64,000 nucleotides of DNA from Cytobacillus pseudoceanisediminis (GTDB lineage Bacteria > Bacillota > Bacilli > Bacillales > Cytobacillaceae): positions 3,410,001-3,474,000 of the forward strand of contig NZ_CP097349.1 of assembly GCF_023516215.1 (NCBI RefSeq), given 5' to 3'. Positions 1-64,000 of the stretch are shown one piece after another. Position numbers and translations under genes: made by a program. The first letter of the stretch is position 1. The number at the start of each line of letters is the position of its first letter. Below the pieces are notes generated by a model. That model was not told the DNA's origin and ran no database searches. It was given only the letters and a program-made list of their open reading frames with translations.

Positions 1-31
1 TAGGGTGATGCATATTATTTGTATCACCCTA
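1..31. terminator. Hairpin at the left edge of the window
   Basis: A perfect 9-bp inverted repeat, TAGGGTGAT and ATCACCCTA, encloses a 13-nt AT-rich loop. It probably ends transcription of a gene to the left of the window. Neither side carries a strong T-run, so its direction is unclear. Confidence 0.35.
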
Positions 32-43
32 TAAATCTGCAAA

Positions 44-80
44 GCATCCTATAGTTTAAATATAATTCTACATAAATCTT
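44..80 (+). repeat. CTGCCCC element, right box only
   Basis: GCATCCTATAGTTTAA followed by an ATTC...CACAAATCT-like tail matches the right end of the copy after the first IS (from about 14492). Left box and hairpin are absent. The stretch from here to the next copy shows no gene. Confidence 0.5.
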
Positions 81-280
81 ATTTAACATTATTTATTTTA
101 CAGCTATAAAATGAACCAAAGTCAGATGCTGCGTTTTATGTTTTTTACGCGATTTAAGTAATGATCGTCTACTGTTTTAAATGTTTGTTATAAAAGTACA
201 TCTAAATATAGAATAAACCTTCAAGTCCTTATGTTCCCCTTTAACATAAATTACTCTTCTGCTTATACCTTTAAAAGACA

Positions 281-358
281 TACCTAACTTTTTTGTTCAA
301 CAAAAAGAAAACCACCTATTGGCAGCTGAATTTTACGATAGTCCTTTTGCTTCACAAT
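281..358 (+). repeat. CTGCCCC element, decayed copy
   Basis: The left box has lost its CCTGCCCC core but keeps GTTCAACAAAAAG. The hairpin survives as CCACC...GGCAGCTG and the right box as GTCCTTTTGCTTCAC. It lies 5 nt beyond the stop codon of the Nudix gene to its right. Confidence 0.55.
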
Positions 359-363
359 GAGAG

Positions 364-798
364 TCATGTCAATTGAATTGGAATCAGTGCCTCGGCTTTC
401 TTAATATTTTCTTTTAAGTAAATAGGTGATTTTGGGTGGTTTAAAATTTCTTCTGAAGTTAACCAAAACACCTTTTCTACCTCATCAGGAATAATAGGTA
501 ACGCCTCACCAGATTCATATTCGCAAAGAAAAACAACATCCACCACATTTTGACCAGTATCTGTTACAAAAGAGGTGCTATTTACATAAGTTAAACTGTC
601 TTTTACTTTTACACCGACTTCTTCTAAAATTTCACGTTTTACAGTTCTTTCTAGTATATTAGATGAACTTCCTTCTATATCCACCTTACCTCCAACTAGG
701 GAAAGCAGACCTCCAGCGTGTTCCTCTTTTTTACTTCTTTCAATTATTAGCCACTTGTCATTTTTCCTTATAGCACCTTCAACATTTACAATAAACAT
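364..798 (-). CDS. Nudix hydrolase
   Basis: A 144-residue Nudix-fold enzyme. Members hydrolyse nucleoside diphosphates linked to another moiety, using divalent metal. The Nudix helix is at about residues 36-63 and ends in REILEEVGV, with the metal-binding glutamates present. Compared with the textbook box there are four extra residues between GGK and REILEE, a spacing I believe occurs in a Bacillus subgroup of uncertain substrate. Cytosolic, no signal peptide. It is a lone minus-strand gene with a CTGCCCC element after its stop and another upstream, so it behaves as one unit of the array. The fold assignment is firm; the substrate is unknown. Confidence 0.85.
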   Translation of the reverse strand: MFIVNVEGAIRKNDKWLIIERSKKEEHAGGLLSLVGGKVDIEGSSSNILERTVKREILEEVGVKVKDSLTYVNSTSFVTDTGQNVVDVVFLCEYESGEALPIIPDEVEKVFWLTSEEILNHPKSPIYLKENIKKAEALIPIQLT

Positions 799-870
799 TT
801 TAAGTCCCCCAATATTTAATTGTATTTATTTTTCTTTAAATCTCATTAACTTCCCTTCCATTACTATGTT

Positions 871-968
871 TTTATTTCAGCTAACCTGCACCTTCAGCTG
901 TACAAAAAAACCGACTGGGTTTGGCAGCTGAACTCGAACATCAGCATCCACCATTGTATAAGACAAGA
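871..968 (+). repeat. CTGCCCC element, full copy
   Basis: The left box reads CTAACCTGCACC...TGTACAAAAAAA, the hairpin CCGACTGGGTTTGGCAGCTG is imperfect, and the right box is GCATCCACCATTGTATAAG. It ends 4 nt from the stop codon of the ABM-domain gene. Confidence 0.7.
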
Positions 969-972
969 ATCA

Positions 973-1299
973 TTATATTTCGAAAAAGTTATCGCGTTCT
1001 ACTTTACACACTCTTAGTGCGAAACTCTTATACCATTCATTTTTACCTCTAACCTGTGCAACTTGATGTGCCGAGTATTCCTTCCAATTCTTTATTGCAT
1101 CCAATGAAGCCCAATATGAAACTGTAATTCCCAACCCTTCATCACGAGCACTTTCCAGGCCTAAGAATCCCTTTTGCTGAGAAGCTAACTCTGCCATTTT
1201 TTCCGCCATTTTTCCGTAACCTCTATCTCCCTCAGTTCTCTGTGATGAAAATATTACTGCGTAATAAGGTGGTTCAGGAGTTTTTACAATTCCATTCAT
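973..1299 (-). CDS. Antibiotic biosynthesis monooxygenase (ABM) domain protein
   Basis: A 108-residue single-domain dimeric alpha/beta barrel protein of the ABM superfamily. The core YYAVIFSSQRTEGD, the GFLGLESARDEG strand and YWASLDAIKNWK helix are typical of a Bacillus subgroup annotated as antibiotic biosynthesis monooxygenase, though many members have no shown monooxygenase role. I chose the ATG preceded by GGAGG with 8-nt spacing; an upstream in-frame extension would run into the next CTGCCCC element and lacks a ribosome binding site. A lone cassette-like gene. Confidence 0.8.
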   Translation of the reverse strand: MNGIVKTPEPPYYAVIFSSQRTEGDRGYGKMAEKMAELASQQKGFLGLESARDEGLGITVSYWASLDAIKNWKEYSAHQVAQVRGKNEWYKSFALRVCKVERDNFFEI

Positions 1300-1360
1300 A
1301 CATTGTTTCCTCCAGTTTAATATTTTTATAATTCCCGCTATTCTATTATAAATATTTTTA

Positions 1361-1410
1361 AACAAGAAAAGCGACTGCCTTATTGAGCAATCGCACACTA
1401 TTTAATAAGA
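1361..1410 (+). repeat. CTGCCCC element, GCGA/TCGC hairpin variant
   Basis: AACAAGAAAA is followed by a hairpin with GCGA-TGC and GCA-TCGC arms and a right box CACACTATTTAATAAG. The left CCTGCCCC core is missing. The hairpin variant is shared with the copies at 28166 and 49855. Confidence 0.55.
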
Positions 1411-1519
1411 TATTTACTTATGGTTTCATTTGGTCATTTGCATCCATTTATAATCTGCCTGGGGTCGCAGTCATTATCAAGACATGCTCGGCTACTTTTC
1501 ATTAACTTGAATATTTTTA

Positions 1520-1744
1520 TCAAACGCATAAATGCTGACAAGCTTCGGCCTGAACTAATTCCTCCAATTTTTTTACTTTAGCAGAATCCTCATAAATTCT
1601 TTTCACTAATGTGGTCCTTGCCGTGATTCTCCAGGATGAGGTCAGCGAAAAAGACACACAGTCAGGCAATTTTACATTACATAACATCCATGAACTTTTA
1701 TTTATATAAATATCACTTAAATCCCCTATGATTTCGGGATAATG
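1520..1744 (-). pseudogene. Unrecognised coding remnant
   Basis: About 70 codons stay open directly after, and in the same frame as, the stop of the DUF402 gene. They include ...SLTSSWRITARTTLVKR and end ...QAEACQHLCV. There is no ribosome binding site and no good start; the only in-frame ATG lies about 20 codons in. Amino-acid composition looks coding. I do not recognise the family. It could be the C-terminal fragment of a former array gene. The rest of the 1300-1747 gap holds one repeat copy and nothing else I can name. Confidence 0.3.
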
Positions 1745-1747
1745 ACT

Positions 1748-2236
1748 TTACGTATGCTTTTTCACAAACTGCTCCAACAAAGGAATAAATTTCTCATGCG
1801 CATAAATGCCTTCAGATTCTGAAATCGTTTGAAGAAGAACATGATGAATAGATTTTGTTAATAAGTTTAAAGCCTGCTGGACAGAACCATTCTCAAATTT
1901 CTCCAATGACTCAGGCAATTCATCCTCGTCTAGAATAAAATATTCTCCATTCGGAAGTACTAAAATATCGATTATTAAATCTTCAAAACATACCATTCTA
2001 TCGCTTATCAATGTATTTTTTACAATGTTAAAATATGAGCCCAAATACTTTCCTTTATGGTCTCTCCAGAAATATAGATTATATGGGCGATTTTCCCAGT
2101 AATAAGCAATTGTATAGCTGCCTCTCGGTATTGTTAATTGAGTTTGATTGGCTTTCATTGTAAAAGTGTCTTCAATAATATGAAAAAGCACCGCACTTTG
2201 ATTTTGCACTGTCAACAGCATACAATTATATTCCAC
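1748..2236 (-). CDS. DUF402 domain protein, start uncertain
   Basis: A 162-residue DUF402 protein. The family includes nucleoside tri/diphosphate phosphatases and FomD. The diagnostic run DLIIDILVLPNGEYFILDEDELP is present near residues 87-109. The start given is a GTG without a ribosome binding site. The same frame stays open upstream for 25 codons and encodes ERKIRYDSEVVEY, the expected N-terminal strand of the family. An ideal GGGAGG lies 8 nt before an ATA codon at 2309-2311, so the real start may be ATA, or an ATG that has mutated. Cytosolic. Lies next to a GNAT gene in the same orientation. Confidence 0.75.
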   Translation of the reverse strand: MEYNCMLLTVQNQSAVLFHIIEDTFTMKANQTQLTIPRGSYTIAYYWENRPYNLYFWRDHKGKYLGSYFNIVKNTLISDRMVCFEDLIIDILVLPNGEYFILDEDELPESLEKFENGSVQQALNLLTKSIHHVLLQTISESEGIYAHEKFIPLLEQFVKKHT

Positions 2237-2349
2237 GACTTCGGAATCATACCTTATTTTTCTTTCTATTATTTCAGCCCCATTGAATTGATGAGTTCTT
2301 AGATTTGTTATAGTAGAAACCTCCCAATGGCAAATTAGAAAAGATGTAT

Positions 2350-2826
2350 TTACAACATTAAATTCATTATGTACTGTTCGCCAATTGGCCCCATTTTTCT
2401 GCGTCCTGTATCCTGAAACCCAACTTTTACATACAGTTTTTGAGCAGCAATGTTTTTGTGATTAACAGCTAACACGATTTCATTACAGTCAGGGAATTCG
2501 TCAGCAGCAAATTTTCTTAATAATAACATAGCCTGCTTTGCATATCCTCGTCCTTGCTTAGCCTGGTTAATGGATAATGATGTTAGCAGCATCGCCTGCG
2601 GATTGTCCGAATACTCCTTTACTCTTTCAGTTGAATGCAATAAAAAGAAGCCCACTGGTTCTCCATCAAAAAGGATAACGATCCGATGCTGGCCTTCTGT
2701 TACTTCTTTATAATTGCTTGGCAGTGAAGTGAATTGAACCTGCTCTTTAGGAAGCTCAAAAGAATTCAAGATATCCATATGTTCATTAGAGAAATGTTTC
2801 AATTCCAAATAATTTGTCTTTTTCAT
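2350..2826 (-). CDS. GNAT family N-acetyltransferase
   Basis: A 158-residue GCN5-related acetyltransferase that moves an acetyl group from acetyl-CoA to an unknown amine. The acetyl-CoA motif is LSINQAKQGRGYAKQAM around residues 84-100, and the C-terminal AAQKLYVKVGFQDTGRR strand-helix is typical. A good ribosome binding site (GGGGGAG) precedes the ATG. A decayed relative of the N-terminal half lies at 43490-43653, where the VTEGQHRIVIL segment is preserved. Confidence 0.85.
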   Translation of the reverse strand: MKKTNYLELKHFSNEHMDILNSFELPKEQVQFTSLPSNYKEVTEGQHRIVILFDGEPVGFFLLHSTERVKEYSDNPQAMLLTSLSINQAKQGRGYAKQAMLLLRKFAADEFPDCNEIVLAVNHKNIAAQKLYVKVGFQDTGRRKMGPIGEQYIMNLML

Positions 2827-2890
2827 TTATTCTCCCCCTCGGTACAATAGTATGATAAGAACAAATGTTTGTACAGTTAAAATTTAGTTA

Positions 2891-2933
2891 TTAAACCAAA
2901 ACAAACAATAAGCTGCCGTGATGGCAGCTGGCA
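2891..2933 (+). repeat. CTGCCCC element, hairpin part
   Basis: The hairpin AGCTGCCGTGATGGCAGCT (2911-2929) and the start of a right box (GCAC) abut the stop codon of the methyltransferase gene. The left box is reduced to AAACCAAAACAAACAATA. Confidence 0.6.
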
Positions 2934-3557
2934 CTATTTTTTCTTGCATTTTATCATGAAGAAATTTATTGATGGTTTATTTTTCATATCCTTATTTGGC
3001 TCGTCAATTTCTGAAATCTCTATCAGGCCGTAATGTCCAAATTCTTGTTTTATGGTGTGAGAATCATAAAAAAACATTTTCACACCTTCCATGATCTCAA
3101 AATAATCTTTATCCAATTGTTTGCCCTTGCCAAACATGGGGGCTTTTTTTGAAACAGCTGTAAAAATCATATAGCCATTTGGCTTTAATTGATCATAGCA
3201 ATCTTTAATAAACTTCTCTCTCTCATCCTTATTCAATAAGTGAATAAGGGCATGGGAGAATACACCAGTGTAAAGCTGGTCATCAAAAGGCATGTCAGTT
3301 ACTGAGCCATGAAAAATTCTGCTGTCAATCCCATGTTGGCTTGCCAGATCAATGGCTGTTTTTGAAATCTCAATGCCTGTCACATTTATGCCATTTTCAA
3401 TAAAAACCTTCGCATTTCTTCCATATCCAAAACCCGGCAACAGTATATCCTTAACATTCTCTTCAAGGAAAAAGTCCTTTGTTAAGATAGCGGAATCTGC
3501 AGCCTCAAATCCCCACATCGTTTGTTTTTCTATAAAACTGGATTCCCAGAATTCCAT
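2934..3557 (-). CDS. Class I SAM-dependent methyltransferase
   Basis: A 207-residue Rossmann-fold methyltransferase. Motif I is ILLPGFGYGRN at residues 38-48, the acidic residue binding the ribose is in VTGIEIS, and motif II is around FHGSVTDMPF. The substrate is unknown; the family includes TehB-like enzymes. The start chosen (MEFWESS) has AAAGGAG about 11 nt upstream, whereas an ATG eleven codons earlier has none. A lone cytosolic enzyme in the array, with a repeat hairpin touching its stop codon. Confidence 0.8.
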   Translation of the reverse strand: MEFWESSFIEKQTMWGFEAADSAILTKDFFLEENVKDILLPGFGYGRNAKVFIENGINVTGIEISKTAIDLASQHGIDSRIFHGSVTDMPFDDQLYTGVFSHALIHLLNKDEREKFIKDCYDQLKPNGYMIFTAVSKKAPMFGKGKQLDKDYFEIMEGVKMFFYDSHTIKQEFGHYGLIEISEIDEPNKDMKNKPSINFFMIKCKKK

Positions 3558-3725
3558 TAGATCTCTATCTCCTTTATGTTTTATTTTCATTGCAGCACTA
3601 GCGGCTTAACACTTATATATTTTTTAATAACAGACATAATGACTCTTTAATAACTATAATTGTTTTTTATTTTTTTGTAAATGTAATTCCTTAACAATTA
3701 ACAGAATGTATTCTTTACTACAATT

Positions 3726-3806
3726 AAGTTAAGCCAGCCTGCTCCTTTAAGTAAACAAAAAGCTGCCTGATTTGGCAGCTGCTATGAAAAAGCACATGAT
3801 AATTAA
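3726..3806 (+). repeat. CTGCCCC element, full copy
   Basis: The left box is CCTGCTCCTTTAAGTAAACAA, the hairpin AGCTGCCTGATTTGGCAGCT is perfect (3761-3780), and the right box is GCACATGATAATTAAG. It ends 9 nt before the stop codon of the second Nudix gene. Confidence 0.75.
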
Positions 3807-3815
3807 GGAGCGATA

Positions 3816-4232
3816 TTATGTACCTTCAACCCAATAAGTAGTTTTCCTCAAGATAAGATCGTTTTTAAATAATTCTTCATATACAGCCGATAACTCATCC
3901 GGAAATTTCACTATCCCAGCATCACTTACAAATCGGATTCCCTTTATCTTATTTAATTCATTCATACAAGGTACACCGCTGACAGAATCTGCAAAGTAGA
4001 AGTAACCCGTCCACTGGATATTTCTGAAATAGAAATTTCCCTGATACACCTCAGTAAGTGCATGAACGGTTAATCCGATTTCCTCTTTTACTTCCCGTTT
4101 TGCACACTTTGATGGAGTTTCGCCTAATTCCTGTTTTCCCCCTGGAAAATTCCACAGATCCCCTCTATCTTGTACTACTAAAATATGATGGTCCACATCT
4201 TTTATCAGGACACGGGTGAAAATATTTTGCAT
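3816..4232 (-). CDS. Nudix hydrolase
   Basis: A 138-residue Nudix enzyme with a canonical box at residues 31-54, GGKQELGETPSKCAKREVKE followed by EIGL, including all metal-binding glutamates. It probably clears a modified or toxic nucleotide, but the substrate cannot be read from sequence. The start is the ATG with GGAGAGG 11 nt upstream; longer in-frame readings start in AT-rich DNA with no ribosome binding site. It is not closely related to the Nudix gene at 364, so it is an independent array member. The 290 bp upstream hold nothing I can identify. Confidence 0.85.
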   Translation of the reverse strand: MQNIFTRVLIKDVDHHILVVQDRGDLWNFPGGKQELGETPSKCAKREVKEEIGLTVHALTEVYQGNFYFRNIQWTGYFYFADSVSGVPCMNELNKIKGIRFVSDAGIVKFPDELSAVYEELFKNDLILRKTTYWVEGT

Positions 4233-4526
4233 ATACGCTTTTTCCTCTCCACTAAAAGAAACAATTTTATGGCATAGAAGATACAGCCAAATCAATAAAA
4301 ACGATTGCAAAAACTAAAAAACCATGAAAAAGCTAGAATACAATACCAATTTTGGCTCTCTTATTTGTTTATAAAGGGTAAGTCCCGACTCGATCGAAAT
4401 AATCCATGTAATCATGCCCCATAGGGAAAATAAAAAGCCAAAATTTGCAATCAATAACAATCAAATGAAAAAATAATAAAGACCAGGATACCGTTTAAAT
4501 TCTTTCAATCTCATCACAGGAGTTAC

Positions 4527-5617
4527 TCAACAAAGGCACCCTGACTTTTGGGATCTAATAGAAAGAATTGCCGAAAGCAAATATTCAGCGTCCAATCCTA
4601 CTCCGCAAATCAAAGCCGAGCCTCGCTGATATTGCCAGGGTAAGCCTATAAAATACAGGCCCTTAACTTCAGTGATCCCCCTTTTATGTATTGGTTTTCC
4701 TTCATTGGAGATGACACCTTTTATATTAATCCAGTCGTATGAAGGAACGAAACCAGTGGACCAGATAATACTATCGAATTTCCTCCGAGTCTGATCTTCA
4801 AATAGAACTTCTGTATCATTGATGTGTAAAACTTTAGGTTTTACATCAACCTTTTTGACTTTTATGAGTTCTTTCAGTTCCTTTCCAAAAATCGGGTCCT
4901 TCTGTTTTTGAAACCAGCTGCCTTTTACTGTATCTTTTCCTGCAAACAGCAGACCGAGTTTATCCAGCCAATAAAAAACACTTCTTCCAAGTATCGTTAA
5001 TGGCAAAAATTTCATACTGTGACCAACAGCTATTGTGACGCTCTTATCTTTTGCTAATTCCACGGCGATTTGTGCCCCGGAATTGCCGCCGCCCACAACC
5101 AATATCTTACTTCCTGGCACTTCACCTGGGGAATGATATTCAGAAGAGTGAAGCTGAAAGGTATTTGCCCCCTTTTTATGGCATTAGGTATATATGGTTT
5201 TTGAAATGCTCCAGTTGCAATGATTACTTGCTTAGCAATCATCTTCCCGCTATTAGTTTCTAAGAGAAATGAACCATCAGGCTGTTTATTTAACTTAATT
5301 ACATTAGTGTTAAGCATGACTGGAAGATCAAAATGCTTAACATAGTCAATCAAATAGTCCGCCATCTCATCTTTCGCTGGAAGTTCATTTGATGAACCTC
5401 CCATTTGTAATCCAGGCAAACTGCTATATCGGCGTGGGGTAAATAAAACCAGGGAATGGTATCTTTTCCTCCAGGAGTCCCCCGCGTCCCCAGTTTTTTC
5501 CAATATGACAAAGGATACATTTTCTTTTTTTAAATAATATCCCATTGCTAATCCTGCCTGACCTCCACCAATAATGGCCACTTCATAATTTATTATGTTC
5601 TCACTCCTCTCACACAA
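4527..5617 (-). CDS. FAD/NADPH-dependent monooxygenase (CzcO-like), frameshifted
   Basis: A flavin-containing monooxygenase-type oxidoreductase of about 360 residues, read here in two frames. The N-terminal part has the FAD motif GGGQAG at residues 17-22. The C-terminal part has the NADPH motif GGGNSGAQIA and the late IWSTGF motif. The frames join near 5164-5175, in an AAAAAGGGGG run: one extra A restores GANTFQLHSSEYHSPGEVPG, the linker expected in the family. Either a base was undercalled or the gene is a recent pseudogene. Predicted cytosolic; substrate unknown. A repeat hairpin lies upstream, but none directly after the stop. Confidence 0.75.
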
Positions 5618-5685
5618 AAGTTATTCAAATATTGATTTGAATATTATTATATAATAACCAGAAAAAGGAATACACATTTTAAAAA

Positions 5686-5720
5686 TAAAAACAGCTGCCT
5701 CTTGGCAGCTGTTCATAAAA
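5686..5720 (+). repeat. CTGCCCC element, hairpin part
   Basis: The perfect hairpin CAGCTGCCTCTTGGCAGCTG follows AAAAATAAAAA. No left core or right box is recognisable. A second weak hairpin (GGACCTTC...GAAGGCCC, about 5724-5753) lies between it and the CueP stop. Confidence 0.6.
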
Positions 5721-5755
5721 AATGGACCTTCTTTGTCGATGAACCGAAGGCCCCT

Positions 5756-6283
5756 TTAAGTTAATTGCATGGTTGTAATACAAGTACCCTCATTCTCAAA
5801 AGTTAAAATTTCTGATTCCGATGTTTTTCCATCATACTTAATCTTTATTTGATATGTTTCATCTCTTGGGAGCCATAAATCAAAAAATCCATTTGCTTGG
5901 GACTTTACTTTTTCGTTCAAAATGACATTGCCTTTCGTATCTTCGATATATACATCAAACTCTTTATCAGCTAATTCACCTTGACAACCTGTCAAGCTAT
6001 GATTAGTTCAAGGGTGGGTTTCATTAACGTAAGGTGCAATTGAAACGAAAAACTCTTCTTTCGGCAGATCATAGACTAATTCTTCACCATCCGCTTTTTT
6101 TACCAGTAGCTGCTGTGAGGTAATCGAAGCAGACTCGCTCTTAACGTTTCCTGCACTATAATCATTCACCAATTCCTTGATGTTATCAGCCTTCAAAGCG
6201 GCCTCATCATTTGAATCGGCTTGTCCACAGCCAGCTAATACTATTGAAATGAGTAAGACAGACAGAAATAGTTTTACCTTCAC
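5756..6283 (-). CDS. cueP: CueP-family lipoprotein with an in-frame UGA at a conserved Cys
   Basis: A CueP-like copper-binding envelope protein of about 175 residues with a lipoprotein signal (VLLISIVLAGC). The sequences NVKSESASITSQQL, DLPKEEFFVSIAPYVNETHP, LTGCQGEL and SQANGFFDLWLPRDETY are characteristic of the family. In bacteria, CueP binds copper outside the cytoplasm. A TGA at 6008-6010 interrupts the frame where homologues, as I recall them, have the first Cys of the metal-site region; the frame continues without a shift. This is a nonsense mutation or, less likely, a selenocysteine codon: a perfect 7-bp hairpin with a GGT loop begins 11 nt after it (5980-5996). GTG start with a modest ribosome binding site. 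Confidence 0.75.
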
Positions 6284-6379
6284 CTTTGTTCACATCCTTA
6301 TTCAGTTTCATGCTTAAATGACTATTGCCAAAGTAAACAATAGCAAATAAATATGGAGAAATTATGGAGAAATGATTTG

Positions 6380-6408
6380 CAGCACCCGCTGCTTAAATAA
6401 GCAATTCG
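6380..6408 (+). repeat. CTGCCCC element, right box only
   Basis: GCACCCGCTGCTTAAATAAGCAATTC resembles the right box and tail of complete copies, such as that at 23982. There is no hairpin or left box. Confidence 0.5.
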
Positions 6409-6464
6409 AATGTAACTATGCTAAAGTTATCATGCATAGATATTTTCAGAGGCTGTGAGTCAAA

Positions 6465-7418
6465 TTGAACTTAATTGAAAAATTATATACTGTTATAATA
6501 TTTTTAGCAGTGATTTTTGGTATTAGTATAGGGCAAGCAGAGTTAATAAGGGCTAATGCGGAAAGTTTTATTGTGCCTTTATTAGTAGCAATGCTATATA
6601 TTACTTTTTTACAAATTCCTATTGAAGATATCAAGATAGCTTTTAAGAACATAAAATTTACATACACTTCAATCCTCATAAACTTTGTCTGGACACCCAT
6701 CCTGGCATGGCTGCTGGCAATGGTATTTTTAGGCGATAATCCATCACTATATATTGGATTTATTATGCTGATGGTTACACCATGCACTGATTGGTACCTA
6801 ATCTTTACAGGCATAGCAAAAGGAAATGTTGCCTTATCAACTGCTATCCTGCCTCTAAACTTAATCTTACAGGTCATATTGCTGCCTATCTGCCTTCTGA
6901 TCTTTGGCGGAACGACAGGAGTAATAGAACTGGGGTTTTTAGTTGAAAGTATTCTGGTTGCATTAATCATACCGTTAGTTCTGGCTGTTTTAACAAAGAT
7001 ACTCTTAAAAAACAAGGATCAGTTAAGAGAAAGCCTTGTATCCAGCCTTAGCGTGCTGCCAATTATTTTTCTAAGCTTTGCCATCGTGGCAATGTTTGCG
7101 TCACAGGGACAATTATTGCTTAACCATTTAGATTTACTGTGGAAAATAACAATACCTATCCTTTTATTTTTTATGATTAATCTTTTTGTCAGTCAAAAAG
7201 CTGGACAGCTTATGAGATTCCCGAACTCCGACAGAGCCAGTTTAAGCTTGACCACTTTAGCCAGAAATTCCCCGATTGCTTTAGCCATTGCTATGACTGC
7301 ATTTCCAGACCAGCCTTTGATTGCGTTGACCTTAGTAGTAGGCCCTCTGCTGGAATTGCCTATCCTGGCAGTCATCACCCAGATTTTATTATTTATCACT
7401 AAAGAGAAAAGAACATAA
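6465..7418 (+). CDS. Bile acid:sodium symporter / ACR3-like transporter
   Basis: A 317-residue integral membrane protein with about ten hydrophobic helices. The segment MLMVTPCTDWYLIFTGIAKGN around residues 103-123 matches the APCT...W-G-LAKG signature of the arsenite (ACR3) and bile acid:sodium symporter superfamily, and a second half has the matching ARNSPIALAIA helix. It may export arsenite or carry an organic anion; no arsR or arsC lies beside it. The start is TTG with a weak AGAGG upstream. First plus-strand gene in the window, ending in its own terminator and not in a repeat copy. Confidence 0.75.
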   Translation: MNLIEKLYTVIIFLAVIFGISIGQAELIRANAESFIVPLLVAMLYITFLQIPIEDIKIAFKNIKFTYTSILINFVWTPILAWLLAMVFLGDNPSLYIGFIMLMVTPCTDWYLIFTGIAKGNVALSTAILPLNLILQVILLPICLLIFGGTTGVIELGFLVESILVALIIPLVLAVLTKILLKNKDQLRESLVSSLSVLPIIFLSFAIVAMFASQGQLLLNHLDLLWKITIPILLFFMINLFVSQKAGQLMRFPNSDRASLSLTTLARNSPIALAIAMTAFPDQPLIALTLVVGPLLELPILAVITQILLFITKEKRT

Positions 7419-7422
7419 AAAT

Positions 7423-7461
7423 GAAAGCACATATCCTTTTTATTTATGAATATGTGCTTTC
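7423..7461. terminator. Terminator after the BASS/ACR3 gene
   Basis: The 12-bp inverted repeat GAAAGCACATAT / ATATGTGCTTTC sits directly after the stop codon, with a T-rich loop and a short TT tail. It could work in both directions. Confidence 0.7.
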
Positions 7462-7533
7462 TTAACTTGTCTCAATAGCACAAAAAAGGTTGTTAATCTA
7501 ACATTCATGTGAATACATTAGTTATAACACCCC

Positions 7534-8073
7534 TCATATCTTCCCTTCTCTAATCTGCCCAATCAGCTTATCCAGCCAATAAATAGCGTGCTCTGCTTTG
7601 GTCGACACATACCCGCCAAGAAACTCGATCAGTTTCTCATTATCTTTGTCTTTTTCAATCAGCTGTTCAAAACTTTTATAATACTCCCACTTAGCCTTGG
7701 AGCTCTTTAATTTCTCTTCAAGGATAGCGACTGCTTTATCTTGATCTACATATTTGATGTTGGCTAAACCCACCAACATTTCACCGATCGAATCGGCCGT
7801 TTCAAACAATTTGTAGATTTTTTTCGGCAGCTCTTCCCGGCCTTTAGCTGTGATTTCAAATATTTGTTTATCCGGCCGATGTTCTTCTTTAATTATTTCG
7901 ACTGTTGCAATTAAGCCCTGTTTCGCTAATGAATCGAAATGGTAGTACAGCTTGCTTTCTGTCAATCCAGCTAGCTGATCAAATGGAATAGGCTCTGAAA
8001 GCTGCTTTTTTATTTTATAAGGATAATTCTTACCCTCCATCAGTTTGGTTAATATAAATATTTGAATGGTCAT
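7534..8073 (-). CDS. PadR family transcriptional regulator
   Basis: A 179-residue PadR-type regulator. An N-terminal winged helix (about residues 1-80; FILTKLMEGKNYPYKIKKQL and KLYYHFDSLAKQGLI) is followed by a C-terminal helical dimerisation domain. PadR proteins are usually repressors released by small aromatic or membrane-active compounds. GGAG lies 8 nt before the ATG. It lies downstream of the P450 gene on the same strand and could regulate it, though the 135-bp gap leaves this open. Confidence 0.85.
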   Translation of the reverse strand: MTIQIFILTKLMEGKNYPYKIKKQLSEPIPFDQLAGLTESKLYYHFDSLAKQGLIATVEIIKEEHRPDKQIFEITAKGREELPKKIYKLFETADSIGEMLVGLANIKYVDQDKAVAILEEKLKSSKAKWEYYKSFEQLIEKDKDNEKLIEFLGGYVSTKAEHAIYWLDKLIGQIREGKI

Positions 8074-8208
8074 TCTTTATGCTCCTTCAAGAGAATTACC
8101 CTTATTTTAGCAAAATGAATCTGGCATTTCAGCCTCATCCTTTACCTCTCCAATATTAAAACTCCCTTAAAGCAGTCAGTGTGCCTGCTTTAAGGGAGCC
8201 TTTATTCC

Positions 8209-9440
8209 TTACTTATACACGTTCATCGGCAGATTCGTTAAAGACTGGCCAGTGGCTGATGCCGTTAAATTCTTTTCTAATTCAAACCCTTCCACTGGTT
8301 CGATGCTGGAGAACTTCTTCACGAAGGTCTCCAGCGCTATTTTCATTTCCAGGCGTGCCAGAGGTGCACCCAAACAGAAATGCGGGCCATTTCCGAATGT
8401 TAGATGCTTTTTATTGTTAGGACGATGTATGTTTATAGAAAAAGGATCATCAAACATCCGATGGTCCATATTGCATGCACTCATCCAGGCAATAACGACA
8501 TCCCCTTCTTTTAACTCAACGCCCATTAAATTGTTATCCTTTTTCACAGTTCGGTCTCTTCTCGACATATGAAAACGATAGCGGAGCATTTCTTCAACTG
8601 CATTTGGCACTAATTCCAGGTCATTACGCAGTTCTCCATATAAAGACTCATCATCATAAAGCAATGAATAAAACGTATTGGCAATCGCATGACTGGTTGT
8701 TTCCACTCCTGCGCCTAAAAGCAGCATGGTCACCTGCACAATTTCATTATCGGTAAACTTTTCACCATCTACTTCAGCTTGAATTAAATCAGAGATAATA
8801 TCATCCGAAAGGTTCGACCGCTTTTGAACAACAATCGGATAGAGATATTGGAAATATTCTTTCGCAGCATTCTGTTTTTGAAGCTCTATGTCTTCCAGTC
8901 TCTCTTTATCGTAAGGCTGGAAAAGGATATCCACCCATTCTTTGAATTGAGCTCTGTCCTGTATCGGCACGCCGAATAAATCTGCAATAACCATACTTGG
9001 CAGCGGGGCTGCTAAAGCCTCAACAATATTAATTTCATTATTATCCTGGATGTTTTCTACTAGCTCCTCGGCAATCTGCTTGATGCGCGGCTCCCAATTC
9101 TTTAAACTGCGGGGAGTAAAAGCTGCTGCTAACAAGGAACGCCCTTTCCGATGATCCGGCGGATCTACAAGTGTAAGATTTGTTAAAGGCGACGCTTTCT
9201 CATGCTTGTCATTTGCCCCAACAAATATCGTTGTTCTCGGTCCGGCACTTGAAAAAATTCATAGTTGCCCAGCACCTGTTTCACACCCTCATAGGTAAAC
9301 ACATTCCATGTATTCGTTTGTTCATGATAATACACGGGATGATGGTGAAGCATGTCCTTATACCACTCAATAGGAAAAAACTCTTCTGCACGTGACTTAA
9401 AATTAGTAATCTCATTTACGGGAATGACTTCTTTCAACAT
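8209..9440 (-). CDS. Cytochrome P450, frameshifted
   Basis: A soluble bacterial P450 of about 409 residues, close to the CYP109-type size. The heme-binding loop is FGNGPHFCLG, the oxygen-activating I-helix LLLGAGVETTSHAI and the K-helix VEEMLRYRF. The N-terminal 75 residues are in another frame: one extra T in the TTTTTT run near 9256 restores NYEFFSSAGPRTTIFVGAND and the continuous family sequence. This is an undercalled homopolymer or a fresh frameshift. The ATG at 9440 has a GGAGG-type site upstream. The substrate, perhaps a fatty acid or terpenoid, is unknown. Confidence 0.8.
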
Positions 9441-9986
9441 ACTATTTCTTTTCCTCCTTTAAGATGATGGGGATTCACTGGGCTGCACCAAAATAAGATT
9501 TAATAATCTACTAAGGTAAATGTACCTTCCGTATTACATTACTCTAAACAAAGTAGTTTAAAAAGAGTAATTTCGGCTAAAGATTTCCATTTTTTTATTT
9601 GAGGGGAATTTTATATATAGTCCATGTAACCTACATATAGGGAGAGGTTTTTTCAGAAAACATACGTATAAGCAGCCTCCCTATGCTGTTTATACGAAGT
9701 CTGCAACTCATAGATAGGTACCTATTTAATTCACTGCCTAAATATAGTATGACAAGTGGCATATCCAGAAAAAAACACATGGGAATTTTGGCTTTTTAGT
9801 GATTAGACATATGTTAAGGAATAAATATAGAGATGAGTCCCTTGTTAAATAAGATTTAAAAGGAGGCCTCGTCATGATTATCAAGGGGATTCGGCACAGA
9901 TAATTAACAGGGGCAGGGCAACCATGCTCCGGAAAGAATTTGATCTGCCACATAGTAACGATGATTAGATAATACGGAGGTAAAAA
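9441..9986. other. Intergenic region with three inverted repeats
   Basis: This 546-bp gap between the divergent P450 and hydrolase genes holds no gene I can support. It has three palindromes: AAGGTAAATGTACCTT (9513-9528), a hairpin CGTATAAGCAGC/GCTGTTTATACG (9665-9696) and ATAGGTACCTAT (9714-9725). The first is 73 bp upstream of the P450 start and is a candidate operator. A reverse-orientation CCTGCCCCTGTTAATTA near 9905-9921 may be a decayed repeat. Confidence 0.4.
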
Positions 9987-10829
9987 ATGACTGAACGAAT
10001 TCTGAAAATAAATAATGTGGATATATGTACAGAAAGCTTTGGAAATGCTAAGGATCCAGCCATCCTTTTGATCATGGGCGCAATGACTTCACTGGACTGG
10101 TGGGATGAGGAATTCTGTCTCCGCCTTGCTGATAAGGGTAGATTTGTGATTCGATACGATCACCGGGATCTGGGACGATCGACCATTTATGAACCTGGTA
10201 CTTCAAATTATACAATAACGGACTTGGCTGACGATGCGGCCGGTGTACTGGATGCTTATCATATAGAGCAGGCACATATCGTTGGCATGTCCATGGGCGG
10301 CCTAACTGGCCAAATTCTTGCCTTAAGATATCCGGACCGTGTACTGACGCTTACGCTGATTGCATCAAGTGTGTTCGGGACTGAGATGGAAAAGCTGCCT
10401 CCAATGGATCAGAACATACTGGATTACCACGCGAAGAGTGCTTCTATCAATTGGTCGGATCGGGATGCTGCAATTGCTTTTCTTGCGGGCGGCTGGAAAA
10501 CTTTAGCCGGCTCCAAACCTTTCGAGCAGGAAAGAATATATAAACTTGCTTCAAGAGAAGCAGACCGCGCCAAACATCTGCCGAGCAGATTTAACCATGC
10601 CATGCTGCAAGGTGGAGACGTATATTTCGATAGAATGGATGAGATCAGTGTACCGGTGCTCATTATTCATGGCACAGAAGACCCAGCTCTCCCATACGAG
10701 CACGGGCTTGCTCTTAAGAAAGCCATCCCTCATTCTGAATTAGTGACACTTGATGGAACTGGGCATGAGATTCATAGTGAAGACTGGAATCAGATTATAG
10801 ATTCTGTTATAAAGCTTAGTGCGAGATAA
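9987..10829 (+). CDS. Alpha/beta hydrolase
   Basis: A 280-residue alpha/beta-hydrolase. The nucleophile elbow is GMSMGG (Ser about residue 102), the acid is probably the Asp in HGTEDPALP and the base the His in GTGHEIHS. The oxyanion-side segment is LIMGAMTSLDWWDEEF, followed by RYDHRDLGRS. It resembles the group containing aclacinomycin methylesterase (RdmC) and related esterases. ATG with GGAGG upstream. A single plus-strand gene with its own terminator. Confidence 0.85.
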   Translation: MTERILKINNVDICTESFGNAKDPAILLIMGAMTSLDWWDEEFCLRLADKGRFVIRYDHRDLGRSTIYEPGTSNYTITDLADDAAGVLDAYHIEQAHIVGMSMGGLTGQILALRYPDRVLTLTLIASSVFGTEMEKLPPMDQNILDYHAKSASINWSDRDAAIAFLAGGWKTLAGSKPFEQERIYKLASREADRAKHLPSRFNHAMLQGGDVYFDRMDEISVPVLIIHGTEDPALPYEHGLALKKAIPHSELVTLDGTGHEIHSEDWNQIIDSVIKLSAR

Positions 10830-10914
10830 GAAGAATAAGTGGAAAGAAAATACACCTTCACACAAGAAGTCTTGGTTTAGTTGTATTGAATTATTTTTTT
10901 AAAGGAAAGTTCAA

Positions 10915-10957
10915 AGCCCAATTTCTCAATGTTATGAGCGGGAAATTGGGCTGCTTT
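10915..10957 (+). terminator. Intrinsic terminator after the hydrolase gene
   Basis: The 11-bp stem AGCCCAATTTC / GAAATTGGGCT is followed by GCTTTT. The remaining DNA to 11140 shows no gene. Confidence 0.7.
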
Positions 10958-11140
10958 TACTTCAGAATTACGGCATTAAAATAAAACAGCCATTGTGATA
11001 AATGCATTTGTTTAAAAATTTTAGATTACACTATATCAGAAAAGGGCTAAAGCCTATCCAGCAATTTTGCTCCTTTCACAAAGAAAATACGCATTTCTTA
11101 TTTCAAAAAGCGCCCGATTGTTGAAGTTCTTAATTACTAT

Positions 11141-11194
11141 GTCTTATTGAACTAAAGCACCCTTTAGCTTAAGTATAATTCTTTCACAATCTTG
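11141..11194 (+). repeat. CTGCCCC element, right box
   Basis: GCACCCTTTAGCTTAAGTATAATTC plus the CACAATCTTG tail, preceded by GTCTTATTGAACTAAA, which resembles the left arm. Core and hairpin are missing. It lies about 100 bp beyond the DinB stop codon. Confidence 0.55.
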
Positions 11195-11292
11195 TATTAA
11201 TAAAATAGAGGCTGCTACAGTTAGCAACCCTAATGTATATTATCGTATTCTTTGTTCTAAAGTTTATATTATTTATCTCCCCAAAATTTTAA

Positions 11293-11796
11293 TTACATTT
11301 TAGGAGCTTCCCTTCCTGTCATAGCCCATTCCTCTTTTGATGGACCATAAAGACCAGGGACGGTTAAACCTGCTTGTCGCATCAAAATGGTCATTTGTCC
11401 TCGATGGTGAATTTGATGTTGAATCAAAAAAGTTAACAGTTCTAGATTGGACAATCTCTGCCCAAAAACATCTTGTACATCACTAAGATTTTTGTCACTC
11501 CAATGATTTTTTACTGCTTGCGAAAAAGCATTCCTTGCTTGTTGATAGCTATCAGAGATGAATTTTGCTGAGGTTGGCACAGGATAATCTTTTGTAGGTG
11601 CGTCAAGGGTAAGGTCAGTTCGAGATGAGATAACACCAATCGCTGTTACAGTATGCCAAGCTATTCTTCCTAATGTCCAATTTTGAGATGTAACTTCTTG
11701 GGATAAGGACTCATCTGTAAGTTGATTAAGAATTTTCTGAGTGGCATCTGCTTCAAAATTCCATAATTTAAAGAAACCATCTAATGTTTGAAACAT
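11293..11796 (-). CDS. DinB family protein
   Basis: A 167-residue four-helix-bundle protein of the DinB/YfiT-like superfamily. The metal-ligand His pattern is visible: His in RIAWHTVTA and HQIHHRGQM near the C-terminus. Members include thiol-dependent metalloenzymes (bacillithiol transferases), but most are uncharacterised. The start is the ATG 6 nt after GAGGAGG; earlier in-frame GTG and ATG codons overlap the ribosome binding site. One of four DinB-type genes in the array, all of different sequence. Confidence 0.8.
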   Translation of the reverse strand: MFQTLDGFFKLWNFEADATQKILNQLTDESLSQEVTSQNWTLGRIAWHTVTAIGVISSRTDLTLDAPTKDYPVPTSAKFISDSYQQARNAFSQAVKNHWSDKNLSDVQDVFGQRLSNLELLTFLIQHQIHHRGQMTILMRQAGLTVPGLYGPSKEEWAMTGREAPKM

Positions 11797-11905
11797 ATTC
11801 ATCCTCCTCACTTGAATACTTCATAAATATATTCTGCATAGACTAAAAATTATCCCTTAATTTAACAAAAGATAATAATCAGAAAAAAATCTACTTTAAT
11901 AGCTA

Positions 11906-12000
11906 TTCTTGAAAAACTAACCTGCCCCGTTAGTCGAAGAAGAAAAAGGGTTGCCGTTCCAGTGGATTTTCAACTCTTGCACCCGTTTAGGATATAAAAG
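11906..12000 (+). repeat. CTGCCCC element, CAACTC hairpin variant
   Basis: The left box is CTAACCTGCCCCGTTAGTCGAAGAAG. The hairpin arms are GGTTGCC and CAACTC rather than GCTGCC/GGCAGC, and the right box is GCACCCGTTTAGGATATAAAAG. The copy at 35820 has the same variant. Confidence 0.7.
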
Positions 12001-12125
12001 AACTTGAAATTTTTATGCTAATATACCAAGTAAATCTAATTGAAAGACTATCACAATCTCTACTGATTTTAATTTATCAGCATCAGTAAAATTTAATTGT
12101 CTTATTTCTTATCTTATACCTTCCT

Positions 12126-12605
12126 TTACGATAATTCTTTTATATACCAAGCGTCCATAGCATTATGCTCTGACCCATCTAGTGGTCTTTCAAGTTGTTG
12201 GAAACCTAATTTGATGTAAAGGAGATTAGCTGCTTGGAGTTTCTTCAATGTTTCTAAGTAACAGTGTGTATAGTGTTCCTTGGCGAAGTCGAGTGCTACT
12301 TTCATCAGCTCCTTCGACAGACCCATACCTTGAGCTTCGGGTGTAATGTATAGCTTTTGCAACTCGCAAATCCACGTCTTCTGTCCAAATGCTGCAATAC
12401 CCACACCGCCTACCACTTCATCTTGTTCATTCACTGCAACCCAATACTTTGCATTTGATTGTTGCTTGTAAAATTGTGCTAGACTGCTCAGTTGGGGGTC
12501 AAAATATGCTGTTCCTGGAATATTTAAGTTAAATGATTCCAATGAGCGTTTTATAATTTGCTCCATTGTATGATTGTCCTTTTCTTCAATTTCACGAATT
12601 TGCAA
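12126..12605 (-). CDS. GNAT family N-acetyltransferase
   Basis: About 159 residues with the GNAT fold: motif A is LQKLYITPEAQGMGLSKELM and motif B YLETLKKLQAANLLYIKLGF. The substrate is unknown. The start is ambiguous. I prefer TTG (MQIREIEEKD), which has GGGGGA 8 nt upstream; a GTG five codons earlier is inside that ribosome binding site. It sits just left of the first IS110 insertion in the sequence, but is transcribed on the opposite strand from the transposase. Confidence 0.8.
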   Translation of the reverse strand: MQIREIEEKDNHTMEQIIKRSLESFNLNIPGTAYFDPQLSSLAQFYKQQSNAKYWVAVNEQDEVVGGVGIAAFGQKTWICELQKLYITPEAQGMGLSKELMKVALDFAKEHYTHCYLETLKKLQAANLLYIKLGFQQLERPLDGSEHNAMDAWYIKELS

Positions 12606-12681
12606 TGTTTCATCCCCCACATCTAAATAATTTATGTATTCTAATATTATTCTTCTAATAATTCCATACTACTAGCTCTTT

Positions 12682-12700
12682 GTTCAAGTAACCTGCCCCT
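12682..12700 (+). repeat. CTGCCCC element, left fragment cut by IS copy 1
   Basis: GTTCAAGTAACCTGCCCCT is the left arm and spacer of a left box, ending at the CT core where the IS begins. The other half resumes at 14440. Confidence 0.75.
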
Positions 12701-12799
12701 CGTATATTATGTTTAACTCCTTAAATACCATTCTCTTTTTCATCTTTTCTATCAATATAAGGTGGTCTGTTTGGACGTCTCGAGATATTTCTAGATAAT

Positions 12800-12990
12800 G
12801 GTCTTAGGATCATTTGGGACAATTCTTCCTGCCCCTGTAGCTTGACTACATCTAAAGACTGTTTCTCAGTGTACGTGCGGCACTTCATACTCGCAGGCTG
12901 AGCGCACTGCCTCTCGAACTCAGGTGACAAGCAGCCCTGAGGCGGCTTTCGATGCAGATGCAGTTCTGATACACGAGGTTGATGATCGGC
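12800..12990 (+). ncRNA. Candidate bridge RNA of IS copy 1
   Basis: In the noncoding left end, CCTGCCCCT (12828-12836) equals the left target plus the CT core. A GTAG-CTTGA-CTAC hairpin follows (12837-12849), then CTAAAG (12852-12857), the reverse complement of core plus right target CTTTAG. This left-guide, hairpin, right-guide order is that of the target-binding loop in IS621-type bridge RNAs. Further on, GCAGTTCT (12960-12967) resembles the left donor GCAGGTCT, and ATACACGAG (12969-12977) nearly complements the right donor CTCGTATAT; CGCAGG at 12892-12897 is an alternative left donor guide. The ends of the RNA are inferred. Confidence 0.6.
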
Positions 12991-13063
12991 GTCCATACTA
13001 GAGATATCTCGAGGCGTCCAAGGAAATACCCAATGATTCCACAATGAAAGGAGGGTAACCCCC

Positions 13064-14293
13064 ATGCGATTATTTGTTGGTTTAGACGTAAGTTCGTTTG
13101 ACATGAAAGGCTGTATCCTTGATCAGGAAGGATCAAAAGTGGATACCTTCACGGTATCAAATGACCTTCCAGGAGCCACAGTTTTGAAGGAACGAATCCT
13201 CGGCCTTGCGAAAGGACGTAAAGTTGAAAGCGTTAAGATCGGTTTGGAGTCCACTTCGGTCTATAGCTTCCATCCTTCTATGTTCCTTCATTATGATGAA
13301 GACCTTAAGGTCTTTGACACTCAAGTGTTCGTCATTAATCCGAAACAGATTGCCAACTTCAAGAAAAGCTATTCGGATATGAATAAGACGGATGAAATTG
13401 ATGCATTCGTGATTGCCGATTATGTCCGATTCGGCCGTAACCAGATGTCCATTGTCAAGGAGAGCCAGTATGTCGCACTCCAACAGTTGACCCGTTCACG
13501 TTATCACTTGGTTAAGATGATGACAAAGGAGAAACAGCACTTTCTCCAACATCTGAATTTCAAGTGCAGCAACTTTTCCCATGAGGTGGACTCTTCCGCC
13601 TTCGGAAATGCGATGATGGACCTCTTCCTCGAAAGATACAGCCTGGAAGAACTGGCCCAGATGCCTTTAGATGAATTGGCTGCGTTCCTTCAGGAACACG
13701 GGAAGAATCGTTTCTCTGATCCCGATAAAGTAGCTACTTCCATCCAACGGGCAGTCCGCTCTTCCTACCGCTTAGATAAAGTGGTAGAAGACTCAATGGA
13801 TCTCCTTTTAGGTACTTCCATTGAGCTGATCCGTTCCTTTCAGAAACAGATCAAGGAAATCGACAAAGCCATTACCCGTCTAATGACAGGCCTTTCCCAG
13901 ACCTTGGAGACTATACCGGGCATCGGACCTGTATATGCCGCAGGCATTATTGCCGAAATCGGCCAGATTGAACGTTTTGAAGATGAAAGCAAGATTGCCA
14001 AATATGCAGGTCTATACTGGCGGAAACACCAGTCTGGCCGCTTTACAGCTGAAGACACTTCTCTTTCGCGACAAGGAAACGAATATCTGCGCTACTACCT
14101 CGTTGAAGCCGCCAACTCGGTTAGGAGACAGATTCCCGAATATCGCGAGTTTTACCAAAAGAAATGTCTTGAAGTTCCAAAACATCAACACAAACGTGCC
14201 CTCGTCCTAACAGCAAGAAAACTCGTGCGATTGGTGGATGCGCTGCTTCGCAAACGCCAAGTCTTTGCGCAAGAAAGGTGCGTGAAGATCTGA
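13064..14293 (+). CDS. IS110-family transposase (DEDD recombinase), copy 1
   Basis: A 409-residue IS110-type recombinase. The N-terminal RuvC-like domain carries D8 (GLDVS), E62 (GLEST), D110 and D113 (KTDEID), the DEDD set. The C-terminal Transposase_20 domain has a helix-hairpin-helix-like IPGIGPVYAAGIIAEIG around residues 284-300 and the candidate nucleophilic Ser324 in KHQSGRF. The enzyme cuts and rejoins DNA at the CT core and in characterised relatives is guided by a bridge RNA from the same element. AAAGGAGG precedes the ATG. Identical to the copy at 16392, which indicates recent transposition or gene conversion. Confidence 0.95.
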   Translation: MRLFVGLDVSSFDMKGCILDQEGSKVDTFTVSNDLPGATVLKERILGLAKGRKVESVKIGLESTSVYSFHPSMFLHYDEDLKVFDTQVFVINPKQIANFKKSYSDMNKTDEIDAFVIADYVRFGRNQMSIVKESQYVALQQLTRSRYHLVKMMTKEKQHFLQHLNFKCSNFSHEVDSSAFGNAMMDLFLERYSLEELAQMPLDELAAFLQEHGKNRFSDPDKVATSIQRAVRSSYRLDKVVEDSMDLLLGTSIELIRSFQKQIKEIDKAITRLMTGLSQTLETIPGIGPVYAAGIIAEIGQIERFEDESKIAKYAGLYWRKHQSGRFTAEDTSLSRQGNEYLRYYLVEAANSVRRQIPEYREFYQKKCLEVPKHQHKRALVLTARKLVRLVDALLRKRQVFAQERCVKI

Positions 14294-14439
14294 CAAATAT
14301 ACTTTGTCAGCGCAAGCCTTCCTGATTTCCAGTAAATTACATTTATTTACTGGTGTAGTTCCTTACGGTCTTTTTTAGTCACAAGTAAATTGAAAACTAA
14401 ACATCTTTAAACTTTTGGAGTTGACATATTACCGCAGGT

Positions 14440-14527
14440 CTTTTATGGAACAAGAAAAGATGCCTGTTTTGGCAGCTGTTCTGAAACATAAGCATCCTAT
14501 AGTCTAAGTGCAATGTTTCACAAATCT
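14440..14527 (+). repeat. CTGCCCC element, right fragment after IS copy 1
   Basis: It resumes at the CT core: CTTTTATGGAACAAG, then a hairpin (GATGCCTGTTTTGGCAGCTG) and the right box GCATCCTATAGTCTAAGTGC with its CACAAATCT tail. Joined to 12682-12700 it makes one complete element of about 105 bp. Confidence 0.75.
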
Positions 14528-14719
14528 AATTAGAAATAAAAAAGGGCTGACTCAAACAGCCTACTCTTGTCAAATCTCTATTAAATGCTTTAAGAATAGA
14601 TTTAATCATCTCAACTCCGGGTCTATTGACAAAAATAGTAATCAAACCATATTTCTGTGGAACAATAATATAAGAGACAATAATTGTTAAACCAAAAATT
14701 AACCAACCAATATTATGTC
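14526..14719 (-). pseudogene. Membrane-protein gene remnant
   Basis: An open stretch of about 60 codons without a start encodes one hydrophobic helix (GWLIFGLTIIVSYIIVPQ) and a short soluble tail. Its stop codon lies in the tail of the repeat copy. A neighbouring frame continues it upstream for a few codons, so it is probably a truncated array gene. A GGCTG/CAGCC hairpin with a T-run on the minus strand (14543-14560) overlaps its end and could be a terminator. Family not recognised. The rest of 14720-14891 holds nothing I can name. Confidence 0.35.
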
Positions 14720-14891
14720 ATTTAAAGTAGGACTTGCCTATCCTTGCTCTGGATTTAACTATTTTACTGAATCTATCTTGTGTTTTTTAAGAATTTGTCG
14801 TTTCTAGGCAAGTTTTGTCGAAGCCATTCATAGTTCACCCTAAATCTGTAATAATAGTTCCTGGACTTTTATCATTTAAAGGAGCGAATTA

Positions 14892-15050
14892 ATGTGTGAT
14901 TTCTGCCGAGAGCTTAGCAAAAAGATTCAATTTCTTAGAAAAGCACTCGTTAAAACTGGTATCCAAAAAGGATTGAAACATCCTGAAACTATAAAACATA
15001 GTCAGATGTTGGACGAACTAATTTATAGGTTCCAATCCAAATGTAAGTAG
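14892..15050 (+). CDS. Spo0E-like aspartyl-phosphate phosphatase
   Basis: A 52-residue protein of the Spo0E family, which dephosphorylates Spo0A~P and so delays sporulation. The family signature SQ-x-LD is present in HSQMLDELIYRF near residues 36-47, following the first helix CRELSKKIQFLRKAL. AAAGGAG precedes the ATG with 7-nt spacing. It lies on the plus strand in the 1.6-kb segment between the two IS110 copies, where it could be carried along if the pair acted as a unit. Confidence 0.8.
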   Translation: MCDFCRELSKKIQFLRKALVKTGIQKGLKHPETIKHSQMLDELIYRFQSKCK

Positions 15051-15204
15051 TAATTCTGACTCTTTTTCCAAAATATAATTCATATTACCCTGCCTCTCTT
15101 AGAGGATTTTTTTATTTCTTAAAAATTTTGTCTCCATATTCTGACCCTTGCTCGCACCAGTAATAAGGTATGAACATATACTACAAAGCATGAATCGCTC
15201 AATT

Positions 15205-15228
15205 ACCGCAGAGATGCGGTTTTTTTAT
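15205..15228 (+). terminator. Intrinsic terminator
   Basis: The stem ACCGCA / TGCGGT with a GAGA loop is followed by TTTTTTATT. It is 155 bp after the Spo0E-like gene, which it probably ends. Confidence 0.75.
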
Positions 15229-15341
15229 TGGTATAAAATATTCTCCAGCTGGACAAACTAGCTGCACGAGCAAGACCAATCCTCCACATCCAAAAAGCTC
15301 CTTAGATTAGGTCCTTGCTCGCATACTGATGAGGTGAAAAT

Positions 15342-15548
15342 ATGTTTAACTGGATTGATCAATATACTTTTAAAAATGTATATTTCGTGACACTTGGAGT
15401 TCCAAGTATATTGTCAGCTTTTTGGCTCTTAGTAGTTGCTTGGACTTTTAGAGCTGAGAAAAAGGGAAATGAAGCTAATTGCTTATTTTGTTTATTCCTC
15501 ATCTTCTTCGAGGGATTCAATAAACTCAGTACAGGCTACTTGAATTAG
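15342..15548 (+). CDS. Small membrane protein, unknown function
   Basis: A 68-residue protein with one or two hydrophobic segments (VYFVTLGVPSILSAFWLLVVAW and LFCLFLIFFEGF). GAGGTGAAAAT precedes the ATG, supporting translation. Family not recognised. The start region is duplicated imperfectly about 170 bp upstream: CCTTGCTCGCA occurs near 15146 and 15315, each followed by an AGGT...AATAT motif, hinting at a former tandem copy. It may be only a remnant. Confidence 0.4.
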   Translation: MFNWIDQYTFKNVYFVTLGVPSILSAFWLLVVAWTFRAEKKGNEANCLFCLFLIFFEGFNKLSTGYLN

Positions 15549-15558
15549 AATTTTTAAA

Positions 15559-15848
15559 TCATTTAAACAGATATGATTCAATCCTTTCTTCACCTGATGA
15601 CATATCTTTTATTTTGTATTGATTATTTTTCACCTCATTCTCTCCAATAATTATTACGTAAGGAATGTTCTCTTTGTTTGCTTTATCAAGAGCCTTGCCT
15701 AATTTTTTGTTGCTCATTTCATATTCGACTTTATAGCCTTTATTTCTTAAATAATTTGCTACCAACAAGGATTCTTTTTGAGTACCTAGTGGAACTATAT
15801 AATAATCTATATTCGGATTCTCTCTTAATTCCTTCTCAGATGTAAATA
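15559..15848 (-). pseudogene. Histidyl-tRNA synthetase C-terminal fragment
   Basis: About 95 codons match the anticodon-binding domain of HisRS: ELRENPNIDYYIVPLGTQ, then ESLLVANYLRNKGYKVEYEM and GKALDKANKENIPYVIIIGE. The catalytic domain is missing; homology begins abruptly near 15848 beside an inverted repeat, CGATTTTTATAAATCG. It is probably a 5'-truncated duplicate or horizontally acquired hisS, although an ATG at 15768 could still express a 69-residue piece of the domain. The DNA between it and the second IS shows nothing else. Confidence 0.65.
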
Positions 15849-16005
15849 GCCTTCCTATTTACGATTTTTATAAATCGAATAGAAAGGCTACAAGATATGA
15901 TGATGTAATTGTGAGAACGATATAGTTATCTTCTTTATTGAACGCATATTTATCCAATCCTAATTTCCATTAAATGTATCATGCTGTAATTTAAATTTCA
16001 AGAAT

Positions 16006-16028
16006 CTTTTTTCAACTAACCTGCCCCT
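16006..16028 (+). repeat. CTGCCCC element, left fragment cut by IS copy 2
   Basis: TTTTTTCAACTAACCTGCCCCT is a near-consensus left arm and spacer ending in the CT core. The other half begins at 17768. Confidence 0.75.
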
Positions 16029-16127
16029 CGTATATTATGTTTAACTCCTTAAATACCATTCTCTTTTTCATCTTTTCTATCAATATAAGGTGGTCTGTTT
16101 GGACGTCTCGAGATATTTCTAGATAAT

Positions 16128-16318
16128 GGTCTTAGGATCATTTGGGACAATTCTTCCTGCCCCTGTAGCTTGACTACATCTAAAGACTGTTTCTCAGTGT
16201 ACGTGCGGCACTTCATACTCGCAGGCTGAGCGCACTGCCTCTCGAACTCAGGTGACAAGCAGCCCTGAGGCGGCTTTCGATGCAGATGCAGTTCTGATAC
16301 ACGAGGTTGATGATCGGC
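16128..16318 (+). ncRNA. Candidate bridge RNA of IS copy 2
   Basis: Sequence identical to that in copy 1. The left target guide is at 16156-16164, the GTAG/CTAC hairpin follows it, and the right target guide CTAAAG is at 16180-16185. Here both guides match the flanking target without mismatch through core plus four bases. Confidence 0.6.
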
Positions 16319-16391
16319 GTCCATACTAGAGATATCTCGAGGCGTCCAAGGAAATACCCAATGATTCCACAATGAAAGGAGGGTAACCCCC

Positions 16392-17621
16392 ATGCGATTA
16401 TTTGTTGGTTTAGACGTAAGTTCGTTTGACATGAAAGGCTGTATCCTTGATCAGGAAGGATCAAAAGTGGATACCTTCACGGTATCAAATGACCTTCCAG
16501 GAGCCACAGTTTTGAAGGAACGAATCCTCGGCCTTGCGAAAGGACGTAAAGTTGAAAGCGTTAAGATCGGTTTGGAGTCCACTTCGGTCTATAGCTTCCA
16601 TCCTTCTATGTTCCTTCATTATGATGAAGACCTTAAGGTCTTTGACACTCAAGTGTTCGTCATTAATCCGAAACAGATTGCCAACTTCAAGAAAAGCTAT
16701 TCGGATATGAATAAGACGGATGAAATTGATGCATTCGTGATTGCCGATTATGTCCGATTCGGCCGTAACCAGATGTCCATTGTCAAGGAGAGCCAGTATG
16801 TCGCACTCCAACAGTTGACCCGTTCACGTTATCACTTGGTTAAGATGATGACAAAGGAGAAACAGCACTTTCTCCAACATCTGAATTTCAAGTGCAGCAA
16901 CTTTTCCCATGAGGTGGACTCTTCCGCCTTCGGAAATGCGATGATGGACCTCTTCCTCGAAAGATACAGCCTGGAAGAACTGGCCCAGATGCCTTTAGAT
17001 GAATTGGCTGCGTTCCTTCAGGAACACGGGAAGAATCGTTTCTCTGATCCCGATAAAGTAGCTACTTCCATCCAACGGGCAGTCCGCTCTTCCTACCGCT
17101 TAGATAAAGTGGTAGAAGACTCAATGGATCTCCTTTTAGGTACTTCCATTGAGCTGATCCGTTCCTTTCAGAAACAGATCAAGGAAATCGACAAAGCCAT
17201 TACCCGTCTAATGACAGGCCTTTCCCAGACCTTGGAGACTATACCGGGCATCGGACCTGTATATGCCGCAGGCATTATTGCCGAAATCGGCCAGATTGAA
17301 CGTTTTGAAGATGAAAGCAAGATTGCCAAATATGCAGGTCTATACTGGCGGAAACACCAGTCTGGCCGCTTTACAGCTGAAGACACTTCTCTTTCGCGAC
17401 AAGGAAACGAATATCTGCGCTACTACCTCGTTGAAGCCGCCAACTCGGTTAGGAGACAGATTCCCGAATATCGCGAGTTTTACCAAAAGAAATGTCTTGA
17501 AGTTCCAAAACATCAACACAAACGTGCCCTCGTCCTAACAGCAAGAAAACTCGTGCGATTGGTGGATGCGCTGCTTCGCAAACGCCAAGTCTTTGCGCAA
17601 GAAAGGTGCGTGAAGATCTGA
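16392..17621 (+). CDS. IS110-family transposase (DEDD recombinase), copy 2
   Basis: Residue-for-residue identical to the transposase at 13064, with the same DEDD residues, Ser324 and ribosome binding site, so both copies should be active. The 148-bp noncoding right end follows. Confidence 0.95.
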   Translation: MRLFVGLDVSSFDMKGCILDQEGSKVDTFTVSNDLPGATVLKERILGLAKGRKVESVKIGLESTSVYSFHPSMFLHYDEDLKVFDTQVFVINPKQIANFKKSYSDMNKTDEIDAFVIADYVRFGRNQMSIVKESQYVALQQLTRSRYHLVKMMTKEKQHFLQHLNFKCSNFSHEVDSSAFGNAMMDLFLERYSLEELAQMPLDELAAFLQEHGKNRFSDPDKVATSIQRAVRSSYRLDKVVEDSMDLLLGTSIELIRSFQKQIKEIDKAITRLMTGLSQTLETIPGIGPVYAAGIIAEIGQIERFEDESKIAKYAGLYWRKHQSGRFTAEDTSLSRQGNEYLRYYLVEAANSVRRQIPEYREFYQKKCLEVPKHQHKRALVLTARKLVRLVDALLRKRQVFAQERCVKI

Positions 17622-17767
17622 CAAATATACTTTGTCAGCGCAAGCCTTCCTGATTTCCAGTAAATTACATTTATTTACTGGTGTAGTTCCTTACGGTCTT
17701 TTTTAGTCACAAGTAAATTGAAAACTAAACATCTTTAAACTTTTGGAGTTGACATATTACCGCAGGT

Positions 17768-17800
17768 CTTTAGTAGAATAAGAAAACAGGCTCGCCAAAA
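17768..17800 (+). repeat. CTGCCCC element, right fragment after IS copy 2
   Basis: It resumes with CTTTAGTAGAATAAGAAAA and then diverges (CAGGCTCGCCAAAACAATC). The normal hairpin and right box are missing before the DinB stop codon, 28 bp on. Confidence 0.65.
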
Positions 17801-17827
17801 CAATCATATCCTCAACTTACACACTCG

Positions 17828-18328
17828 TTACTTAACAAGCCTTTGTTCTAACTCTTCTTTTTGACGCAAGTGATGACGAAAATGCATACCAACCAAATCA
17901 TACCATTCCCTTGCATTTAGCCATCCGAACCCTCCATGCTCGACTTTATAATTTGGATTTATATTGTCCACTTTCGATTCCCATTGACTTAACCTTAGAA
18001 TTACTTGATCCATTCTGCTGATAAGATCGTCCTTGCCATCTGAATTATTAGGTGGAGTATTTAGTTCATCCGGTAATTTAATTTTAATTGGCGGAAACCC
18101 TCCAATCTTATATAAATGCTCACCAAACTCCGTTTTCCCAAGGGGCCGTTCATCATTTAAGGTGGAACATGTTACTATATTATCTAGATACTCATGGGCA
18201 ACAAGGATTAAATGGTCATACATTTGCCCAATAGACCAAACTGTTTCTTCAGATTTATATCTTAGCTGTTCCAGCGAGTAATCTTGAAGCTCGTTTTTGT
18301 AGGTCTTAATTAGTTTAAGTTCGCTCAA
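17828..18328 (-). CDS. DinB superfamily protein
   Basis: A 166-residue DinB_2-type four-helix protein with the His positions in YDHLILVAHEY and GMHFRHHLRQKEEL. The first His sits in the conserved TVWSIGQMYDHL helix. The TTG start has AAAGGAGG with 7-nt spacing, stronger than any alternative. Function unknown; perhaps a thiol-linked metalloprotein. It is unlike the other three DinB genes in detail, so it is not a recent duplicate. Confidence 0.8.
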   Translation of the reverse strand: MSELKLIKTYKNELQDYSLEQLRYKSEETVWSIGQMYDHLILVAHEYLDNIVTCSTLNDERPLGKTEFGEHLYKIGGFPPIKIKLPDELNTPPNNSDGKDDLISRMDQVILRLSQWESKVDNINPNYKVEHGGFGWLNAREWYDLVGMHFRHHLRQKEELEQRLVK

Positions 18329-18420
18329 TTTATATCCTCCTTTATATTAATTAACTCAAATCTAAAAATTTTACATTTTTTTGTATATGTTACTAATTAT
18401 TCAATTTTCGATTACAAATA

Positions 18421-18512
18421 CCTTCTTCAACAAACCTGCCCTTTTGTTCAATAAGAACCTCTATAAAAAAGGCGTTAACCCTTGGATCAATATCCCTTTA
18501 CATCCTTTAAAA
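18421..18512 (+). repeat. CTGCCCC element, GGCGTTAA variant
   Basis: The left box TTCAACAAACCTGCCCTTTTGTTCAATAAG has arms pairing as CAACAAA/TTTGTT. The hairpin region is GGCGTTAACCCTTGGATCAA and the right box the decayed ATCCCTTTACATCCTTTAA. The same variant is at 19053. Confidence 0.65.
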
Positions 18513-18602
18513 TTTTTTCTTTCAGTGAACATAAATTTAAGTTTCAATGAGTCAGTTTTTAGGTATAAGTATCTAAAACTTTAATCACTGGAGGCATCTC
18601 TT

Positions 18603-18752
18603 TTGGCGAACCAAGAAATAGTCATTTATCACGGAAAAGAATATATAATTGTGCATCAATACGATTCTGGCTACGTAGAAATCAGAAATCCAAAAAACAG
18701 GAGAATTGAACTGGTACACCAGTCGGAATTAACACGGCTAAAACAATCCTAA
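18603..18752 (+). CDS. Small protein, unknown function
   Basis: A 49-residue, charged, soluble protein reading MANQEIVIYHGKEYIIVHQ and then YDSGYVEIRNPKN. The TTG start has GGAGG with 9-nt spacing. The alternating hydrophobic pattern suggests a small beta-rich fold. Family not recognised. Plus-strand, in a region of minus-strand array genes. Confidence 0.6.
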   Translation: MANQEIVIYHGKEYIIVHQYDSGYVEIRNPKNRRIELVHQSELTRLKQS

Positions 18753-18935
18753 TTCATAGTATAGTAATTGCTTATTTTTATAAAAGATTTATTCATAAAT
18801 TTAAGGTGATCGGTTTAATAAATCGTCTATGAGGGTATCTGTAATCAGTTGTAAAGTTATTAATTTGTTGGAAAAAGATTCAGAAACAAGAGGGACTCAT
18901 AAAGACACATTAAAAATTTATCTTTAACTTGCAGG

Positions 18936-18964
18936 AAAAAGACCGGTTCAACGGTCTTTTTCTT
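18936..18964 (+). terminator. Intrinsic terminator
   Basis: The stem AAAAAGACCG / CGGTCTTTTT with a 6-nt loop is followed by C and TTTT. It is symmetrical enough to act both ways. The 180 bp before it contain only a 32-codon open frame without a ribosome binding site, which I do not call. Confidence 0.75.
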
Positions 18965-19052
18965 TTATTTTGACATTACAATTCAACCTGTTACTTATGT
19001 TCACCAACAAAATGTCATATTGTTTTGCAGCTTGTTCAACTTTCTATATCCC

Positions 19053-19148
19053 TCTTGTTGAACTAACCTGCCCCTTTAATTCAAAAAGGAATTCAACAAA
19101 AAAGGCGTTAATCCTCCCCTAGATCAACGCACCCGATAGGTTAATAAA
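19053..19148 (+). repeat. CTGCCCC element, GGCGTTAA variant, full copy
   Basis: The left box TTGAACTAACCTGCCCC...TTTAATTCAA has changes in both arms that keep pairing. The hairpin arms are GGCGTTAATC and GATCAACGC(C), and the right box is GCACCCGATAGGTTAATAAA. It ends 7 nt from the next stop codon. Confidence 0.75.
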
Positions 19149-19155
19149 AAGCCTC

Positions 19156-19545
19156 TCAAGATTTTTTGAAATTACCTGGGATTTTAACGAGAACATAATT
19201 TCCAGTCCACATTTGAGTGGTGGCAATTAATATCCTTCCGTCTTTTTCAAAGAACAGACCAGCACCATCTCTTTCTTTAAATTCCCATCCATTTGAACTA
19301 ATCATTTGTTTTATATTTTCATCAGCAATCGAAACACCTTGGTTCTCACTACTTGTGATATACCAAATAGAATCGCCTTCTACTGCAATTTCTGCTATTT
19401 TACTTTCCGATTCTTTCAGTATATCAATCGCTTCTTTTGCAGACCTATCAGCTATCGGAAGAGAAGGGTAATGCAATTTATTTACAAATACGAACACTGC
19501 AATAACAGCTATAAATAAACCTAAAATCATTCCACCCTTTTTCAA
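19156..19545 (-). CDS. Membrane-anchored protein, unknown function
   Basis: A 129-residue protein with an N-terminal signal anchor (residues about 6-22, MILGLFIAVIAVFVFVN) and an extracytoplasmic domain of about 100 residues. Features are SIWYITSSENQGVSIADENI and GWEFKERDGAGLFFEKDGRI. The TTG start follows AAGGAGG. Family not recognised; a lone array gene with a repeat copy after the stop. Confidence 0.7.
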   Translation of the reverse strand: MKKGGMILGLFIAVIAVFVFVNKLHYPSLPIADRSAKEAIDILKESESKIAEIAVEGDSIWYITSSENQGVSIADENIKQMISSNGWEFKERDGAGLFFEKDGRILIATTQMWTGNYVLVKIPGNFKKS

Positions 19546-19623
19546 TTCATTACCTCCTTTCTAACAAGACGCTTATCACTTATCATAAGTTCCTAAGCAT
19601 TTGAACTTACCTTTGGATTGGCT

Positions 19624-19682
19624 ACTTCAACAAACTTGTCCCTTTAGTTCAATAAAAAATTCTGCATCAGCAGCACCTAAAA
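19624..19682 (+). repeat. CTGCCCC element, short copy
   Basis: The left box is TTCAACAAACTTGTCCCTTTAG followed by TTCAATAAAAAA. The hairpin is reduced to CTGCATCAG, and the right box GCACCTAA contains the stop codon of the recombinase gene. Confidence 0.65.
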
Positions 19683-20524
19683 AAATTTCTTATATAATTC
19701 ACGTCTCAAGTGTCCGCTCAGGTATGCATAGACTCTAGTGGTTTCGCTTTTTTCGTGTCCCATTAAATTTTGTATAACCTCTAATGGTGCCCCATTATTA
19801 ATAAGTGTAGTTGCATAGCTATGTCTAAGTTGATGTGGGTGAATGCACTTATTTATTCCTGCTCTTTTGGAAATCTGTTTTATGACATATCTCATTTGTG
19901 CAATACTCATTCGATGTGGTGCTCGAATCGTAACAAACAAAGCTTGTTGATCATCAGCTCTTTCTTCTAGATATCTTTTTAACCAAATACTACATCGAGT
20001 ATTAAAATACACTTCTCTTTCTTTTTTCCTTTTCCAAAAACGATAACGGATTGTTCTGCCATATTTATTGAGTGCTTATCTAAGTTGACAGCTTCTCCTA
20101 TCCTACAGCCTGTTGAATACATAAATTCAAATAAAGCTTTCTCAAAAGTTGTTTTACATGCTTCACGAAATAACTCAATTTCCTCTTCCGTAAGAAACTT
20201 AGGAATTGTACTTTCTGGCTTAGGTTCTTTAATAGTAGATACCGGGTTAATCGAAACGTATTTCTCTTCTTGAGCCCATTTAAACAATGATTTTATAAAA
20301 CGTATCCGATGACAGAGACTAGAAGCTTTTAACTCCGCAGCAACTTCTCCAAGATATAATTTAATGGATTCTGTTGTAATATCAGTGATTTTAATATCTC
20401 CAAAGTACTTGATTAATAAAGACATTTGCACTTTATATACCTTTAAGGTTTGAGAAGAATATCCCTGAATTTGTTTATCTGCTTTATAAAGATTCCAGGC
20501 TTCAGATACAAGCATAATGAACAA
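19677..20524 (-). CDS. Tyrosine recombinase (XerC/D-like integrase), frameshifted
   Basis: After correction, a site-specific tyrosine recombinase of about 282 residues. An N-terminal SAM-like core-binding domain (about residues 1-95) precedes a catalytic domain with R in STGCRIGEAV, K in GKGK, HPHQLRH, the GHE histidine, and the nucleophile Tyr in TTRVYAYLS: all the catalytic positions. Two frames join near 20020-20030; one extra A in a six-A run restores GKGKKEREVYFNTR. It has no obvious IntI-type insertion. It lies inside the repeat array, is oriented like the cassettes, and its stop codon lies in a repeat copy, so it may itself be a cassette or may act on the repeats. Confidence 0.85.
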
Positions 20525-20603
20525 CTCCCTGACCGTTCTATTATTAACATTATCCGCCTGAAAACTAAAAAATATACTAGTTTTATAGAATTTTATTAAG
20601 TAT

Positions 20604-20640
20604 TTGCACCCGTTTGTTTAAGTGCATATGTTCACAAAGT
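20604..20640 (+). repeat. CTGCCCC element, right box only
   Basis: GCACCCGTTTGTTTAAGTGC plus the TTCACAAAGT tail, close to the right ends at 31958 and 36828. It lies about 110 bp past the stop of the MetX-like gene. Confidence 0.55.
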
Positions 20641-20697
20641 TAGCGCTATTACTGCCCAGTATCGTTGTACTAAGCAATAGCCCTTGAGTAAAAGAAA

Positions 20698-20727
20698 GAG
20701 ACGATTAATTCTAGGGTAACCGTCTCA
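20698..20727 (-). terminator. Hairpin after the MetX-like gene
   Basis: GAGACG-A-TTA and TAA-C-CGTCTC form an interrupted 9-bp stem 24 bp beyond the stop codon. T-run weak. Confidence 0.45.
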
Positions 20728-20751
20728 TAATAATAGTATATAAAAAACACT

Positions 20752-21774
20752 TTACCTGTTTTTTCGAAGTCCTAATAAGCGTTTTAAATTTTCATCAATA
20801 AATTTATTATCGGTTCTGTTAATTCCGCGACCAGCAAAATGACCCCAGACTGATTTGATAGGATGATATTCAGCATTAGGTACAAGATTAGCTTCATATT
20901 CGTTATTTTCTGCCGTACAGAAGAGATCAGTACTTCCTGGCATGATATAGGTAACCGCTTTAATGCTTTTGAGTGCCTCATCAAACGCTCCGTTATATGC
21001 TGCGTTTGCACTAATATCTGCATGTTGTCCCGTCCATAACATGGCTAGAACATTGTGTGGATCCATACTCATAAAGCTATTTTCCCAAACTCCAACCGCA
21101 AAATCTTCCAATTCCTCAAATCCCATTTCACGATAAAGTTCCTCTTTATAGAAGGTTTGCGATAATCCCCATCCTGCATAGACACGGCCCACTGCACGCA
21201 TATCTTTAGAAGTCAACTGGTTTATTTTAGTAGATTCCGAGCCGACTGAGGCCATGAGTGCAGCCTTCAGTCCATCGAGAACCACATAGGTTTGCGGCCA
21301 AGTCTTTGCATTCCCGCAGAAAGAGGCAATTCGATCCACCATGTCAGGATAACTGGCCGCCCATTGGAAAGATTGAAGACCACCCATTGACCATCCAACT
21401 ACAAGAGCGATTTTCTGAATGCCGAATTTTTCGGTCACAAGTCGATACTGCAACTGAACGTTGTCATAGATGGTTACATGCGGAAAATTAGCTTTTTCGA
21501 ACGGTGCAGGAGTATTGCTTGGAGAAGAGGATAAACCGTTCCCTAATAGATTCGGAACGATAATGAAATATTTTTGTGGATCTAGTGCCATGCCGTCTCC
21601 AATCAACCATTCATTATTAACATGCTGGTCGCCAAAAGCGGTTGGATAAATGACAACATTATCTTTAGTTTCATTCAACTTCCCATAAGTCTTATAAGCA
21701 AGGAAAGCGCTTGGTAACGTCACTCCCGATTGTAAGGTTACATCACCTAAATTGAAAATCTCATAATTATCCAT
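20752..21774 (-). CDS. MetX-like homoserine acyltransferase family protein
   Basis: A 340-residue alpha/beta-hydrolase-fold protein of the homoserine O-acetyltransferase family. The nucleophile elbow is GWSMGGLQSF, with a catalytic Asp in GSTDLFCTAEN and a His in VWGHFAGRG. NLLGNGLSSSPSNTPAPF replaces the typical NVLGGCQGTTGP-like loop, so true homoserine acetylation is uncertain; related proteins act as serine acyltransferases or plain hydrolases. The ATG has AAGGAG 10 nt upstream. It is divergent from a LysR gene across 140 bp, which suggests that regulator controls it. Cytosolic. Confidence 0.75.
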   Translation of the reverse strand: MDNYEIFNLGDVTLQSGVTLPSAFLAYKTYGKLNETKDNVVIYPTAFGDQHVNNEWLIGDGMALDPQKYFIIVPNLLGNGLSSSPSNTPAPFEKANFPHVTIYDNVQLQYRLVTEKFGIQKIALVVGWSMGGLQSFQWAASYPDMVDRIASFCGNAKTWPQTYVVLDGLKAALMASVGSESTKINQLTSKDMRAVGRVYAGWGLSQTFYKEELYREMGFEELEDFAVGVWENSFMSMDPHNVLAMLWTGQHADISANAAYNGAFDEALKSIKAVTYIMPGSTDLFCTAENNEYEANLVPNAEYHPIKSVWGHFAGRGINRTDNKFIDENLKRLLGLRKNR

Positions 21775-21884
21775 TGAGTTGTCACTCCTTTTTAAATGAA
21801 ACACAAACACTTTAGAATGTATTTCTTGTATTTAGTATAAAGTCGTGTTACTTTCAATAAAAGTGAAGAGAATTAAAAGCAGCA

Positions 21885-21899
21885 TTCAATAAAATTGAA
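21885..21899. promoter_or_regulatory. Candidate LysR operator
   Basis: A perfect palindrome TTCAAT-AAA-ATTGAA in the 140-bp divergent region, 15 bp before the LysR start. A similar interrupted one, ACTTTCAATAAAAGT, lies about 35 bp to the left. LysR proteins usually bind two such sites. Confidence 0.45.
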
Positions 21900-21914
21900 A
21901 ATTGAAGGGGGATT

Positions 21915-22826
21915 ATGGTGGAATTGCGCCAGCTGAATACGTTCAACACGGTGGCAACAACATTAAATTTCAGTAGAGCTGCTGAAGCACTAAACTACGT
22001 ACCCTCCAATGTTACGATGCAAATAAAAGCATTGGAGGAAGAACTAGATGTTCGTCTCTTTGATCGTTTGGGAAAGCAGCTTGTTCTCACAACTGCAGGT
22101 AAACGTTTTTTAACTCACGTCCAGGAGGTTCTAAACAAATTGGACGAAGCTCGGAGTGTCGTTCATGACAATGAAATTCTAAGTGGTACCTTAACGATTA
22201 GTGCTAACGAAGTTGTTTGCGCCTATCGACTTCCAGATATCTTTAAGCTTTTTCGTTCGCGGCATCCTGGTGTTCGTCTCATCTTTCGCTCGGTTCCAAA
22301 TCAACAACTCAAACAAACACTCTTTGAGGGAACCTCGGATGTCACCTTTATACTCGACGAACCCATTCAATCAACGGGACTTGCAGTAGAGCCATTGACA
22401 GAAGAAATTTTTCGCTTTTTCGTTGCTCCAGATCATCCACTTGCTAAACAAACTGCATTACAGCTTGACGATTTTCACGGAGAGGTGTTCCTGATAAACG
22501 AAAAGGGTTGTCCCTATAGAACAATGTTTGACCGAACGTTTAAGAAAGGAGACATTGATAGTATTTCATCATTAGAGTTTCAGAGTGCAGAAGCCATTAA
22601 ACAATGTGCAATCTCGGGAATCGGTATTGCCTTTCTTCCTAAAATAGTAACTGCAGTCGAAGTTGAACGTGGCGAACTTGTTGCTCTTCCTTGGCGATTT
22701 CAAAACTTGGATGTGTATACACATATGGCATGGCATAAAGACAAGTGGCTTTCACCGATTATATTATCTTTCATTGAAGCAGCAAGGGAGGTTCTAGCTC
22801 TAACGGAAGACAATATGTCAAAATAG
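21915..22826 (+). CDS. LysR family transcriptional regulator
   Basis: A 303-residue LysR-type regulator. The winged helix-turn-helix (residues 1-60; LRQLNTFNTVATTLNFSRAA) is followed by a periplasmic-binding-like effector domain from about residue 90. AAGGGGG lies before the ATG. It starts head-to-head with the MetX-like gene and most likely regulates that gene and itself. The effector cannot be told from sequence. Confidence 0.9.
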   Translation: MVELRQLNTFNTVATTLNFSRAAEALNYVPSNVTMQIKALEEELDVRLFDRLGKQLVLTTAGKRFLTHVQEVLNKLDEARSVVHDNEILSGTLTISANEVVCAYRLPDIFKLFRSRHPGVRLIFRSVPNQQLKQTLFEGTSDVTFILDEPIQSTGLAVEPLTEEIFRFFVAPDHPLAKQTALQLDDFHGEVFLINEKGCPYRTMFDRTFKKGDIDSISSLEFQSAEAIKQCAISGIGIAFLPKIVTAVEVERGELVALPWRFQNLDVYTHMAWHKDKWLSPIILSFIEAAREVLALTEDNMSK

Positions 22827-22848
22827 TTTAAACCATTTTGACATATTG
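22811..22848. terminator. Long hairpin after LysR
   Basis: A 14-bp perfect stem CAATATGTCAAAAT / ATTTTGACATATTG overlaps the LysR stop codon. It has no clear T-run and could stop transcription from either side. Confidence 0.55.
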
Positions 22849-23007
22849 TCTTAAATCCTTACATAAAGCTATTGGACGACGCAGTTAACAACTATATAAA
22901 ATCTACCACCCAAATAATACAATGGCTTTACTATAAAATACACTCTTAAATTCATGAAACAAATTATTGCGCAGTAAGAGTCTACTCCGTTACAAGAATT
23001 GCCGAAT

Positions 23008-23045
23008 CCTTATTCCATAAACCTGCCCCATTGTTTAATAAAGAG
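23008..23045 (+). repeat. CTGCCCC element, left box
   Basis: CCTTATTCCATAAACCTGCCCC followed by ATTGTTTAATAAAG. The hairpin is replaced by a different one further on (GCATCC...GGATGC, 23086-23107) that serves the next gene. Confidence 0.65.
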
Positions 23046-23118
23046 CATACAAAGTCCTTTACTTTAATAAAAAAAGCATCCATCTGTAAAGGATGCCAAT
23101 TTTCAGTCCATTTTGTTT

Positions 23119-23274
23119 TTAAGACCTAGCAATCTGTTCTGCTGTTTTGTTCATATCTTTTTGTTCAATCACATAGACTAGCTCTTCAATAATATCGTTT
23201 AATCTCATCTGACTAGTATCTTTATTTAAAATGATTGAAGTTTTGTATAGCAACCTTTTCTCTTGTTCAGTCAT
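23119..23274 (-). CDS. Small helical protein, unknown function
   Basis: A 51-residue, largely helical, acidic protein: MTEQEKRLLYKTSIILNKDT, then RLNDIIEELVYVIEQKD. ATG with GAGGA 6 nt upstream. Not recognised. A terminator-like GCATCC/GGATGC hairpin and the left box of a repeat follow the stop. Confidence 0.6.
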   Translation of the reverse strand: MTEQEKRLLYKTSIILNKDTSQMRLNDIIEELVYVIEQKDMNKTAEQIARS

Positions 23275-23398
23275 TCATATTCCTCATCTCTACCTGGTCT
23301 TACTCTTCAGTATACCCTCGCTTCATATTAATATACTTATAGTTTCGAAGTTGAATTTTTTGACATATTGATGAAGTGTAAACTTTGCTATAGCCATT

Positions 23399-23842
23399 TT
23401 ACTTTTTCGAACTATCCTCTAAACGTAAAATATTATTAGACGAGTTAAACGAAAAGTCTTCCTTATTAGTTTTAAATAGATCTTCAGCTTTCAAGTCCTT
23501 AGTCTTGTTCTCTACATCCTTTTGAACAGACTGTTTAAACTCATTAAACTGTCGCTCTAAATCCTCCATTTTACGAGCATAAGACTCAGCTTCTTTTTTA
23601 TAGAATTCTGCCTCTTGCGCATACTTTTTCTTCTCATCTGGATCACTAGAACTTTCTGCCTTGCTGTAAGCCTCTTCTGCTTGCTTTGCTTTTTCCTTTC
23701 CTAAGTTACTTAACCAATTTTTTATAAATCCAAAGGCTTTGGAAAAAATAAGTTCAGCCAATTCTCTCCCATATTTAACTAGTAACTTTAGAACCTCTGG
23801 CCAAATTTTTTCAATAAAGAATTTAACTATCACTTTCCACAT
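23399..23842 (-). CDS. Coiled-coil protein with an amphipathic N-terminus
   Basis: A 147-residue protein. The N-terminal 45 residues (MWKVIVKFFIEKIWPEVLKL...) are amphipathic and hydrophobic, and a long charged coiled coil follows (about residues 48-120). GGAGG lies 11 nt before the ATG. It may be peripheral to the membrane. Family not recognised; no repeat directly follows it, but a full copy lies upstream. Confidence 0.6.
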   Translation of the reverse strand: MWKVIVKFFIEKIWPEVLKLLVKYGRELAELIFSKAFGFIKNWLSNLGKEKAKQAEEAYSKAESSSDPDEKKKYAQEAEFYKKEAESYARKMEDLERQFNEFKQSVQKDVENKTKDLKAEDLFKTNKEDFSFNSSNNILRLEDSSKK

Positions 23843-23981
23843 AGTAAAATATACCTCCTCGTATGCCTATATCCATTATATTACAGATTTTTGGGTATAC
23901 AATATAATTTCCTGTTTAATGCACACGTTAATTTAACCGCTGTTTCACCGCAGTTACCTCTTATGAAGAGCCCCAATAGTT

Positions 23982-24080
23982 CTCTTATTCAACAAACCTG
24001 CCCCTTTTGTTTAATAAGAAAAAGCTGCCTGGTACGGCAGCTGGATCTTAAAGTAATGCACCCTATTGTTGAATAAGCAA
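23982..24080 (+). repeat. CTGCCCC element, type copy
   Basis: The clearest complete copy. Left arm CTTATTCAACAAA, spacer CCTGCCCC, right arm TTTTGTTTAATAAG; then AAAAAGCTGCC with a perfect hairpin closed by GGCAGCT (24023-24042); a linker GGATCTTAAAGTAAT; and a right box GCACCCTATTGTTGAATAAG. The left arm can pair either with the right arm of the left box or with the right box, giving two alternative folds. Read on the minus strand the hairpin ends in TTTTTC, a terminator signal. ATTCAAC at one end and GTTGAAT at the other fit the attC limits RYYYAAC and GTTRRRY. Confidence 0.85.
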
Positions 24081-24343
24081 TGTTTACTTCATAATCATAA
24101 AAAGCATATCTGATAGGAATTCTTATTGTTTGTTATACCTTTCTTTACTGAGACCACATTCGACTATTAAAAGTAACTTGTAATATGAAAAGAATGTGCT
24201 CCAACAATTACTTAAAGAATCTTTGTTATATAAATCAAGCCGTTTTTCTTTATAGATATATTGACAGGAATTAATTTATATCATAAATTATACATATAAA
24301 AACTATGCATAGATTTACTATGCATTCGGAAGGTGGACTGTTT

Positions 24344-24661
24344 ATGAAGATAAGCAAAGAATTGCTAAAGGGTAGTACCACTACTCTTATTTTGAGTTTG
24401 CTTAATTCTAAACCAATGTACGGCTATGAAATTATCAAAGAACTGGAATCGAAGTCTAATGGAATTTTTAGTTTTAAGGAAGGCACGATCTATCCCATCC
24501 TTCACAGCCTTGAGGAAAAAGAATTAATTGTATCTTACTGGGGCGAAGGGAACGGAAAGAGAAAGAGGAAATATTACAAGATTAATAACCAGGGCAAAGA
24601 ATTTATTCAAGAAAAAAAGAAGAATGGTCCGTTTTCAAGAATGCTGTTGACGAAGTTTTAA
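24344..24661 (+). CDS. PadR family transcriptional regulator
   Basis: A 105-residue single-domain PadR regulator: LILSLLNSKPMYGYEIIKEL with GTIYPILHSLEEKELI, the classic winged-helix elements. The start is the ATG with GGAAGGTGG upstream; an earlier ATG has no site. It is followed 16 bp later by a HAAS-SEDS membrane protein, the usual layout in which a PadR protein controls a partner with a permease-prefix domain. ACTATGCAT occurs twice (24302 and 24317), 15 bp apart, just upstream, and may be its operator. Confidence 0.85.
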   Translation: MKISKELLKGSTTTLILSLLNSKPMYGYEIIKELESKSNGIFSFKEGTIYPILHSLEEKELIVSYWGEGNGKRKRKYYKINNQGKEFIQEKKKNGPFSRMLLTKF

Positions 24662-24677
24662 GTGGGGAGAAAATCGT

Positions 24678-25949
24678 ATGGGATTAGATAATAAGTTTGA
24701 AATTTATATTAGAGATTTGTGTAAACGGATAAAAAATAAGGATGTACATGCCCATATAAAACTGGAAATTAACGATCACCTTCATACGCTCAAAGAGGAG
24801 GCCATGAGTACAGGACTTTCAGAAGAAGAGGCTATAGATCAAGCATTGGCACGTATGGGAGATGCAGTAGTTTTGGGAAAGCAGCTTAACAAAACACACA
24901 AAGCCCCTATGGATGTGAAAACCTTGTTGCCAGTGCTGACAGCTTCTCTATTTGGGCTACTGGTTATGTATTATTTGCAATTCCATTCGGCTTTTACAGA
25001 GCTTCAAGAACTGAAAGTTTTCAATAAAAGTCTTAGCTTCTACTCGTTGGGTGTCGTGCTCATGCTAAGCCTATTTATGTTTGATTACAGGAGATTGATG
25101 AAATACTCCAAGCACTTCTATGCGGCAACAATCCTCATACTTTTATTGACCGTTCTCATTGGTGTTAGAGTCGATGATGTGCCATTTTTAAATGTAGGCT
25201 TTGCCACTATTAATTTCACCGAAATCACTCCATTCCTTTTGGTCATTGCCTTTGCTGGAATGTTTCATTCCTGGGATTGGAATGATAATCGAAAGTCTTG
25301 GTTTGGATTAGGTATTATGTCAATACCAATTTTACTAATGGCGACTACAGGAGCCTTCGCAGCTACTATTATTAGCATCATTGTATGCGCTGTAATCATG
25401 CATACGTCAAGGTCCAGCCTTAAACAAACTATAACATTCGCAGTTGTTGCTTCTATATGGCCCATCTGGAATCTGCTGTCTCTTTCTCAGAGATACTCCA
25501 TGGTAAACTCCTATACAGATCTTAAAATAGGTGAGGCTTATTTTATAGGAAGTGCCCTTCAGGTGACCCCAAGTTTCATTTCTGAGGTCCATACAGATTT
25601 TATCTTGGCGTACATCATCTATTCGTTTGGGTGGCTAGCCGCAATCACGGCTTTAGCTCTGGTTATATTTTTTATTTGTAGAATATCGATTACCGCCAAA
25701 AGTGTGAATCCCCCTTATGGTAAATTGCTAATTACAGGATTGGCAGCAGTCTTTTCAGCTCAGTTTATACTAAGCCTACTGATGAATCTCGGTTTATCTC
25801 CACTGAGTGGTGTACCCGTACCATTCATGAGTTATGGAGGTTCACATTTATTGCTGGAGATGATATCCGCAGGACTGATTCTAAGCGTATATAGAAGACG
25901 AAAAACCAAGGAGACAGTTTCCTTGACTCACGGTCCGCAAAGTAATTAA
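24678..25949 (+). CDS. HAAS (permease prefix) domain fused to FtsW/RodA/SpoVE-like protein
   Basis: A 423-residue membrane protein. The N-terminal 75 residues form a permease-prefix/HAAS domain (KLEINDHLHTLKEEAM, EEAIDQALARMGD). About nine or ten membrane helices follow, with SEDS-family motifs: VHTDFILAYIIYSFGW (candidate catalytic Asp) and PLSGVPVPFMSYGGS near the C-terminus. SEDS proteins polymerise or handle lipid-linked peptidoglycan precursors; this version may be a dedicated envelope-stress form. Cotranscribed with PadR and ends in a strong terminator. Confidence 0.8.
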   Translation: MGLDNKFEIYIRDLCKRIKNKDVHAHIKLEINDHLHTLKEEAMSTGLSEEEAIDQALARMGDAVVLGKQLNKTHKAPMDVKTLLPVLTASLFGLLVMYYLQFHSAFTELQELKVFNKSLSFYSLGVVLMLSLFMFDYRRLMKYSKHFYAATILILLLTVLIGVRVDDVPFLNVGFATINFTEITPFLLVIAFAGMFHSWDWNDNRKSWFGLGIMSIPILLMATTGAFAATIISIIVCAVIMHTSRSSLKQTITFAVVASIWPIWNLLSLSQRYSMVNSYTDLKIGEAYFIGSALQVTPSFISEVHTDFILAYIIYSFGWLAAITALALVIFFICRISITAKSVNPPYGKLLITGLAAVFSAQFILSLLMNLGLSPLSGVPVPFMSYGGSHLLLEMISAGLILSVYRRRKTKETVSLTHGPQSN

Positions 25950-25992
25950 AAGCAACCCATAATGGATTCAATGCTGCAAGAAGCCATTACTA

Positions 25993-26027
25993 AAAATCTC
26001 AGACTATTTGCCAGTCTGAGATTTTTT
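25993..26027 (+). terminator. Strong intrinsic terminator
   Basis: A 12-bp stem AAATCTCAGACT / AGTCTGAGATTT with a 7-nt loop and TTTT tail ends the padR operon. Confidence 0.85.
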
Positions 26028-26162
26028 AATGGATTATTTTATTAGTGATAAAAAAGTGCCAGATCCTTTATACTCAAACTGTTCTTACCGATGCGGTCTT
26101 TAATTACCTCTTACACGAACTGCTACATCTTTTAATAAATTCATTATAAAATGTGTTTATCC

Positions 26163-26196
26163 TTCTTGAATTAACGCACCTTTTAGTTGAATAAGG
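26163..26196 (+). repeat. CTGCCCC element, right box only
   Basis: TTCTTGAATTAACGCACC followed by TTTTAGTTGAATAAGG. The left box and hairpin are missing. It lies 61 bp beyond the YciI-type stop codon. Confidence 0.55.
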
Positions 26197-26257
26197 TAAA
26201 TGCGACTAATAGCTATTGAGTTTTACACCTGATACTAGAAGAAAAATGACTTGACCA

Positions 26258-26631
26258 TTATTCTCTCTTCTCGAAGTAGTGGATAGGGCGGATTTCAATC
26301 CTCCAGTTAAACTGCTCACCTGCATCCAATTGTGTGGTCGGATGTAAGGAGACCACCCTAATTGCATCCTTAATATCAAGTGCCTCTATGATGAACACAC
26401 TGCCTATCATCTCATTTGTTTTGTCAAAAGGACCCTCAGTAACCTCAACCTTCCCGTTCATCCGCTTCAAGCATTTTACTTCTAAGTCAACACCAACATC
26501 CATAATTACTTGACCGCTCTTGTAAAGTTCCTTTAGGTGGGTTGACATTCGCTCAGGACAGTTTCGATCTCCGCCTTGGGGCTGGCATCCATTTTCTCTG
26601 GGTTGAAGTAACCCAAACACAAGTATTTCAT
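26258..26631 (-). CDS. YciI/DGPF-domain protein, frameshifted
   Basis: A YCII-related protein of about 124 residues. The N-terminus MKYLCLGYFNPEKMD is in one frame with AAAGGAGA upstream. The rest (HLKELYKSGQVIMDVGVDLE, EGPFDKTNEMIGSVFIIEA, IEIRPI) is in another. One extra C in CCC near 26540 joins them. The EGPF...G-ways of the DGPF motif and the IEIRPI end are typical. The family has a dimeric ferredoxin-like fold related to ABM proteins; function is usually unknown. Confidence 0.7.
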
Positions 26632-26718
26632 TTTAACTTCTCCTTTTTATAGAAGCAGTTTTTGACTCTAATGGTATTCTTTACTATTGAGTAAAATTCG
26701 ACTAGTCTTTATAAAACC

Positions 26719-26814
26719 CTTCTTGAACTATCCTGCCCCTTTAGTTTAAAAGGGATTTAATATAAAATGCACCAATCCTTCTTATGGATATCAACGCACC
26801 GCTCTTTTAATAAA
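26719..26814 (+). repeat. CTGCCCC element, full copy, own hairpin
   Basis: The left box is TTGAACTATCCTGCCCCTTTAG followed by TTTAAAAGG. The inner hairpin pairs CCAATCC with GGATATC-like bases, and the right box GCACCGCTCTTTTAATAAAATG overlaps the last codons of the kinase gene. Confidence 0.7.
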
Positions 26815-27451
26815 ATGTATTTTTCTCGACAAAAATTGTTTCCTTGGTACTTTTAATAATAATGTCGAAATGCTTACTGTATGGATGCATAAATACTTCG
26901 TACTGAATACGTCGCTCATTGTGAGATTGATTTAAATAATCAATGTCTGTTCCTCTTTCCTCTATATCTCGACCCAATCGTCTTTCAAGTTCTGTATCGC
27001 CATCAGTATAAAAATAAATTAGTAAATCAAATAGCTTAGGATTAGCAAAAGCAACACTCATACCTTCTATAATGGTTAATTTATTTTGTGAAGAGAGTAT
27101 TTTACTTTTTAAATAATGTGTATCAATCGTACGTAAATTCATATTTTCCTTTAGCATCAGTACATCTCTTTCTAAGGAAGGTACATGATGTGCCGCGGGA
27201 TGGCATGCTGTCATTTTAAAATGATGTATTGTTTCTTTATATTTATAGTTAATTACTGCGAATTTCCGAATTGATGAACTCACTATGTATGGGTCCGTAT
27301 TAAGATAGTTTACATCGTACTTTAACTCTTCCATTAATTTATGTGCAAAAGTCGTTTTTCCAGCAGCTCCATGGCCAGAAATTCCAATAATCAGCTTCTT
27401 CTCCGAGTTCTCGATCCAGTGTTTGATTTCTTGAATTAATTTAATCATCAT
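26807..27451 (-). CDS. Uridine kinase-like P-loop kinase
   Basis: A 214-residue P-loop phosphotransferase resembling uridine kinase/phosphoribulokinase-like proteins. The Walker A is GISGHGAAGKTTF near residues 23-35, with LTIIEGMSVA as the Walker B-like strand. The lid region has RRLGRDIEERGTD. The substrate is unknown; a nucleoside, pantothenate-like or sugar substrate is possible. The stop and last few codons are shared with the right box of the next repeat. Confidence 0.75.
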   Translation of the reverse strand: MMIKLIQEIKHWIENSEKKLIIGISGHGAAGKTTFAHKLMEELKYDVNYLNTDPYIVSSSIRKFAVINYKYKETIHHFKMTACHPAAHHVPSLERDVLMLKENMNLRTIDTHYLKSKILSSQNKLTIIEGMSVAFANPKLFDLLIYFYTDGDTELERRLGRDIEERGTDIDYLNQSHNERRIQYEVFMHPYSKHFDIIIKSTKETIFVEKNTFY

Positions 27452-27528
27452 TAACTCTCATTTCTCTATTTTATTTATGTCCATTTGAAGAGAGCGTCTT
27501 CTTCATCTCGCAAATACGCCCCCTTTCC

Positions 27529-27596
27529 TGTTCCACAAACCTGCCCCGTTAGTTTAAAAAGAAAAGCTGCCCGGATTGGCAGCTGGTATTAAGGTC
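27529..27596 (+). repeat. CTGCCCC element, left box and hairpin
   Basis: The left box is CACAAACCTGCCCCGTTAGTTTAAAAAG and the hairpin AGCTGCCCGGATTGGCAGCT is at 27565-27584. The right box is not visible before the GNAT stop, 38 bp away. Confidence 0.75.
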
Positions 27597-27634
27597 AGAT
27601 TTCTGAAGGTAAAATTCTTTGGCACTACATTGCA

Positions 27635-28093
27635 TTAAATCTCTTTTACCATTTTTAGAACTTCCGTTTCGTAGTTTAAATGCTTATAGAAATTTACCGC
27701 ACGATCATTCTTGGCAAAGACATTCAGGATGATTTGATGGTACCCTTTTTGATGAGCCCATTCTTCTGCCTTCTCCATAAGTCTCTTACCGACCCCCTTG
27801 CCTTCACCTTTAGATGAAACTGCAATGGCTACAATATTTCCTTGTTCTATACCACTTAGAAAATCTTTATGTGGCTTTACTTCTATGAAACCTAATAATT
27901 CACCTGTCTCTTCCTCTGCCACAAAGATCTCTGTACCAGGGGCAGGATCGTTTAGTGATTCTTTAGCTATTTTTAATTGTGCCTCTTCCATTTTTTCAGG
28001 ATCACGCCAGCCCATTAGGTTGGATTCAGCAAATCGTGTTGAAAGACTTACAAGAAAATCTTTATCTGTCTCTTTATATGGTCTGATATTCAT
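27635..28093 (-). CDS. GNAT family N-acetyltransferase
   Basis: A 152-residue acetyltransferase with motif A VAIAVSSKGEGKGVGKRLM (about residues 88-106) and a C-terminal NDRAVNFYKHLNYE. The closest style is the aminoglycoside 6'-N-acetyltransferase/RimI-like group, but the acceptor is unknown. ATG start with an AAAGGGGA site. A single gene between two repeat copies. Confidence 0.85.
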   Translation of the reverse strand: MNIRPYKETDKDFLVSLSTRFAESNLMGWRDPEKMEEAQLKIAKESLNDPAPGTEIFVAEEETGELLGFIEVKPHKDFLSGIEQGNIVAIAVSSKGEGKGVGKRLMEKAEEWAHQKGYHQIILNVFAKNDRAVNFYKHLNYETEVLKMVKEI

Positions 28094-28165
28094 AGTATTC
28101 CCCTTTTATTATTGAAGTTTTTAACCGTCAAGGTTAATAATTCTTCTCTCTATAAAACAATCCCT

Positions 28166-28252
28166 TTTTTCACTAACCCGCTCGTTAGTCGAATAAGAAA
28201 AAGCGATCCTCCATTATTGAAGAATCGCACCGTTAGCTGAAGAACAATTCCT
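28166..28252 (+). repeat. CTGCCCC element, GCGAT hairpin variant, full copy
   Basis: The left box is CACTAACCCGCTCGTTAGTCGAATAAG, with arms pairing ACTAAC/GTTAGT. The hairpin is GCGATCCTCC...GAATCGC and the right box GCACCGTTAGCTGAAG. Confidence 0.7.
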
Positions 28253-28295
28253 TTTAGGGATAATGTAAATGATTCGACCCTGTTCCCAGAAATCC

Positions 28296-28332
28296 TTTCT
28301 TAACTAAACTGCCCCTTTAGTTAAACAAGAAA
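28296..28332 (+). repeat. CTGCCCC element, left box
   Basis: CTTAACTAAACTGCCCC and TTTAGTTAAACAAG form a nearly perfect inverted repeat around the spacer. It lies 23 bp from the DUF3221 stop and only 44 bp from the previous copy, with no gene between. Confidence 0.7.
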
Positions 28333-28355
28333 TCATTCTTTAACCACTTTCCCTA

Positions 28356-28697
28356 TTATTTCTTCTCGACTTTAAGAACCTTTATTTTGGCAGGATGTGA
28401 TTCCAATACTTCACCGAACCAAACCTTCATTTTTTGACCGTCTTTATACGGGGAAAAAGAAAATGGAACACTATCTAATTTATAAATTCCTCCATAGCTT
28501 CGGATGAATTCTTGATTTGATTGTTCCTTAGCAGTTTTAACATCAAAGTCCTCATCTGTAATCAAATACCATACTCCTTCTTTATTTAGGATATATCCTT
28601 CTACTGTCATTTTTTCATTTGCACCGATTTTATTAACGAGGTCACCAAGGATAATAATTGCAAATAGAATTACCAAAAGTATCACTAGTTTTTTCAT
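28356..28697 (-). CDS. DUF3221 domain protein (YobA-like)
   Basis: A 113-residue membrane-anchored protein. An N-terminal hydrophobic anchor (residues 3-20) precedes a DUF3221 domain with VEGYILNKEGVWYLITDEDF and GQKMKVWFGEVLESHPAKIKV. Such proteins face the outside of Bacillus cells; function unknown. A single array gene with repeat copies before and after it. Confidence 0.75.
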   Translation of the reverse strand: MKKLVILLVILFAIIILGDLVNKIGANEKMTVEGYILNKEGVWYLITDEDFDVKTAKEQSNQEFIRSYGGIYKLDSVPFSFSPYKDGQKMKVWFGEVLESHPAKIKVLKVEKK

Positions 28698-28765
28698 AGC
28701 TAACCCATTTATTCACTCCCTTGATTTCAATTATATGAGTATTTCAACTCCTATCCTTAGATTCC

Positions 28766-28800
28766 TCTTTTACTAAACTGCCCCTTTAGTTTAATACTTC
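28766..28800 (+). repeat. CTGCCCC element, left box
   Basis: TTACTAAACTGCCCC and TTTAGTTTAATAC. No hairpin follows. It lies next to the decayed gene at 28833. Confidence 0.65.
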
Positions 28801-28832
28801 ATCTTCATAACACCTTATTATAAAGGGGACCT

Positions 28833-29172
28833 TCAGTTCTGAAATTGGTTCAAAAGCCACGTTGCATTGTCCTTCGAAATATACGGCAATGTCTAAATAA
28901 TTGCTTCTGCACCACATTGTATTATGGTACTTATACCCGCACCAACTTTTTTCACAATCCACTTCAAGCCTGCTTCTCCGTCATCACTACTAGACAAACT
29001 TTTCGCTGGACAAAAAATTGCACACTCAAAATCTTTTCAAGATAGTATCCAACCTGTTTTCTTGTCTAATAATGCAGGTGAGAAAATTTCCCCATGCATT
29101 ACAAATTTATACGTCCATTCGAATTGTCATTTATTTTCCCCAAAGTATAATTCTGAGGTTAAAAATTCTATA
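28833..29172 (-). pseudogene. Decayed array gene, family not recognised
   Basis: One minus-strand frame stays coding-like for about 110 codons apart from three internal stops: FLTSELYFGENK-stop-QFEWTYKFVMHGEIFSP, ...KKTGWILS-stop-KDFECAIF..., and ...GISTIIQCGAEAII-stop-TLPYISKDN, ending before the repeat at 28766. Two stops are TGA where Trp would fit. There is no frameshift, which points to point-mutation decay. It is flanked by repeats on both sides, so a former cassette. Confidence 0.5.
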
Positions 29173-29185
29173 TTAGTTGAAGTAA

Positions 29186-29332
29186 TCCTTTTTCAACTAA
29201 ATGCCCCGTTTGTTTAAAAAGAAAGGCTTTGTTAAATAGTATTGTTGTTTTTCAGGCAAAAAATATGGGAACGTCTGATTTGGACGTTCCCGTTCATATT
29301 CCGTTAAAGGACCCGTTAATGAAATAAGGTAA
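29186..29332 (+). repeat. CTGCCCC element with a foreign terminator hairpin
   Basis: The left box TTCAACTAAATGCCCCGTTTG followed by TTTAAAAAG and a right box GGACCCGTTAATGAAATAAGG flank an unrelated perfect hairpin, GGGAACGTC/GACGTTCCC (29267-29291), in place of GCTGCC/GGCAGC. It ends 12 bp from the VOC stop codon. Confidence 0.65.
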
Positions 29333-29344
29333 TTTATTGTAATC

Positions 29345-29716
29345 TTACCAATGTACTTGAAGTTTATTACCATTTGGGTCATAAAAGTGGAAAAAGGCAT
29401 GACCATTATCTTCTTTTATATCCTCGACCTTAACTTGATTATCAATTAAGTGTTGATGAAATTTAGATAATTCTGGACTTGTAAAGCCAATGCTAAATTC
29501 TTGTTCATTATCAATTGTAAAATGTGCAAATGTTTCATCTTCGGTAGGAACTAAGATAAGTAAGAAAGGTCCTTCATTTACTTTTAAAATTGCAAGTTCC
29601 TCAGTATTGTTTAGTAACTGGAGCCCTAATATATCTCTATACCATTGTGCAGACAGTTCTAAATCTTTTACGGGAATTCTAATATAATGTACTTGATCAA
29701 TAAATGATTTACCCAT
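29345..29716 (-). CDS. VOC family protein (glyoxalase/bleomycin resistance type)
   Basis: A 123-residue vicinal-oxygen-chelate fold protein with two beta-alpha-beta-beta-beta modules. Possible metal ligands are His in VHYIRIPV, a mid-protein acidic residue and the late FYDPNGNKLQV strand. Substrate unknown: a metalloenzyme or a drug-binding protein. AAAGGAGAG precedes the ATG. Confidence 0.8.
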   Translation of the reverse strand: MGKSFIDQVHYIRIPVKDLELSAQWYRDILGLQLLNNTEELAILKVNEGPFLLILVPTEDETFAHFTIDNEQEFSIGFTSPELSKFHQHLIDNQVKVEDIKEDNGHAFFHFYDPNGNKLQVHW

Positions 29717-29783
29717 AGCCTTCTCTCCTTTATTTAATCCGGTAAATCAAATAGTTCCCTTTCTATATACCTTTTTCCTTCCG

Positions 29784-29878
29784 CTTATTGAATTAACCTG
29801 CCCCTTTACTTGAATAAGAAAAAGCCACCTTACTTGGCAGCTGTTCTTGAAATAAAACTCACCATGAGATGAATAAAG
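29784..29878 (+). repeat. CTGCCCC element, full copy overlapping a gene end
   Basis: The left box is TTGAATTAACCTGCCCC/TTTACTTGAATAAG, the hairpin GCCACCTTACTTGGCAGC, and the right box ACTCACCATGAGATGAATAAAG. The right box contains the final codons and stop of the YunG gene. Confidence 0.75.
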
Positions 29879-30227
29879 TATCTAAATTGATTAAAACATT
29901 CTGTTTTAGATAATTATACTGTTTATCATTAGTATCTTTATATGCTTCTTCTCTATTTGAAGGAATATCCATATATAAGATGTCTTCTATAAATTGAGAA
30001 GCTGTAAAGTCGTGTCGTCTTCCATTAATCATATTATAAAAATGCCATCCATCAGGTAATTTAGTTTTCTTTATTTCTCCACCTAATAGATCATTTACTA
30101 CTAATGTGGTTACACCACATTGCCCCTTTGCAGGATTATACTTACTCCATTTTGAACTTGATTCTAAAGACCAAGATTTAGACAAAGCATTCATTATTTG
30201 TTCTATTTTAAACGTGTTATTCTCCAT
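29859..30227 (-). CDS. YunG family protein
   Basis: A 122-residue YunG-like protein, recognised by SKYNPAKGQCGVTTLVVNDL and PDGWHFYNMINGRRHDFT. The GQC-G and W-H-N pattern suggests a papain/transglutaminase-like Cys-His arrangement, but no activity is known to me. ATG with AAGGGA upstream. The last six or seven codons are in the repeat's right box, so the C-terminus was probably set when the gene joined the repeat. Confidence 0.75.
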   Translation of the reverse strand: MENNTFKIEQIMNALSKSWSLESSSKWSKYNPAKGQCGVTTLVVNDLLGGEIKKTKLPDGWHFYNMINGRRHDFTASQFIEDILYMDIPSNREEAYKDTNDKQYNYLKQNVLINLDTLFISW

Positions 30228-30263
30228 AAAAGTCCCTTCTCTTACATCTAAATACTTATCTTA

Positions 30264-30304
30264 ATTCTAATTAACCAGACCTGCCCCGTTAGTATAACAA
30301 GAAC
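30264..30304 (+). repeat. CTGCCCC element, left box
   Basis: AATTAACCAGACCTGCCCC with GTTAGTATAACAAG. The hairpin and right box are missing. It lies 5 bp from the SDR stop codon. Confidence 0.65.
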
Positions 30305-30309
30305 CAGAA

Positions 30310-31043
30310 CTACCGTAGATAACCTCCATTATTAATATCGAACGTTGCGCCTGTATAATGTTTGGCATTATCTGATAATAAGAAGATAACAGTATCAGCC
30401 ACATCTTCAGGCAGGACAGGCGTGTCGATGAGTTGATGACCTAAATACTCCTCTTTTCTCCAATTAGGTATCATACCCATCATTGGCGTATTAACCATCG
30501 TAGGAGCAACAGCATTAACCCGGATGTATGGTGAGAAATTCATGGCACAGCTTTTAGTTAAACCTAGTATAGCAGCTTTTGATGACCCATAAATTGCATC
30601 TGAGCTGCCCTCCATGCCTGACACTGAAGACATATTTATGATGACTCCCTTACGATGGCTTTGGAACAATTTTTTGCCGAACATTTGTGAGAAATAAATA
30701 AATCCCTTAACGTTTATATCTAAGACTTTATCAATTTCATCTACTTGATAATCCAATATATTTTGCGCCAAATAAATCCCGCATTATTAACTAAACCATC
30801 TACATCAGAGTGTTCTGCTTCAACATATACAAAAAATTTAGCGACCTCTTCATAGTTACTTACATCTAATTGATATGTATGTAGATCAGAGCGATCATCC
30901 ATTGACCGTTTCATGCCATATAAGGAATGTTCATTAATATCGCATGCAATAACTGAAGCACCCTCATGTAGGCATTGCTTGACAACTTCTTTTCCTATCC
31001 CAGAGGCCGCACCTGTTACGATTATTTTTCTATTTTTGAGCAC
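30310..31043 (-). CDS. Short-chain dehydrogenase/reductase, frameshifted
   Basis: An SDR oxidoreductase of about 245 residues in two frames. The N-terminal part has the NAD(P)-binding TGAASGIG and NNAG motifs. The C-terminal part has the catalytic Ser (MSSVSG) and YGSSKAA (Y-x3-K). One extra base in GCGGGATTT near 30770 restores NNAG-IYLAQNILDYQV. Cytosolic; substrate unknown. Homopolymer undercall or recent mutation. Confidence 0.75.
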
Positions 31044-31112
31044 TTATCAAAACTCCTCACTCTATTTATTACTCCAATTAACTAAGTTTTATCAAGAGCG
31101 TTACTCTTTTAC

Positions 31113-31173
31113 CTTATTGTACTAACCTCCCCTTTTGTTAATTAAGAAAAAAGCCGCCTGATCAGCAGCTGAA
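31113..31173 (+). repeat. CTGCCCC element, left box and hairpin
   Basis: The left box is TTGTACTAACCTCCCC/TTTTGTTAATTAAG and the hairpin GCCGCCTGATCAGCAGC. It abuts the hydrolase stop codon, with no space for a right box. Confidence 0.7.
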
Positions 31174-31899
31174 CTAATTATTCTCAATTAACTTTTTTAT
31201 CGCACAGACTACCACTTCCGGTTCATCATTTTGTATATAGTGAGCACTGTTTTCAGCAATTACCAATTCTCCATCAGAGGATATTTCAAGAATTTCTTTC
31301 TGCATTTCATTCCATAAATTTTGCGATTCCACAGAATAATGAGCTTTCTTACCCGCTGAAAGAACAATTAATGGTACATTTAATTTTTGTCTAGTGTCTT
31401 TCAACTGCTTTAGGCTTTCCATAAATTCATCATAATTTCCTTCGTAAACGAATTGCTTGTTATATGCTTGTTGAAAATCTTGTGACATAGTAGGGAGAAA
31501 TCGTTCTCTGTAATCTTCGGGAGTAGAGTCAATCAAGACTAGTCCACAAACTTCATTTGGATATTCTGTAGCAAACATCCGCATATTTACTCCACCAAAT
31601 GAATGACCTGCTAATATGTAGGGAGGTTTAATCTTGGCTTCACTAAGCAGTTCCTTTAATTCTTTTACCATTTCACGGCTGGTTCTGGGATTAGAACTTG
31701 ATTCACTTTTCCCAAGTCCAGCTCTATCATAAATTAGTACACTAGAGAGCATTGAAATCTCCCTTAATACTGAATTCCAGGCCTTAGAAAAGTCTCCATA
31801 TCCAGCATCCATTATGACTGTTGGCTTTCCTTTATTTTCTCCCACCAATTTAGCATATAGTTTACATTTACTTATATGTATAAACATCTCCTTATCCAT
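31174..31899 (-). CDS. Alpha/beta hydrolase
   Basis: A 241-residue alpha/beta-hydrolase. The nucleophile is in GHSFGG, the oxyanion-side region is VIMDAGYGDFSKAW, the YDRAGLGKS segment is typical, and the base may be the His in SAHYIQND. GAGAGGAA precedes the ATG. Substrate unknown. A single array gene; its stop codon touches the preceding repeat. Confidence 0.8.
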   Translation of the reverse strand: MDKEMFIHISKCKLYAKLVGENKGKPTVIMDAGYGDFSKAWNSVLREISMLSSVLIYDRAGLGKSESSSNPRTSREMVKELKELLSEAKIKPPYILAGHSFGGVNMRMFATEYPNEVCGLVLIDSTPEDYRERFLPTMSQDFQQAYNKQFVYEGNYDEFMESLKQLKDTRQKLNVPLIVLSAGKKAHYSVESQNLWNEMQKEILEISSDGELVIAENSAHYIQNDEPEVVVCAIKKLIENN

Positions 31900-31957
31900 T
31901 GGTTCATTCCTCTCGTTTTGCCAACTATCCTTAGTTAAAATTTAACATTATTAAAAA

Positions 31958-32064
31958 CTCTTATTCAAAAAACCTGCCCCGTTTGTTCAATTAAAAAAAG
32001 TCGCCAATTGGCAGCTGAATCTTAAAAGTAAGGCAACCGTTTGTTTAAGTACATTAATTCACAA
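31958..32064 (+). repeat. CTGCCCC element, full copy
   Basis: The left box TTATTCAAAAAACCTGCCCC is followed by GTTTGTTCAATTAAA. The hairpin is TCGCCAATTGGCAGCTGA and the right box GGCAACCGTTTGTTTAAGTAC with the TTCACAAACTC tail. Only a decayed coding fragment lies to its right. Confidence 0.75.
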
Positions 32065-32274
32065 ACTCAAAAATATTTTCAGTTATTAAAGGAATACTAA
32101 TTGATTGCCACTTTGCCAAATAAGTAACTAGATAATGAAGAAACCTCGCTAACTTTACTTTCTAACAGTATATTATGTTCTAATCAGAAGGAAATTCAAT
32201 AAAAAATATATCGTGTCACTCGAAAACTTCTAATTCATCGAATAAACAGTAATATCTACCGTAACATAACAAAA

Positions 32275-32442
32275 TCAAATTAAGTATTCCTCTAATTTAC
32301 TGGTTACTGAACTATTAAGTGAAATGACATCTATATCTTCAGTGAGTAGCTTTAAGCAATTATTAAAGTTGTTATAATTACAATAGAATTCCTCATTCTT
32401 GGCGTCTTTTGCAAATGGATTGTCGTTCCTTGCTAATTACAG
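32275..32442 (-). pseudogene. C-terminal coding remnant, family not recognised
   Basis: An open stretch of about 55 codons without a start codon, including DNPFAKDAKNEEFYCNYNNF and SSVTSKLEEYLI before TGA. Upstream an in-frame TAA ends it. Amino-acid use looks coding. It fits a truncated former array gene between the repeat at 31958 and the araC-type gene. Nothing else is visible in 32065-32528. Confidence 0.35.
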
Positions 32443-32528
32443 AAAGACAATATATAAGTAAAATGAAATAACTATCCCGTTAACAGAGCTGGCTGTAATG
32501 TGCTGATAGATAGAGAGGTGTAATAGGA

Positions 32529-33541
32529 ATGACTATAAATTCTCGTATTAGAATACCGGATGGACTTTGGAGGGGGCTAAAAAACTTGGAATTAATGCTC
32601 ATGATTTGGTTCGGAAATCAAAATTGCCTCTTACTGTAATAACTGAACAAGTTGTCACTGTTGACCAATATTACGCATTATGGCAAGCATATTCCGATAT
32701 CATCGGTGACATGGAAGTTGGAATGCTGCAACTTCCGACAGTATTTGAAACAACGCAGTATCCCCCGTCTGTACTGGCAGCTTACCATGCCCGCGATTAT
32801 CGGGATGCTCTTGAAAGAATGGCTCGGTACAAAGAAATGTGTCCACCTGAAAAATTACGCATTATGGAGGAAGACACAAATTGTGTAATTGAACTGGAAT
32901 GGTTTGATACGGAGCATGCGGGACCACCCCTACTTGTTGGGACCACTCTCGCGTTTTTATTGGAACTTGGACGACGAGGCACCGGTTATTCTATAAAAGC
33001 GGAATTAGTGGAATTTACACATTCATTTGGTCAAGTACAGGCGCTTGAAGAATACTTTGGCTGCCCTATCCACATTGGAGCAGAACGTAATAGTCTTACA
33101 TTGCAAAGTGATGACCTTAATCGCCCTTTTACTTCCTACAACGCTGACTTACTGGAGATCTTAACACCAGTATTGGAGCAAACATTAGAGGAACAGCGAC
33201 ACAGTCACTCCATAACAGAGATAGTTAAGTGGATATTGAAACGCAATTTAACAGGAGAACGACTCGACATACAAGATATAGCAAGTGAGCTCGGCATGAG
33301 CGAACGAACCTTACAGCGCCAGCTTACTAATGAAGAGACCAGTTTTAAGGAGCTGCTAAAGGAAGCCCGTCATGAACAGTCAAGACAGTACTTGGCTAAT
33401 CCTAATCTAGATATTAAAGAAGTGGCATTTCTTGTTGGATATAAAGATCAGAGCTCGTTTTATCGAGCCTTCCGTAGCTGGGAAGGTATGACCCCATTAA
33501 ATTGGCGCGCTGAATATGCACTTATAAACGAACTAAGTTGA
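32529..33541 (+). CDS. AraC family transcriptional regulator, frameshifted near the start
   Basis: About 337 residues. An N-terminal AraC-binding domain (RIPDGLW, LGINAHDLVRKSKLPLTVI, YYALWQAYSDIIGD) is followed by a C-terminal double helix-turn-helix (ELGMSERTLQRQLTNEETSF; VAFLVGYKDQSSFYRAF). The ATG at 32529 has GAGAGG upstream but is one base out of frame with the rest; one extra G in the GGGGG run at about 32571 restores WRGAKKLGI. Otherwise a TTG at 32567 would start a slightly shorter protein. It runs into an SDR gene in the same direction. Confidence 0.8.
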
Positions 33542-33567
33542 TAACCAGCTTAAAGGAGAAATGTATC

Positions 33568-34362
33568 TTGGAAATGGAATTATTGAAAAAAACCGCTTTA
33601 GTAACAGGCTCTACAAAAGGCATAGGTAAAGCAATAGCGAAAGAATTGGCTAAAGAAGGAGTTAATATTCTCATAAATGGACGCAATTATGAGGAGGTAG
33701 AACGAACTGTACAGGAAATCAAATCAGAATTCCCGCTAACTTCTCCTCAAAATGCTGCAGCCGATATTGTGGATGTTCAACAAAGAGAGGAATTATTTAA
33801 AAAATTCCCGAATGTAGACATTTTAGTTAACAATATGGGTATTTACGAAATCATGCAATACGAGGATGTTACGGATGAACTATGGCAAAAATACTTCGAA
33901 ACTAACGTATTAGCCGCAAATGGATTATGTAAACATTATCTGCCAAAAATGCTGGACAATAATGATGGCCGCATCATCTTTATTGCAAGTGAAGAAGCAG
34001 TAATGCCCTCCGGACAAATGCCTCAGTATTGTATGACAAAATCAATGCTGCTATCATTGGCAAAAAGCTTGTCTATACTAACAAAAGGAACAGAAGTTAC
34101 CGTCAATACGATTATGCCGGGACCAACACTTTCTGAAAATGTCCAGGATATAATTGAGGGTATTTACAGAAATGAAAACATAACCTTTTCAGAAAAAGAA
34201 AAACAATTCATGGTCAATAATCTGCCACAATCTGAAATACAGCGATTTATCAGACCGTTTGAAATAGGAAGACTAGTTGCATTCTTATGCAGTCCCTATG
34301 CATCTGCATTTAAAGGCTCACCAATCCGTATGGATGGAGGAATGGTCCCGACCATTTTTTAA
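33568..34362 (+). CDS. Short-chain dehydrogenase/reductase
   Basis: A 264-residue SDR. NAD(P) binding is by TGSTKGIGKA, the structural motif is NNMG, the catalytic Ser is in FIASEE, and Y-x3-K is YCMTK. The TTG start has AAAGGAG upstream. It lies 26 bp after the AraC-type gene and is probably coexpressed and controlled by it. Substrate unknown. It is only distantly related to the SDR at 30310. Confidence 0.85.
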   Translation: MEMELLKKTALVTGSTKGIGKAIAKELAKEGVNILINGRNYEEVERTVQEIKSEFPLTSPQNAAADIVDVQQREELFKKFPNVDILVNNMGIYEIMQYEDVTDELWQKYFETNVLAANGLCKHYLPKMLDNNDGRIIFIASEEAVMPSGQMPQYCMTKSMLLSLAKSLSILTKGTEVTVNTIMPGPTLSENVQDIIEGIYRNENITFSEKEKQFMVNNLPQSEIQRFIRPFEIGRLVAFLCSPYASAFKGSPIRMDGGMVPTIF

Positions 34363-34766
34363 TTTAAAAAGCTGCCAGGAGGAGAATTTTAATATTATAA
34401 CATAGGTTACGAGTGGCCTATTTAATTTGTTATAACTCTCGTGCAGTACTTACCTTAGAAGTAAACTTCCGAATTTATATGAGCTTTCAAAGTTCACGGC
34501 AAAGTTCGGAGCGTTTACTTTTACTAACCCTTTACCTAAAAAAAGGCCTCGTATGGATTCTTTCAATGCCTTTATAATGGTTTCGCAGCGTACCTCCTAA
34601 CGCAATTTCTCCCCAGTGATACTCATTTAATTTGTTATAACCATATCATTAGACGTTTTCTAAATATAAATATTATTCTATTTTCTTCTCGAGTGCTAAA
34701 ATTCCCATAATTCGCTCTCCGTAATATTGAGGTATCTATTCCTACTTTCACTGGATATAACATTAT
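34363..34766. other. Intergenic region with 17-bp direct repeats
   Basis: A 400-bp gap. ATTTAATTTGTTATAAC occurs at about 34420 and again at 34625. On the minus strand, about 33 codons between 34560 and 34640 look coding (YNKLNEYHWGEIALGGT...) but have no start and soon stop. I do not recognise them. A GCTGCCAGGAGGAG at 34370 is a possible repeat fragment. Confidence 0.3.
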
Positions 34767-34857
34767 CCTTCTTGTGCTAAACTGTCCGTTTTGTTGAATA
34801 AAAAAAGCTGCCCAATTCGGCAGCTGATCTCGAATATAAGCACCCTTAAGTTGAATC
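34767..34857 (+). repeat. CTGCCCC element, full copy
   Basis: The left box is CTAAACTGTCCGTTTTGTTGAATAA, the hairpin AGCTGCCCAATTCGGCAGCT is perfect (34806-34825), and the right box is GCACCCTTAAGTTGAAT. No gene follows within 200 bp on the right. Confidence 0.75.
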
Positions 34858-35063
34858 ACCACCTTCTCCGTCTTTTGCCATTTCCAAATAAGCGGCGGTC
34901 ATCATTTTAAGGCTATTTAACTTCTGACTCATCTAAGGCAATGATCTTTTCTTTTGTTTTTCTAAATCCAACATAAATTATCTCTTTAGTTCTAATTGAA
35001 AGTATAATAAGTTCGCTATAAAGGGTAGCGTCAGGAAAACAACGTTAAGGAATTTTCAATATT

Positions 35064-35108
35064 AAAAAACCTAATTTTTCAGCATTAAATGAGAAATTAG
35101 GTTTTTTT
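35064..35108. terminator. Strong bidirectional terminator
   Basis: A long stem AAAAAACCTAATTT / AAATTAGGTTTTTT with A and T tracts on both sides. It lies 17 bp past the DinB stop, which has this instead of an adjoining repeat. Confidence 0.8.
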
Positions 35109-35124
35109 ATTAATAGAAAAAGAC

Positions 35125-35634
35125 TTATAAGTATTTATCACGAATCACTTTCATATGGTGTAACTCGTGCCCGGCAATGCCATATGCAATGGTACCTACC
35201 GAAACTGGGCTGTTCATTACAGTTCCATTACGAACCCACGCTGCATCATCAATGGTTGAAATAAGGCTTAAGGTGTTGGAGCGTATCGTGTCTAAACCAG
35301 CTAGTAACTGCTCCCAGGATAATTTGTTGAAGTTTGCCGCAGAAACGTATTGATCCTGATCCATTGCTGGGAGTGGTACACTTTCATTTCGTGCAATGGC
35401 AAGCATTCGATACGACATCACACGTTCCGAGTCGGTCATATGCCCAATCACTTCTTTTAAAGTCCATTTCCCTGATGCGTACGCCTTCCTTGCTGAAACC
35501 TCTGATACGCTGCTTAAGAGGGTAATGGTCTTAGTTCGTTGCTTACTAAGTATTTCTTCAATATCTCCATCTGGCACAAGACTAACATACCTATCCTGCT
35601 CTGGATTTTCAATAAATAATGGTCGTGGACGCAC
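35125..35634 (-). CDS. DinB family protein
   Basis: A 169-residue DinB_2 protein with a His in IGHMTDSERVMSYRML and the C-terminal GIAGHELHHMKVIRDKY. The start chosen is GTG, 8 nt after GGGGAGG; the ATG five codons earlier lies before that ribosome binding site. Close in style to Bacillus DinB proteins annotated as damage-inducible, although no such link is shown here. Cytosolic. Confidence 0.8.
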   Translation of the reverse strand: MRPRPLFIENPEQDRYVSLVPDGDIEEILSKQRTKTITLLSSVSEVSARKAYASGKWTLKEVIGHMTDSERVMSYRMLAIARNESVPLPAMDQDQYVSAANFNKLSWEQLLAGLDTIRSNTLSLISTIDDAAWVRNGTVMNSPVSVGTIAYGIAGHELHHMKVIRDKYL

Positions 35635-35819
35635 AAGAATCCTCCCCATCGGAATAGTTATTTATGGTTCTAGGCTAATATTCGACTGTCAAAAAGATAT
35701 GTCCTTTATTTTTGATATTTAATTTCATTACCGCAAAATAATTGCAAATTAAACAACTTTATTATCTCTGTACAAATGATTTATGCAGTTAACATAATAA
35801 TAATAGATTAATTCACTTT

Positions 35820-35912
35820 TTATTCCACTAACCTGCCCGGTTAGTCGAATAAGAAAAAGAGCTGCCGATCCAAATTGATCTTCAACTCTTGCACCCTTTA
35901 GTTGACCAAGGG
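35820..35912 (+). repeat. CTGCCCC element, CAACTC hairpin variant, full copy
   Basis: The left box is CACTAACCTGCCCGGTTAG followed by TCGAATAAG. The hairpin arms are GAGCTG and CAACTC with a 17-18-nt loop, and the right box is GCACCCTTTAGTTGACCAAG. It ends 4 bp from the Nudix stop codon. Confidence 0.75.
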
Positions 35913-35916
35913 CGAT

Positions 35917-36371
35917 TCAAATTATTTGCTCATTATACACGCTAATTGGGTGTATTTTCTCTTGTAATAAGTTATTAATTATTTGCTTTATTACACTGGG
36001 TTCTCGCAGGTCTTTGTTTTGAAATGTTACAAGTTCATTTACTTTTATCCACTTGCTTTCAGAAATTACATTTTCTTCGAGATTTAGGGAGCCCCTGTAA
36101 CCTCACCAACAAAATGAAATAAAATAACTTGATCGTTTGTACTACTAACAAAATTATATACTCCAGTAGTTCCAATCAGTTTTACTTCAAACCCTGTTTC
36201 CTCTTTAACTTCCCTCTGAGCTGAATAAATAATGTCCTCACCGTTTTCGATATGACCACCTGGAAAGTTCCACTTATCAATAGCAGTAGGTTTATTCTCT
36301 TTTATAATCAAGACTTTATCGTCATTAAAAATTGACACACTTGCTACTAGAACAATTCCATCTTGCGACAT
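35917..36371 (-). CDS. Nudix hydrolase, frameshifted
   Basis: About 152 residues. The N-terminal 95 carry a canonical Nudix box, GGHIENGEDIIYSAQREVKE followed by ETGF. The frame breaks at GTTACAGGGGCTCCC near 36086; one extra G restores a C-terminus beginning GSLNLEENVISESKWIKVNE that ends 5 bp from a repeat, as in other array genes. Substrate unknown. As written, a truncated 95-residue form would be made. Confidence 0.75.
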
Positions 36372-36426
36372 TTGATTCTCCCCATTTCCCTTTTATAGTT
36401 ACAGTGATTTCTTTACCTGTTTTGCT

Positions 36427-36461
36427 TTCTTTCACTAACCTGCTTCTATAGTTCAATAAAG
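36427..36461 (+). repeat. CTGCCCC element, left box
   Basis: TTTCACTAACCTGCTTC with TATAGTTCAATAAAG. It lies 3 bp from the stop codon of the truncated hydrolase. Confidence 0.6.
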
Positions 36462-36464
36462 CAA

Positions 36465-36827
36465 CTATATCGAGTTAATAACCGAAGTCCATGCTGAAGA
36501 AGTTGGTTCAATAATTTTAAAGTGGTCTATATCTGGGAGAATAACTATCTTTACATTTTCCCCTTTTCAACAGCACTTTTGTAATAATCCTTACTTAATT
36601 CTACTGGAACATGTTGATCCATTTCACCATGTATTAATACTTGTTCAACATTCATTGGCAATAATTCAGCTGGAGAAGATAATTTATAACGCTTAGGGAC
36701 TTCTTCAGGGGACCCTCTAATAGTGCAGCTATGTGACTCTTTATTTTCCTTTGTTCATGTATATTCCACATCTTTACTAAGTCTGTAACTCCTGCTAAGC
36801 TAATCACTTTTTGAATAGAAACACTAA
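36465..36827 (-). pseudogene. Alpha/beta hydrolase, C-terminal half only
   Basis: It encodes the C-terminal half of a carboxylesterase/prolyl-oligopeptidase-like hydrolase: VISLAGVTDLVKMWNIHEQ, SSPAELLP, VLIHGEMDQHVPV (catalytic Asp region) and LPDIDHFKII (catalytic His). The N-terminal half with the nucleophile is missing; coding sequence ends abruptly at a repeat hairpin (GGCAGCTGG at 36829). Two further one-base shifts are needed, near 36710 and 36560. It looks like a recombination scar at the repeat. Confidence 0.65.
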
Positions 36828-36886
36828 GTGGCAGCTGGATCTTAAGGTAATGTACCCGTTTTGTTTAAGTGCATTTTTCACAATCT
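36828..36886 (+). repeat. CTGCCCC element, right half fused to a gene fragment
   Basis: It begins in the hairpin (TGGCAGCTGGATC) and continues to the right box GTACCCGTTTTGTTTAAGTGC with the TTCACAATCT tail. The left half is replaced by the truncated hydrolase. Confidence 0.7.
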
Positions 36887-36959
36887 ATTCAACCTTGACT
36901 CGTTAGAAAATAGTAATTTTTACCGCCACTATATCTGTTTACTCAGTATTTATTGTGAT

Positions 36960-37397
36960 TTAGTTGTTTATTATTGGAATCAATTTTTTATTTTCTATTG
37001 GTGAAGATAGTACTATTAATGTGGTTGAATCTCCGTAGGTACCCATCTCGTTAATTGCAACCTCTAGCGACTGAAGTGTTTCAGTAACTACTTTTACCAA
37101 AAAGTTATATTCACCGCTTATTCTATGTAATTCTACTACTTCATTTGATTTATTACAGAAGTCCACAAAGTTTTCACAGCTCTTAGTATGGAATAACAGA
37201 AAGGTTGTTATAGGTTTGTTTATTTTTTCTGGCCTTACAATAGCACGATAGTGATCAATAATTCCCTTTTCCTCCATTCTTCGTACTCTCTCGGTAACTG
37301 CCGGCTGAGAGAGAGCTACCTCTTTCCCCAGTTCCGTCATGGATATTCTTCCTTTCTCCTGTAATACCAAAAGAATTTCTTTATCCAGTTTATCCAT
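36960..37397 (-). CDS. Lrp/AsnC family transcriptional regulator
   Basis: A 145-residue Lrp/AsnC regulator. The N-terminal helix-turn-helix (LDKEILLVLQEKGRISMTEL, SQPAVTERVRRMEEKGII) precedes a RAM effector domain (SGEYNFLVKVVTETLQSLE). The ATG has AGGTGGGG 6 nt upstream. It is divergent from the Old Yellow Enzyme gene across 157 bp and probably regulates it. Confidence 0.85.
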   Translation of the reverse strand: MDKLDKEILLVLQEKGRISMTELGKEVALSQPAVTERVRRMEEKGIIDHYRAIVRPEKINKPITTFLLFHTKSCENFVDFCNKSNEVVELHRISGEYNFLVKVVTETLQSLEVAINEMGTYGDSTTLIVLSSPIENKKLIPIINN

Positions 37398-37554
37398 AAT
37401 GATCCCCACCTTTAATTTCTAAGTAAAATATTTAAAATAAAATTAATTTAAAACTAATTAAGACATTTTAACTGAAATTTTCTATATAACTTCTTTTTAA
37501 AATTATATAAGATTATTTACGAAGTTAATACTTCTATAAAGGAGTTAAGGCAAA

Positions 37555-38607
37555 TTGGAAAACACTGAGTTATTAAAATCAATTAATATCGGTAACTGGT
37601 ACTTGAAAACAAAAATTGTGATGGCTCCAATGACACGAAGTTTTGCAAATAACAATACAGGTACTGTTGGTAATGATATTGTCACCTACTATCGCAAAAG
37701 AGCTAAAGATGGTATTGGTCTCATTATTACAGAAGGTATTAACCCTTCCCCTAGAGGCAAAGGAACTTTTGGTGTTCCTGGCCTATACACAACAAGCCAA
37801 GTAGATGCTTGGAGGAAAGTAACTGAAGCTGTTCATGAGGAAGGAGGAAATATTGTGGCACAGCTTTGGCATGTAGGAAGATTAACACATCACGAACTGA
37901 CTGGAGGACTCCCACCACAAGCACCTTCCGTTATAAAGGCTGATGGTTTAGTTCACCGATTGAGAAAACCTTATGAGACACCTGAAGAAATGTCTTTGAA
38001 TGATATAAAAAATGTCATCCAAGAATATGCTATGGCTGCTAGAAACGCAATTAAGGCTGGATTTGATGGAGTTGAAATACATGGAGCTCATGGTTACTTA
38101 ATTGATCAATTTAATTCTGAAGTTACCAATAAACGGACTGATGAGTATGGTGGGGATATATTGAACAGGTTATTATTTATGAAGGAAGTATTACATGCGG
38201 TTATTCAAGAGGTCGGCCAAGATAGAACTATTATTAGATTTTCTGAAATAAAAGATGATATCCCCGGTTATAAGTGGACCAATCCTGAAGTGAATATAAA
38301 GGCTTTAGTTCAAGTGTTTAAAGAAGTGGGAATTCAAATTATACACCCCTCAACAAATAATTTTACTGAAAAAATGGCTAGTGGCATGACTTTTCATCAA
38401 CTAGTGAGGAAACATTGGGATGGTATTATTATTGGGGTGGGAAATCTAAATACAGAGATTGCTTCTAAGGCGATTAAGGATGGTACAATTGACCTTGCTG
38501 CCTTTGGACGCCCTCTACTAGCTAATCCTGATTTTGTTCATAAGATAAAAGAAGGACACCCTATTAAACCCTATCAAGCAGCAATAGATTTAAAATACTT
38601 GAAATAG
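37555..38607 (+). CDS. NADH:flavin oxidoreductase (Old Yellow Enzyme family)
   Basis: A 350-residue FMN-dependent ene-reductase. FMN- and substrate-site motifs are visible: KIVMAPMTRSFA, AQLWHVGR, and GFDGVEIHGAHGYLIDQF, then TNKRTDEYGG and DLAAFGRPLLANPDF. Such enzymes reduce activated alkenes and detoxify electrophiles. TTG start with AAAGGAG upstream. One residue differs from classic OYEs where HGAHGYL replaces HxANGYL, closer to the YqjM/bacterial enal reductase style. Confidence 0.85.
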   Translation: MENTELLKSINIGNWYLKTKIVMAPMTRSFANNNTGTVGNDIVTYYRKRAKDGIGLIITEGINPSPRGKGTFGVPGLYTTSQVDAWRKVTEAVHEEGGNIVAQLWHVGRLTHHELTGGLPPQAPSVIKADGLVHRLRKPYETPEEMSLNDIKNVIQEYAMAARNAIKAGFDGVEIHGAHGYLIDQFNSEVTNKRTDEYGGDILNRLLFMKEVLHAVIQEVGQDRTIIRFSEIKDDIPGYKWTNPEVNIKALVQVFKEVGIQIIHPSTNNFTEKMASGMTFHQLVRKHWDGIIIGVGNLNTEIASKAIKDGTIDLAAFGRPLLANPDFVHKIKEGHPIKPYQAAIDLKYLK

Positions 38608-38700
38608 GAAACCTTAATCATTTCGTTGGGCTACTATTATTGTTCAGCGAAATGGTTATTATACTATAAACAAATTTATTAAAATTTTTCTTGTTCAGTA

Positions 38701-38806
38701 AAAGGAACCGTTATGTAAAAGATTTGGTTAAATAAGAAAAAGCTGCCTTACTTGGCAGCTAATCTTGAGCATAAGCACCATTAGATTAAGTACAAGTATT
38801 GACAAA
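38701..38806 (+). repeat. CTGCCCC element, altered left box
   Basis: The hairpin AGCTGCCTTACTTGGCAGCT (38741-38760) and right box GCACCATTAGATTAAGTAC are near consensus. The left box lacks the CCTGCCCC core (GGAACCGTTATGTAAAAGAT, then TTGGTTAAATAAG). Confidence 0.7.
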
Positions 38807-38907
38807 GTCGTTAAAGAGATAAAAAAAGGCAGCTTCTCTGCATCTATCTATATTCTCAAAAACCATTGCTGCAGTGGCCGGTTCTTTTTTAACGGGTTTT
38901 CTTTGTC

Positions 38908-39054
38908 TTAGGAATTAGGAGAGGAGTTTTCCGCTATAGAGTCAGAACTTCTATTTTTCAGAATTTCATTGATTTCGCCAACATCGCCTTTGGCATTTAT
39001 TATTTCAAATACCTGATTCAGTCCTTCGCTAGTTTCCTGCTCATTGTCTTTCAT
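38908..39054 (-). CDS. Small acidic protein, unknown function
   Basis: A 48-residue acidic protein: MKDNEQETSEGLNQVFEIIN, then KGDVGEINEILKNRSSDS. An excellent AAAAGGAGGG precedes the ATG. Not recognised. A full repeat copy lies 100 bp downstream of its stop. Confidence 0.6.
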   Translation of the reverse strand: MKDNEQETSEGLNQVFEIINAKGDVGEINEILKNRSSDSIAENSSPNS

Positions 39055-39164
39055 TCGAATCCCTCCTTTTAGAATTCATTCATTATAGGTTTTCCAACTT
39101 TACCTTTTATATCCAGAGCGAATACTATTTTTCAACTCACTTCACAATAGAAACCCATAATTGC

Positions 39165-39196
39165 TTTGGAAGTTACCTGCCCATTTATAAATAGGA
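39165..39196 (+). repeat. Possible CTGCCCC left box
   Basis: GGAAGTTACCTGCCCATTTATAA has the spacer but poor arms. Weak. Confidence 0.3.
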
Positions 39197-39206
39197 ATGA
39201 AGATGT

Positions 39207-39470
39207 TTGTCTTTATTGCTGCACTCTTTGTATTTAATTATTAATAATGAAAATGCTCCTACTACTAAGGAAGATAAAAGCACCCTTATCATATCGGCTC
39301 TAGATGCAGATCATAATGAATTTGATTTATTTTTCTGTATTTTTATGGATGCAGGAGGGAAAATGCTATCAAAGCAAATTGCTAACAAAGATTTGGAACA
39401 ATATAGATATGCCATAACTAAAAGAACTTTGGAGGAAATTGTGGCAGAGCTGTTCTATTTCAAAATATGA
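39207..39470 (+). CDS. Hypothetical protein
   Basis: An 87-residue protein. The first 15 residues are hydrophobic and the rest soluble (STLIISALDADHNEFDLFFC, KRTLEEIVAELFYF). TTG start with a weak AGGA; a better ATG four bases upstream is in another frame and would give a proper signal peptide (MFVFIAALFVFNY), so a one-base indel between them is possible. Family not recognised. Confidence 0.45.
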   Translation: MSLLLHSLYLIINNENAPTTKEDKSTLIISALDADHNEFDLFFCIFMDAGGKMLSKQIANKDLEQYRYAITKRTLEEIVAELFYFKI

Positions 39471-39533
39471 TTAGCTTAAGAATACCTTTTCTATAAATAA
39501 TTCCTGGCAATTCCCAAACATCTCCATTTCAAT

Positions 39534-40040
39534 TTAAAATTGTTTTTCTCCATATGCTTTAATAATCCTGTAAAATCTCACCCATAAACTTTGGACCACC
39601 AAATAAATAACAAAAGAATAATAGCTGTTATATCCATTCTGATAGTGAAAGATCCCTATGTACTCAGAAAATAGCTCTATCCCAACACTTATAAACGCCC
39701 ATCCCAAAATGAATAACAGAGATAAATTTGGCTTTATATTAAAGAAGTCATATATATAAAAGAATAGATAGCTGAATGGTGCATACATCACATGAGATAA
39801 AAAATCCATCAATTGAAAGGAAGAATTATCATTAATATCATAATAACTAACTGGCAGCACACTTAAAATGTGATCGAAAAAGAAACCAGTAAACACGCCA
39901 CATAAAAGGTACACACAGGTTGTCTTATTTGTAAAACGTTTTGGCAGTTTTAACACCACTAAAGTTCCAACAATGAGCGAAATGACGATAAACCACTCAT
40001 TAGCATTAAAATTATGATCATAATAACGAATTCCATTCAT
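39534..40040 (-). CDS. CBO0543-like integral membrane protein
   Basis: A 168-residue protein with about five membrane helices. It starts MNGIRYYDHNFNANEWF after AAAGGAG. The aromatic-rich loops (FHYQNGYNSYYSFVIYL) match the CBO0543 family of clostridial and bacillar membrane proteins of unknown role. It overlaps the end of the preceding membrane gene by 23 bp, so the two are translated as a pair. Confidence 0.6.
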   Translation of the reverse strand: MNGIRYYDHNFNANEWFIVISLIVGTLVVLKLPKRFTNKTTCVYLLCGVFTGFFFDHILSVLPVSYYDINDNSSFQLMDFLSHVMYAPFSYLFFYIYDFFNIKPNLSLLFILGWAFISVGIELFSEYIGIFHYQNGYNSYYSFVIYLVVQSLWVRFYRIIKAYGEKQF

Positions 40041-40509
40041 GTTTTTTAAATTCTCCTTTTTCCAGGCAAACAAACCAGCGGGCTATCAACCATACTAAGG
40101 CAATAGATACCACATACATAAGAGCAGAGTACAATTGATTCCACCTTTGGAAAGTAATGAGGCCAGCCCACAAATATATCCGGTCTCCCAAGCATAGGGA
40201 GATTACGATTGTGGCTGATAAAACCCATCGCCATTTTGCTTTCATGTGCGAATTTAGTATGCATGCTGACAAAAGAATTTGAAAAGGTATCACAATAAAG
40301 CGGCAAATATAAATCGCGAAAGACCCTTCCACACTTCGGGTGACTGGAACCCAGTGCAGATTGACATCAAGTATGGTGAATTGGGTAATAGTTAATATTC
40401 CGATGATGAAGTACAAAAAAACCATCTCAGTAAGAGTAAATCCTTTGGGAACAATAGCGAATACAATCATTACTAACCAGGCAAACATTGCTAAAACAGC
40501 GATTGACAT
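40018..40509 (-). CDS. Integral membrane protein, partner of the CBO0543-like gene
   Basis: A 163-residue protein with four or five membrane helices. It includes LTITQFTILDVNLHWVPV and MKAKWRWVLSATIVISLCLG. The start is the ATG 9 nt after AAAGG. Probably also CBO0543-related, but less clearly. Same operon as the downstream gene, with overlapping ends. Confidence 0.55.
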   Translation of the reverse strand: MSIAVLAMFAWLVMIVFAIVPKGFTLTEMVFLYFIIGILTITQFTILDVNLHWVPVTRSVEGSFAIYICRFIVIPFQILLSACILNSHMKAKWRWVLSATIVISLCLGDRIYLWAGLITFQRWNQLYSALMYVVSIALVWLIARWFVCLEKGEFKKHEWNSLL

Positions 40510-40610
40510 AGTGATCATCCTTTAAATAGCTGTCAGATACATGTATTATTCCCAAAAGCCATACCAACATTTACAAATATAAAAAAACAAGAGCGATACA
40601 CTCTATTCCC

Positions 40611-40680
40611 TCCTTTACTAGCCTGCCCCTTTAATTAGACAAGAAAAATAGCCGCCTATTGGCAGCTTGATGTAAAAGTT
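40611..40680 (+). repeat. CTGCCCC element, left box and hairpin
   Basis: The left box is TTACTAGCCTGCCCCTTTAATTAGACAAG and the hairpin GCCGCCTATTGGCAGC. It ends 22 bp from the next stop codon. Confidence 0.7.
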
Positions 40681-40702
40681 TAATTCCATGTCTTGTAAGT
40701 TG

Positions 40703-40913
40703 TTATGATTTACGTTTGTGTTTTTCAATAATTATTTTTTTGTTAAGTATTCTAACTTCTCCAACCATAAGCAACCTCATATCCTCTACAATATAATTCG
40801 CTAACTCTTCATCAGTAATGTCGTTACCATCAATATCAAGACGAAAATCCTGTCCTTGTAATCCACCCATTAGTAAATTCGATTTCAAAGTCGAATATCA
40901 CTCTTTTATCCAT
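40703..40913 (-). CDS. Small conserved hypothetical protein, frameshifted
   Basis: About 69 residues. The start MDKRVIFDFEIEFTNG has GAGGTGG upstream, and the rest (LQGQDFRLDIDGNDITDEEL, VGEVRILNKKIIIEKHKRK) is in the next frame. A small indel at the Gly run near 40868 joins them. I have an impression of similar short Bacillus proteins but cannot name a family. A lone array gene. Confidence 0.55.
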
Positions 40914-40975
40914 TTTTATCCACCTCGTCTTAGTCTCGGGTTATTATATATATTCTTGTTTAATGAAACCATTAC

Positions 40976-41060
40976 CTTCTTGAACTGCCTGCACCATTTG
41001 TACAATAAAAAAAGCCGCCAATTGGCAGCTGGAACTCTATATTAATGCACCCGTTCGTAA
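40976..41060 (+). repeat. CTGCCCC element, full copy
   Basis: The left box is TTGAACTGCCTGCACCATTTGTACAATAA, the hairpin GCCGCCAATTGGCAGCTGG, and the right box GCACCCGTTCGTAATATACG. Confidence 0.7.
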
Positions 41061-41126
41061 TATACGAGGCGAATAGGGGCCGTGGAGAGAAAGGATTTCT
41101 GACGGACTTTATTAGGAGAAGACCTT

Positions 41127-41182
41127 TTTAACTATACTGCACCATTTAATGCGAAGAAAGCCCCTCTCCGGCGAGGGGGCTC
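41127..41182 (-). terminator. Left-box remnant joined to a GC-rich terminator
   Basis: TTAACTATACTGCACCATTTAATGCGAAG resembles a left box. It is followed by the hairpin AGCCCCTC/GAGGGGGCT (41159-41182) instead of the GCTGCC hairpin. It stands 19 bp past the DUF3231 stop. Confidence 0.6.
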
Positions 41183-41200
41183 TCAAAATCATAGCAGTAA

Positions 41201-42229
41201 TTAGGATAACTTGTCTCTATCAGCTGCAGCTGGAGGTTGTTCAAACCATCCTTTCTCAATCATAATTCTTGCAGCATTCTCAACAAAATATGAATTTTTC
41301 ATAATGGCCTTCAAATAAACCATCCCGATATCATGCCGGCCATTTACAGCCACAGAATTTCCGAAGGATCTAACTTTTATTGAAAACATATCCATCTTAT
41401 GAAAGAGCATTAACTTATCAGAAAAAGGTGAAAAAGTGGTATTAGTTATTAAGTCATCCAGATAAGGTGGGGAAGGCAAATCTTCATCATGCAGTTTTTG
41501 CTTATAATTCTCAATATTATTTGTGGTAAGATCTTTTCCTCGTTCGAACAATTTGCGTATCTTTTCATCCTTTGCTACTTGTGCGAATGCCATAATGAGT
41601 GCTTTACTTGTTACATTATTTTCTATGTTATCGTAAAGATGTGTGATTTCCATAGCATGCAAAGGGCGTTTATTTCCAAGATAGCCGTTTAAAAAATCCT
41701 TATGAACAAATTCCACTTTTTCTGGAACTGGAATCAATGGGGGTTTACTTATTAGCCCTTTATGCATTAATATTTCTTTGATTTGCTCCATCAAATCCAT
41801 GGTGGAATCCATACAATGCCTAAAAAATTCTTTTACGTCCTCTCTAAACACAAGAGGTATTGCAATACTGTAAATACTCAATCCAGCTTTTGATGCATAC
41901 TTCAAGTAGTGGACATAGAATTCATCCAAAAACAGTCTGGGAGCACCTAAATTCACATCCTCTTCCGTAAAACCCTTAGGGATGGGAAATCCATCTTTCT
42001 CGAAAATACCTTTAATGGTTTTCATGAATTCTTCTGATAGTTGTAAGGCATTTTCTAATAAGGTCTTAATATGTTTATCATCAACATGCTGCAGAAAGTA
42101 TTTTAAAATAAATGATGCCATGCTATTTCCCATATAAGTAGCCCAAAGCTTTCCCATTTCTGCTGATGTTAGTTTTTCGGAGGTGTTTGTTTTGTAAGAA
42201 CTTAATTTAATGGGTTTAATCTTTTTCAT
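41201..42229 (-). CDS. DUF3231 family protein
   Basis: A 342-residue protein of two ferritin-like four-helix repeats (about residues 20-165 and 190-335), each with a helix starting in the style of KLWATYMGNSMASFILKYFL or HAMEITHLYDNIENNVTSKAL. DUF3231 proteins are common in spore-formers and often associated with spores; function unknown. AAAGGAGG precedes the ATG. The C-terminus EKGWFEQPPAAADRDKL is echoed in a fragment at 59813-60031. Confidence 0.85.
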   Translation of the reverse strand: MKKIKPIKLSSYKTNTSEKLTSAEMGKLWATYMGNSMASFILKYFLQHVDDKHIKTLLENALQLSEEFMKTIKGIFEKDGFPIPKGFTEEDVNLGAPRLFLDEFYVHYLKYASKAGLSIYSIAIPLVFREDVKEFFRHCMDSTMDLMEQIKEILMHKGLISKPPLIPVPEKVEFVHKDFLNGYLGNKRPLHAMEITHLYDNIENNVTSKALIMAFAQVAKDEKIRKLFERGKDLTTNNIENYKQKLHDEDLPSPPYLDDLITNTTFSPFSDKLMLFHKMDMFSIKVRSFGNSVAVNGRHDIGMVYLKAIMKNSYFVENAARIMIEKGWFEQPPAAADRDKLS

Positions 42230-42311
42230 GTGAACACCTCCTTTTTTATTTAATATTTCCTCCCTTTAAATTCATATACTTACTAATATCCATTTCGTTT
42301 TTTTAGACATA

Positions 42312-42341
42312 AAAAGCCCTTCTCAAATGAGAAGGGCTTCC
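42312..42341. terminator. Bidirectional terminator
   Basis: The stem AAGCCCTTCTC / GAGAAGGGCTT has an AAAT loop, with an A-run on the left (T-run for the minus strand). It ends the 2-hydroxyacid dehydrogenase transcript. Confidence 0.8.
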
Positions 42342-42431
42342 TCCTTTTATTTTTATAACAGTTATTAATTCACCTTACCTTTATTATCTGCTTCGTTTTT
42401 TTCAGTTTCCAATCGGCATACTTGCCTTTTA

Positions 42432-43364
42432 TTAGTACCCCTTCAAAAAATCCACCCTATTAGGTATGGCATCATTATTTTCGATTCTCTTTAATGTATC
42501 CCAAAAGCATGAGATCGCTTCATTCAGCTCTGTCACAGCCGATATATGAGGAGTGATGATGATATCGTCTCTTCCCCATAACTCGGAAGTCCCTGGCAGC
42601 GGTTCTGTTTCAAGAACATCTAACACAGCATAACGGACTTTTTTGGAATTGAGCGCTTCAATAAGGGATTGCTCGTCCACTGTTTGGCCTCTGCCGACAT
42701 TGATGAAGACCGCTCCGTTTAAATGACTGAAAAACTCACGATTAAATAGCTTACTTGTTTCTTTTGTCAAAGGCAATGTGCTGATAATCCAATCTGCCTC
42801 TGCAGCCAGCGTGCTTCCAGTGCTGGTTTTTGCCACCTTTTCGAAATACTCCTTTGGTTTCCCGCTTTGCGAGACACCATAGACGGCGGATCCAAAGCTT
42901 GAAAATACTCTGGCCGCCTCCTGCCCAATCTCCCCTGTACCATAGATAACAATCGTTTGATCCTTCATCATTTTCGGAGTTTTTGGAGCCCATTCCTTCT
43001 CCCTTTGTTTTCCTTCAAAGTAGTGGTGAGCTTGAAGATCTCTTAAAATATAGCTTAAACAATACTCGCTTATTCTTTGTCCAAACGAGCAAACAGTTCT
43101 GGTTAGAAGAATCTCATGTTCCTTCCATCCATCAATTTCCAAATAATTATTTACACCCGCATTAAAGGAATGTACCCATTTCATATCGGCCAAGCGGAAG
43201 CCACGACACGGCTTGGAACCGACATAGGCATCTGCCCATGATAAATCCTCTTCTGTAATATCAGCAACCTGCTTAAAACGAAAGCTCTGAGATGTATTAG
43301 CTGGCAGCTGTTCCTGGAATTCCTTTTCATAGCTTCCTGCAACCAATATATTATGTATGTTCAT
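42432..43364 (-). CDS. D-2-hydroxyacid dehydrogenase
   Basis: A 310-residue NAD-dependent 2-hydroxyacid dehydrogenase. The Rossmann motif is VIYGTGEIGQEAARVF, the catalytic Arg is probably in the FINVGRGQTVDE neighbourhood, Glu is in LDVLETEPLP and His in TPHISA. The substrate is an alpha-keto acid or alpha-hydroxy acid of unknown identity. Start with GGTGGGGGAA upstream. Not followed by a repeat copy: the array becomes sparse from here. Confidence 0.85.
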   Translation of the reverse strand: MNIHNILVAGSYEKEFQEQLPANTSQSFRFKQVADITEEDLSWADAYVGSKPCRGFRLADMKWVHSFNAGVNNYLEIDGWKEHEILLTRTVCSFGQRISEYCLSYILRDLQAHHYFEGKQREKEWAPKTPKMMKDQTIVIYGTGEIGQEAARVFSSFGSAVYGVSQSGKPKEYFEKVAKTSTGSTLAAEADWIISTLPLTKETSKLFNREFFSHLNGAVFINVGRGQTVDEQSLIEALNSKKVRYAVLDVLETEPLPGTSELWGRDDIIITPHISAVTELNEAISCFWDTLKRIENNDAIPNRVDFLKGY

Positions 43365-43489
43365 TCGACTTCCCCCACCCTCTATGATATTTGCCCCCTG
43401 CGATTTTAAGTCATTAGACATTATTTTTCACGCTATATAGTTAAAGACTTTCCCATGATTAACAGATAGTGCAGTGCAATTATAGTGTT

Positions 43490-43653
43490 CGGATTATCTA
43501 ATACTTCCTTACTCGTTCTGTTGAAGGTAAATAGAAGAAGCCTGCAGGCTCATCCTCACTTAAAATGACAATCCGATGCTGGCCTTCTGTCACTTAAACG
43601 CAGCGTGGCCATGCAATGAACTGTTCTTTTAAACTTATGTAATCCTTTTTCAT
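43490..43653 (-). pseudogene. GNAT acetyltransferase remnant
   Basis: It reads MKKDYISLKEQF, then after a gap and stop VTEGQHRIVILSEDEPAGFFYLP and STERVRKY, closely matching the N-terminal half of the GNAT at 2350-2826 (VTEGQHRIVILFDGEPVGFFLL). It has an internal deletion, stops, and no acetyl-CoA motif. Confidence 0.7.
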
Positions 43654-43806
43654 AAACATTGCTGCTCCTTGATTTTTTTATTTCATTTTAACACGAGAAC
43701 TTACATCCGTTATCTTGTTCCGATTTGTTCCCTGCCTAATTTGGTACTAATAGCCAGTTCTAATCATATTCTTATAAAAGAAAAAAATGAAGGGGTGCAA
43801 AGTCAA

Positions 43807-45217
43807 TTGATAAAAGTTAAGGTTGGTTTACGGCCCATTGCCAGTAAGATAAATTTACCTACTGTTTTGAAAACAGCTATACTTCCTGGTGATTCCAAGG
43901 AAAGGCTATTTATTGCAACCCAGGTAGGAGAGGTCTTTTACATAAGAGACTCAAGCATAAGGACTTTTTAGATATTCGCCCCCGAATCCTAAAACTAGGT
44001 GCTTCTGGTGGCGGATATGATGAACGGGGATTGCTGGGACTAGCCTTTCATCCCGAATTTTATTATAACGGTCTGTTTTATCTTCATTATTCAGCAGCCG
44101 GAGCACAAGGACCGGGTGCACTTTCTGAATCGTTTAATCCTGACCCTTGTGATCCTAAAACTTTAAACCTAAGGTGGATGAATAGGGAAACACAATATGA
44201 CCATATTGATACAATCGAAGAATGGATTATACAATCCAATGGCGGGCCCCAAAAACGAAGGACTTTACTTAACTTAAGAAGGCCATTTTCAAATCATAAT
44301 GGGGTCAATAGTTTAAATTTTTCACCAGAAACAGGCAGACTTGTTTTAACAACCGGAGATGGCGGATCAGGCTATGATCCATTTAACTTAAGCCAGGATG
44401 ATCTGGAGATTGCCGGTAAAATAATTGAAATTGATGTAGATAAGAATACTTACATCATGAATCCCCCTATTGTCACACGCTTTAATGAACTTCCCGCAGC
44501 GATTCAGGAAACCCTCACGGTAATGGCCAAAGGGGTTCGCAATATTCCAGGTATTTCATTTCAAAGATTTTATAATCAGTATATTAAATATGCAGGAAAT
44601 GTCGGCCAGGATTTGGCCGAGTCGATTTATTCATTTGTTCATTATAAACCCATACCGGTTACTCAGCTTATTCAAGCATCTTTGATGAATTCTGAACCTG
44701 ACAAGGAAGGATTTATAAACTTTGGCTGGCGGGGCTGGGAAGGTGATTTTCCTGCTTCGATTATAAGAGACTGCACTAATAATCAGAATTTGGATGAGAA
44801 GACAATGGCTTTTTACAATGAAGCAGCAGCACTTTCAGCGAGTCGTCTTCAGCCTTTAACTAGTTATTTTCATAAAGATCCCAGACCCGATAAGTTTGGA
44901 GGAACTGCACTGACAGGAGTGCAAGTCTATATGGGGAAAAAATCCCTGCTTTAACAGGAAGCGTTGTGTTTACCGATCTTGCCCGGAAAGAATCACAGCC
45001 TCAGGTTAGAGGGGCTTTAGCTTATACCATCATTAGACCTAATGGTAAACAAAATGACTTTAGTGTGATACAAACCGATTATAATTTTGGGTCGCAATCA
45101 GCCTATTATGTTAATTTGGGGACGAATCTGAAACAGACCAGATTATATTTAGGGGTTTATGGCTCTATGAAAGTGACTGATTTACATCAAGGCACTGTTT
45201 TTGAAATAGTTCCATAA
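43807..45217 (+). CDS. Glucose/sorbosone dehydrogenase-like beta-propeller, two frameshifts
   Basis: About 470 residues in three frames: a PQQ-dependent sugar dehydrogenase-like propeller. Motifs include ERLFIATQVGEVFYI, ERGLLGLAFHPEFYYNGLFY, SNHNGVNSLNFSPETGRLVL with TTGDGGSGYDP, FGWRGWEGDFP and GALAYTIIRPNG. An extra T in ACTTTTTAG (about 43965) and an extra A in AAAAAATCC (about 44938) restore one frame. TTG start with AAGGGG; no clear signal peptide, which is odd for the family. It may be intact in reality. Confidence 0.75.
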
Positions 45218-45284
45218 GTATAATGATAGAATTATGCTTAATCTGATAAATATCTTATATGGATTGCCATCTAAATGAAAACCA

Positions 45285-45845
45285 CTACATGATCATCATT
45301 TTTAATCTTTTAATAATGATTAAAGCAATCTCAACCCATAACCAGCTATAAAGGAAAACAAATAAAAAGATACCTCCCGCTGAAAGAAATGAAAAGGAAT
45401 CAGAGACGGCTGGACCTAAAACTGGAAAGTGAAAAATAAATAGTAAACCCATAATTCCTAGCATTAAAAGGATTGCACCAGCAGCAATAATACTTATTCT
45501 CATCCTGAAAAAGGAAAAAGATACTCCGATGCCAAGCCCTAACAATCCTGTAGTAAAAGGAAAAATAATTAGTTCAGATGGCTGCAGGATCAATAACAAC
45601 ATAATTGTCAGAGAATAGGACATTACTCCAAATGGAATGGAAAACATGGAACATAACAGAATAGGTGCAGTGGCAAGCGGACTTAAAAAATATCCTATAC
45701 CTGGCAAGAGGCCTCCAGCAGCCTGCAGAATAGCAGCAATACAGGTAAAAATAGACACTAGAATGAGCTTCATTGTTTTTTTATATTTATTCAATATTTT
45801 TTGAAATAGATAAACCTCATCCGTGATAGGCTTTAAAAAATACAC
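45285..45845 (-). CDS. Integral membrane protein, unknown function
   Basis: A 186-residue protein with five or six membrane helices: LILVSIFTCIAAILQAAGGL, LATAPILLCSMFSIPFGVMS, LTIMLLLILQPSELIIFPF and others. It is reminiscent of small ECF-type or YbaN/YuiB-like membrane proteins, but I cannot assign it. The GTG start follows GAGGTG. Confidence 0.55.
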   Translation of the reverse strand: MYFLKPITDEVYLFQKILNKYKKTMKLILVSIFTCIAAILQAAGGLLPGIGYFLSPLATAPILLCSMFSIPFGVMSYSLTIMLLLILQPSELIIFPFTTGLLGLGIGVSFSFFRMRISIIAAGAILLMLGIMGLLFIFHFPVLGPAVSDSFSFLSAGGIFLFVFLYSWLWVEIALIIIKRLKMMIM

Positions 45846-45992
45846 CTGTTCACCTCTTCTATAATGGTTATATGTTACCCTACATTATATTTGCATTTTA
45901 TAGAGGCGGAACAACTTTTTATGATCCATTTGCAGAGGAAAGTTAGCTGTTATGGTGCTATCTGGATAATACTATGCAAATACCTGCAACCA

Positions 45993-46019
45993 TAAAAAAA
46001 CAAGGGCCTTATTGGCCCC
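45993..46019 (-). terminator. Terminator after the cupredoxin gene
   Basis: On the minus strand GGGCC-AATAA-GGCCC is followed by TTGTTTTTTT, 6 bp past the stop codon. Confidence 0.8.
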
Positions 46020-46024
46020 GGTTA

Positions 46025-46402
46025 TTATTTGACTATTACGTTTCCAACCATTCCTTCCTGGAAATGGTACCGGCATATCAGTTCATATGTACCGGGCTGT
46101 TTTGGCTTCACGGAGATACTCGTTTCTTTTCCTGGCTGAATCTCGGCGTCAATTCCGAGCTTTTCTACTGTAAAGGTGTGCTCCTTCTTACCTTTATTTT
46201 TCAATATTAATGTTGTGGATGTTCCATTCGGAATAGTGATGACCTTCGGATTAAAGTAATCATCGTTCAACTCGACCTCAATCGATTTCCCCTTAGTTGA
46301 AACATCGGATTCGGCAAATACGCCGAATGAGCCTGGAGTTGACAAAACCACAAGCATTGCAAACACAAAGGCCAATCCTGTTACCCGCTTTTTCACAGAC
46401 AT
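46025..46402 (-). CDS. Secreted cupredoxin-domain protein
   Basis: A 125-residue protein. A Sec signal peptide (VTGLAFVFAMLVVLSTPGSFGVFA) precedes a blue-copper-type domain. Ligand-like residues are His in KKEHTFTV and Cys, His and Met in LICRYHFQEGMVG, a type 1 copper set. Likely an extracytoplasmic electron carrier or copper-binding protein. GGAGGG precedes the ATG. Confidence 0.8.
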   Translation of the reverse strand: MSVKKRVTGLAFVFAMLVVLSTPGSFGVFAESDVSTKGKSIEVELNDDYFNPKVITIPNGTSTTLILKNKGKKEHTFTVEKLGIDAEIQPGKETSISVKPKQPGTYELICRYHFQEGMVGNVIVK

Positions 46403-46583
46403 TCGCAATCCCTCCTTTCCTAAACCTATTTTTTTCTGATTCACAAAATTTTATCACCATAAATTATGTTCAAAAGTGCTTTCTAAAACTGTGAATAGAC
46501 CAAGATCACTGCAGAAATCCACACTTTAAATAATTTGCTGCCGCTCCTCATAAACGGCTGGGCTCCCAAATCAGCTGGTTCTT

Positions 46584-47474
46584 TTACGTGCTGGGTGAAG
46601 GCTGCTCAAGAGTGTCCTGTGAATTCTCAGTTTGAACGAACATGTTCGCGGTTGGCATTTGTACTTGACTCTTATGAAATAAAGACATTAGTTCAAATCT
46701 TACCTGCCTGGACGTTTCAAAATACTCTTCAGGCTTAACCAGGCCAACAATACAAAATTCGTACCCGACATGTTTATGGTTTGGATTTAAGTCTGTAATC
46801 CCGATATATTGAAAGGGTTCAACAGCCTCGTCCCCTAGCCTATACAGGCTATGAACTAATTTTTCATTGCAGATCACACTTGCTTTCTCTAACAATTCCT
46901 TTATTCTTGCTGGATCTTCCTGATAACTTACCGTAATCCGTTCAATAACCCGCATCCAGCCTTTATTAAAATTTTGTATCGCTCTAATCTCTCCATGCGG
47001 GATCGTAAGGAGTTTTCCCGACCATTCCCGAATTTGCATAAAGCGAATACTTATCTCCTCAATGGTACCTGAACTTGTCCCGTTGAAAGTAACAAAATCA
47101 CCGACACGAAACTCTTTATCCGTTAATCTTGCGAACCCCAAAATAACGTCTTTTAGCATCTGCTGTGCTGCAAAACCGATGACCACACCGGCAATCCCTG
47201 CACCTGCAAGAATGCCTTTTATATCAACAAATTGACTTATTAGATAAATAACAAGGCTAATCGCAATTCCATACCTAAAAATGGATCGGGTCACACCTTG
47301 TATCGTCTGTTCTACCTCTTCATCAAAGAAATTAGACTTCCTAAAGAACCAATCAATCATACGGTTTATGGCAAATGAAAAGGTGATGAGAACCAAAGCA
47401 AATAGAGTAAATCTTAAAAGTAAAAACTCCCTTATATAATTAAAAAATTCCTCTGTAAAAGTTAGCAGGTCCAT
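46584..47474 (-). CDS. MscS-type mechanosensitive ion channel
   Basis: A 296-residue small-conductance mechanosensitive channel-like protein. Three N-terminal helices lead into the pore-lining GILAGAGIAGVVIGFAAQQM, a beta domain (FRVGDFVTFNGTSSGTIEEI) and a C-terminal alpha/beta region. It opens under hypo-osmotic shock to release solutes. The ATG 8 nt after AAGGAG is preferred to the GTG overlapping it. Confidence 0.85.
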   Translation of the reverse strand: MDLLTFTEEFFNYIREFLLLRFTLFALVLITFSFAINRMIDWFFRKSNFFDEEVEQTIQGVTRSIFRYGIAISLVIYLISQFVDIKGILAGAGIAGVVIGFAAQQMLKDVILGFARLTDKEFRVGDFVTFNGTSSGTIEEISIRFMQIREWSGKLLTIPHGEIRAIQNFNKGWMRVIERITVSYQEDPARIKELLEKASVICNEKLVHSLYRLGDEAVEPFQYIGITDLNPNHKHVGYEFCIVGLVKPEEYFETSRQVRFELMSLFHKSQVQMPTANMFVQTENSQDTLEQPSPST

Positions 47475-47654
47475 CCCAGCCACTCCTTAAAAAGGAACAT
47501 ATCAAGGATCATCTGTTACCTTCTCCTTAAATATCGTTTCCTTAACATATATTTTCTTTATCATTCCCCATTCATCTTCAATAATTTGGCCCAAATAAAA
47601 AAGACACGTCCTGTGGAAACGTGACCGTAATGTCAATAATACAGTTAAGCTGCT

Positions 47655-47702
47655 TACTGTCAGCACAATAGAAAATCGGCCTAAGATGGCAGCTGGATCT
47701 GT
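47655..47702 (+). repeat. Decayed CTGCCCC element, hairpin part
   Basis: AATAGAAAATCGGCCTAAGATGGCAGCTGGATCT matches the hairpin and linker only loosely. Apart from this and the next copy, 47475-48053 shows no gene. Confidence 0.4.
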
Positions 47703-47807
47703 TTTTTATAGTCATTGCAAATAATGTAGTAGTTAATATCTATATATAATACTGGCTCAAGAATTAATTATTGTTTCAGCCCTTCATTCAACAAAGACAG
47801 CTTAAGT

Positions 47808-47840
47808 ATCCTAATAAACCTGCCCCTTTTAACAGGAAAA
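47808..47840 (+). repeat. CTGCCCC element, left box
   Basis: CCTAATAAACCTGCCCCTTTT, then AACAGG. A possible right box (GCCACTGTTTGATTAAGTGAG) lies about 110 bp on, near 47939, so an insertion may have split this copy. Confidence 0.5.
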
Positions 47841-48053
47841 CACCTTAAGACCTTTTTATGATTCATCTATGAATACCGCTCACCCTTGTTCATCTTATCT
47901 GCCCTGAAGCTTAATGGTGTCTCCACTCTTGCAGAAACGCCACTGTTTGATTAAGTGAGATACTCACTATATTGCCCTCCCGTAATAATAACTAAACTCT
48001 TAATGTATAGGGGACACCGAAATACGCCTTCTTTATAAGAAAGGCGCACTATA

Positions 48054-48533
48054 TTAATTTCCCATATTAAATGCTTCACTATAGATTTTACGCAGCTTAA
48101 TTGAGTTATCGTCCCACTTAATTGGTTCACCATTGACGATTTGGACCAATACATCCAGACACCTATGCCATCCTGCCGCTGTATTAACTGCCCATGAATC
48201 ATCTTTAAAAGTATGGGTAAAGATCATTCGACATCCTTTCCCCTCTTCCTGCAATGAAATGTTTATCAGATCATCAACTTCACGGAAACCAAATAAATAT
48301 GGCTTTTCTAATTCTGTAATGATACCCTCATATGTCGTTCCTTCCCCATCATCGAAGGCAATTTTTCCACCCAGTCTGAGATCCATCTCCCCTTTTGCAA
48401 AAGGGTACCATTGAGAGAAGGAATTGGGATTTGTAATGACAAGGAAAACATCTTCTGGATTATGGGAAAAAAATCGCTCAAATCTTAAAGCATAACTGCC
48501 ATTTGACTCATGTAATGCACCAATTTCATTCAT
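48054..48533 (-). CDS. SRPBCC (AHSA1-like) family protein
   Basis: A 159-residue START-like fold protein: RFERFFSHNPEDVFLVITNP, WYPFAKGEMDLRLGGKIAF and the C-terminal AAGWHRCLDVLVQIVNG are typical of AHSA1-type members. Ligand unknown. AGAAGGAGG precedes the ATG. Single gene. Confidence 0.8.
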   Translation of the reverse strand: MNEIGALHESNGSYALRFERFFSHNPEDVFLVITNPNSFSQWYPFAKGEMDLRLGGKIAFDDGEGTTYEGIITELEKPYLFGFREVDDLINISLQEEGKGCRMIFTHTFKDDSWAVNTAAGWHRCLDVLVQIVNGEPIKWDDNSIKLRKIYSEAFNMGN

Positions 48534-48680
48534 CCCTTCATCCTCCTTCTTCTAATCCTTGAGGTATTGCTAAAACAAATAAAATTAAAAATTTGTATAG
48601 GTTCAGAAAAAACATCACTATATTCAGAATTGTTTCTTTTACAAAACATTTTTTTAACTAAAAAAACAATAATCATAAAG

Positions 48681-48752
48681 TGTTCAACAATCTTGCCCTT
48701 TAGTATAAAAAGAACAAAACTGCCTGATCAGCAGCAGTTCTTGAAAAACCTG
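48681..48752 (+). repeat. CTGCCCC element, left box and hairpin
   Basis: The left box is TTCAACAATCTTGCCCTTTAG and the hairpin ACTGCCTGATCAGCAGCAGT. It ends 12 bp from the following stop codon. Confidence 0.65.
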
Positions 48753-48764
48753 CCAGTGAAGCTT

Positions 48765-49055
48765 TTATTCTTTAAATGAAAGCCCTTCCTCTTTTAAGGA
48801 AGTTCTCATAATAGGTAAGGAAGCTGGTCCAATACCATGAATTTTTAATATTTCTTTTTCAGTGAACTTTGACAGTTTTTTCAAAGTGTCTATTCCTTCG
48901 TGAACCAATGCATTCCTTGCAGGAGCGCTGAGCTTCGAAAGGAAGCCACTTTTAGGCTTATTCTCTTTATCACAGATAGGACAGCTTTTACACTCACTGC
49001 TTTTGTAAAACTTATGTCCCTTTTCACAAACCCTTAAACTTTTATCTGCTGTCAA
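48765..49055 (-). CDS. RNA polymerase alpha C-terminal-like domain protein
   Basis: About 96 residues. A short zinc-ribbon-like part (CEKGHKFYKSSECKSCPIC, a C-H-C-C pattern) is followed by an alpha-CTD/helix-hairpin-helix domain (LSAPARNALVHEGIDTLKKL, EILKIHGIGPASLPIMRTSL). Such domains bind DNA or proteins; role unknown. The TTG start lies 7 nt after GGAGG. The earlier in-frame reading begins upstream of that ribosome binding site. Confidence 0.75.
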   Translation of the reverse strand: MTADKSLRVCEKGHKFYKSSECKSCPICDKENKPKSGFLSKLSAPARNALVHEGIDTLKKLSKFTEKEILKIHGIGPASLPIMRTSLKEEGLSFKE

Positions 49056-49407
49056 AATAATTCCTCCAAACAGTTTCTGATCCAGTATCATATATTATTA
49101 ATTGTATATTAGATATATAAACTCGACAAAAACTATGAATGGCACTTTTCAACAAATCTGGCCAAGAAAATGAAGGATAACCTTTGTACCTTTACGGCCA
49201 CTTCTTCGGGTCGTAAGCAAGACTGGAAAACCAGTAGAGAAATCTCCAATCATGGAGACGATGAATTTTACCCAAGTTTTACACCTGACCCAAAATAATA
49301 AACCAGAATAGCAGGACCTCCTATATGATCTCAGACAATGATGAGGTTTCCTTCATACGAGAGAAACTGGATGATCCGCCAATGGGTTAGCTAAATATTA
49401 AAATGAT
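49056..49407. other. Gap with a plus-strand coding remnant
   Basis: No intact gene. Between about 49180 and 49390 short plus-strand frames look coding in turn (TATSSGRKQDWKTSREISNH, DDEFYPSFTPDPK, later DDEVSFIREKLDDPPMG), suggesting a decayed gene, perhaps a TolB-like propeller. Too broken to name. Confidence 0.3.
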
Positions 49408-49437
49408 AGCCTCCTTATGTCTGTATGGAGGCTGTTT
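49408..49437 (-). terminator. Hairpin after the ABM gene
   Basis: AGCCTCC / GGAGGCT with a 12-nt loop lies 14 bp beyond the stop codon; A-rich on the left, so it fits minus-strand termination. Confidence 0.65.
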
Positions 49438-49450
49438 AATTAAAAACCAA

Positions 49451-49744
49451 TTAAAGAGGAACGTTTTCAAAATGTTCAACTGCAGGAAACGGATCATAAA
49501 AATGATGCAGCTGTCTTTTCCATTCCTGATACTCTTTCGATTGTCTAAACCCAACTGTATGGGCCTCTAATGATTCCCACTTCACAAGTAATAGATATTT
49601 CCCCTTAATTTCCATACATCTCTGCAGCTCGTGAGATATGTACCCTTTCATGGAAGCAATAATTTTTGATGCCTCACGGAATGCTTGTTCATATTCTTCC
49701 TCCATCCCTTCTTTTACTTGTAGCATTACTGCTTCTAAAATCAT
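49451..49744 (-). CDS. Antibiotic biosynthesis monooxygenase (ABM) domain protein
   Basis: A 97-residue ABM-fold protein: MILEAVMLQVKEGMEEEYEQ, IIASMKGYISHELQRCME, LLLVKWESLEAHTVGFRQS and FYDPFPAVEHFE. It is a different subgroup from the gene at 973. Family members are often called quinol monooxygenase-like. The start is the ATG with AAAGGGG 10 nt upstream. Confidence 0.8.
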   Translation of the reverse strand: MILEAVMLQVKEGMEEEYEQAFREASKIIASMKGYISHELQRCMEIKGKYLLLVKWESLEAHTVGFRQSKEYQEWKRQLHHFYDPFPAVEHFENVPL

Positions 49745-49854
49745 GTAAATTATCCCCTTTCCCTGATTGTTCATTTACTGTATAGTTCCGATTTCTGATT
49801 AATGATTACAAGAGAATGTTCTAATTATTTTCCATACTTCATTTATTAAAGGAA

Positions 49855-49925
49855 TGCAGCCCATTAGGATAATAATACAGGTGATTCCTCCATTATAGAA
49901 GACTCACCCCTTATGTTGATCAAAG
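49855..49925 (+). repeat. CTGCCCC element, GCGAT-type hairpin variant
   Basis: GCAGCCCATTAGGATAATAA is a decayed left box. The hairpin is GTGATTCCTCC...AGACTCAC and the right box CACCCCTTATGTTGATCAAAG. It ends 8 bp from the DinB stop codon. Confidence 0.55.
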
Positions 49926-49933
49926 TGAAAATT

Positions 49934-50416
49934 TCAACTTTCATTAAACCATTTGCGTAATTGATTTATATGAGCCTGATGATACCTGCTATGGTCTGCT
50001 ATATGCCATATACCCCATTGGATTGTTGCTTGGTTTCCATTTTCATATTCAATTATTCGAGTTAATTGCAAATCTGTTAACTGCTGACATAACGTCTTAA
50101 TCATATCCATAACGTCATCGTATTCTTTAAGCAGCACATCCAGGGGGATTCCATCAAACTGCGGTAATCGGTTGTCTTCATCCAATATTGGTCCATATTT
50201 ATTCTCCAGATTTAACGGCATTATCTCACCCTTTATTCTAAACACCCAGTTCAGGTCGACCAAAGCTAGATGTCTAAGCAATTGGGCTGTGCTGTTATAA
50301 TTCTGTTTAGGGCCTTTATAATCCAACTCCCTTTGGGACATACCTCCCACGATAGACTTCAGCCGTCGATAATTCCCATCCACCATAGAATAGAGCAGCC
50401 CTACAATAGGTTCCAT
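49934..50416 (-). CDS. DinB family protein
   Basis: A 160-residue DinB-type protein with His positions in LLRHLALVDLNWVF and WHIADHSRYHQAHINQL. The ATG has AAAGGCGAG upstream; an in-frame ATG ten codons earlier has none. The fourth DinB gene of the window and the last gene with an adjoining repeat copy. Confidence 0.8.
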   Translation of the reverse strand: MEPIVGLLYSMVDGNYRRLKSIVGGMSQRELDYKGPKQNYNSTAQLLRHLALVDLNWVFRIKGEIMPLNLENKYGPILDEDNRLPQFDGIPLDVLLKEYDDVMDMIKTLCQQLTDLQLTRIIEYENGNQATIQWGIWHIADHSRYHQAHINQLRKWFNES

Positions 50417-50511
50417 TGTTAGCTCGCCTTTTAAATCTAAAATCATTCAATAATACACCTCTCGTTCTGTTTTTCATAATTTGTTAATATTGGAAATTAA
50501 TAGACTCACAT

Positions 50512-50560
50512 ATTATATTAACCAACCTGTCCCGGTTGTACAAAAGAGAAGGCCATTTGG
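50512..50560 (+). repeat. CTGCCCC element, left box
   Basis: ATTAACCAACCTGTCCC with GGTTGTACAAAAGAGAAGGCC. The rest is replaced by the BCCT terminator. Confidence 0.55.
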
Positions 50561-50598
50561 AAACAGATTACGATATACGATCAAATTATTGATTTACT

Positions 50599-50637
50599 AA
50601 AAAAAGCAACATCCCAACCGAAGTTGACATGTTGCCA
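50599..50637 (-). terminator. Terminator after the BCCT gene
   Basis: GCAACAT / ATGTTGC with a 16-nt loop, followed on the minus strand by TTTTTTT, 17 bp past the stop codon. Confidence 0.75.
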
Positions 50638-50653
50638 GTTTAATAAATATTGT

Positions 50654-52201
50654 TTATCCAGCTTCCTGAACATCCTCTTTGCTTTGCTTTTCCTTCCGAT
50701 TCATTCTAATCTGACCTAGTCCGAGCTGTTTTGCTTCCTGTTTTAAAGATTTTAGCAAGCTGACTGTCATTAACACTAAAATGACTGAGAATGGAAGAGC
50801 TGCGATGATCATGGTGTTTTGAAGAGCCTGCAGGCCCCCAGAATAAAGGAGAGCAATCGCAATAATCGAGAGAAGAACTCCCCAAGTTACTTTTATGGGT
50901 GTACTTGGATTTTGCGATCCATTCGTTGTCATCATCCCTAGAACAAATGTACCAGAGTCAGCTGATGTCACAAAGAACGTAACAATGATCAAAATGGCTA
51001 ACAGAGATATTGCCATGCTGAGCGGAAACCCTTCTAACACGCCAAAAAGAGATTCCTCGGGAGATAATGACGAAATCGAAAGCAGCCCTGTAGATTCAGT
51101 GAAAATGGCTGTCCCCCCAAAAGTTGTAAACCAAAGGAATCCTATTAGTGACGGAACGAGAAGGACACCTACAATAAACTCACGAATTGTTCGGCCCTTT
51201 GAGACTCTGGCAATAAACACACCAACAAATGGAGACCAGGCAATCCACCATGCCCAATAAAAAATCGTCCATCCATTAATCCAGCTGCGTCCCTCTTCAT
51301 TCAGGGGTGCTATCCTAAAACTCATGTCAATGAAGTTTTGCATATAAGTCCCGATCGTATCGGTGAATAAATTAAGGATAAAAAGTGTCGGTCCAAAGCT
51401 AAAGACAATCAAGAAAAGGACAGCCGCAAGCCCCATATTCAAATTGCTTAGCACTTTAATTCCCTTACTTAGACCTGTTAAAGCCGAAATCATAAACAAG
51501 ACTGTCACAATGAGGATAATAATGGTTTGGTTTGTTATCGTACTAGGTACATCAAAAAGGTAGGACAGTCCCCCGTTGATTTGCATGGCACCAAATCCCA
51601 AAGAGGTAGATACCCCTAAAACCGTAGCAATAACCGCAATGACATCAATTGCCTTCCCGACTGCCCCATCCGCATGTTTTCCAATCAGCGGCCGTAAGGT
51701 TCGGCTTATTAAACTCAGCTCCCCTTTTCTGAAAGTAAAATAAGCCAGAGCCATCGCAATCGAACCATAGATAGCCCATGCATGGACCCCATAATGAAAG
51801 AAGGTAAATCTCATTGCATCCTTAATTCCCTGATCAGTACCCTCTTGGCCTGTAGGAGAACTTATCATGTAATGGCTAATGGGTTCAAATGTTCCATAGA
51901 AAATTAACCCAATCCCGATACCTGCACTAAAAAGCATCGCAAGCCAAGTTGGACGGGAAAACTCAGGCTTATCCTCCTGCTTCCCGAGCTTTATCCGGCC
52001 AACTGGACTTACTAATAAATAGAAGCAGACGAACACAAATAGCGAAACAATCACTAGGTAATACCACCCAAACGAATCCGTAATCACGCCTTGTGTACTG
52101 CTCGTGACCTTTTCTAACGACGCTGGCATTGTAATTCCCATAAGAACAAGACCAGCCATTATTGCTAATGATACATAAAAAACAGTTGAAGCATTTTTCA
52201 T
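50654..52201 (-). CDS. BCCT family transporter (glycine betaine type)
   Basis: A 515-residue betaine/carnitine/choline transporter with 12 predicted helices. The family signature is around WTIFYWAWWIAWSPFVGVFI and ARVSKGRTIREF, and the sodium-site region is SAGIGIGLIFYG. It takes up compatible solutes and is of OpuD type. I start at MKNASTVFYV, which has GGGAG upstream and fits the first helix; 46 further upstream in-frame codons are unlike the family. A role in osmoprotection fits the nearby MscS. Confidence 0.85.
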   Translation of the reverse strand: MKNASTVFYVSLAIMAGLVLMGITMPASLEKVTSSTQGVITDSFGWYYLVIVSLFVFVCFYLLVSPVGRIKLGKQEDKPEFSRPTWLAMLFSAGIGIGLIFYGTFEPISHYMISSPTGQEGTDQGIKDAMRFTFFHYGVHAWAIYGSIAMALAYFTFRKGELSLISRTLRPLIGKHADGAVGKAIDVIAVIATVLGVSTSLGFGAMQINGGLSYLFDVPSTITNQTIIILIVTVLFMISALTGLSKGIKVLSNLNMGLAAVLFLIVFSFGPTLFILNLFTDTIGTYMQNFIDMSFRIAPLNEEGRSWINGWTIFYWAWWIAWSPFVGVFIARVSKGRTIREFIVGVLLVPSLIGFLWFTTFGGTAIFTESTGLLSISSLSPEESLFGVLEGFPLSMAISLLAILIIVTFFVTSADSGTFVLGMMTTNGSQNPSTPIKVTWGVLLSIIAIALLYSGGLQALQNTMIIAALPFSVILVLMTVSLLKSLKQEAKQLGLGQIRMNRKEKQSKEDVQEAG

Positions 52202-52923
52202 ATAAAGTTTTAACTCCCATCTTTGATATATTCGCAGTGGGTTACTTCGAATGGTGAACAAATAAAAATGCAAAACAAACAAAAATATTTTTTGTGAAGT
52301 ATTACGAAACGCACCCTTAAAAAATTTGCGAAAATTCATTTATTATTATCTTCGTCATTCTTACTAACATAAAATCACCATTGTCCATCTTTTGGGTATT
52401 GGAAAAATAGATAGATAGATAAATACGGCAGAGGTATTTTGGTTGTGAATTATTTTACAGGCTTGTTGGGGAATATTTAAATTTTAACAAAATGCGCTAA
52501 ACCAATCACATACAAAAAAGAGGCTTATTTGGGATTCTAGACTTTCATTCCCTGCTCAGAAAGATTCTATAGGACATAATCTTAATATAACTCCCGAATC
52601 CTCTAATAGAGTCCATATTTCAAGAGAGAACAGTTTTCAACGGTTTAAAATCCTGATTTCACACGGCTTAAAACCCTCCTGTCTCCTTCAATACTTTCAA
52701 AAGTGATTTTATTGGGAGCACTATAAATAATGTTTGAAGTATTTTTTGCAGATAAGGAAATAATGGATATCGGAATTTCACTATCATTTCCAACTGCCGC
52801 TTTTTAACTTAATTAAGAAAAGCCCGCTTTTATGAAAAAATTGGGCTCTTCTTTTCTTATCATTATTTAACAATATACACGGCACCTTACCTTTAATGAT
52901 GGCCAGTTATTGGGTGAGGAAAC
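52202..52923. other. Intergenic region without genes
   Basis: A 720-bp gap. It contains a short GATA microsatellite (52411-52425) and a weak hairpin AGCCC/GGGCT followed by CTTCTTTTC (52820-52856), possibly the terminator of the small gene to its right. I see no coding sequence. Confidence 0.4.
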
Positions 52924-53049
52924 TTATGGGTCTTCCAGGATTTTTTTACATTCCTCTTTCTTGCAGTGTCTATGCTGTATGAATGCACGTGTGAAAGATG
53001 GGCCTCTTTCTGATTGAGTATTCCCGCTCATCCAAATTTCAAACTCCAT
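52924..53049 (-). CDS. Small protein, unknown function
   Basis: A 41-residue protein, MEFEIWMSGNTQSERGPSFT and then HRHCKKEECKKILEDP, with a GGGGG site before the ATG. The HRHC-CKK cluster might bind metal. Not recognised. Confidence 0.5.
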   Translation of the reverse strand: MEFEIWMSGNTQSERGPSFTRAFIQHRHCKKEECKKILEDP

Positions 53050-53168
53050 GAATGTACCCCCGATTTTGTCGATATTGTTGAGGTTCAGATTGAATGCAGG
53101 AATGGAGTAGTTATTGAGGCTTACATACAATAAACTATACAGGATTGTGACACAGCATCTTGTTTCCG

Positions 53169-54374
53169 TCAGACTGTCAGCATTGAATCATTTGCTAATT
53201 CCCGATGCAATACATCTCCCATGCGCTTCATCCCTTCAATGATTTTCTCTTTAGGCATATTAGAGTAATTTAAACGCAATGTATTTGTTTGTGTGCCATT
53301 TGGGAAAAAGGGAGCACCAGGTACACAAGCAACATTGTTTTTCAGGCACTCTGTAAATATATGTGCTGAATCAATGCCCTCTGGAAGCTCAACCCAAATA
53401 AATAATCCGCCTTCCGGCCTACTGTAAGATATATTATTGGGGAAAAATTCTTCAATGCAAGATAACATAGCTGTGCATCTTTCTTTATAAACAGCTTTTA
53501 TTTTATGAATGTGCTCTTCGATATCGTAAAGCTCCATATACTTTGCCGTAATTCTTTGAGCAAAACTATCAGTGTGCAAGTCAGCTGTTTGCTTGAAAGC
53601 AACATACTTATCAATGAAAAATGTGTGTGCACAAATCCATCCAAGCCGAAGACCGGGAGTGAAAATCTTCGAGAAAGTGCTTAAATAAATGACTCTGCCT
53701 TCTGTGTCAAAATGTTTTACTGGAGGGAGTTCCTTTCCAGCAAATCTTACAGCACCGTAGGGATTATCCTCAACAATCAGCACATCATATTGATTAGCAA
53801 GCTCAATCATTCTTTTTCGCCTTTCGAGTTTTAAGGTCCGGCCAGTAGGGTTTTGGAAATCAGGAATCGTATAAATAAATTTTGCATTGGGATGCTCCTG
53901 CAGCCTTTTCTCCAGCTCTTCCATCAGCATTCCATCATCATCCATTGCCACTTCAATAAATTGGGCCTTATATGACTTGAATACATTAATGGCAGCTAGA
54001 TAAGTCGGACTTTCGCAAATAATAGTATCTCCCTCATTGATAAATAATCTTCCAGTAAGGTCGATTGCCTGCTGGGATCCTGATGTAATAAGAACATTTT
54101 CAAGGCTAGAGTCAATCCCAGCCATTTTCATTCTCTGACAAATAGCATCTCTCAAAGGAATATATCCTTCAGTCGTACCATATTGAAGGGCAGCCGCACC
54201 TTCTTCGTTCAATACAGCACTGCAAGCATCCTTTAAAGGGTCTACAGGAAACAGCTCTGGAGCTGGCAGTCCTCCCGCAAAAGAGATTACTTCTGGTCTT
54301 TCTGTTACTTTTAATATTTCACGTGTCTCAGAAGATGTTACAAATCGAGCTCTCTCAGCAAATTTATGTTCCAT
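53169..54374 (-). CDS. PLP-dependent aminotransferase (2-aminoadipate/LysN-like)
   Basis: A 401-residue fold-type I aminotransferase without a DNA-binding domain. The PLP lysine is in STFSKIFTPGLRLGW, the Asp-Tyr region is VEDNPYGAVRF, and the domain opens VISFAGGLPAPELFP, typical of LysN/2-aminoadipate or multifunctional aminotransferases. It lies 50 bp after an MFS gene on the same strand and close to a MocR-type regulator, forming a small cluster. Confidence 0.85.
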   Translation of the reverse strand: MEHKFAERARFVTSSETREILKVTERPEVISFAGGLPAPELFPVDPLKDACSAVLNEEGAAALQYGTTEGYIPLRDAICQRMKMAGIDSSLENVLITSGSQQAIDLTGRLFINEGDTIICESPTYLAAINVFKSYKAQFIEVAMDDDGMLMEELEKRLQEHPNAKFIYTIPDFQNPTGRTLKLERRKRMIELANQYDVLIVEDNPYGAVRFAGKELPPVKHFDTEGRVIYLSTFSKIFTPGLRLGWICAHTFFIDKYVAFKQTADLHTDSFAQRITAKYMELYDIEEHIHKIKAVYKERCTAMLSCIEEFFPNNISYSRPEGGLFIWVELPEGIDSAHIFTECLKNNVACVPGAPFFPNGTQTNTLRLNYSNMPKEKIIEGMKRMGDVLHRELANDSMLTV

Positions 54375-54424
54375 TTATAAACATTCCTTTTATATTTTTT
54401 GGAGTTAATGATCATACTGAAAAT

Positions 54425-55740
54425 TCAGTCACTTATACTTATACTTTTCTCTTTTTGATGGATACCTGCCCAAAAAACAATGGGAATCAACAGTAATGAA
54501 AGAATAGCACCAGAAATTGAAAGGGCTGCAAAGCTGGAATATGCTACAACTATTCCCGACACACCTCCTCCTAATGCTCCTGATAAAGCAATCCATACAT
54601 CGATAGAACCCTGCGTCTTAGCCCGAGTAGAAGCGTGAGTTGAATCTACAAGAATGGCCGTTCCGCTAATTAAGCCAAAATTCCAGCCAAGTCCGAGTAA
54701 AACAAGGGCTAAATTGAGTGCGGCCATTGAATCAGCAGGTCCCGCTGCAGCCAGAATGCCAGAAGCAAGCAGCGTAATAGCAGAAGCAATAGCCATAGGA
54801 GCACGGCCAATTTTATCAACAAGGAAACCAGTAAGTAACGAAGGCAAAAACATCGCACCTATATGAAATCCAATGACAAGCCCAACTTCATTCAAAGCAT
54901 GGCCATGGTGTCCCATATGAATGGGTGTCATCGTCATAATGGCCATCATCACAAATTGAGTTAAAACCATTACGGCAGCTCCTGCAAAAATGCCTCGCCT
55001 TTTTATCGATGCCAAATTAGAACTTTTCTCTAAATGATTCGTTTTATTTCGTGCATCTGATATTGCTTTTGCCACAATAAAGGGATCAGGACGGAGGAAC
55101 ATAAATAGAACGAAACCAGCAAGTATATACGCTGCAGCCGCTAATATAAAGGGACCTGCTAAAGCAGGAACTCCTATGGATATAGCAAAATCCCCCATTA
55201 CATCCACCAGGTTTGGCCCGGCAACAGCTCCGAATGTGGTGGAGACCATGGCCAGGCTAATAGCCTTTGCCCTTTGTGCCGGGTTTGCCATGTCAGTTCC
55301 AGCGTAGCGTGCTTGTAAGTTTGTAGCCGTTCCAGCCCCGTAGATGAGCAGTGAAATAAATAATAGCAGAATGCTATTTGTTAATGATGAAACCACTACC
55401 CCAATGGCACCGATGCCTCCAGCCAAAAATCCGGCGGCAAGTCCAGGCCGGCGGCCAAACCGCTGAGAAAGCCGTCCTACCAGCAGCGCAGCCCCTGCTG
55501 ACCCTAAAGTAAATAACGCTGTTGGAATTCCCGTTACACTATCTGTCCCCATCATGTTTTGCGCCAGAAGTGCCCCTACTGTTATCCCGGCTGCAAGTCC
55601 TGCTCCACCAAAAATCTGGGATATGACAATGACAATTAATGTTCTTTTGTATAGTTGCTGCTGTTTTTCTGAAGAATTTATGCAGCTCTGCAGCCAAGCA
55701 GATTGGGGGCTAAAACTTTTTCACTATTTTTAACCGGCAA
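54425..55740 (-). CDS. MFS transporter, frameshift near the N-terminus
   Basis: A major facilitator of about 438 residues, 12 helices. The loop 2-3 motif is GRLSQRFGRRPGLAAG, and the central loop and second half (FLVDKIGRAPMA) are intact from 55555. Upstream, the frame continues through the first helix (LIVIVISQIFGGAGLAAGIT) but then meets a stop. Another frame starts at a TTG (55738) with GGGAGG upstream and reads MPVKNSEKVLAPNLLG. A one-base indel near 55676 would join them. Substrate unknown, perhaps an amino acid or drug. Confidence 0.75.
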
Positions 55741-55800
55741 AATCTAACCTCCCTTATTTTCATAATATTCCAACTAGATTTCAATCATCTTAACACGTGC

Positions 55801-55834
55801 AAAAAAGCCATACAATATTATAATTGTATGGCAA
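55801..55834 (-). terminator. Terminator after the MocR-type gene
   Basis: A perfect 10-bp stem GCCATACAAT / ATTGTATGGC, with TTTTTT on the minus-strand side, 7 bp beyond the stop codon. Confidence 0.85.
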
Positions 55835-55840
55835 ACAATA

Positions 55841-57229
55841 TTAGATAAGACTGTCTAACAGTCGTTTAAGGATAATCAATCCTCTCTCAAGCTCTTCAAG
55901 CGTTTCCGGGGCACAAACAGAAACTCTTACTGCCCTCTCCGGACAACTGTTTCCTACTACAAACCGTTCTGCTGCAAATACCTGAATTCCTTGCTGTTTA
56001 GCTAACGCTTCAAATTCAGCCCCTGTAATCTTGCCTGGCAATAGCAGCCAGCGAAAGATGCCTGTTTCAGCACCTAAGCACGTAAAGTCTGCCAGGTACC
56101 TGTTTACAAGTTGATTTCTGCGAATCGTCTGCTCCTGATGGCCCTCAATCAAGGCTTCAAATTGATTTGATACAATTGTACGTGCTGCCAGTTCTGCCAA
56201 TAATGGCGAAACGGAAACATTCAAATTATAAAGTGCCCTTGAAATTGGCTCCTTGAATTGACTCGGCACTGCAGCATAGGCCAGCCGCAGACCCGGTGCA
56301 AACGATTTGGATAAACTTGCAATATAGATGACCTGTTCTGGTGCAAATGATGCGACTGCCGGCAGTGGTTCTTTGCTGAGAAGATGGTATGAAGCATCTT
56401 CGATAATGAACTGATTATACTTTTTGGCAATGGCTGCGATCATTTTTCGAGTCTCAACCGACATAAAGGAAGCTGTTGGATTATGATAATCCGGAATCAA
56501 GTAAATGCCTTTAATATTTTCAGTTTTACACGCATATTCAAAAGACGCTGGACACATTTCATAGTTCTCTGTTTTTATTGGCACCAGCTGCACACTAAGC
56601 ATTGCTGCAGCCGTTTTTAAGCCAGGGTATGTATGCTGGTCTACTCCAATGCGGTCTCCGGGCATACATAGACTTGCCAGTGCAGCAGCAATGGCATTTT
56701 GACCCCCATTCGCAAATAAAATGTGATCAGCGGTAGTTTCTAACCCGCCTCTGCGGATTAGCTTTACCGCTGCATCCTTTTGCCAATGGCTTTCTCCTCC
56801 CCTGCCATAACCAAACCATTTTTCATAATCTGTCTCCTGCAGCATACTTTTCAGCTGGAGCATCAGCGGCTCGAAAGAAGCATTATCCGGAAGTGTTGCC
56901 CCCATTTCAATTAAGTGCTTCGGCTTTGTATCTTCTAGTAAATACGCATTCGATAACGCACCATACGATACAAAAGTGCCGCTTCCGACCGTTGCACTTA
57001 ATAAGCCCTTTAACTCACAAACTTTAAATGCTTTTGAAATAGTGCTCAAATTTAAATCTAAATAATCAGCCAATTCCCGCTGTGGAGGGAGCTTGGTTCC
57101 GGGCAATAGCACTCCGTTTAAAATATCCTGTTCCAATTGCCCTGCCAGCGCTTGATAAATGGGCTTTTCTGTTTTATCAATGAATGGCTTCCACGTCATA
57201 GGATAGTTTTCAAAAGAATTAGTCGGCAT
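55841..57229 (-). CDS. MocR/PdxR-type regulator (GntR-HTH plus aminotransferase domain)
   Basis: A 462-residue fusion. The N-terminal GntR winged helix (IYQALAGQLEQDILNGVLLP, PPQRELADYLDLNLSTISKA) is followed by a fold-type I aminotransferase-like domain from about residue 95 with the PLP lysine in ASLSKSFAPGLRLAY. MocR proteins sense PLP or amino compounds and regulate neighbours, here probably the MFS and aminotransferase genes downstream. The start is the ATG after AAAAGGG; the GTG three codons earlier lies in the ribosome binding site. Confidence 0.85.
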   Translation of the reverse strand: MPTNSFENYPMTWKPFIDKTEKPIYQALAGQLEQDILNGVLLPGTKLPPQRELADYLDLNLSTISKAFKVCELKGLLSATVGSGTFVSYGALSNAYLLEDTKPKHLIEMGATLPDNASFEPLMLQLKSMLQETDYEKWFGYGRGGESHWQKDAAVKLIRRGGLETTADHILFANGGQNAIAAALASLCMPGDRIGVDQHTYPGLKTAAAMLSVQLVPIKTENYEMCPASFEYACKTENIKGIYLIPDYHNPTASFMSVETRKMIAAIAKKYNQFIIEDASYHLLSKEPLPAVASFAPEQVIYIASLSKSFAPGLRLAYAAVPSQFKEPISRALYNLNVSVSPLLAELAARTIVSNQFEALIEGHQEQTIRRNQLVNRYLADFTCLGAETGIFRWLLLPGKITGAEFEALAKQQGIQVFAAERFVVGNSCPERAVRVSVCAPETLEELERGLIILKRLLDSLI

Positions 57230-57327
57230 GGTACGCACCCTTTTTTGTACAAGTTTTCAATGAGCTGTTTCTCCAATTATAACCCTTGTTCCACTCCACT
57301 GCCCATTTCATTTAAAAAAGAAAAATT

Positions 57328-57783
57328 TTAGTTTTTATTCTTCAAATACCTTTCCCAATCGCTTAGATACATCATAGATTTATCTTCAGGCTTAGATGGT
57401 AATTTACAGATAAACTCCAATGAGTTTCCATCTGGGTCATGAAAATAAACCATTGCATGTGTCTGGTCTGGCATTACAATGGGTTCAAGAGGTTTAAAGC
57501 CGAATTCTTCACGCATTTCAATGCCGCGCTTTTCCAGCCACGTTTTGGCATTCTTTAGATCTTCTAAATCTACTCTAAATGCAATATGTCTGATGGATGG
57601 ATGATAAGAAAATTGTACTTGTTCACATTCCCATAACCCAAGCCAGCTTTCATTCTTAACGATCCAAAAAAATGCAGTTTTCTCATATTTTATGGCTAAT
57701 TCCATTCCCAAGCCCCTGTAAAACTCAATTGACTTGCTGATATTACTTACCGGTAAATGTGCTTCGTACAGTCCTTTAATCAT
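57328..57783 (-). CDS. VOC family protein
   Basis: A 151-residue vicinal-oxygen-chelate protein. The metal-site-like residues are His in YEAHLPVSNI, His in SIRHIAFRV and Glu in GNSLEFICKL, the FosB/glyoxalase pattern. Substrate uncertain; fosfomycin-resistance-like thiol transferase is one possibility. ATG with GGAG upstream; the earlier in-frame start has no site. Confidence 0.8.
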   Translation of the reverse strand: MIKGLYEAHLPVSNISKSIEFYRGLGMELAIKYEKTAFFWIVKNESWLGLWECEQVQFSYHPSIRHIAFRVDLEDLKNAKTWLEKRGIEMREEFGFKPLEPIVMPDQTHAMVYFHDPDGNSLEFICKLPSKPEDKSMMYLSDWERYLKNKN

Positions 57784-57909
57784 TTTTTCACTCCTGTCCT
57801 TCATTTTCTTAGCATTAATATACCAGTAACGGATCCATATTTCGTCCACAATATGGATGATATTTTCTACTGCTTTAAACGTATTGACCTCTTAAGGACT
57901 TTCCAAAAC

Positions 57910-57943
57910 AAAAAAGCTGCCCCGCATGATTGTGCGGGACAGC
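57910..57943 (-). terminator. Terminator after the 3D-domain gene
   Basis: GCTG-CCCGCA / TGCGGG-CAGC, with TTTTTT on the minus strand, 7 bp past the stop. It looks like a repeat hairpin but has a different inner stem and no boxes. Confidence 0.85.
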
Positions 57944-57949
57944 CCATAC

Positions 57950-58750
57950 CTATTCGATTACTTCCACACGCACGCTTTTTCGCCCCCATTGGAGGGCATC
58001 GCTGCGATTAGGAATAAACACATCTATTGAACTTCCATTTATGCCGCCGCCTATGTCCGCTGCTATCGCAACTCCATAGCCTTCAACTTTTACGATAGAT
58101 CCTAGCGGAATGACACTGGGATCGACAGCAATCACTTTCGCATCAGGGTACTTATTTAAATCCAGACCCATCCGTGTCACACCTGAACAGCCCTCACAAT
58201 CTGCCGTGTACGCTGTGCTTTCCACAGTCAATGTTTTACCGGCTGCTGAACCGCGCTTGGCCTTTCGGTCCAGCTCTGCTCTTGTTCTCGGGCCGGCAAT
58301 TCCGTCTGCAGTTAGACCTCGCTGTTTTTGAAAGCTCTTGACGGCGCTCACTGTGCCATTTCCATAAATTCCATCTAAATTAGATTCATAGTGACCTGTT
58401 TGTTTCAATTGATATTGAATTTGGATGACCTGCTTCCCAATGTCTCCATATCTCAGCACTTTTAACGCATGGCTTGTTTGCGATCCTGCAATTCCATCAA
58501 CCTTCAGATGCCGCTTACGCTGAAAATCCTTGACGGCTTCCACTGTGATAGATCCATAGTATCCTGTCGATGTATGGTACGGGAAAACCCCTTTTGTCAT
58601 CAGGTAATCCTGCAATTCGGCAACATCTGACCCTGATGATCCATTGGCAAGTGTCCGATCTCCAAGTGCCGCTTCTGTAAATGAAGGAGCGGCAAGCATG
58701 AGAACTCCAGCCGCAAGAACCATTAGCATGTTTCTACATCTCTTTAACAT
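57950..58750 (-). CDS. Peptidoglycan-binding 3D-domain protein (YocH-like)
   Basis: A 266-residue secreted protein. Signal peptide (cleavage near FTEA-A), two PG_binding_1 repeats (about residues 35-95 and 100-165; DFQRKRHLKVDGIAGSQT, SFQKQRGLTADGIAGPRT) and a C-terminal 3D domain with the three Asp region: AVDPSVIPLGS, AADIGGGI, SIDVFIP. Such proteins act as muralytic or lytic transglycosylase-like enzymes in cell-wall turnover. GGGGAGG precedes the ATG. A short decayed duplicate of its middle lies at 60067-60122. Confidence 0.85.
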   Translation of the reverse strand: MLKRCRNMLMVLAAGVLMLAAPSFTEAALGDRTLANGSSGSDVAELQDYLMTKGVFPYHTSTGYYGSITVEAVKDFQRKRHLKVDGIAGSQTSHALKVLRYGDIGKQVIQIQYQLKQTGHYESNLDGIYGNGTVSAVKSFQKQRGLTADGIAGPRTRAELDRKAKRGSAAGKTLTVESTAYTADCEGCSGVTRMGLDLNKYPDAKVIAVDPSVIPLGSIVKVEGYGVAIAADIGGGINGSSIDVFIPNRSDALQWGRKSVRVEVIE

Positions 58751-58942
58751 AAAAAATCCTCCCCAATTTCTTTTTACATAAAAGAATTCGGGAGGAAATG
58801 ACATTATTCGTGTATAGAAAGCAGAATCACAACGTTCGGCCCTGTATAATCCATTAATTTGAAATAATGTGTTCTATTTTGTCTGAGTAAATATTACGCG
58901 ACATAATGAGAAAAAAGATCACAAAAAGTGCCTTTTTTCAAG

Positions 58943-59329
58943 CTAATTCTGCGCTATTTGAATAAGGTTGCCGCATGTATCATCGAAGACAGCCAATGTG
59001 ACATCGCCCATTACTGTCGGCTCAATCGTAAACTTCACTCCCAGTTTTATTAATCGGTTATATTCTTCGTGAACATCAGCAACGCCAAACATTGTTGCCG
59101 GAATTCCTTCTGCAAATATCTTCTTTTGGTATTCTTTGGCGGCCGGATGTGCATTCGGTTCCAGCAATAGTTCCGTACCTTCTTGATCTTCTGGAGAAAC
59201 AAGGGCGATCCACCTGTGTTCCCCGACTGGAATGTCATGCTTTTTTACAAACCCCAGCGTTTCTGTATAAAATTTTAATGCCTTATCCTGATCCTGGACG
59301 AAAATACTGGTAACAATTACTTTCATCAT
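58943..59329 (-). CDS. VOC family protein
   Basis: A 128-residue glyoxalase-superfamily protein (MKVIVTSIFVQDQDKALKFY, TELLLEPNAHPAAKEYQKKI, VTLAVFDDTCGNLIQI). The subgroup is often found next to ArsR-type regulators. AAAGGAGG precedes two adjacent ATG codons; I use the first. Substrate unknown. Confidence 0.8.
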   Translation of the reverse strand: MMKVIVTSIFVQDQDKALKFYTETLGFVKKHDIPVGEHRWIALVSPEDQEGTELLLEPNAHPAAKEYQKKIFAEGIPATMFGVADVHEEYNRLIKLGVKFTIEPTVMGDVTLAVFDDTCGNLIQIAQN

Positions 59330-59437
59330 GTTTTTGCCTCCTTTGATATTTGTGACGGATGATTCTGTACTAACCATCTGAGCCCCAGCAAAACAAGCCC
59401 GCACATTAGTTAGAATACCTATTCCGCCTTTAGTAAA

Positions 59438-59716
59438 TTACTCTAGCCATCCTTTCAGCAAATTTTTAAGTGGCTGGTTATTGAAAATAATTACGCGATA
59501 TTTTCCCTTTCGTTCGGATTTTATAAGCTCTGCATCTTCCAATACAGAAAGATGTTTAGCTATTGCCTGCCGCGAAATGGAAAGATCGTGCTTCATAATG
59601 AGACGAGCCGTTAATTCATACAGCGTCATCTCTTTACGTTCGGACAGTTCGTCCAATATAAGCCGCCGAGTCGAATCACCAAGTGCTTTGAATATAGCGT
59701 CTTTGTCCCAATTCAT
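59438..59716 (-). CDS. ArsR-type winged-helix regulator
   Basis: A 92-residue helix-turn-helix regulator: KALGDSTRRLILDELSERKE, SISRQAIAKHLSVLEDAELI, GKYRVIIFN. It has no metal-binding Cys pair, so it belongs to the metal-independent ArsR group often paired with VOC or AHSA1 genes. The VOC gene follows after 108 bp on the same strand. The start lacks a strong ribosome binding site. Confidence 0.8.
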   Translation of the reverse strand: MNWDKDAIFKALGDSTRRLILDELSERKEMTLYELTARLIMKHDLSISRQAIAKHLSVLEDAELIKSERKGKYRVIIFNNQPLKNLLKGWLE

Positions 59717-59757
59717 ATTTCGATTATAAGCAACCTTGTGGTTACTTGTCAACACAA

Positions 59758-59773
59758 GCAACTTAAGGGTTGC
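59758..59773. promoter_or_regulatory. Candidate operator of the ArsR-type gene
   Basis: GCAACTTAAGGGTTGC, an imperfect palindrome with 5-bp arms, lies 42 bp upstream of the regulator start. Confidence 0.35.
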
Positions 59774-59812
59774 GTAATGGTGGTGCCGTATCAAACTCGA
59801 CGGTAAGCACCA

Positions 59813-60031
59813 ATGTTGTACCATATGGGTTTTCTGGCTCAAACTGCTCAAGGATATTACGGAACAGGCCTAGCCGAATCCAAGCGAACAGACTTGGCCT
59901 TAGCTTATGAAGAAGCCAATCTAAAGACATTGGGAATCACCAGAAAATGGTTCGGTATCATGGCGAAAAACAAGTGGTTTGAACAGCCGCCACTTGCTCC
60001 CAATAGAAAAGAGCTTGCTCAGGATAAATAA
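59813..60031 (+). pseudogene. DUF3231 C-terminal fragment
   Basis: It encodes about 72 residues equal to the end of a DUF3231 protein: GFLAQTAQGYYGTGLAESKR ... KWFGIMAKNKWFEQPPLAPN. There is no ribosome binding site and the first three quarters of the protein are missing. Compare the intact gene at 41201. Confidence 0.65.
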
Positions 60032-60066
60032 GTTTTCCCCCTCATTTGTGTGAGCGATGTTCCCCC

Positions 60067-60122
60067 AGTCAATGTTTTACCGGCAGCTGAGCCGGGCTTG
60101 ACCTTTCGACCAGCTCGGCTCT
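60067..60122 (-). pseudogene. Fragment of a 3D-domain/PG-binding gene
   Basis: GTCAATGTTTTACCGGC followed by AGCTGAGC...CTTTCG..CCAGCTC matches 58228-58283 within the YocH-like gene at about 85-90 percent by eye. A remnant of a lost paralogue. Confidence 0.6.
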
Positions 60123-60129
60123 CTTTTTA

Positions 60130-61017
60130 TTAATCTCCGCCCCCGCCGCAGCTTGAACAGGAACTGCAGGATGAGCAGGAACTGCAGGAGCTGCCCGACC
60201 CGCAGCTTGTACTGCTTGATAAAAGCTTGCTGCTGATTTTCATGTAACTGGAAAAATCATCATAATGAAAATAGGACACAGATAAAAAAGGAACAAGCAT
60301 TGCGTTATAATTTTGCTGATTTTTTCTTTTTCTCATCATTTCTTGTATAGCGCTTTTTTCGTAATTTTTTACTTTCTTTGCTGTTTTTTTCATGGCAGAA
60401 ATAAGTGAGATCACAGTAGCCATATACTTGCTATCACTCTTAAAATAGAGCTCTATTAGTTCATTTTCCGGCAAACGTTTAAACTCATCAATTATATTTG
60501 GAGGTACAGGGAATCTGTAAAATCCCTTATAAAGATGGATATTTTCATTTCTTATGAAAAAGAGCTCACCATACACCCAATCAAAAAATCCGCGTAAATC
60601 AGGTTCAGGCGACTTTTTTAGATTCGGACTATGATGAAGAGTGCTTCCTAAATATTCTTTTGAAAAATCATCATATTCACGGGTAAACATGAGCATCTGA
60701 TGCCACAAATCATCAACCTTTTCGCTGAACATAGGGGACTCTTTTAAAAGAGAAGTCAAAATAAAGTAGCGTTTTAAATCCAGCAAACGCCAGCTGTACT
60801 CATTTTCTTTTAGTTTAATTTCTTTCATTACCCTCTCTTCTACGTTCCCCATATAAGTTTTACTAAGAGATCTCTCCAGGTGATCACTTAGCTTTTTTAA
60901 CCCTTTAATCGGCTTTATATCTAATGATTTTGGAGATAAACCAAATTTAAATGAGACCTTTTTTCGCAAAAATAAAATAAACCAGATAACCACTGGAAGC
61001 ATGAGTAACCAGACCAT
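60130..61017 (-). CDS. Membrane-anchored protein with a Cys/Ser-repeat tail
   Basis: A 295-residue protein. One N-terminal membrane helix (MVWLLMLPVVIWFILFL) is followed by a cytoplasmic or external domain with KVDDLWHQMLMFTREYDDFS and LGSTLHHSP, a motif shared with glycine-rich-domain/DUF1399-like proteins. The C-terminus is a tandem SSC repeat ending CGGGGD, about nine Cys in 25 residues. Similar tails occur in TIGR04222-type membrane proteins. AAGGGGG lies before the chosen ATG. Function unknown; the tail may bind metal or be modified. Confidence 0.65.
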   Translation of the reverse strand: MVWLLMLPVVIWFILFLRKKVSFKFGLSPKSLDIKPIKGLKKLSDHLERSLSKTYMGNVEERVMKEIKLKENEYSWRLLDLKRYFILTSLLKESPMFSEKVDDLWHQMLMFTREYDDFSKEYLGSTLHHSPNLKKSPEPDLRGFFDWVYGELFFIRNENIHLYKGFYRFPVPPNIIDEFKRLPENELIELYFKSDSKYMATVISLISAMKKTAKKVKNYEKSAIQEMMRKRKNQQNYNAMLVPFLSVSYFHYDDFSSYMKISSKLLSSSTSCGSGSSCSSCSSCSSCSSCGGGGD

Positions 61018-61091
61018 GTAATCCCCCTTATACATTTCTTTATTACTATTACGAATTTCATTGTCGAGGGTTCCATATTTTTCAATTTTTA

Positions 61092-61150
61092 TATTCATTA
61101 GTCCAAAAGAAAAGCCGCCTTCACGGCAGCGCCCAATATAAGAACTATTT
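61092..61150 (+). repeat. Decayed CTGCCCC element
   Basis: CCAAAAGAAAAGCCGCCTTCACGGCAGCGCCCAATATAAG: the A-run, a short hairpin and a shortened right box. The last recognisable copy in the window. Confidence 0.4.
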
Positions 61151-61227
61151 AAGATAATATTACACCCGCATAATCCCCTCTTAGTACTTGTTTCTCATTC
61201 TGGTTCGAACAAAGGAAAGAGGCCGCA

Positions 61228-61380
61228 ATGGCCATTCTGTTATGGACATTAAATCGCACCTTCAAGAGTATGTCGAACTCTCTGATTGCCAATGTAAAAG
61301 TTGTTCCTGGCGTATATGGATTTGTGAAGAAGGCAGGTCAAATGATACTTGAAGGGAAGGGACTAAGGGAAGTTGAATAA
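61228..61380 (+). CDS. Small protein, unknown function
   Basis: A 50-residue basic protein beginning MAILLWTLNRTFKSMSNSLI and ending KGLREVE. AAAGAGG lies 5 nt before the ATG. Not recognised. Confidence 0.45.
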   Translation: MAILLWTLNRTFKSMSNSLIANVKVVPGVYGFVKKAGQMILEGKGLREVE

Positions 61381-61486
61381 GTCCTGCCTTTTCTATCTTT
61401 CGTACAGGCCCGAAAACAACTATTGGTTCTCCATCGAATATTCAAATGATTTTGGTTCTATATCGTATAGGTTTTAAAAAAATTAA

Positions 61487-61532
61487 AGGCTGTCCATAAA
61501 AGACCGTAACTTAACGATCTTCAGGGACAGCC
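61487..61532. terminator. Bidirectional terminator
   Basis: AGGCTGTCC / GGACAGCCT with an inner imperfect stem; A-run on the left. It overlaps the stop of the small Cys-rich gene. Confidence 0.65.
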
Positions 61533-61663
61533 TCCATCACTTTTGCTATATTCTTTCCTGTTTTGGAACAAAGACGGCAGGTGAAGCACTTATTGCAATG
61601 AATCTCTTTTACGGAAGTCTCCTTGCTTTCTTCTTTTAATTTGAGTGGACTAGTGGCAGTCAT
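61511..61663 (-). CDS. Small Cys-rich protein, unknown function
   Basis: A 50-residue protein with IHCNKCFTCRLCSKTGKN, two CxxC pairs that could hold one zinc. AAGGGTG lies 8 nt before the ATG. Its stop codon is inside the terminator stem. Not recognised. Confidence 0.55.
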   Translation of the reverse strand: MTATSPLKLKEESKETSVKEIHCNKCFTCRLCSKTGKNIAKVMEAVPEDR

Positions 61664-61718
61664 TAAAAGAACACCCTTTCTATTGGACACAGGTTGAAAT
61701 TTTTCAATTCATTTGATA

Positions 61719-61760
61719 AACAGGGAGAGAAATTGTCTCTATCCCCCTCCCTGTTCTTTA
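61719..61760 (-). terminator. Hairpin after tatA
   Basis: AACAGGGAG / CTCCCTGTT with an inner GAGA/TCTC, about 30 bp past the tatA stop. Confidence 0.6.
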
Positions 61761-61791
61761 AAAAAGCGAGAATTCCGGTAAAAAGCAGGCT

Positions 61792-62028
61792 TTAATTCAC
61801 AGTCTTACTTTCCTTTGTCTCTATTGCCTTTAGATGGGCTTTCTCTTTCACATTTTTCGTTTCTTCATTCTCTTCAGCACCATTTGCTAAGTCACGGGTC
61901 GCTTTCTTGAATTCCTTCAACGTATTGCCAAAAGCTCGTCCAATTTCCGGAAGCTTTGAAGGTCCAAATATAATTAACGCAATCACCAGGATTAAAATGA
62001 GCCCGGGTATCCCGATATTCTGCAGCAT
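61792..62028 (-). CDS. tatA: Twin-arginine translocase subunit TatA
   Basis: A 78-residue TatA/E protein. A short N-terminal membrane helix ([17 protein letters not shown]) is followed by the [20 protein letters not shown] amphipathic helix and a charged tail. It forms the Tat pore. GGAGGTG precedes the ATG. It directly follows the gene for a Tat substrate, as in Bacillus phoD-tatAd, but here no tatC is next to it. Confidence 0.9.
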
Positions 62029-62100
62029 CCTGCACCTCCGTAATCTGGATGGCTATTATCCTCCAGAGAATTCCCATTAAAACTCATATAAATTTAGCAC

Positions 62101-63549
62101 TTATAGAATTGGCATTCCATGACGCTCTAATGCAGCTGCTTCCAGTATGCTCATTCCTTGCTCTTCGGCAAGTGATGCGACTTTGCCGGACACAATCGGG
62201 CCGAGGCCGGCAGGCGGAGCAGCATGTCCCATGGCCCTTTGGCGGGCAGAGTTTCGCCTCGCAAATGGTCCCCAAATCGCAAATGTGATACCTGGGGTTT
62301 GAATATTTACAAAGAACGTATTTCCATCAGGGGAGAATGCCGGTCCGGCAAATTCAGAGCCATTCAATGTGTTCTCAGCAAAGGTATAAACCTTTCCCTC
62401 AGGTGTCAGGCCAATGATTCTGTCATTCCCGCCGCCATCTTCAGCAATCCAAAGGTCACCCCAGGGACTCATACAAATATTGTCTGGCATTTCCAAATCA
62501 TTTTTATCAGTGGATTCATAAAAAAGTTCTAATGTATTTGTAGCAGGAATGTAGCGGTAAACACGGCCAAGGCTGCCATCCCCGGCACTCGTATCGTCAA
62601 ACCAGAACACACCAGCAGAAAAGAACGCACCTTCTAAGCGGCTAAACTGAATACAGCCTTTGTCTTTGGCATCCTGCTGTGCGCGTTCTGGATTGATTTC
62701 CTTCCACACGACGCCAAATTTTTGTCCTTTTTCAAACGAACTTGCTTTAGATGCCGGAAGTTCATCGATTGCCAATGCCTCCAATTTCCCTCCTTTTTGA
62801 AGGGAGCCGAGAGTCCGGGTACGGTCATTTGGAGTAAACCGATAAAGGAAGCTTGGGCTCGCATCTTCTGTCAGATACCATATCCCTGTTGCAGGGTCGA
62901 CTGCACAGGCTTCATGAGAGAAGTAACCCATATCACGGATTGGGGTTTTCGACATTTCGTTTTCCGGATCAAGCGGGTTGACTTCAAAAACAAAGCCATG
63001 TCCCAATTCCCGTGTCTCTTCACATGTTAACCAAGTCCCCCAGGTTGTGGAGCCACCGGCACAGTTGCGGATTGTACCAGAACTTGTCACATACTCCTGA
63101 ATAACCTCTCGGTTCGAACCAACGACTAATGCAGTTGTACCTCCTGCAGCACCTTTGCTCCAAGGATTTTTTCCGTTTACAGGGTATTGAGAATTTGTGC
63201 TGTTTTCATGATTCCGTACAAGAATGGTCGTGTTTTTCTCTCCTCTATAAGCAGCCATTCCATCTAGCATGGCAGGCACGAGGTCCCCGTTTGACATTTT
63301 ATCGCCCGTTTTGGATATAATTTTGTAATGGAACCCTCTAGGAAGATCTAATATTCCGTTTGGATCTTTTACTAATGGGCCATATCCGCCAAAACCACTA
63401 GTTGGATTGTTGCCTGGTGCTGCAGCTAATGTCTTTGTGATGCCGCCTAAAGAATAGACACCCGACGCTCCTAAAGCAACTGCTAACGTACCTGCTCCTC
63501 CAGCTTTTAAAAAGTCCCGTCTGTTCATGCCGCTATTGTTCAATCTCAT
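62101..63549 (-). CDS. phoX: PhoX-type alkaline phosphatase (DUF839), Tat-exported
   Basis: A 482-residue PhoX-family protein. A Tat signal (MNRRDFLKAGGAGTLAVALG) precedes a six-bladed propeller with PhoX motifs: RNHENST, GGTTALVV, SFSHEA-type YFSHEACAVDP, LWIAEDGGGND and GSEFAGPAFSPDG. These enzymes release phosphate from esters using calcium and iron. The ATG is only 3 nt from GGAGG; a TTG two codons later is better spaced. tatA lies 72 bp downstream on the same strand, so substrate and transporter are probably cotranscribed under phosphate control. Confidence 0.85.
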   Translation of the reverse strand: MRLNNSGMNRRDFLKAGGAGTLAVALGASGVYSLGGITKTLAAAPGNNPTSGFGGYGPLVKDPNGILDLPRGFHYKIISKTGDKMSNGDLVPAMLDGMAAYRGEKNTTILVRNHENSTNSQYPVNGKNPWSKGAAGGTTALVVGSNREVIQEYVTSSGTIRNCAGGSTTWGTWLTCEETRELGHGFVFEVNPLDPENEMSKTPIRDMGYFSHEACAVDPATGIWYLTEDASPSFLYRFTPNDRTRTLGSLQKGGKLEALAIDELPASKASSFEKGQKFGVVWKEINPERAQQDAKDKGCIQFSRLEGAFFSAGVFWFDDTSAGDGSLGRVYRYIPATNTLELFYESTDKNDLEMPDNICMSPWGDLWIAEDGGGNDRIIGLTPEGKVYTFAENTLNGSEFAGPAFSPDGNTFFVNIQTPGITFAIWGPFARRNSARQRAMGHAAPPAGLGPIVSGKVASLAEEQGMSILEAAALERHGMPIL

Positions 63550-63900
63550 CCGCCTCCTGATAAATAATTTGATGACTTATGATCCTTTGCTTCCGTGTCC
63601 ACTATCATAAGTTATCAGACTATTCTTAAATGAATATTAAATATATGTAAGGCTTTAGTAAAAACCTATTAAAAATATCGATTAATTTTTCATTGATGAA
63701 CTGGTTAGGATCTTGAAATAGGCGTTAAAAAGATTCTCATTTTCATAGATTTAGGATCTAATTTAAAAGACTTATAAATAAAAAAGGACAGCGAAACTTT
63801 GACCTGCTTTTGTCAGCACTTTATTCATATGGGATCTATCTGTAGTTTGGGGGATTATTGGAGAATGGCTTCAACGCTACTTTTTGTACGATCATTCGAA

Positions 63901-63935
63901 AAAAAGTGTCTTGAAAGCCAGCCTTTCAAGACACC
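63901..63935. terminator. Strong terminator at the right edge
   Basis: A 12-bp stem GTGTCTTGAAAG / CTTTCAAGACAC with an AAAAA-run on the left, so a terminator for minus-strand transcription arriving from beyond the window. Between the phoX start and here (63550-63900), and in the last 65 bp, I see no gene. Confidence 0.75.
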
Positions 63936-64000
63936 TTACAATGATTAACTTATCATTCACACATCACATTGTACTAATATCAATTACAAATCGATACTTC

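Follow-up and report, generated by a model that had tools for sequence, protein, structure and literature searches.

The window, a stretch of 64,000 nucleotides of the Cytobacillus pseudoceanisediminis genome, carries an array of genes separated by copies of a repeated element. The motif CTGCCCC occurs in it 21 times against 4.0 expected, with 19 of the 21 copies on the plus strand. A covariance model built on 13 window copies, which match by construction, detected 39 matches at E ≤ 1. Thirty-six of them lie on the minus strand, and the three on the plus strand are weak (E 0.17-0.22). A position matrix, trained on sites of the same genome in which they were then counted, gave 32 cores of at least 12 bits on the minus strand and five on the plus strand, four of which overlap minus-strand sites (the site is near-palindromic). 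In 20 local shuffles, the mean was 0.55 and the maximum 3 over both strands. The repeat array proposed in the preliminary description was thus confirmed by the motif enrichment and by the mostly one-direction matches of both models. Copies also occur outside the window (at least 109 genome-wide at E ≤ 1, with 150 candidates scored).

The unit boundary is a 35-bp site, in which two inverted arms of 14 bp, alike in sequence, flank a 7-bp core, GGGGCAG in the coding orientation (A-type). The full element is composite and consists of box1 (core GGGTGC, B-type), a terminator hairpin and box2 (core GGGGCAG, A-type). The hairpin is often part of the element, whereas the second site is present only sometimes; box1 was detected at 36 of the 142 box2 sites. 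The B counts are rough, since the B matrix drifted to the A consensus during refinement (117 of its 179 matches are A sites) and gave 45 matches on the opposite strand, with 6.3 in shuffles. Part of the 62 B-only matches may be decayed A sites. The features of the array are listed below; sites were called with the matrix unless another basis is given.

872..906, minus: A-type site, 25.7 bits, box2 of element 871-964 (matrix and covariance model)
927: left edge of a block common to the window and the same-species genome G034, inside element 871-964 (genome comparison)
3725..3759, minus: weak A-type site, 16.0 bits, element 3724-3810 (matrix and covariance model)
11143..11176, minus: B-type site, core GGGTGC (mixed B matrix, 28.8 bits)
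11908..11942, minus: A-type site, 36.5 bits
12700..14440, plus: IS110-family element inside an A-type site, adjoining the core; transposase 13064-14293 (ends set by eye, to within a few bases)
16028..17768, plus: second IS110-family copy, 99.7% identical, inside an A-type site
18422..18456, minus: A-type site, 34.9 bits
19054..19088, minus: A-type site, 41.6 bits
19622..19656, minus: A-type site, 33.1 bits, immediately downstream of the recombinase pseudogene
19677..20524, minus: Xer-like tyrosine recombinase, broken into two frames (ORFs 19677-20012 and 19979-20524; translations, homology)
20592..20625, minus: B-type site, 15.3 bits, upstream boundary of the recombinase unit
23009..23043, minus: A-type site, 35.2 bits
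23984..24077, minus: best full element, made up of a B-type box1 (24044-24077), a terminator hairpin and an A-type box2 (23984-24018, 45.9 bits)
26161..26195, minus: B-like site, at which blocks shared with genome G032 end (26177) and start (26188) (comparison, matrix)
26719..26753, minus: A-type site, 40.9 bits
27527..27561, minus: A-type site, 44.3 bits
28295..28329, minus: A-type site, 41.0 bits
28764..28798, minus: A-type site, 33.2 bits
29188..29222, minus: A-type site, 25.8 bits
29224..29803, minus: cassette with a glyoxalase-fold protein, 29345-29716 (genome comparison)
29784..29818, minus: A-type site, 36.9 bits
30267..30301, minus: A-type site, 32.4 bits
31113..31147, minus: A-type site, 25.0 bits, where the cassette swap seen in genome G005 has its downstream crossover (matrix, comparison)
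31147..31960, minus: cassette with an alpha/beta hydrolase, 31174-31899 (genome comparison)
31960..31994, minus: A-type site, 38.4 bits, where the G005 cassette swap has its upstream crossover (matrix, comparison)
34768..34802, minus: A-type site, 32.8 bits
35040..35835, minus: cassette with DinB, 35125-35649 (genome comparison)
35819..35853, minus: A-type site, 41.2 bits
36426..36460, minus: A-type site, 31.7 bits
38690..38723, minus: decayed site; the block replaced in G034 has its right breakpoint (38696) beside it (comparison, matrix)
40609..40643, minus: A-type site, 31.2 bits
48679..48713, minus: weak A-type site, 16.1 bits
50513..50547, minus: A-type site, 23.3 bits
57285..57319, minus: A-type site, 25.7 bits, past the interval 281..50560

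As had been described, the genes are mostly unrelated singles; the 30 array ORFs scanned include Nudix, ABM, GNAT, methyltransferase, YCII, glyoxalase, YunG, DinB and hydrolase proteins. All 121 profile matches agree with the single direction of their own region (9 regions on two contigs), in support of the earlier statement that every clear copy has the same orientation. The genes had been described as lying on the minus strand, but plus-strand ORFs are also present in the array (9987, 21915, 24305, 32567 and 37555), and the site orientation is unchanged there. In 75 intervals of 250-2000 bp, the longest ORF was co-directional in 61 and opposite in 7, and 7 had none. For 31 hand-picked minus-strand ORFs, a core of at least 12 bits was found somewhere downstream of 30 and within 150 bp of 14. 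Some further minus-strand genes adjoin degenerate copies (269-359, 2867-2964). Thus, the earlier count of about 30 copies just after a stop codon was too high. The window gave no Rfam match at gathering scores and no tRNA in a tRNA search, and one element used as the query gave no match in phage records. A promoter scan of the first 150 bp of 79 units scored slightly above shuffles and not above the reverse strand.

The units were then followed across genomes, in loci selected from matches to the window. Gene-sized matches to 21900-41400 were detected in 32 of the 36 genomes of the genus, its own included (E ≤ 1e-20, many at 90-98% identity), and such segments recur in other species beside unrelated neighbours. 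The glyoxalase-fold cassette has 11 distinct contexts on either side among 12 loci, the hydrolase cassette 10 downstream contexts in 13 loci and 11 upstream contexts in 14, and the DinB cassette 9 upstream and 4 downstream contexts in 10 loci, the window being included in each count. Two of the hydrolase loci (L054 and L174) represent one place and were grouped in a single context. The shared part of the DinB cassette starts with GCAGGTTAGTGGAATAAA; in four loci, the other homology end is at 34860, the outer edge of box1, outside the core. In G005, about 540 bp of other sequence stands in place of the hydrolase cassette. In G034, 7.4 kb of other sequence replaces 27.5 kb of the array between flanks of about 99% identity, and the left breakpoint is the B-type site 11143..11176. 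The comparison with this same-species genome also revealed an insertion of about 0.9 kb at a site with its core at G000:C1:3481581. In contrast, no site was found at a same-species indel at 78724-80287 (extended coordinate).

In the 11.9-41 kb part of the window, 86 of 143 BLAST block ends lie within 30 bp of a core (A 68, B 18). Unique block ends fall at a site in 40 of 79 cases there (5.4 expected) and in 79 of 258 over all regions of the genome's own (12.7 expected); the remaining 39 of 79 and 179 of 258 are at no recognised site. When the filters kept only cases with a site in the target, per-column identity stepped inside the core at the 5′ boundary in 36 cases (16 sites) and at the 3′ boundary in 26 cases (16 sites). 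The expectation that gene-plus-repeat units are gained, lost or swapped at a fixed part of the repeat is mainly favoured by the G005 swap, the G034 replacement and these steps; as for a fixed breakpoint, the excess of ends at sites agrees with it and the half without a recognised site does not.

An old dispersed repeat, a terminator or MITE that gives RecA-dependent exchange between strains, would also account for the hairpin in many copies, for their divergence and for the many block ends off the sites. However, perfect identity among the copies is low, below what efficient RecA exchange needs, and yet the exchange falls in one 7-bp core. Furthermore, the orientation is kept even near opposite-strand genes, and a dedicated recombinase is linked to the elements. 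We regard this explanation as highly improbable. The mobile terminator suggested in the preliminary description survives in part, in that a terminator belongs to many units, but whole genes travel along with it.

Three IS110-family insertions with different flanks sit at A-type cores. On the plasmid pC194, the cat gene is located between a strong A site and a strong B site. Three pC194-related backbones part from it at 1011 and meet it again at 2050, away from the A and B cores, so that cassette-type insertion of cat in pC194 is unsupported.

The broken copy is the sole match to the array recombinase in the C. pseudoceanisediminis genome. Intact Xer-like tyrosine recombinases were found within such arrays in several genera of Bacillaceae, and an intact homologue of the window copy (L069:7883-8731) has 282 aa. 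In 12 aligned proteins, picked for open full-length frames, R, K, HxxR, H and Y are invariant, in line with the catalytic residues R, K, HxxR, H/W and Y of tyrosine recombinases of the Xer branch. The best PDB match is XerD (1a0p, E 1.2e-30). The L069 protein, the first of the 12 members and the one scored, reached 196 bits against XerC (cut-off 335), 198 against XerD (330) and 208 against XerA (220) in NCBIfam. Since every score is under the curated cut-off, an XerC, XerD or XerA equivalog was rejected.

Of 27 recombinase loci from several genera, 20 have an A-type site of at least 9 bits at 36-125 bp beyond the last codon, 17 of them with the core at 36-45 bp; the other 7 have no such site within 125 bp. 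Eighteen of these recombinase loci show 17 different downstream contexts. The integron feature to compare is attI, the insertion point next to the integrase gene. The array recombinase locus holds three A sites of at least 12 bits, whereas none was found at the 15 other tyrosine-recombinase loci in this genome, each taken as about 3.5 kb. Among 150 genomes, 12 (its own included) carry both elements and recombinase, 7 elements only, 13 the recombinase only and 118 neither (Fisher p 7.9e-7, phylogeny ignored). Within the genus, element matches at E ≤ 0.01 occur in 35 of 36 genomes, with just one, a weak one, in four of these, and 22 of 36 have no recombinase match at E ≤ 1e-40. Thus, the recombinase must act rarely, act in trans or be lost. 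As its only match here is broken, the window array is probably now static or served in trans.

The array had been likened to an integron, and a true integron or CALIN would have attC sites that fold as single strands and are moved by an IntI-type integrase. Mostly single-gene units in one fixed orientation with a site after the gene, and outer bases compatible with RYYYAAC/GTTRRRY, are in line with this, and element 23984-24077 folds as one long hairpin (z -4.4). The other three of the four elements folded do not: 35818 forms separate hairpins (z -4.4), and 34767 (z -1.4) and 31959 (z +0.8) are hardly better than shuffles. No arm covariation was found for pairing across the cassette circle (100 pairs, z 0.34) or the junction (142 pairs, z 0.49), nor base-pairing covariation between box1 and box2 (24 and 36 pairs, z -1.0 and 1.6); the best single box1/box2 mutual-information pair has z 5.3, and Watson-Crick pairs are not above expectation. 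Complementarity of cassette ends (circle, junction and neighbour offsets) was likewise negative. The array recombinase scores 105 bits against the integrase_gron cut-off of 265 and lacks the IntI-specific insertion, since profile positions 180-315 (136 positions) face 94 residues left in the protein, as estimated from the match limits. An integron by the IntI criterion was rejected on these grounds, and an attC cut at G^TTRRRY because the crossover lies within GGGGCAG and folded-site covariation is lacking. Thus, the attC reading of the repeat fails; exchange falls in the GGGGCAG and GGGTGC cores rather than the outer GTTRRRY. The integron or CALIN reading is already contradicted in part, and we consider it barely tenable. 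Of the earlier proposal of a cassette system with a different recombinase, the fixed orientation and a linked non-IntI recombinase were found, and catalysis by this protein is what we infer.

Housekeeping XerC/XerD could act on the same cassettes and sites, with the array recombinase as a passenger. The sites have the two-arm and core layout of Xer sites, but the XerC arm and the XerD arm of such sites differ from each other and the arms here are alike. The 22 genus genomes without a recombinase match mostly carry elements, which suits host enzymes, whereas the near-fixed distance of the site in 17 of 27 recombinase loci, against 0 of 15 other loci, and the co-occurrence of elements and recombinase do not. 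The pdif modules, for which host XerC/XerD has been proposed, are a precedent; their sites are described as mostly oppositely oriented, in contrast to the one-way sites here (PMC7399989). Overall, we judge XerC/XerD unlikely to be the catalysts.

We conclude, with a probability of about 0.8, that the locus is a gene-cassette array assembled and rearranged by conservative site-specific recombination at half-site cores, with a dedicated Xer-like tyrosine recombinase as the likely catalyst. At the level of genome comparison, the units, their sites, the crossover position in the tested cases, the turnover and the recombinase linkage are established. We read the array as a distinct cassette-shuffling system, integron-like in its working, on double-stranded sites. 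Units, mostly of one gene and often with a terminator, would carry half-sites at their ends, joined inside the 7-bp GGGGCAG (A) or the related GGGTGC (B) with inverted arms of about 14 bp on each side. Tyrosine recombinases acting on double-stranded DNA would be expected to have sites of this layout, and duplex DNA would be the substrate here. The candidate catalyst has about 280 aa. At most loci, its gene is preceded by a B-type site and followed by an A-type core, the latter 36-45 bp beyond the last codon; the enzyme is probably dedicated to the cassette sites. It would cut out a unit between two same-orientation sites as a circle, the presumed intermediate, which would re-enter at a matching site in the same or another array, on a chromosome or a plasmid. 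To a wider reading we give even odds: a non-integron cassette capture in Bacillaceae, on chromosomes and plasmids, with built-in terminators and with its own Xer-branch recombinase travelling as one of the array units. In this reading, the two core types may alternate (A...B in gene units, B...A in modules of the terminator and the recombinase), and resistance genes of the classical kind, for instance cat of pC194, may be derived from the system.

Firmicutes account for 22% of the genomes analysed with IntegronFinder 2.0, in which one complete integron and a few CALIN are reported for them; that article terms it intriguing that clades of this kind lack integrons (PMC9024848). Another review names Firmicutes among the integron-bearing phyla (PMC8618304). 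No description of such a cassette system was found in the open-licence literature, a weak negative given that scope. On the wider reading, the system would fill in Bacillota the niche that integrons have in Proteobacteria. A convergent system made of different parts would account for the swapping of accessory genes among these soil bacteria, add an independent second example of cassette capture to set beside integrons, and provide a recombinase that can be tested directly, with a simple 35-bp site.

The array resembles integrons and CALIN in its length, single orientation, mostly single-gene units, tyrosine recombinase in or by the array, fast turnover between strains and site-targeting IS elements; attC-targeting IS elements are known in the IS1111 group. 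In contrast to integrons, the array recombinase has neither the IntI family score nor the insertion, is co-directional with the sites and is bounded like a unit. In addition, exchange at the core is of the double-stranded type, folded-site covariation is absent, many units have terminators and two core types occur. XerA and other single-recombinase dif-type systems, and Cre/lox, share the single recombinase and the inverted arms around an asymmetric core of 6-8 bp, as is the layout of lox and dif; XerA is also the best NCBIfam match (208 bits, cut-off 220). They differ from the system described here, which is associated with cassette arrays and not with dimer resolution and has many sites per genome. 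The pdif (Xer) modules of Acinetobacter likewise have short Xer-like sites, 28 bp in length, with inverted arms and a central region, that bound genes. The present arrays differ in their 35-bp sites, one orientation per array, great length and dedicated recombinase; the pdif modules are described with host XerC/XerD and with sites mostly in opposite directions (PMC7399989).

The preliminary description had reported a repeated element of a single orientation, and this holds: the repeat in the window is real, its count is far above chance and its orientation is uniform. Read in the coding orientation, which in this window is the minus strand, the full element has the order box1, terminator hairpin and box2. 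Box1 (B-type site, core GGGTGC) reads ...ACTTAAACAAACGGGTGC^TTTTGTTCAATAAG or ...GTTCAAGATC, the terminator hairpin reads AGCTGCC...GGCAGCTTTTT, and box2 (A-type site) reads CTTATTNAACTAAA-GGGGCAG-GTTAGTTGAATAAG. Box2 is a symmetric site in which 14-bp inverted arms surround a 7-bp asymmetric core; core positions 1-6 carry 1.16-1.45 bits and position 0 carries 0.66. With a matrix trained on the same regions that were counted, the own array regions, 456 kb in all, contained 144 box2 sites of at least 11 bits, against 4.2 in local shuffles. On the opposite strand, 23 positions reached 11 bits, the site being near-palindromic. Box1 was present at 36 of 142 box2 sites (3 in control windows). Of 62 B-only matches, 39 lacked an A-type site in the 110 bp downstream; the B matrix is a mixture, however, and part of the 62 may be decayed A-type sites. 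All matrices and models were built from copies in the own genome (G000), and the compared loci were picked from matches to the window.

Across the own genome (5.69 Mb in two contigs, C1, with the window at 3410001-3474000, and the 342-kb C2, presumably a plasmid), the element model R1 gave at least 109 matches at E<=1 among 150 scored candidates.

Matches of the element model R1 in the own genome (E<=1)
C1 0.997-1.125 Mb, + strand, cluster
C1 1.874-1.878 Mb, - strand, cluster
C1 3.329-3.524 Mb, - strand, cluster
C1 4.679-4.690 Mb, + strand, cluster
C2 44-186 kb, + strand, cluster
C2 297-317 kb, - strand, cluster
C1 0.891 Mb, + strand, single match
C1 2.323, 2.493 and 2.690 Mb, - strand, single matches

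One weak reverse match at 996828 (E 0.2) overlapped a forward one. In the fetched regions, all 121 of 121 profile matches shared the orientation of their own region. In all 9 of the 9 own array regions, the GC skew had the sign that matches the orientation of the array, which suggests that the arrays are co-oriented with replication, although gene direction confounds this agreement.

The ends of shared blocks were compared with the sites. In the window at 11.9-41 kb, 86 of 143 block ends were located no more than 30 bp from an A-type or B-type core. Counted as unique ends, 40 of 79 were at such cores (5.4 expected), and 79 of 258 in all own regions (12.7 expected). The remaining 39 and 179 unique ends, respectively, had no recognised site; they may reflect decayed sites, ordinary recombination or divergence. 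A clear example of such an end is position 34860, on the outer edge of box1, where four loci part from the sequence of the window.

The same-species comparison was made with one genome, G034, which matched 927-11167 at 99.0% and 39988-71557 (extended coordinate) at 98.9%. The 27.5 kb at 11167-38696 is replaced in G034 by 7.4 kb of other sequence. The left end of the replaced block is a B-type core, and the right end is located at a decayed site adjoining a 94.6% block (38696-39946). An extra insertion of about 0.9 kb was found at the site with its core at 71581, one of its two ends being scored as a site in G034. A further indel at 78724-80287 has no site; a repeated short stretch is present there instead. 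BLAST match ladders also revealed tandem repeats of about 52 bp in the shared flanks (G000:C1 3332619-3333460 and 3493169-3493641).

Elements were detected at E<=0.01 in 35 of 36 genus genomes, own included, with 1 to 77 per genome; in four of these the single weak match may be due to chance. Pieces of window 21900-41400 were found at E<=1e-20 in 32 of the 36, gene-sized and in many cases 90-98% identical. G005 keeps the units in their order, with the unit at 31152-31959 swapped for about 540 bp of a different unit. Three cassettes were traced through their loci (window included): that at 31147-31960 has 10 downstream contexts in 13 loci and 11 upstream contexts in 14, that at 35040-35835 has 4 downstream and 9 upstream contexts in 10 loci, and that at 29250-29795 has 11 contexts on each side in 12 loci.

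The position of the exchange was then read from unit ends at A-type sites. At the 5′ end (36 cases, 16 sites), identity as far as core position 0 was close to that of random site pairs (0.53 vs 0.53 at position 0), and a few arm positions were somewhat above random (for example, 0.67 vs 0.41 at -5), whereas from +4 to +6 it was at the unit level (0.97-1.00; random 0.78-0.84). At the 3′ end (26 cases, 16 sites), identity remained high as far as about +5 (0.96), apart from +3, where it fell to 0.73. Beyond +5 it was mostly near random (0.69/0.84 at +6, 0.50/0.51 at +7, 0.19/0.25 at +17), and some arm positions stayed above random, among them +8, +15 and +19. With fewer loci and looser filters (49 and 43 cases, 22 sites each), the 5′ step was unchanged and the 3′ step was noisier. 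These profiles place the A-type crossover, in the cases examined, inside the 7-bp core; since the core is conserved, it cannot be placed more finely. For B-type boundaries the data are thinner (11 and 3 cases at the 5′ and 3′ ends, 3 sites each), and the upstream arm is conserved. The recombinase unit accounts for nine of the 11 cases at the 5′ end; its leader is constant and the sequence ahead of GGG(T/G/C)GC varies. In one 3′ case, one gene end is joined at the B core to two different terminator modules.

Judging from layout and breakpoints, the site appears to be that of a tyrosine recombinase acting on duplex DNA, which would carry out conservative exchange in the 7-bp core between the inverted arms. 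Action of the host XerC/XerD on the array sites is possible, with a low probability. RecA exchange between repeat copies is unlikely. The folded site of the integron type was tested and found no support.

A candidate enzyme is encoded in the arrays. In the window, the tyrosine recombinase gene at 19677-20524 is broken, and a site comes after it; the intact form, of 282 aa, was found in G006. Matches at E<=1e-40 occur in 14 of the 36 genus genomes, own included, several of them broken, and the broken copy is the sole such match in the own genome. By NCBIfam the best match was XerA, under the cut-off, with XerC, XerD and integron integrase well under. A GTDB genome scan gave 30 recombinase loci, with record titles of Robertmurraya, Cytobacillus, Peribacillus, Bacillus, Sporosarcina, Halalkalibacter, Heyndrickxia, Metabacillus, Neobacillus, Mesobacillus, Lysinibacillus and one Paenibacillus. 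Elements found with R1 surround most of the 30, nearly always on the recombinase strand; in L140 and L142 they are on the opposite strand. An A-type site (at least 9 bits) follows the last codon by 36-125 bp in 20 of 27 loci, by 36-45 bp in 17. As a control, no A-type site of at least 12 bits was found in 15 other tyrosine-recombinase loci of the own genome, some of which are mutual neighbours (three further matches were outside the control). Among 150 genomes of this order, with the own genome counted, 19 carried elements (E<=1e-4, strict filters), 25 the recombinase (E<=1e-80) and 12 both (Fisher p 7.9e-7, phylogeny ignored). Relatives with 64-76% identity are carried by named plasmids of Niallia taxi, Peribacillus simplex and Sporosarcina psychrophila; those in phage records have less than 60%.

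Sites of this kind also occur beside resistance genes. In the staphylococcal plasmid pC194 (NC_002013), cat (1260-1907, +) is located between two sites.

Sites around cat in pC194
1079-1112, - strand, B-type site, 32.4 bits (200-shuffle maximum 12.3)
1948-1984, - strand, A-type site, 37.5 bits (200-shuffle maximum 15.6)

Primers for a chloramphenicol-resistance gene in two reports include such sites (PMC6029982, PMC4403831). Between pC194 and three related backbones, the breaks were not at A/B cores. In another staphylococcal plasmid (L188), a comparable palindromic site at 463-497, upstream of the aminoglycoside nucleotidyltransferase gene aadD1, scored 29.4 bits with the B matrix and 11.9 bits with the A matrix.

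Three IS110-family insertions were found at A-type cores: window 12700-14440, window 16028-17768, and a plasmid (NZ_CP062791). Their flanks differ and the arrangement is CTGCCCC / IS / arm, as if the element targeted the A-type site. In integrons, IS elements that target attC are known, a parallel to these insertions.
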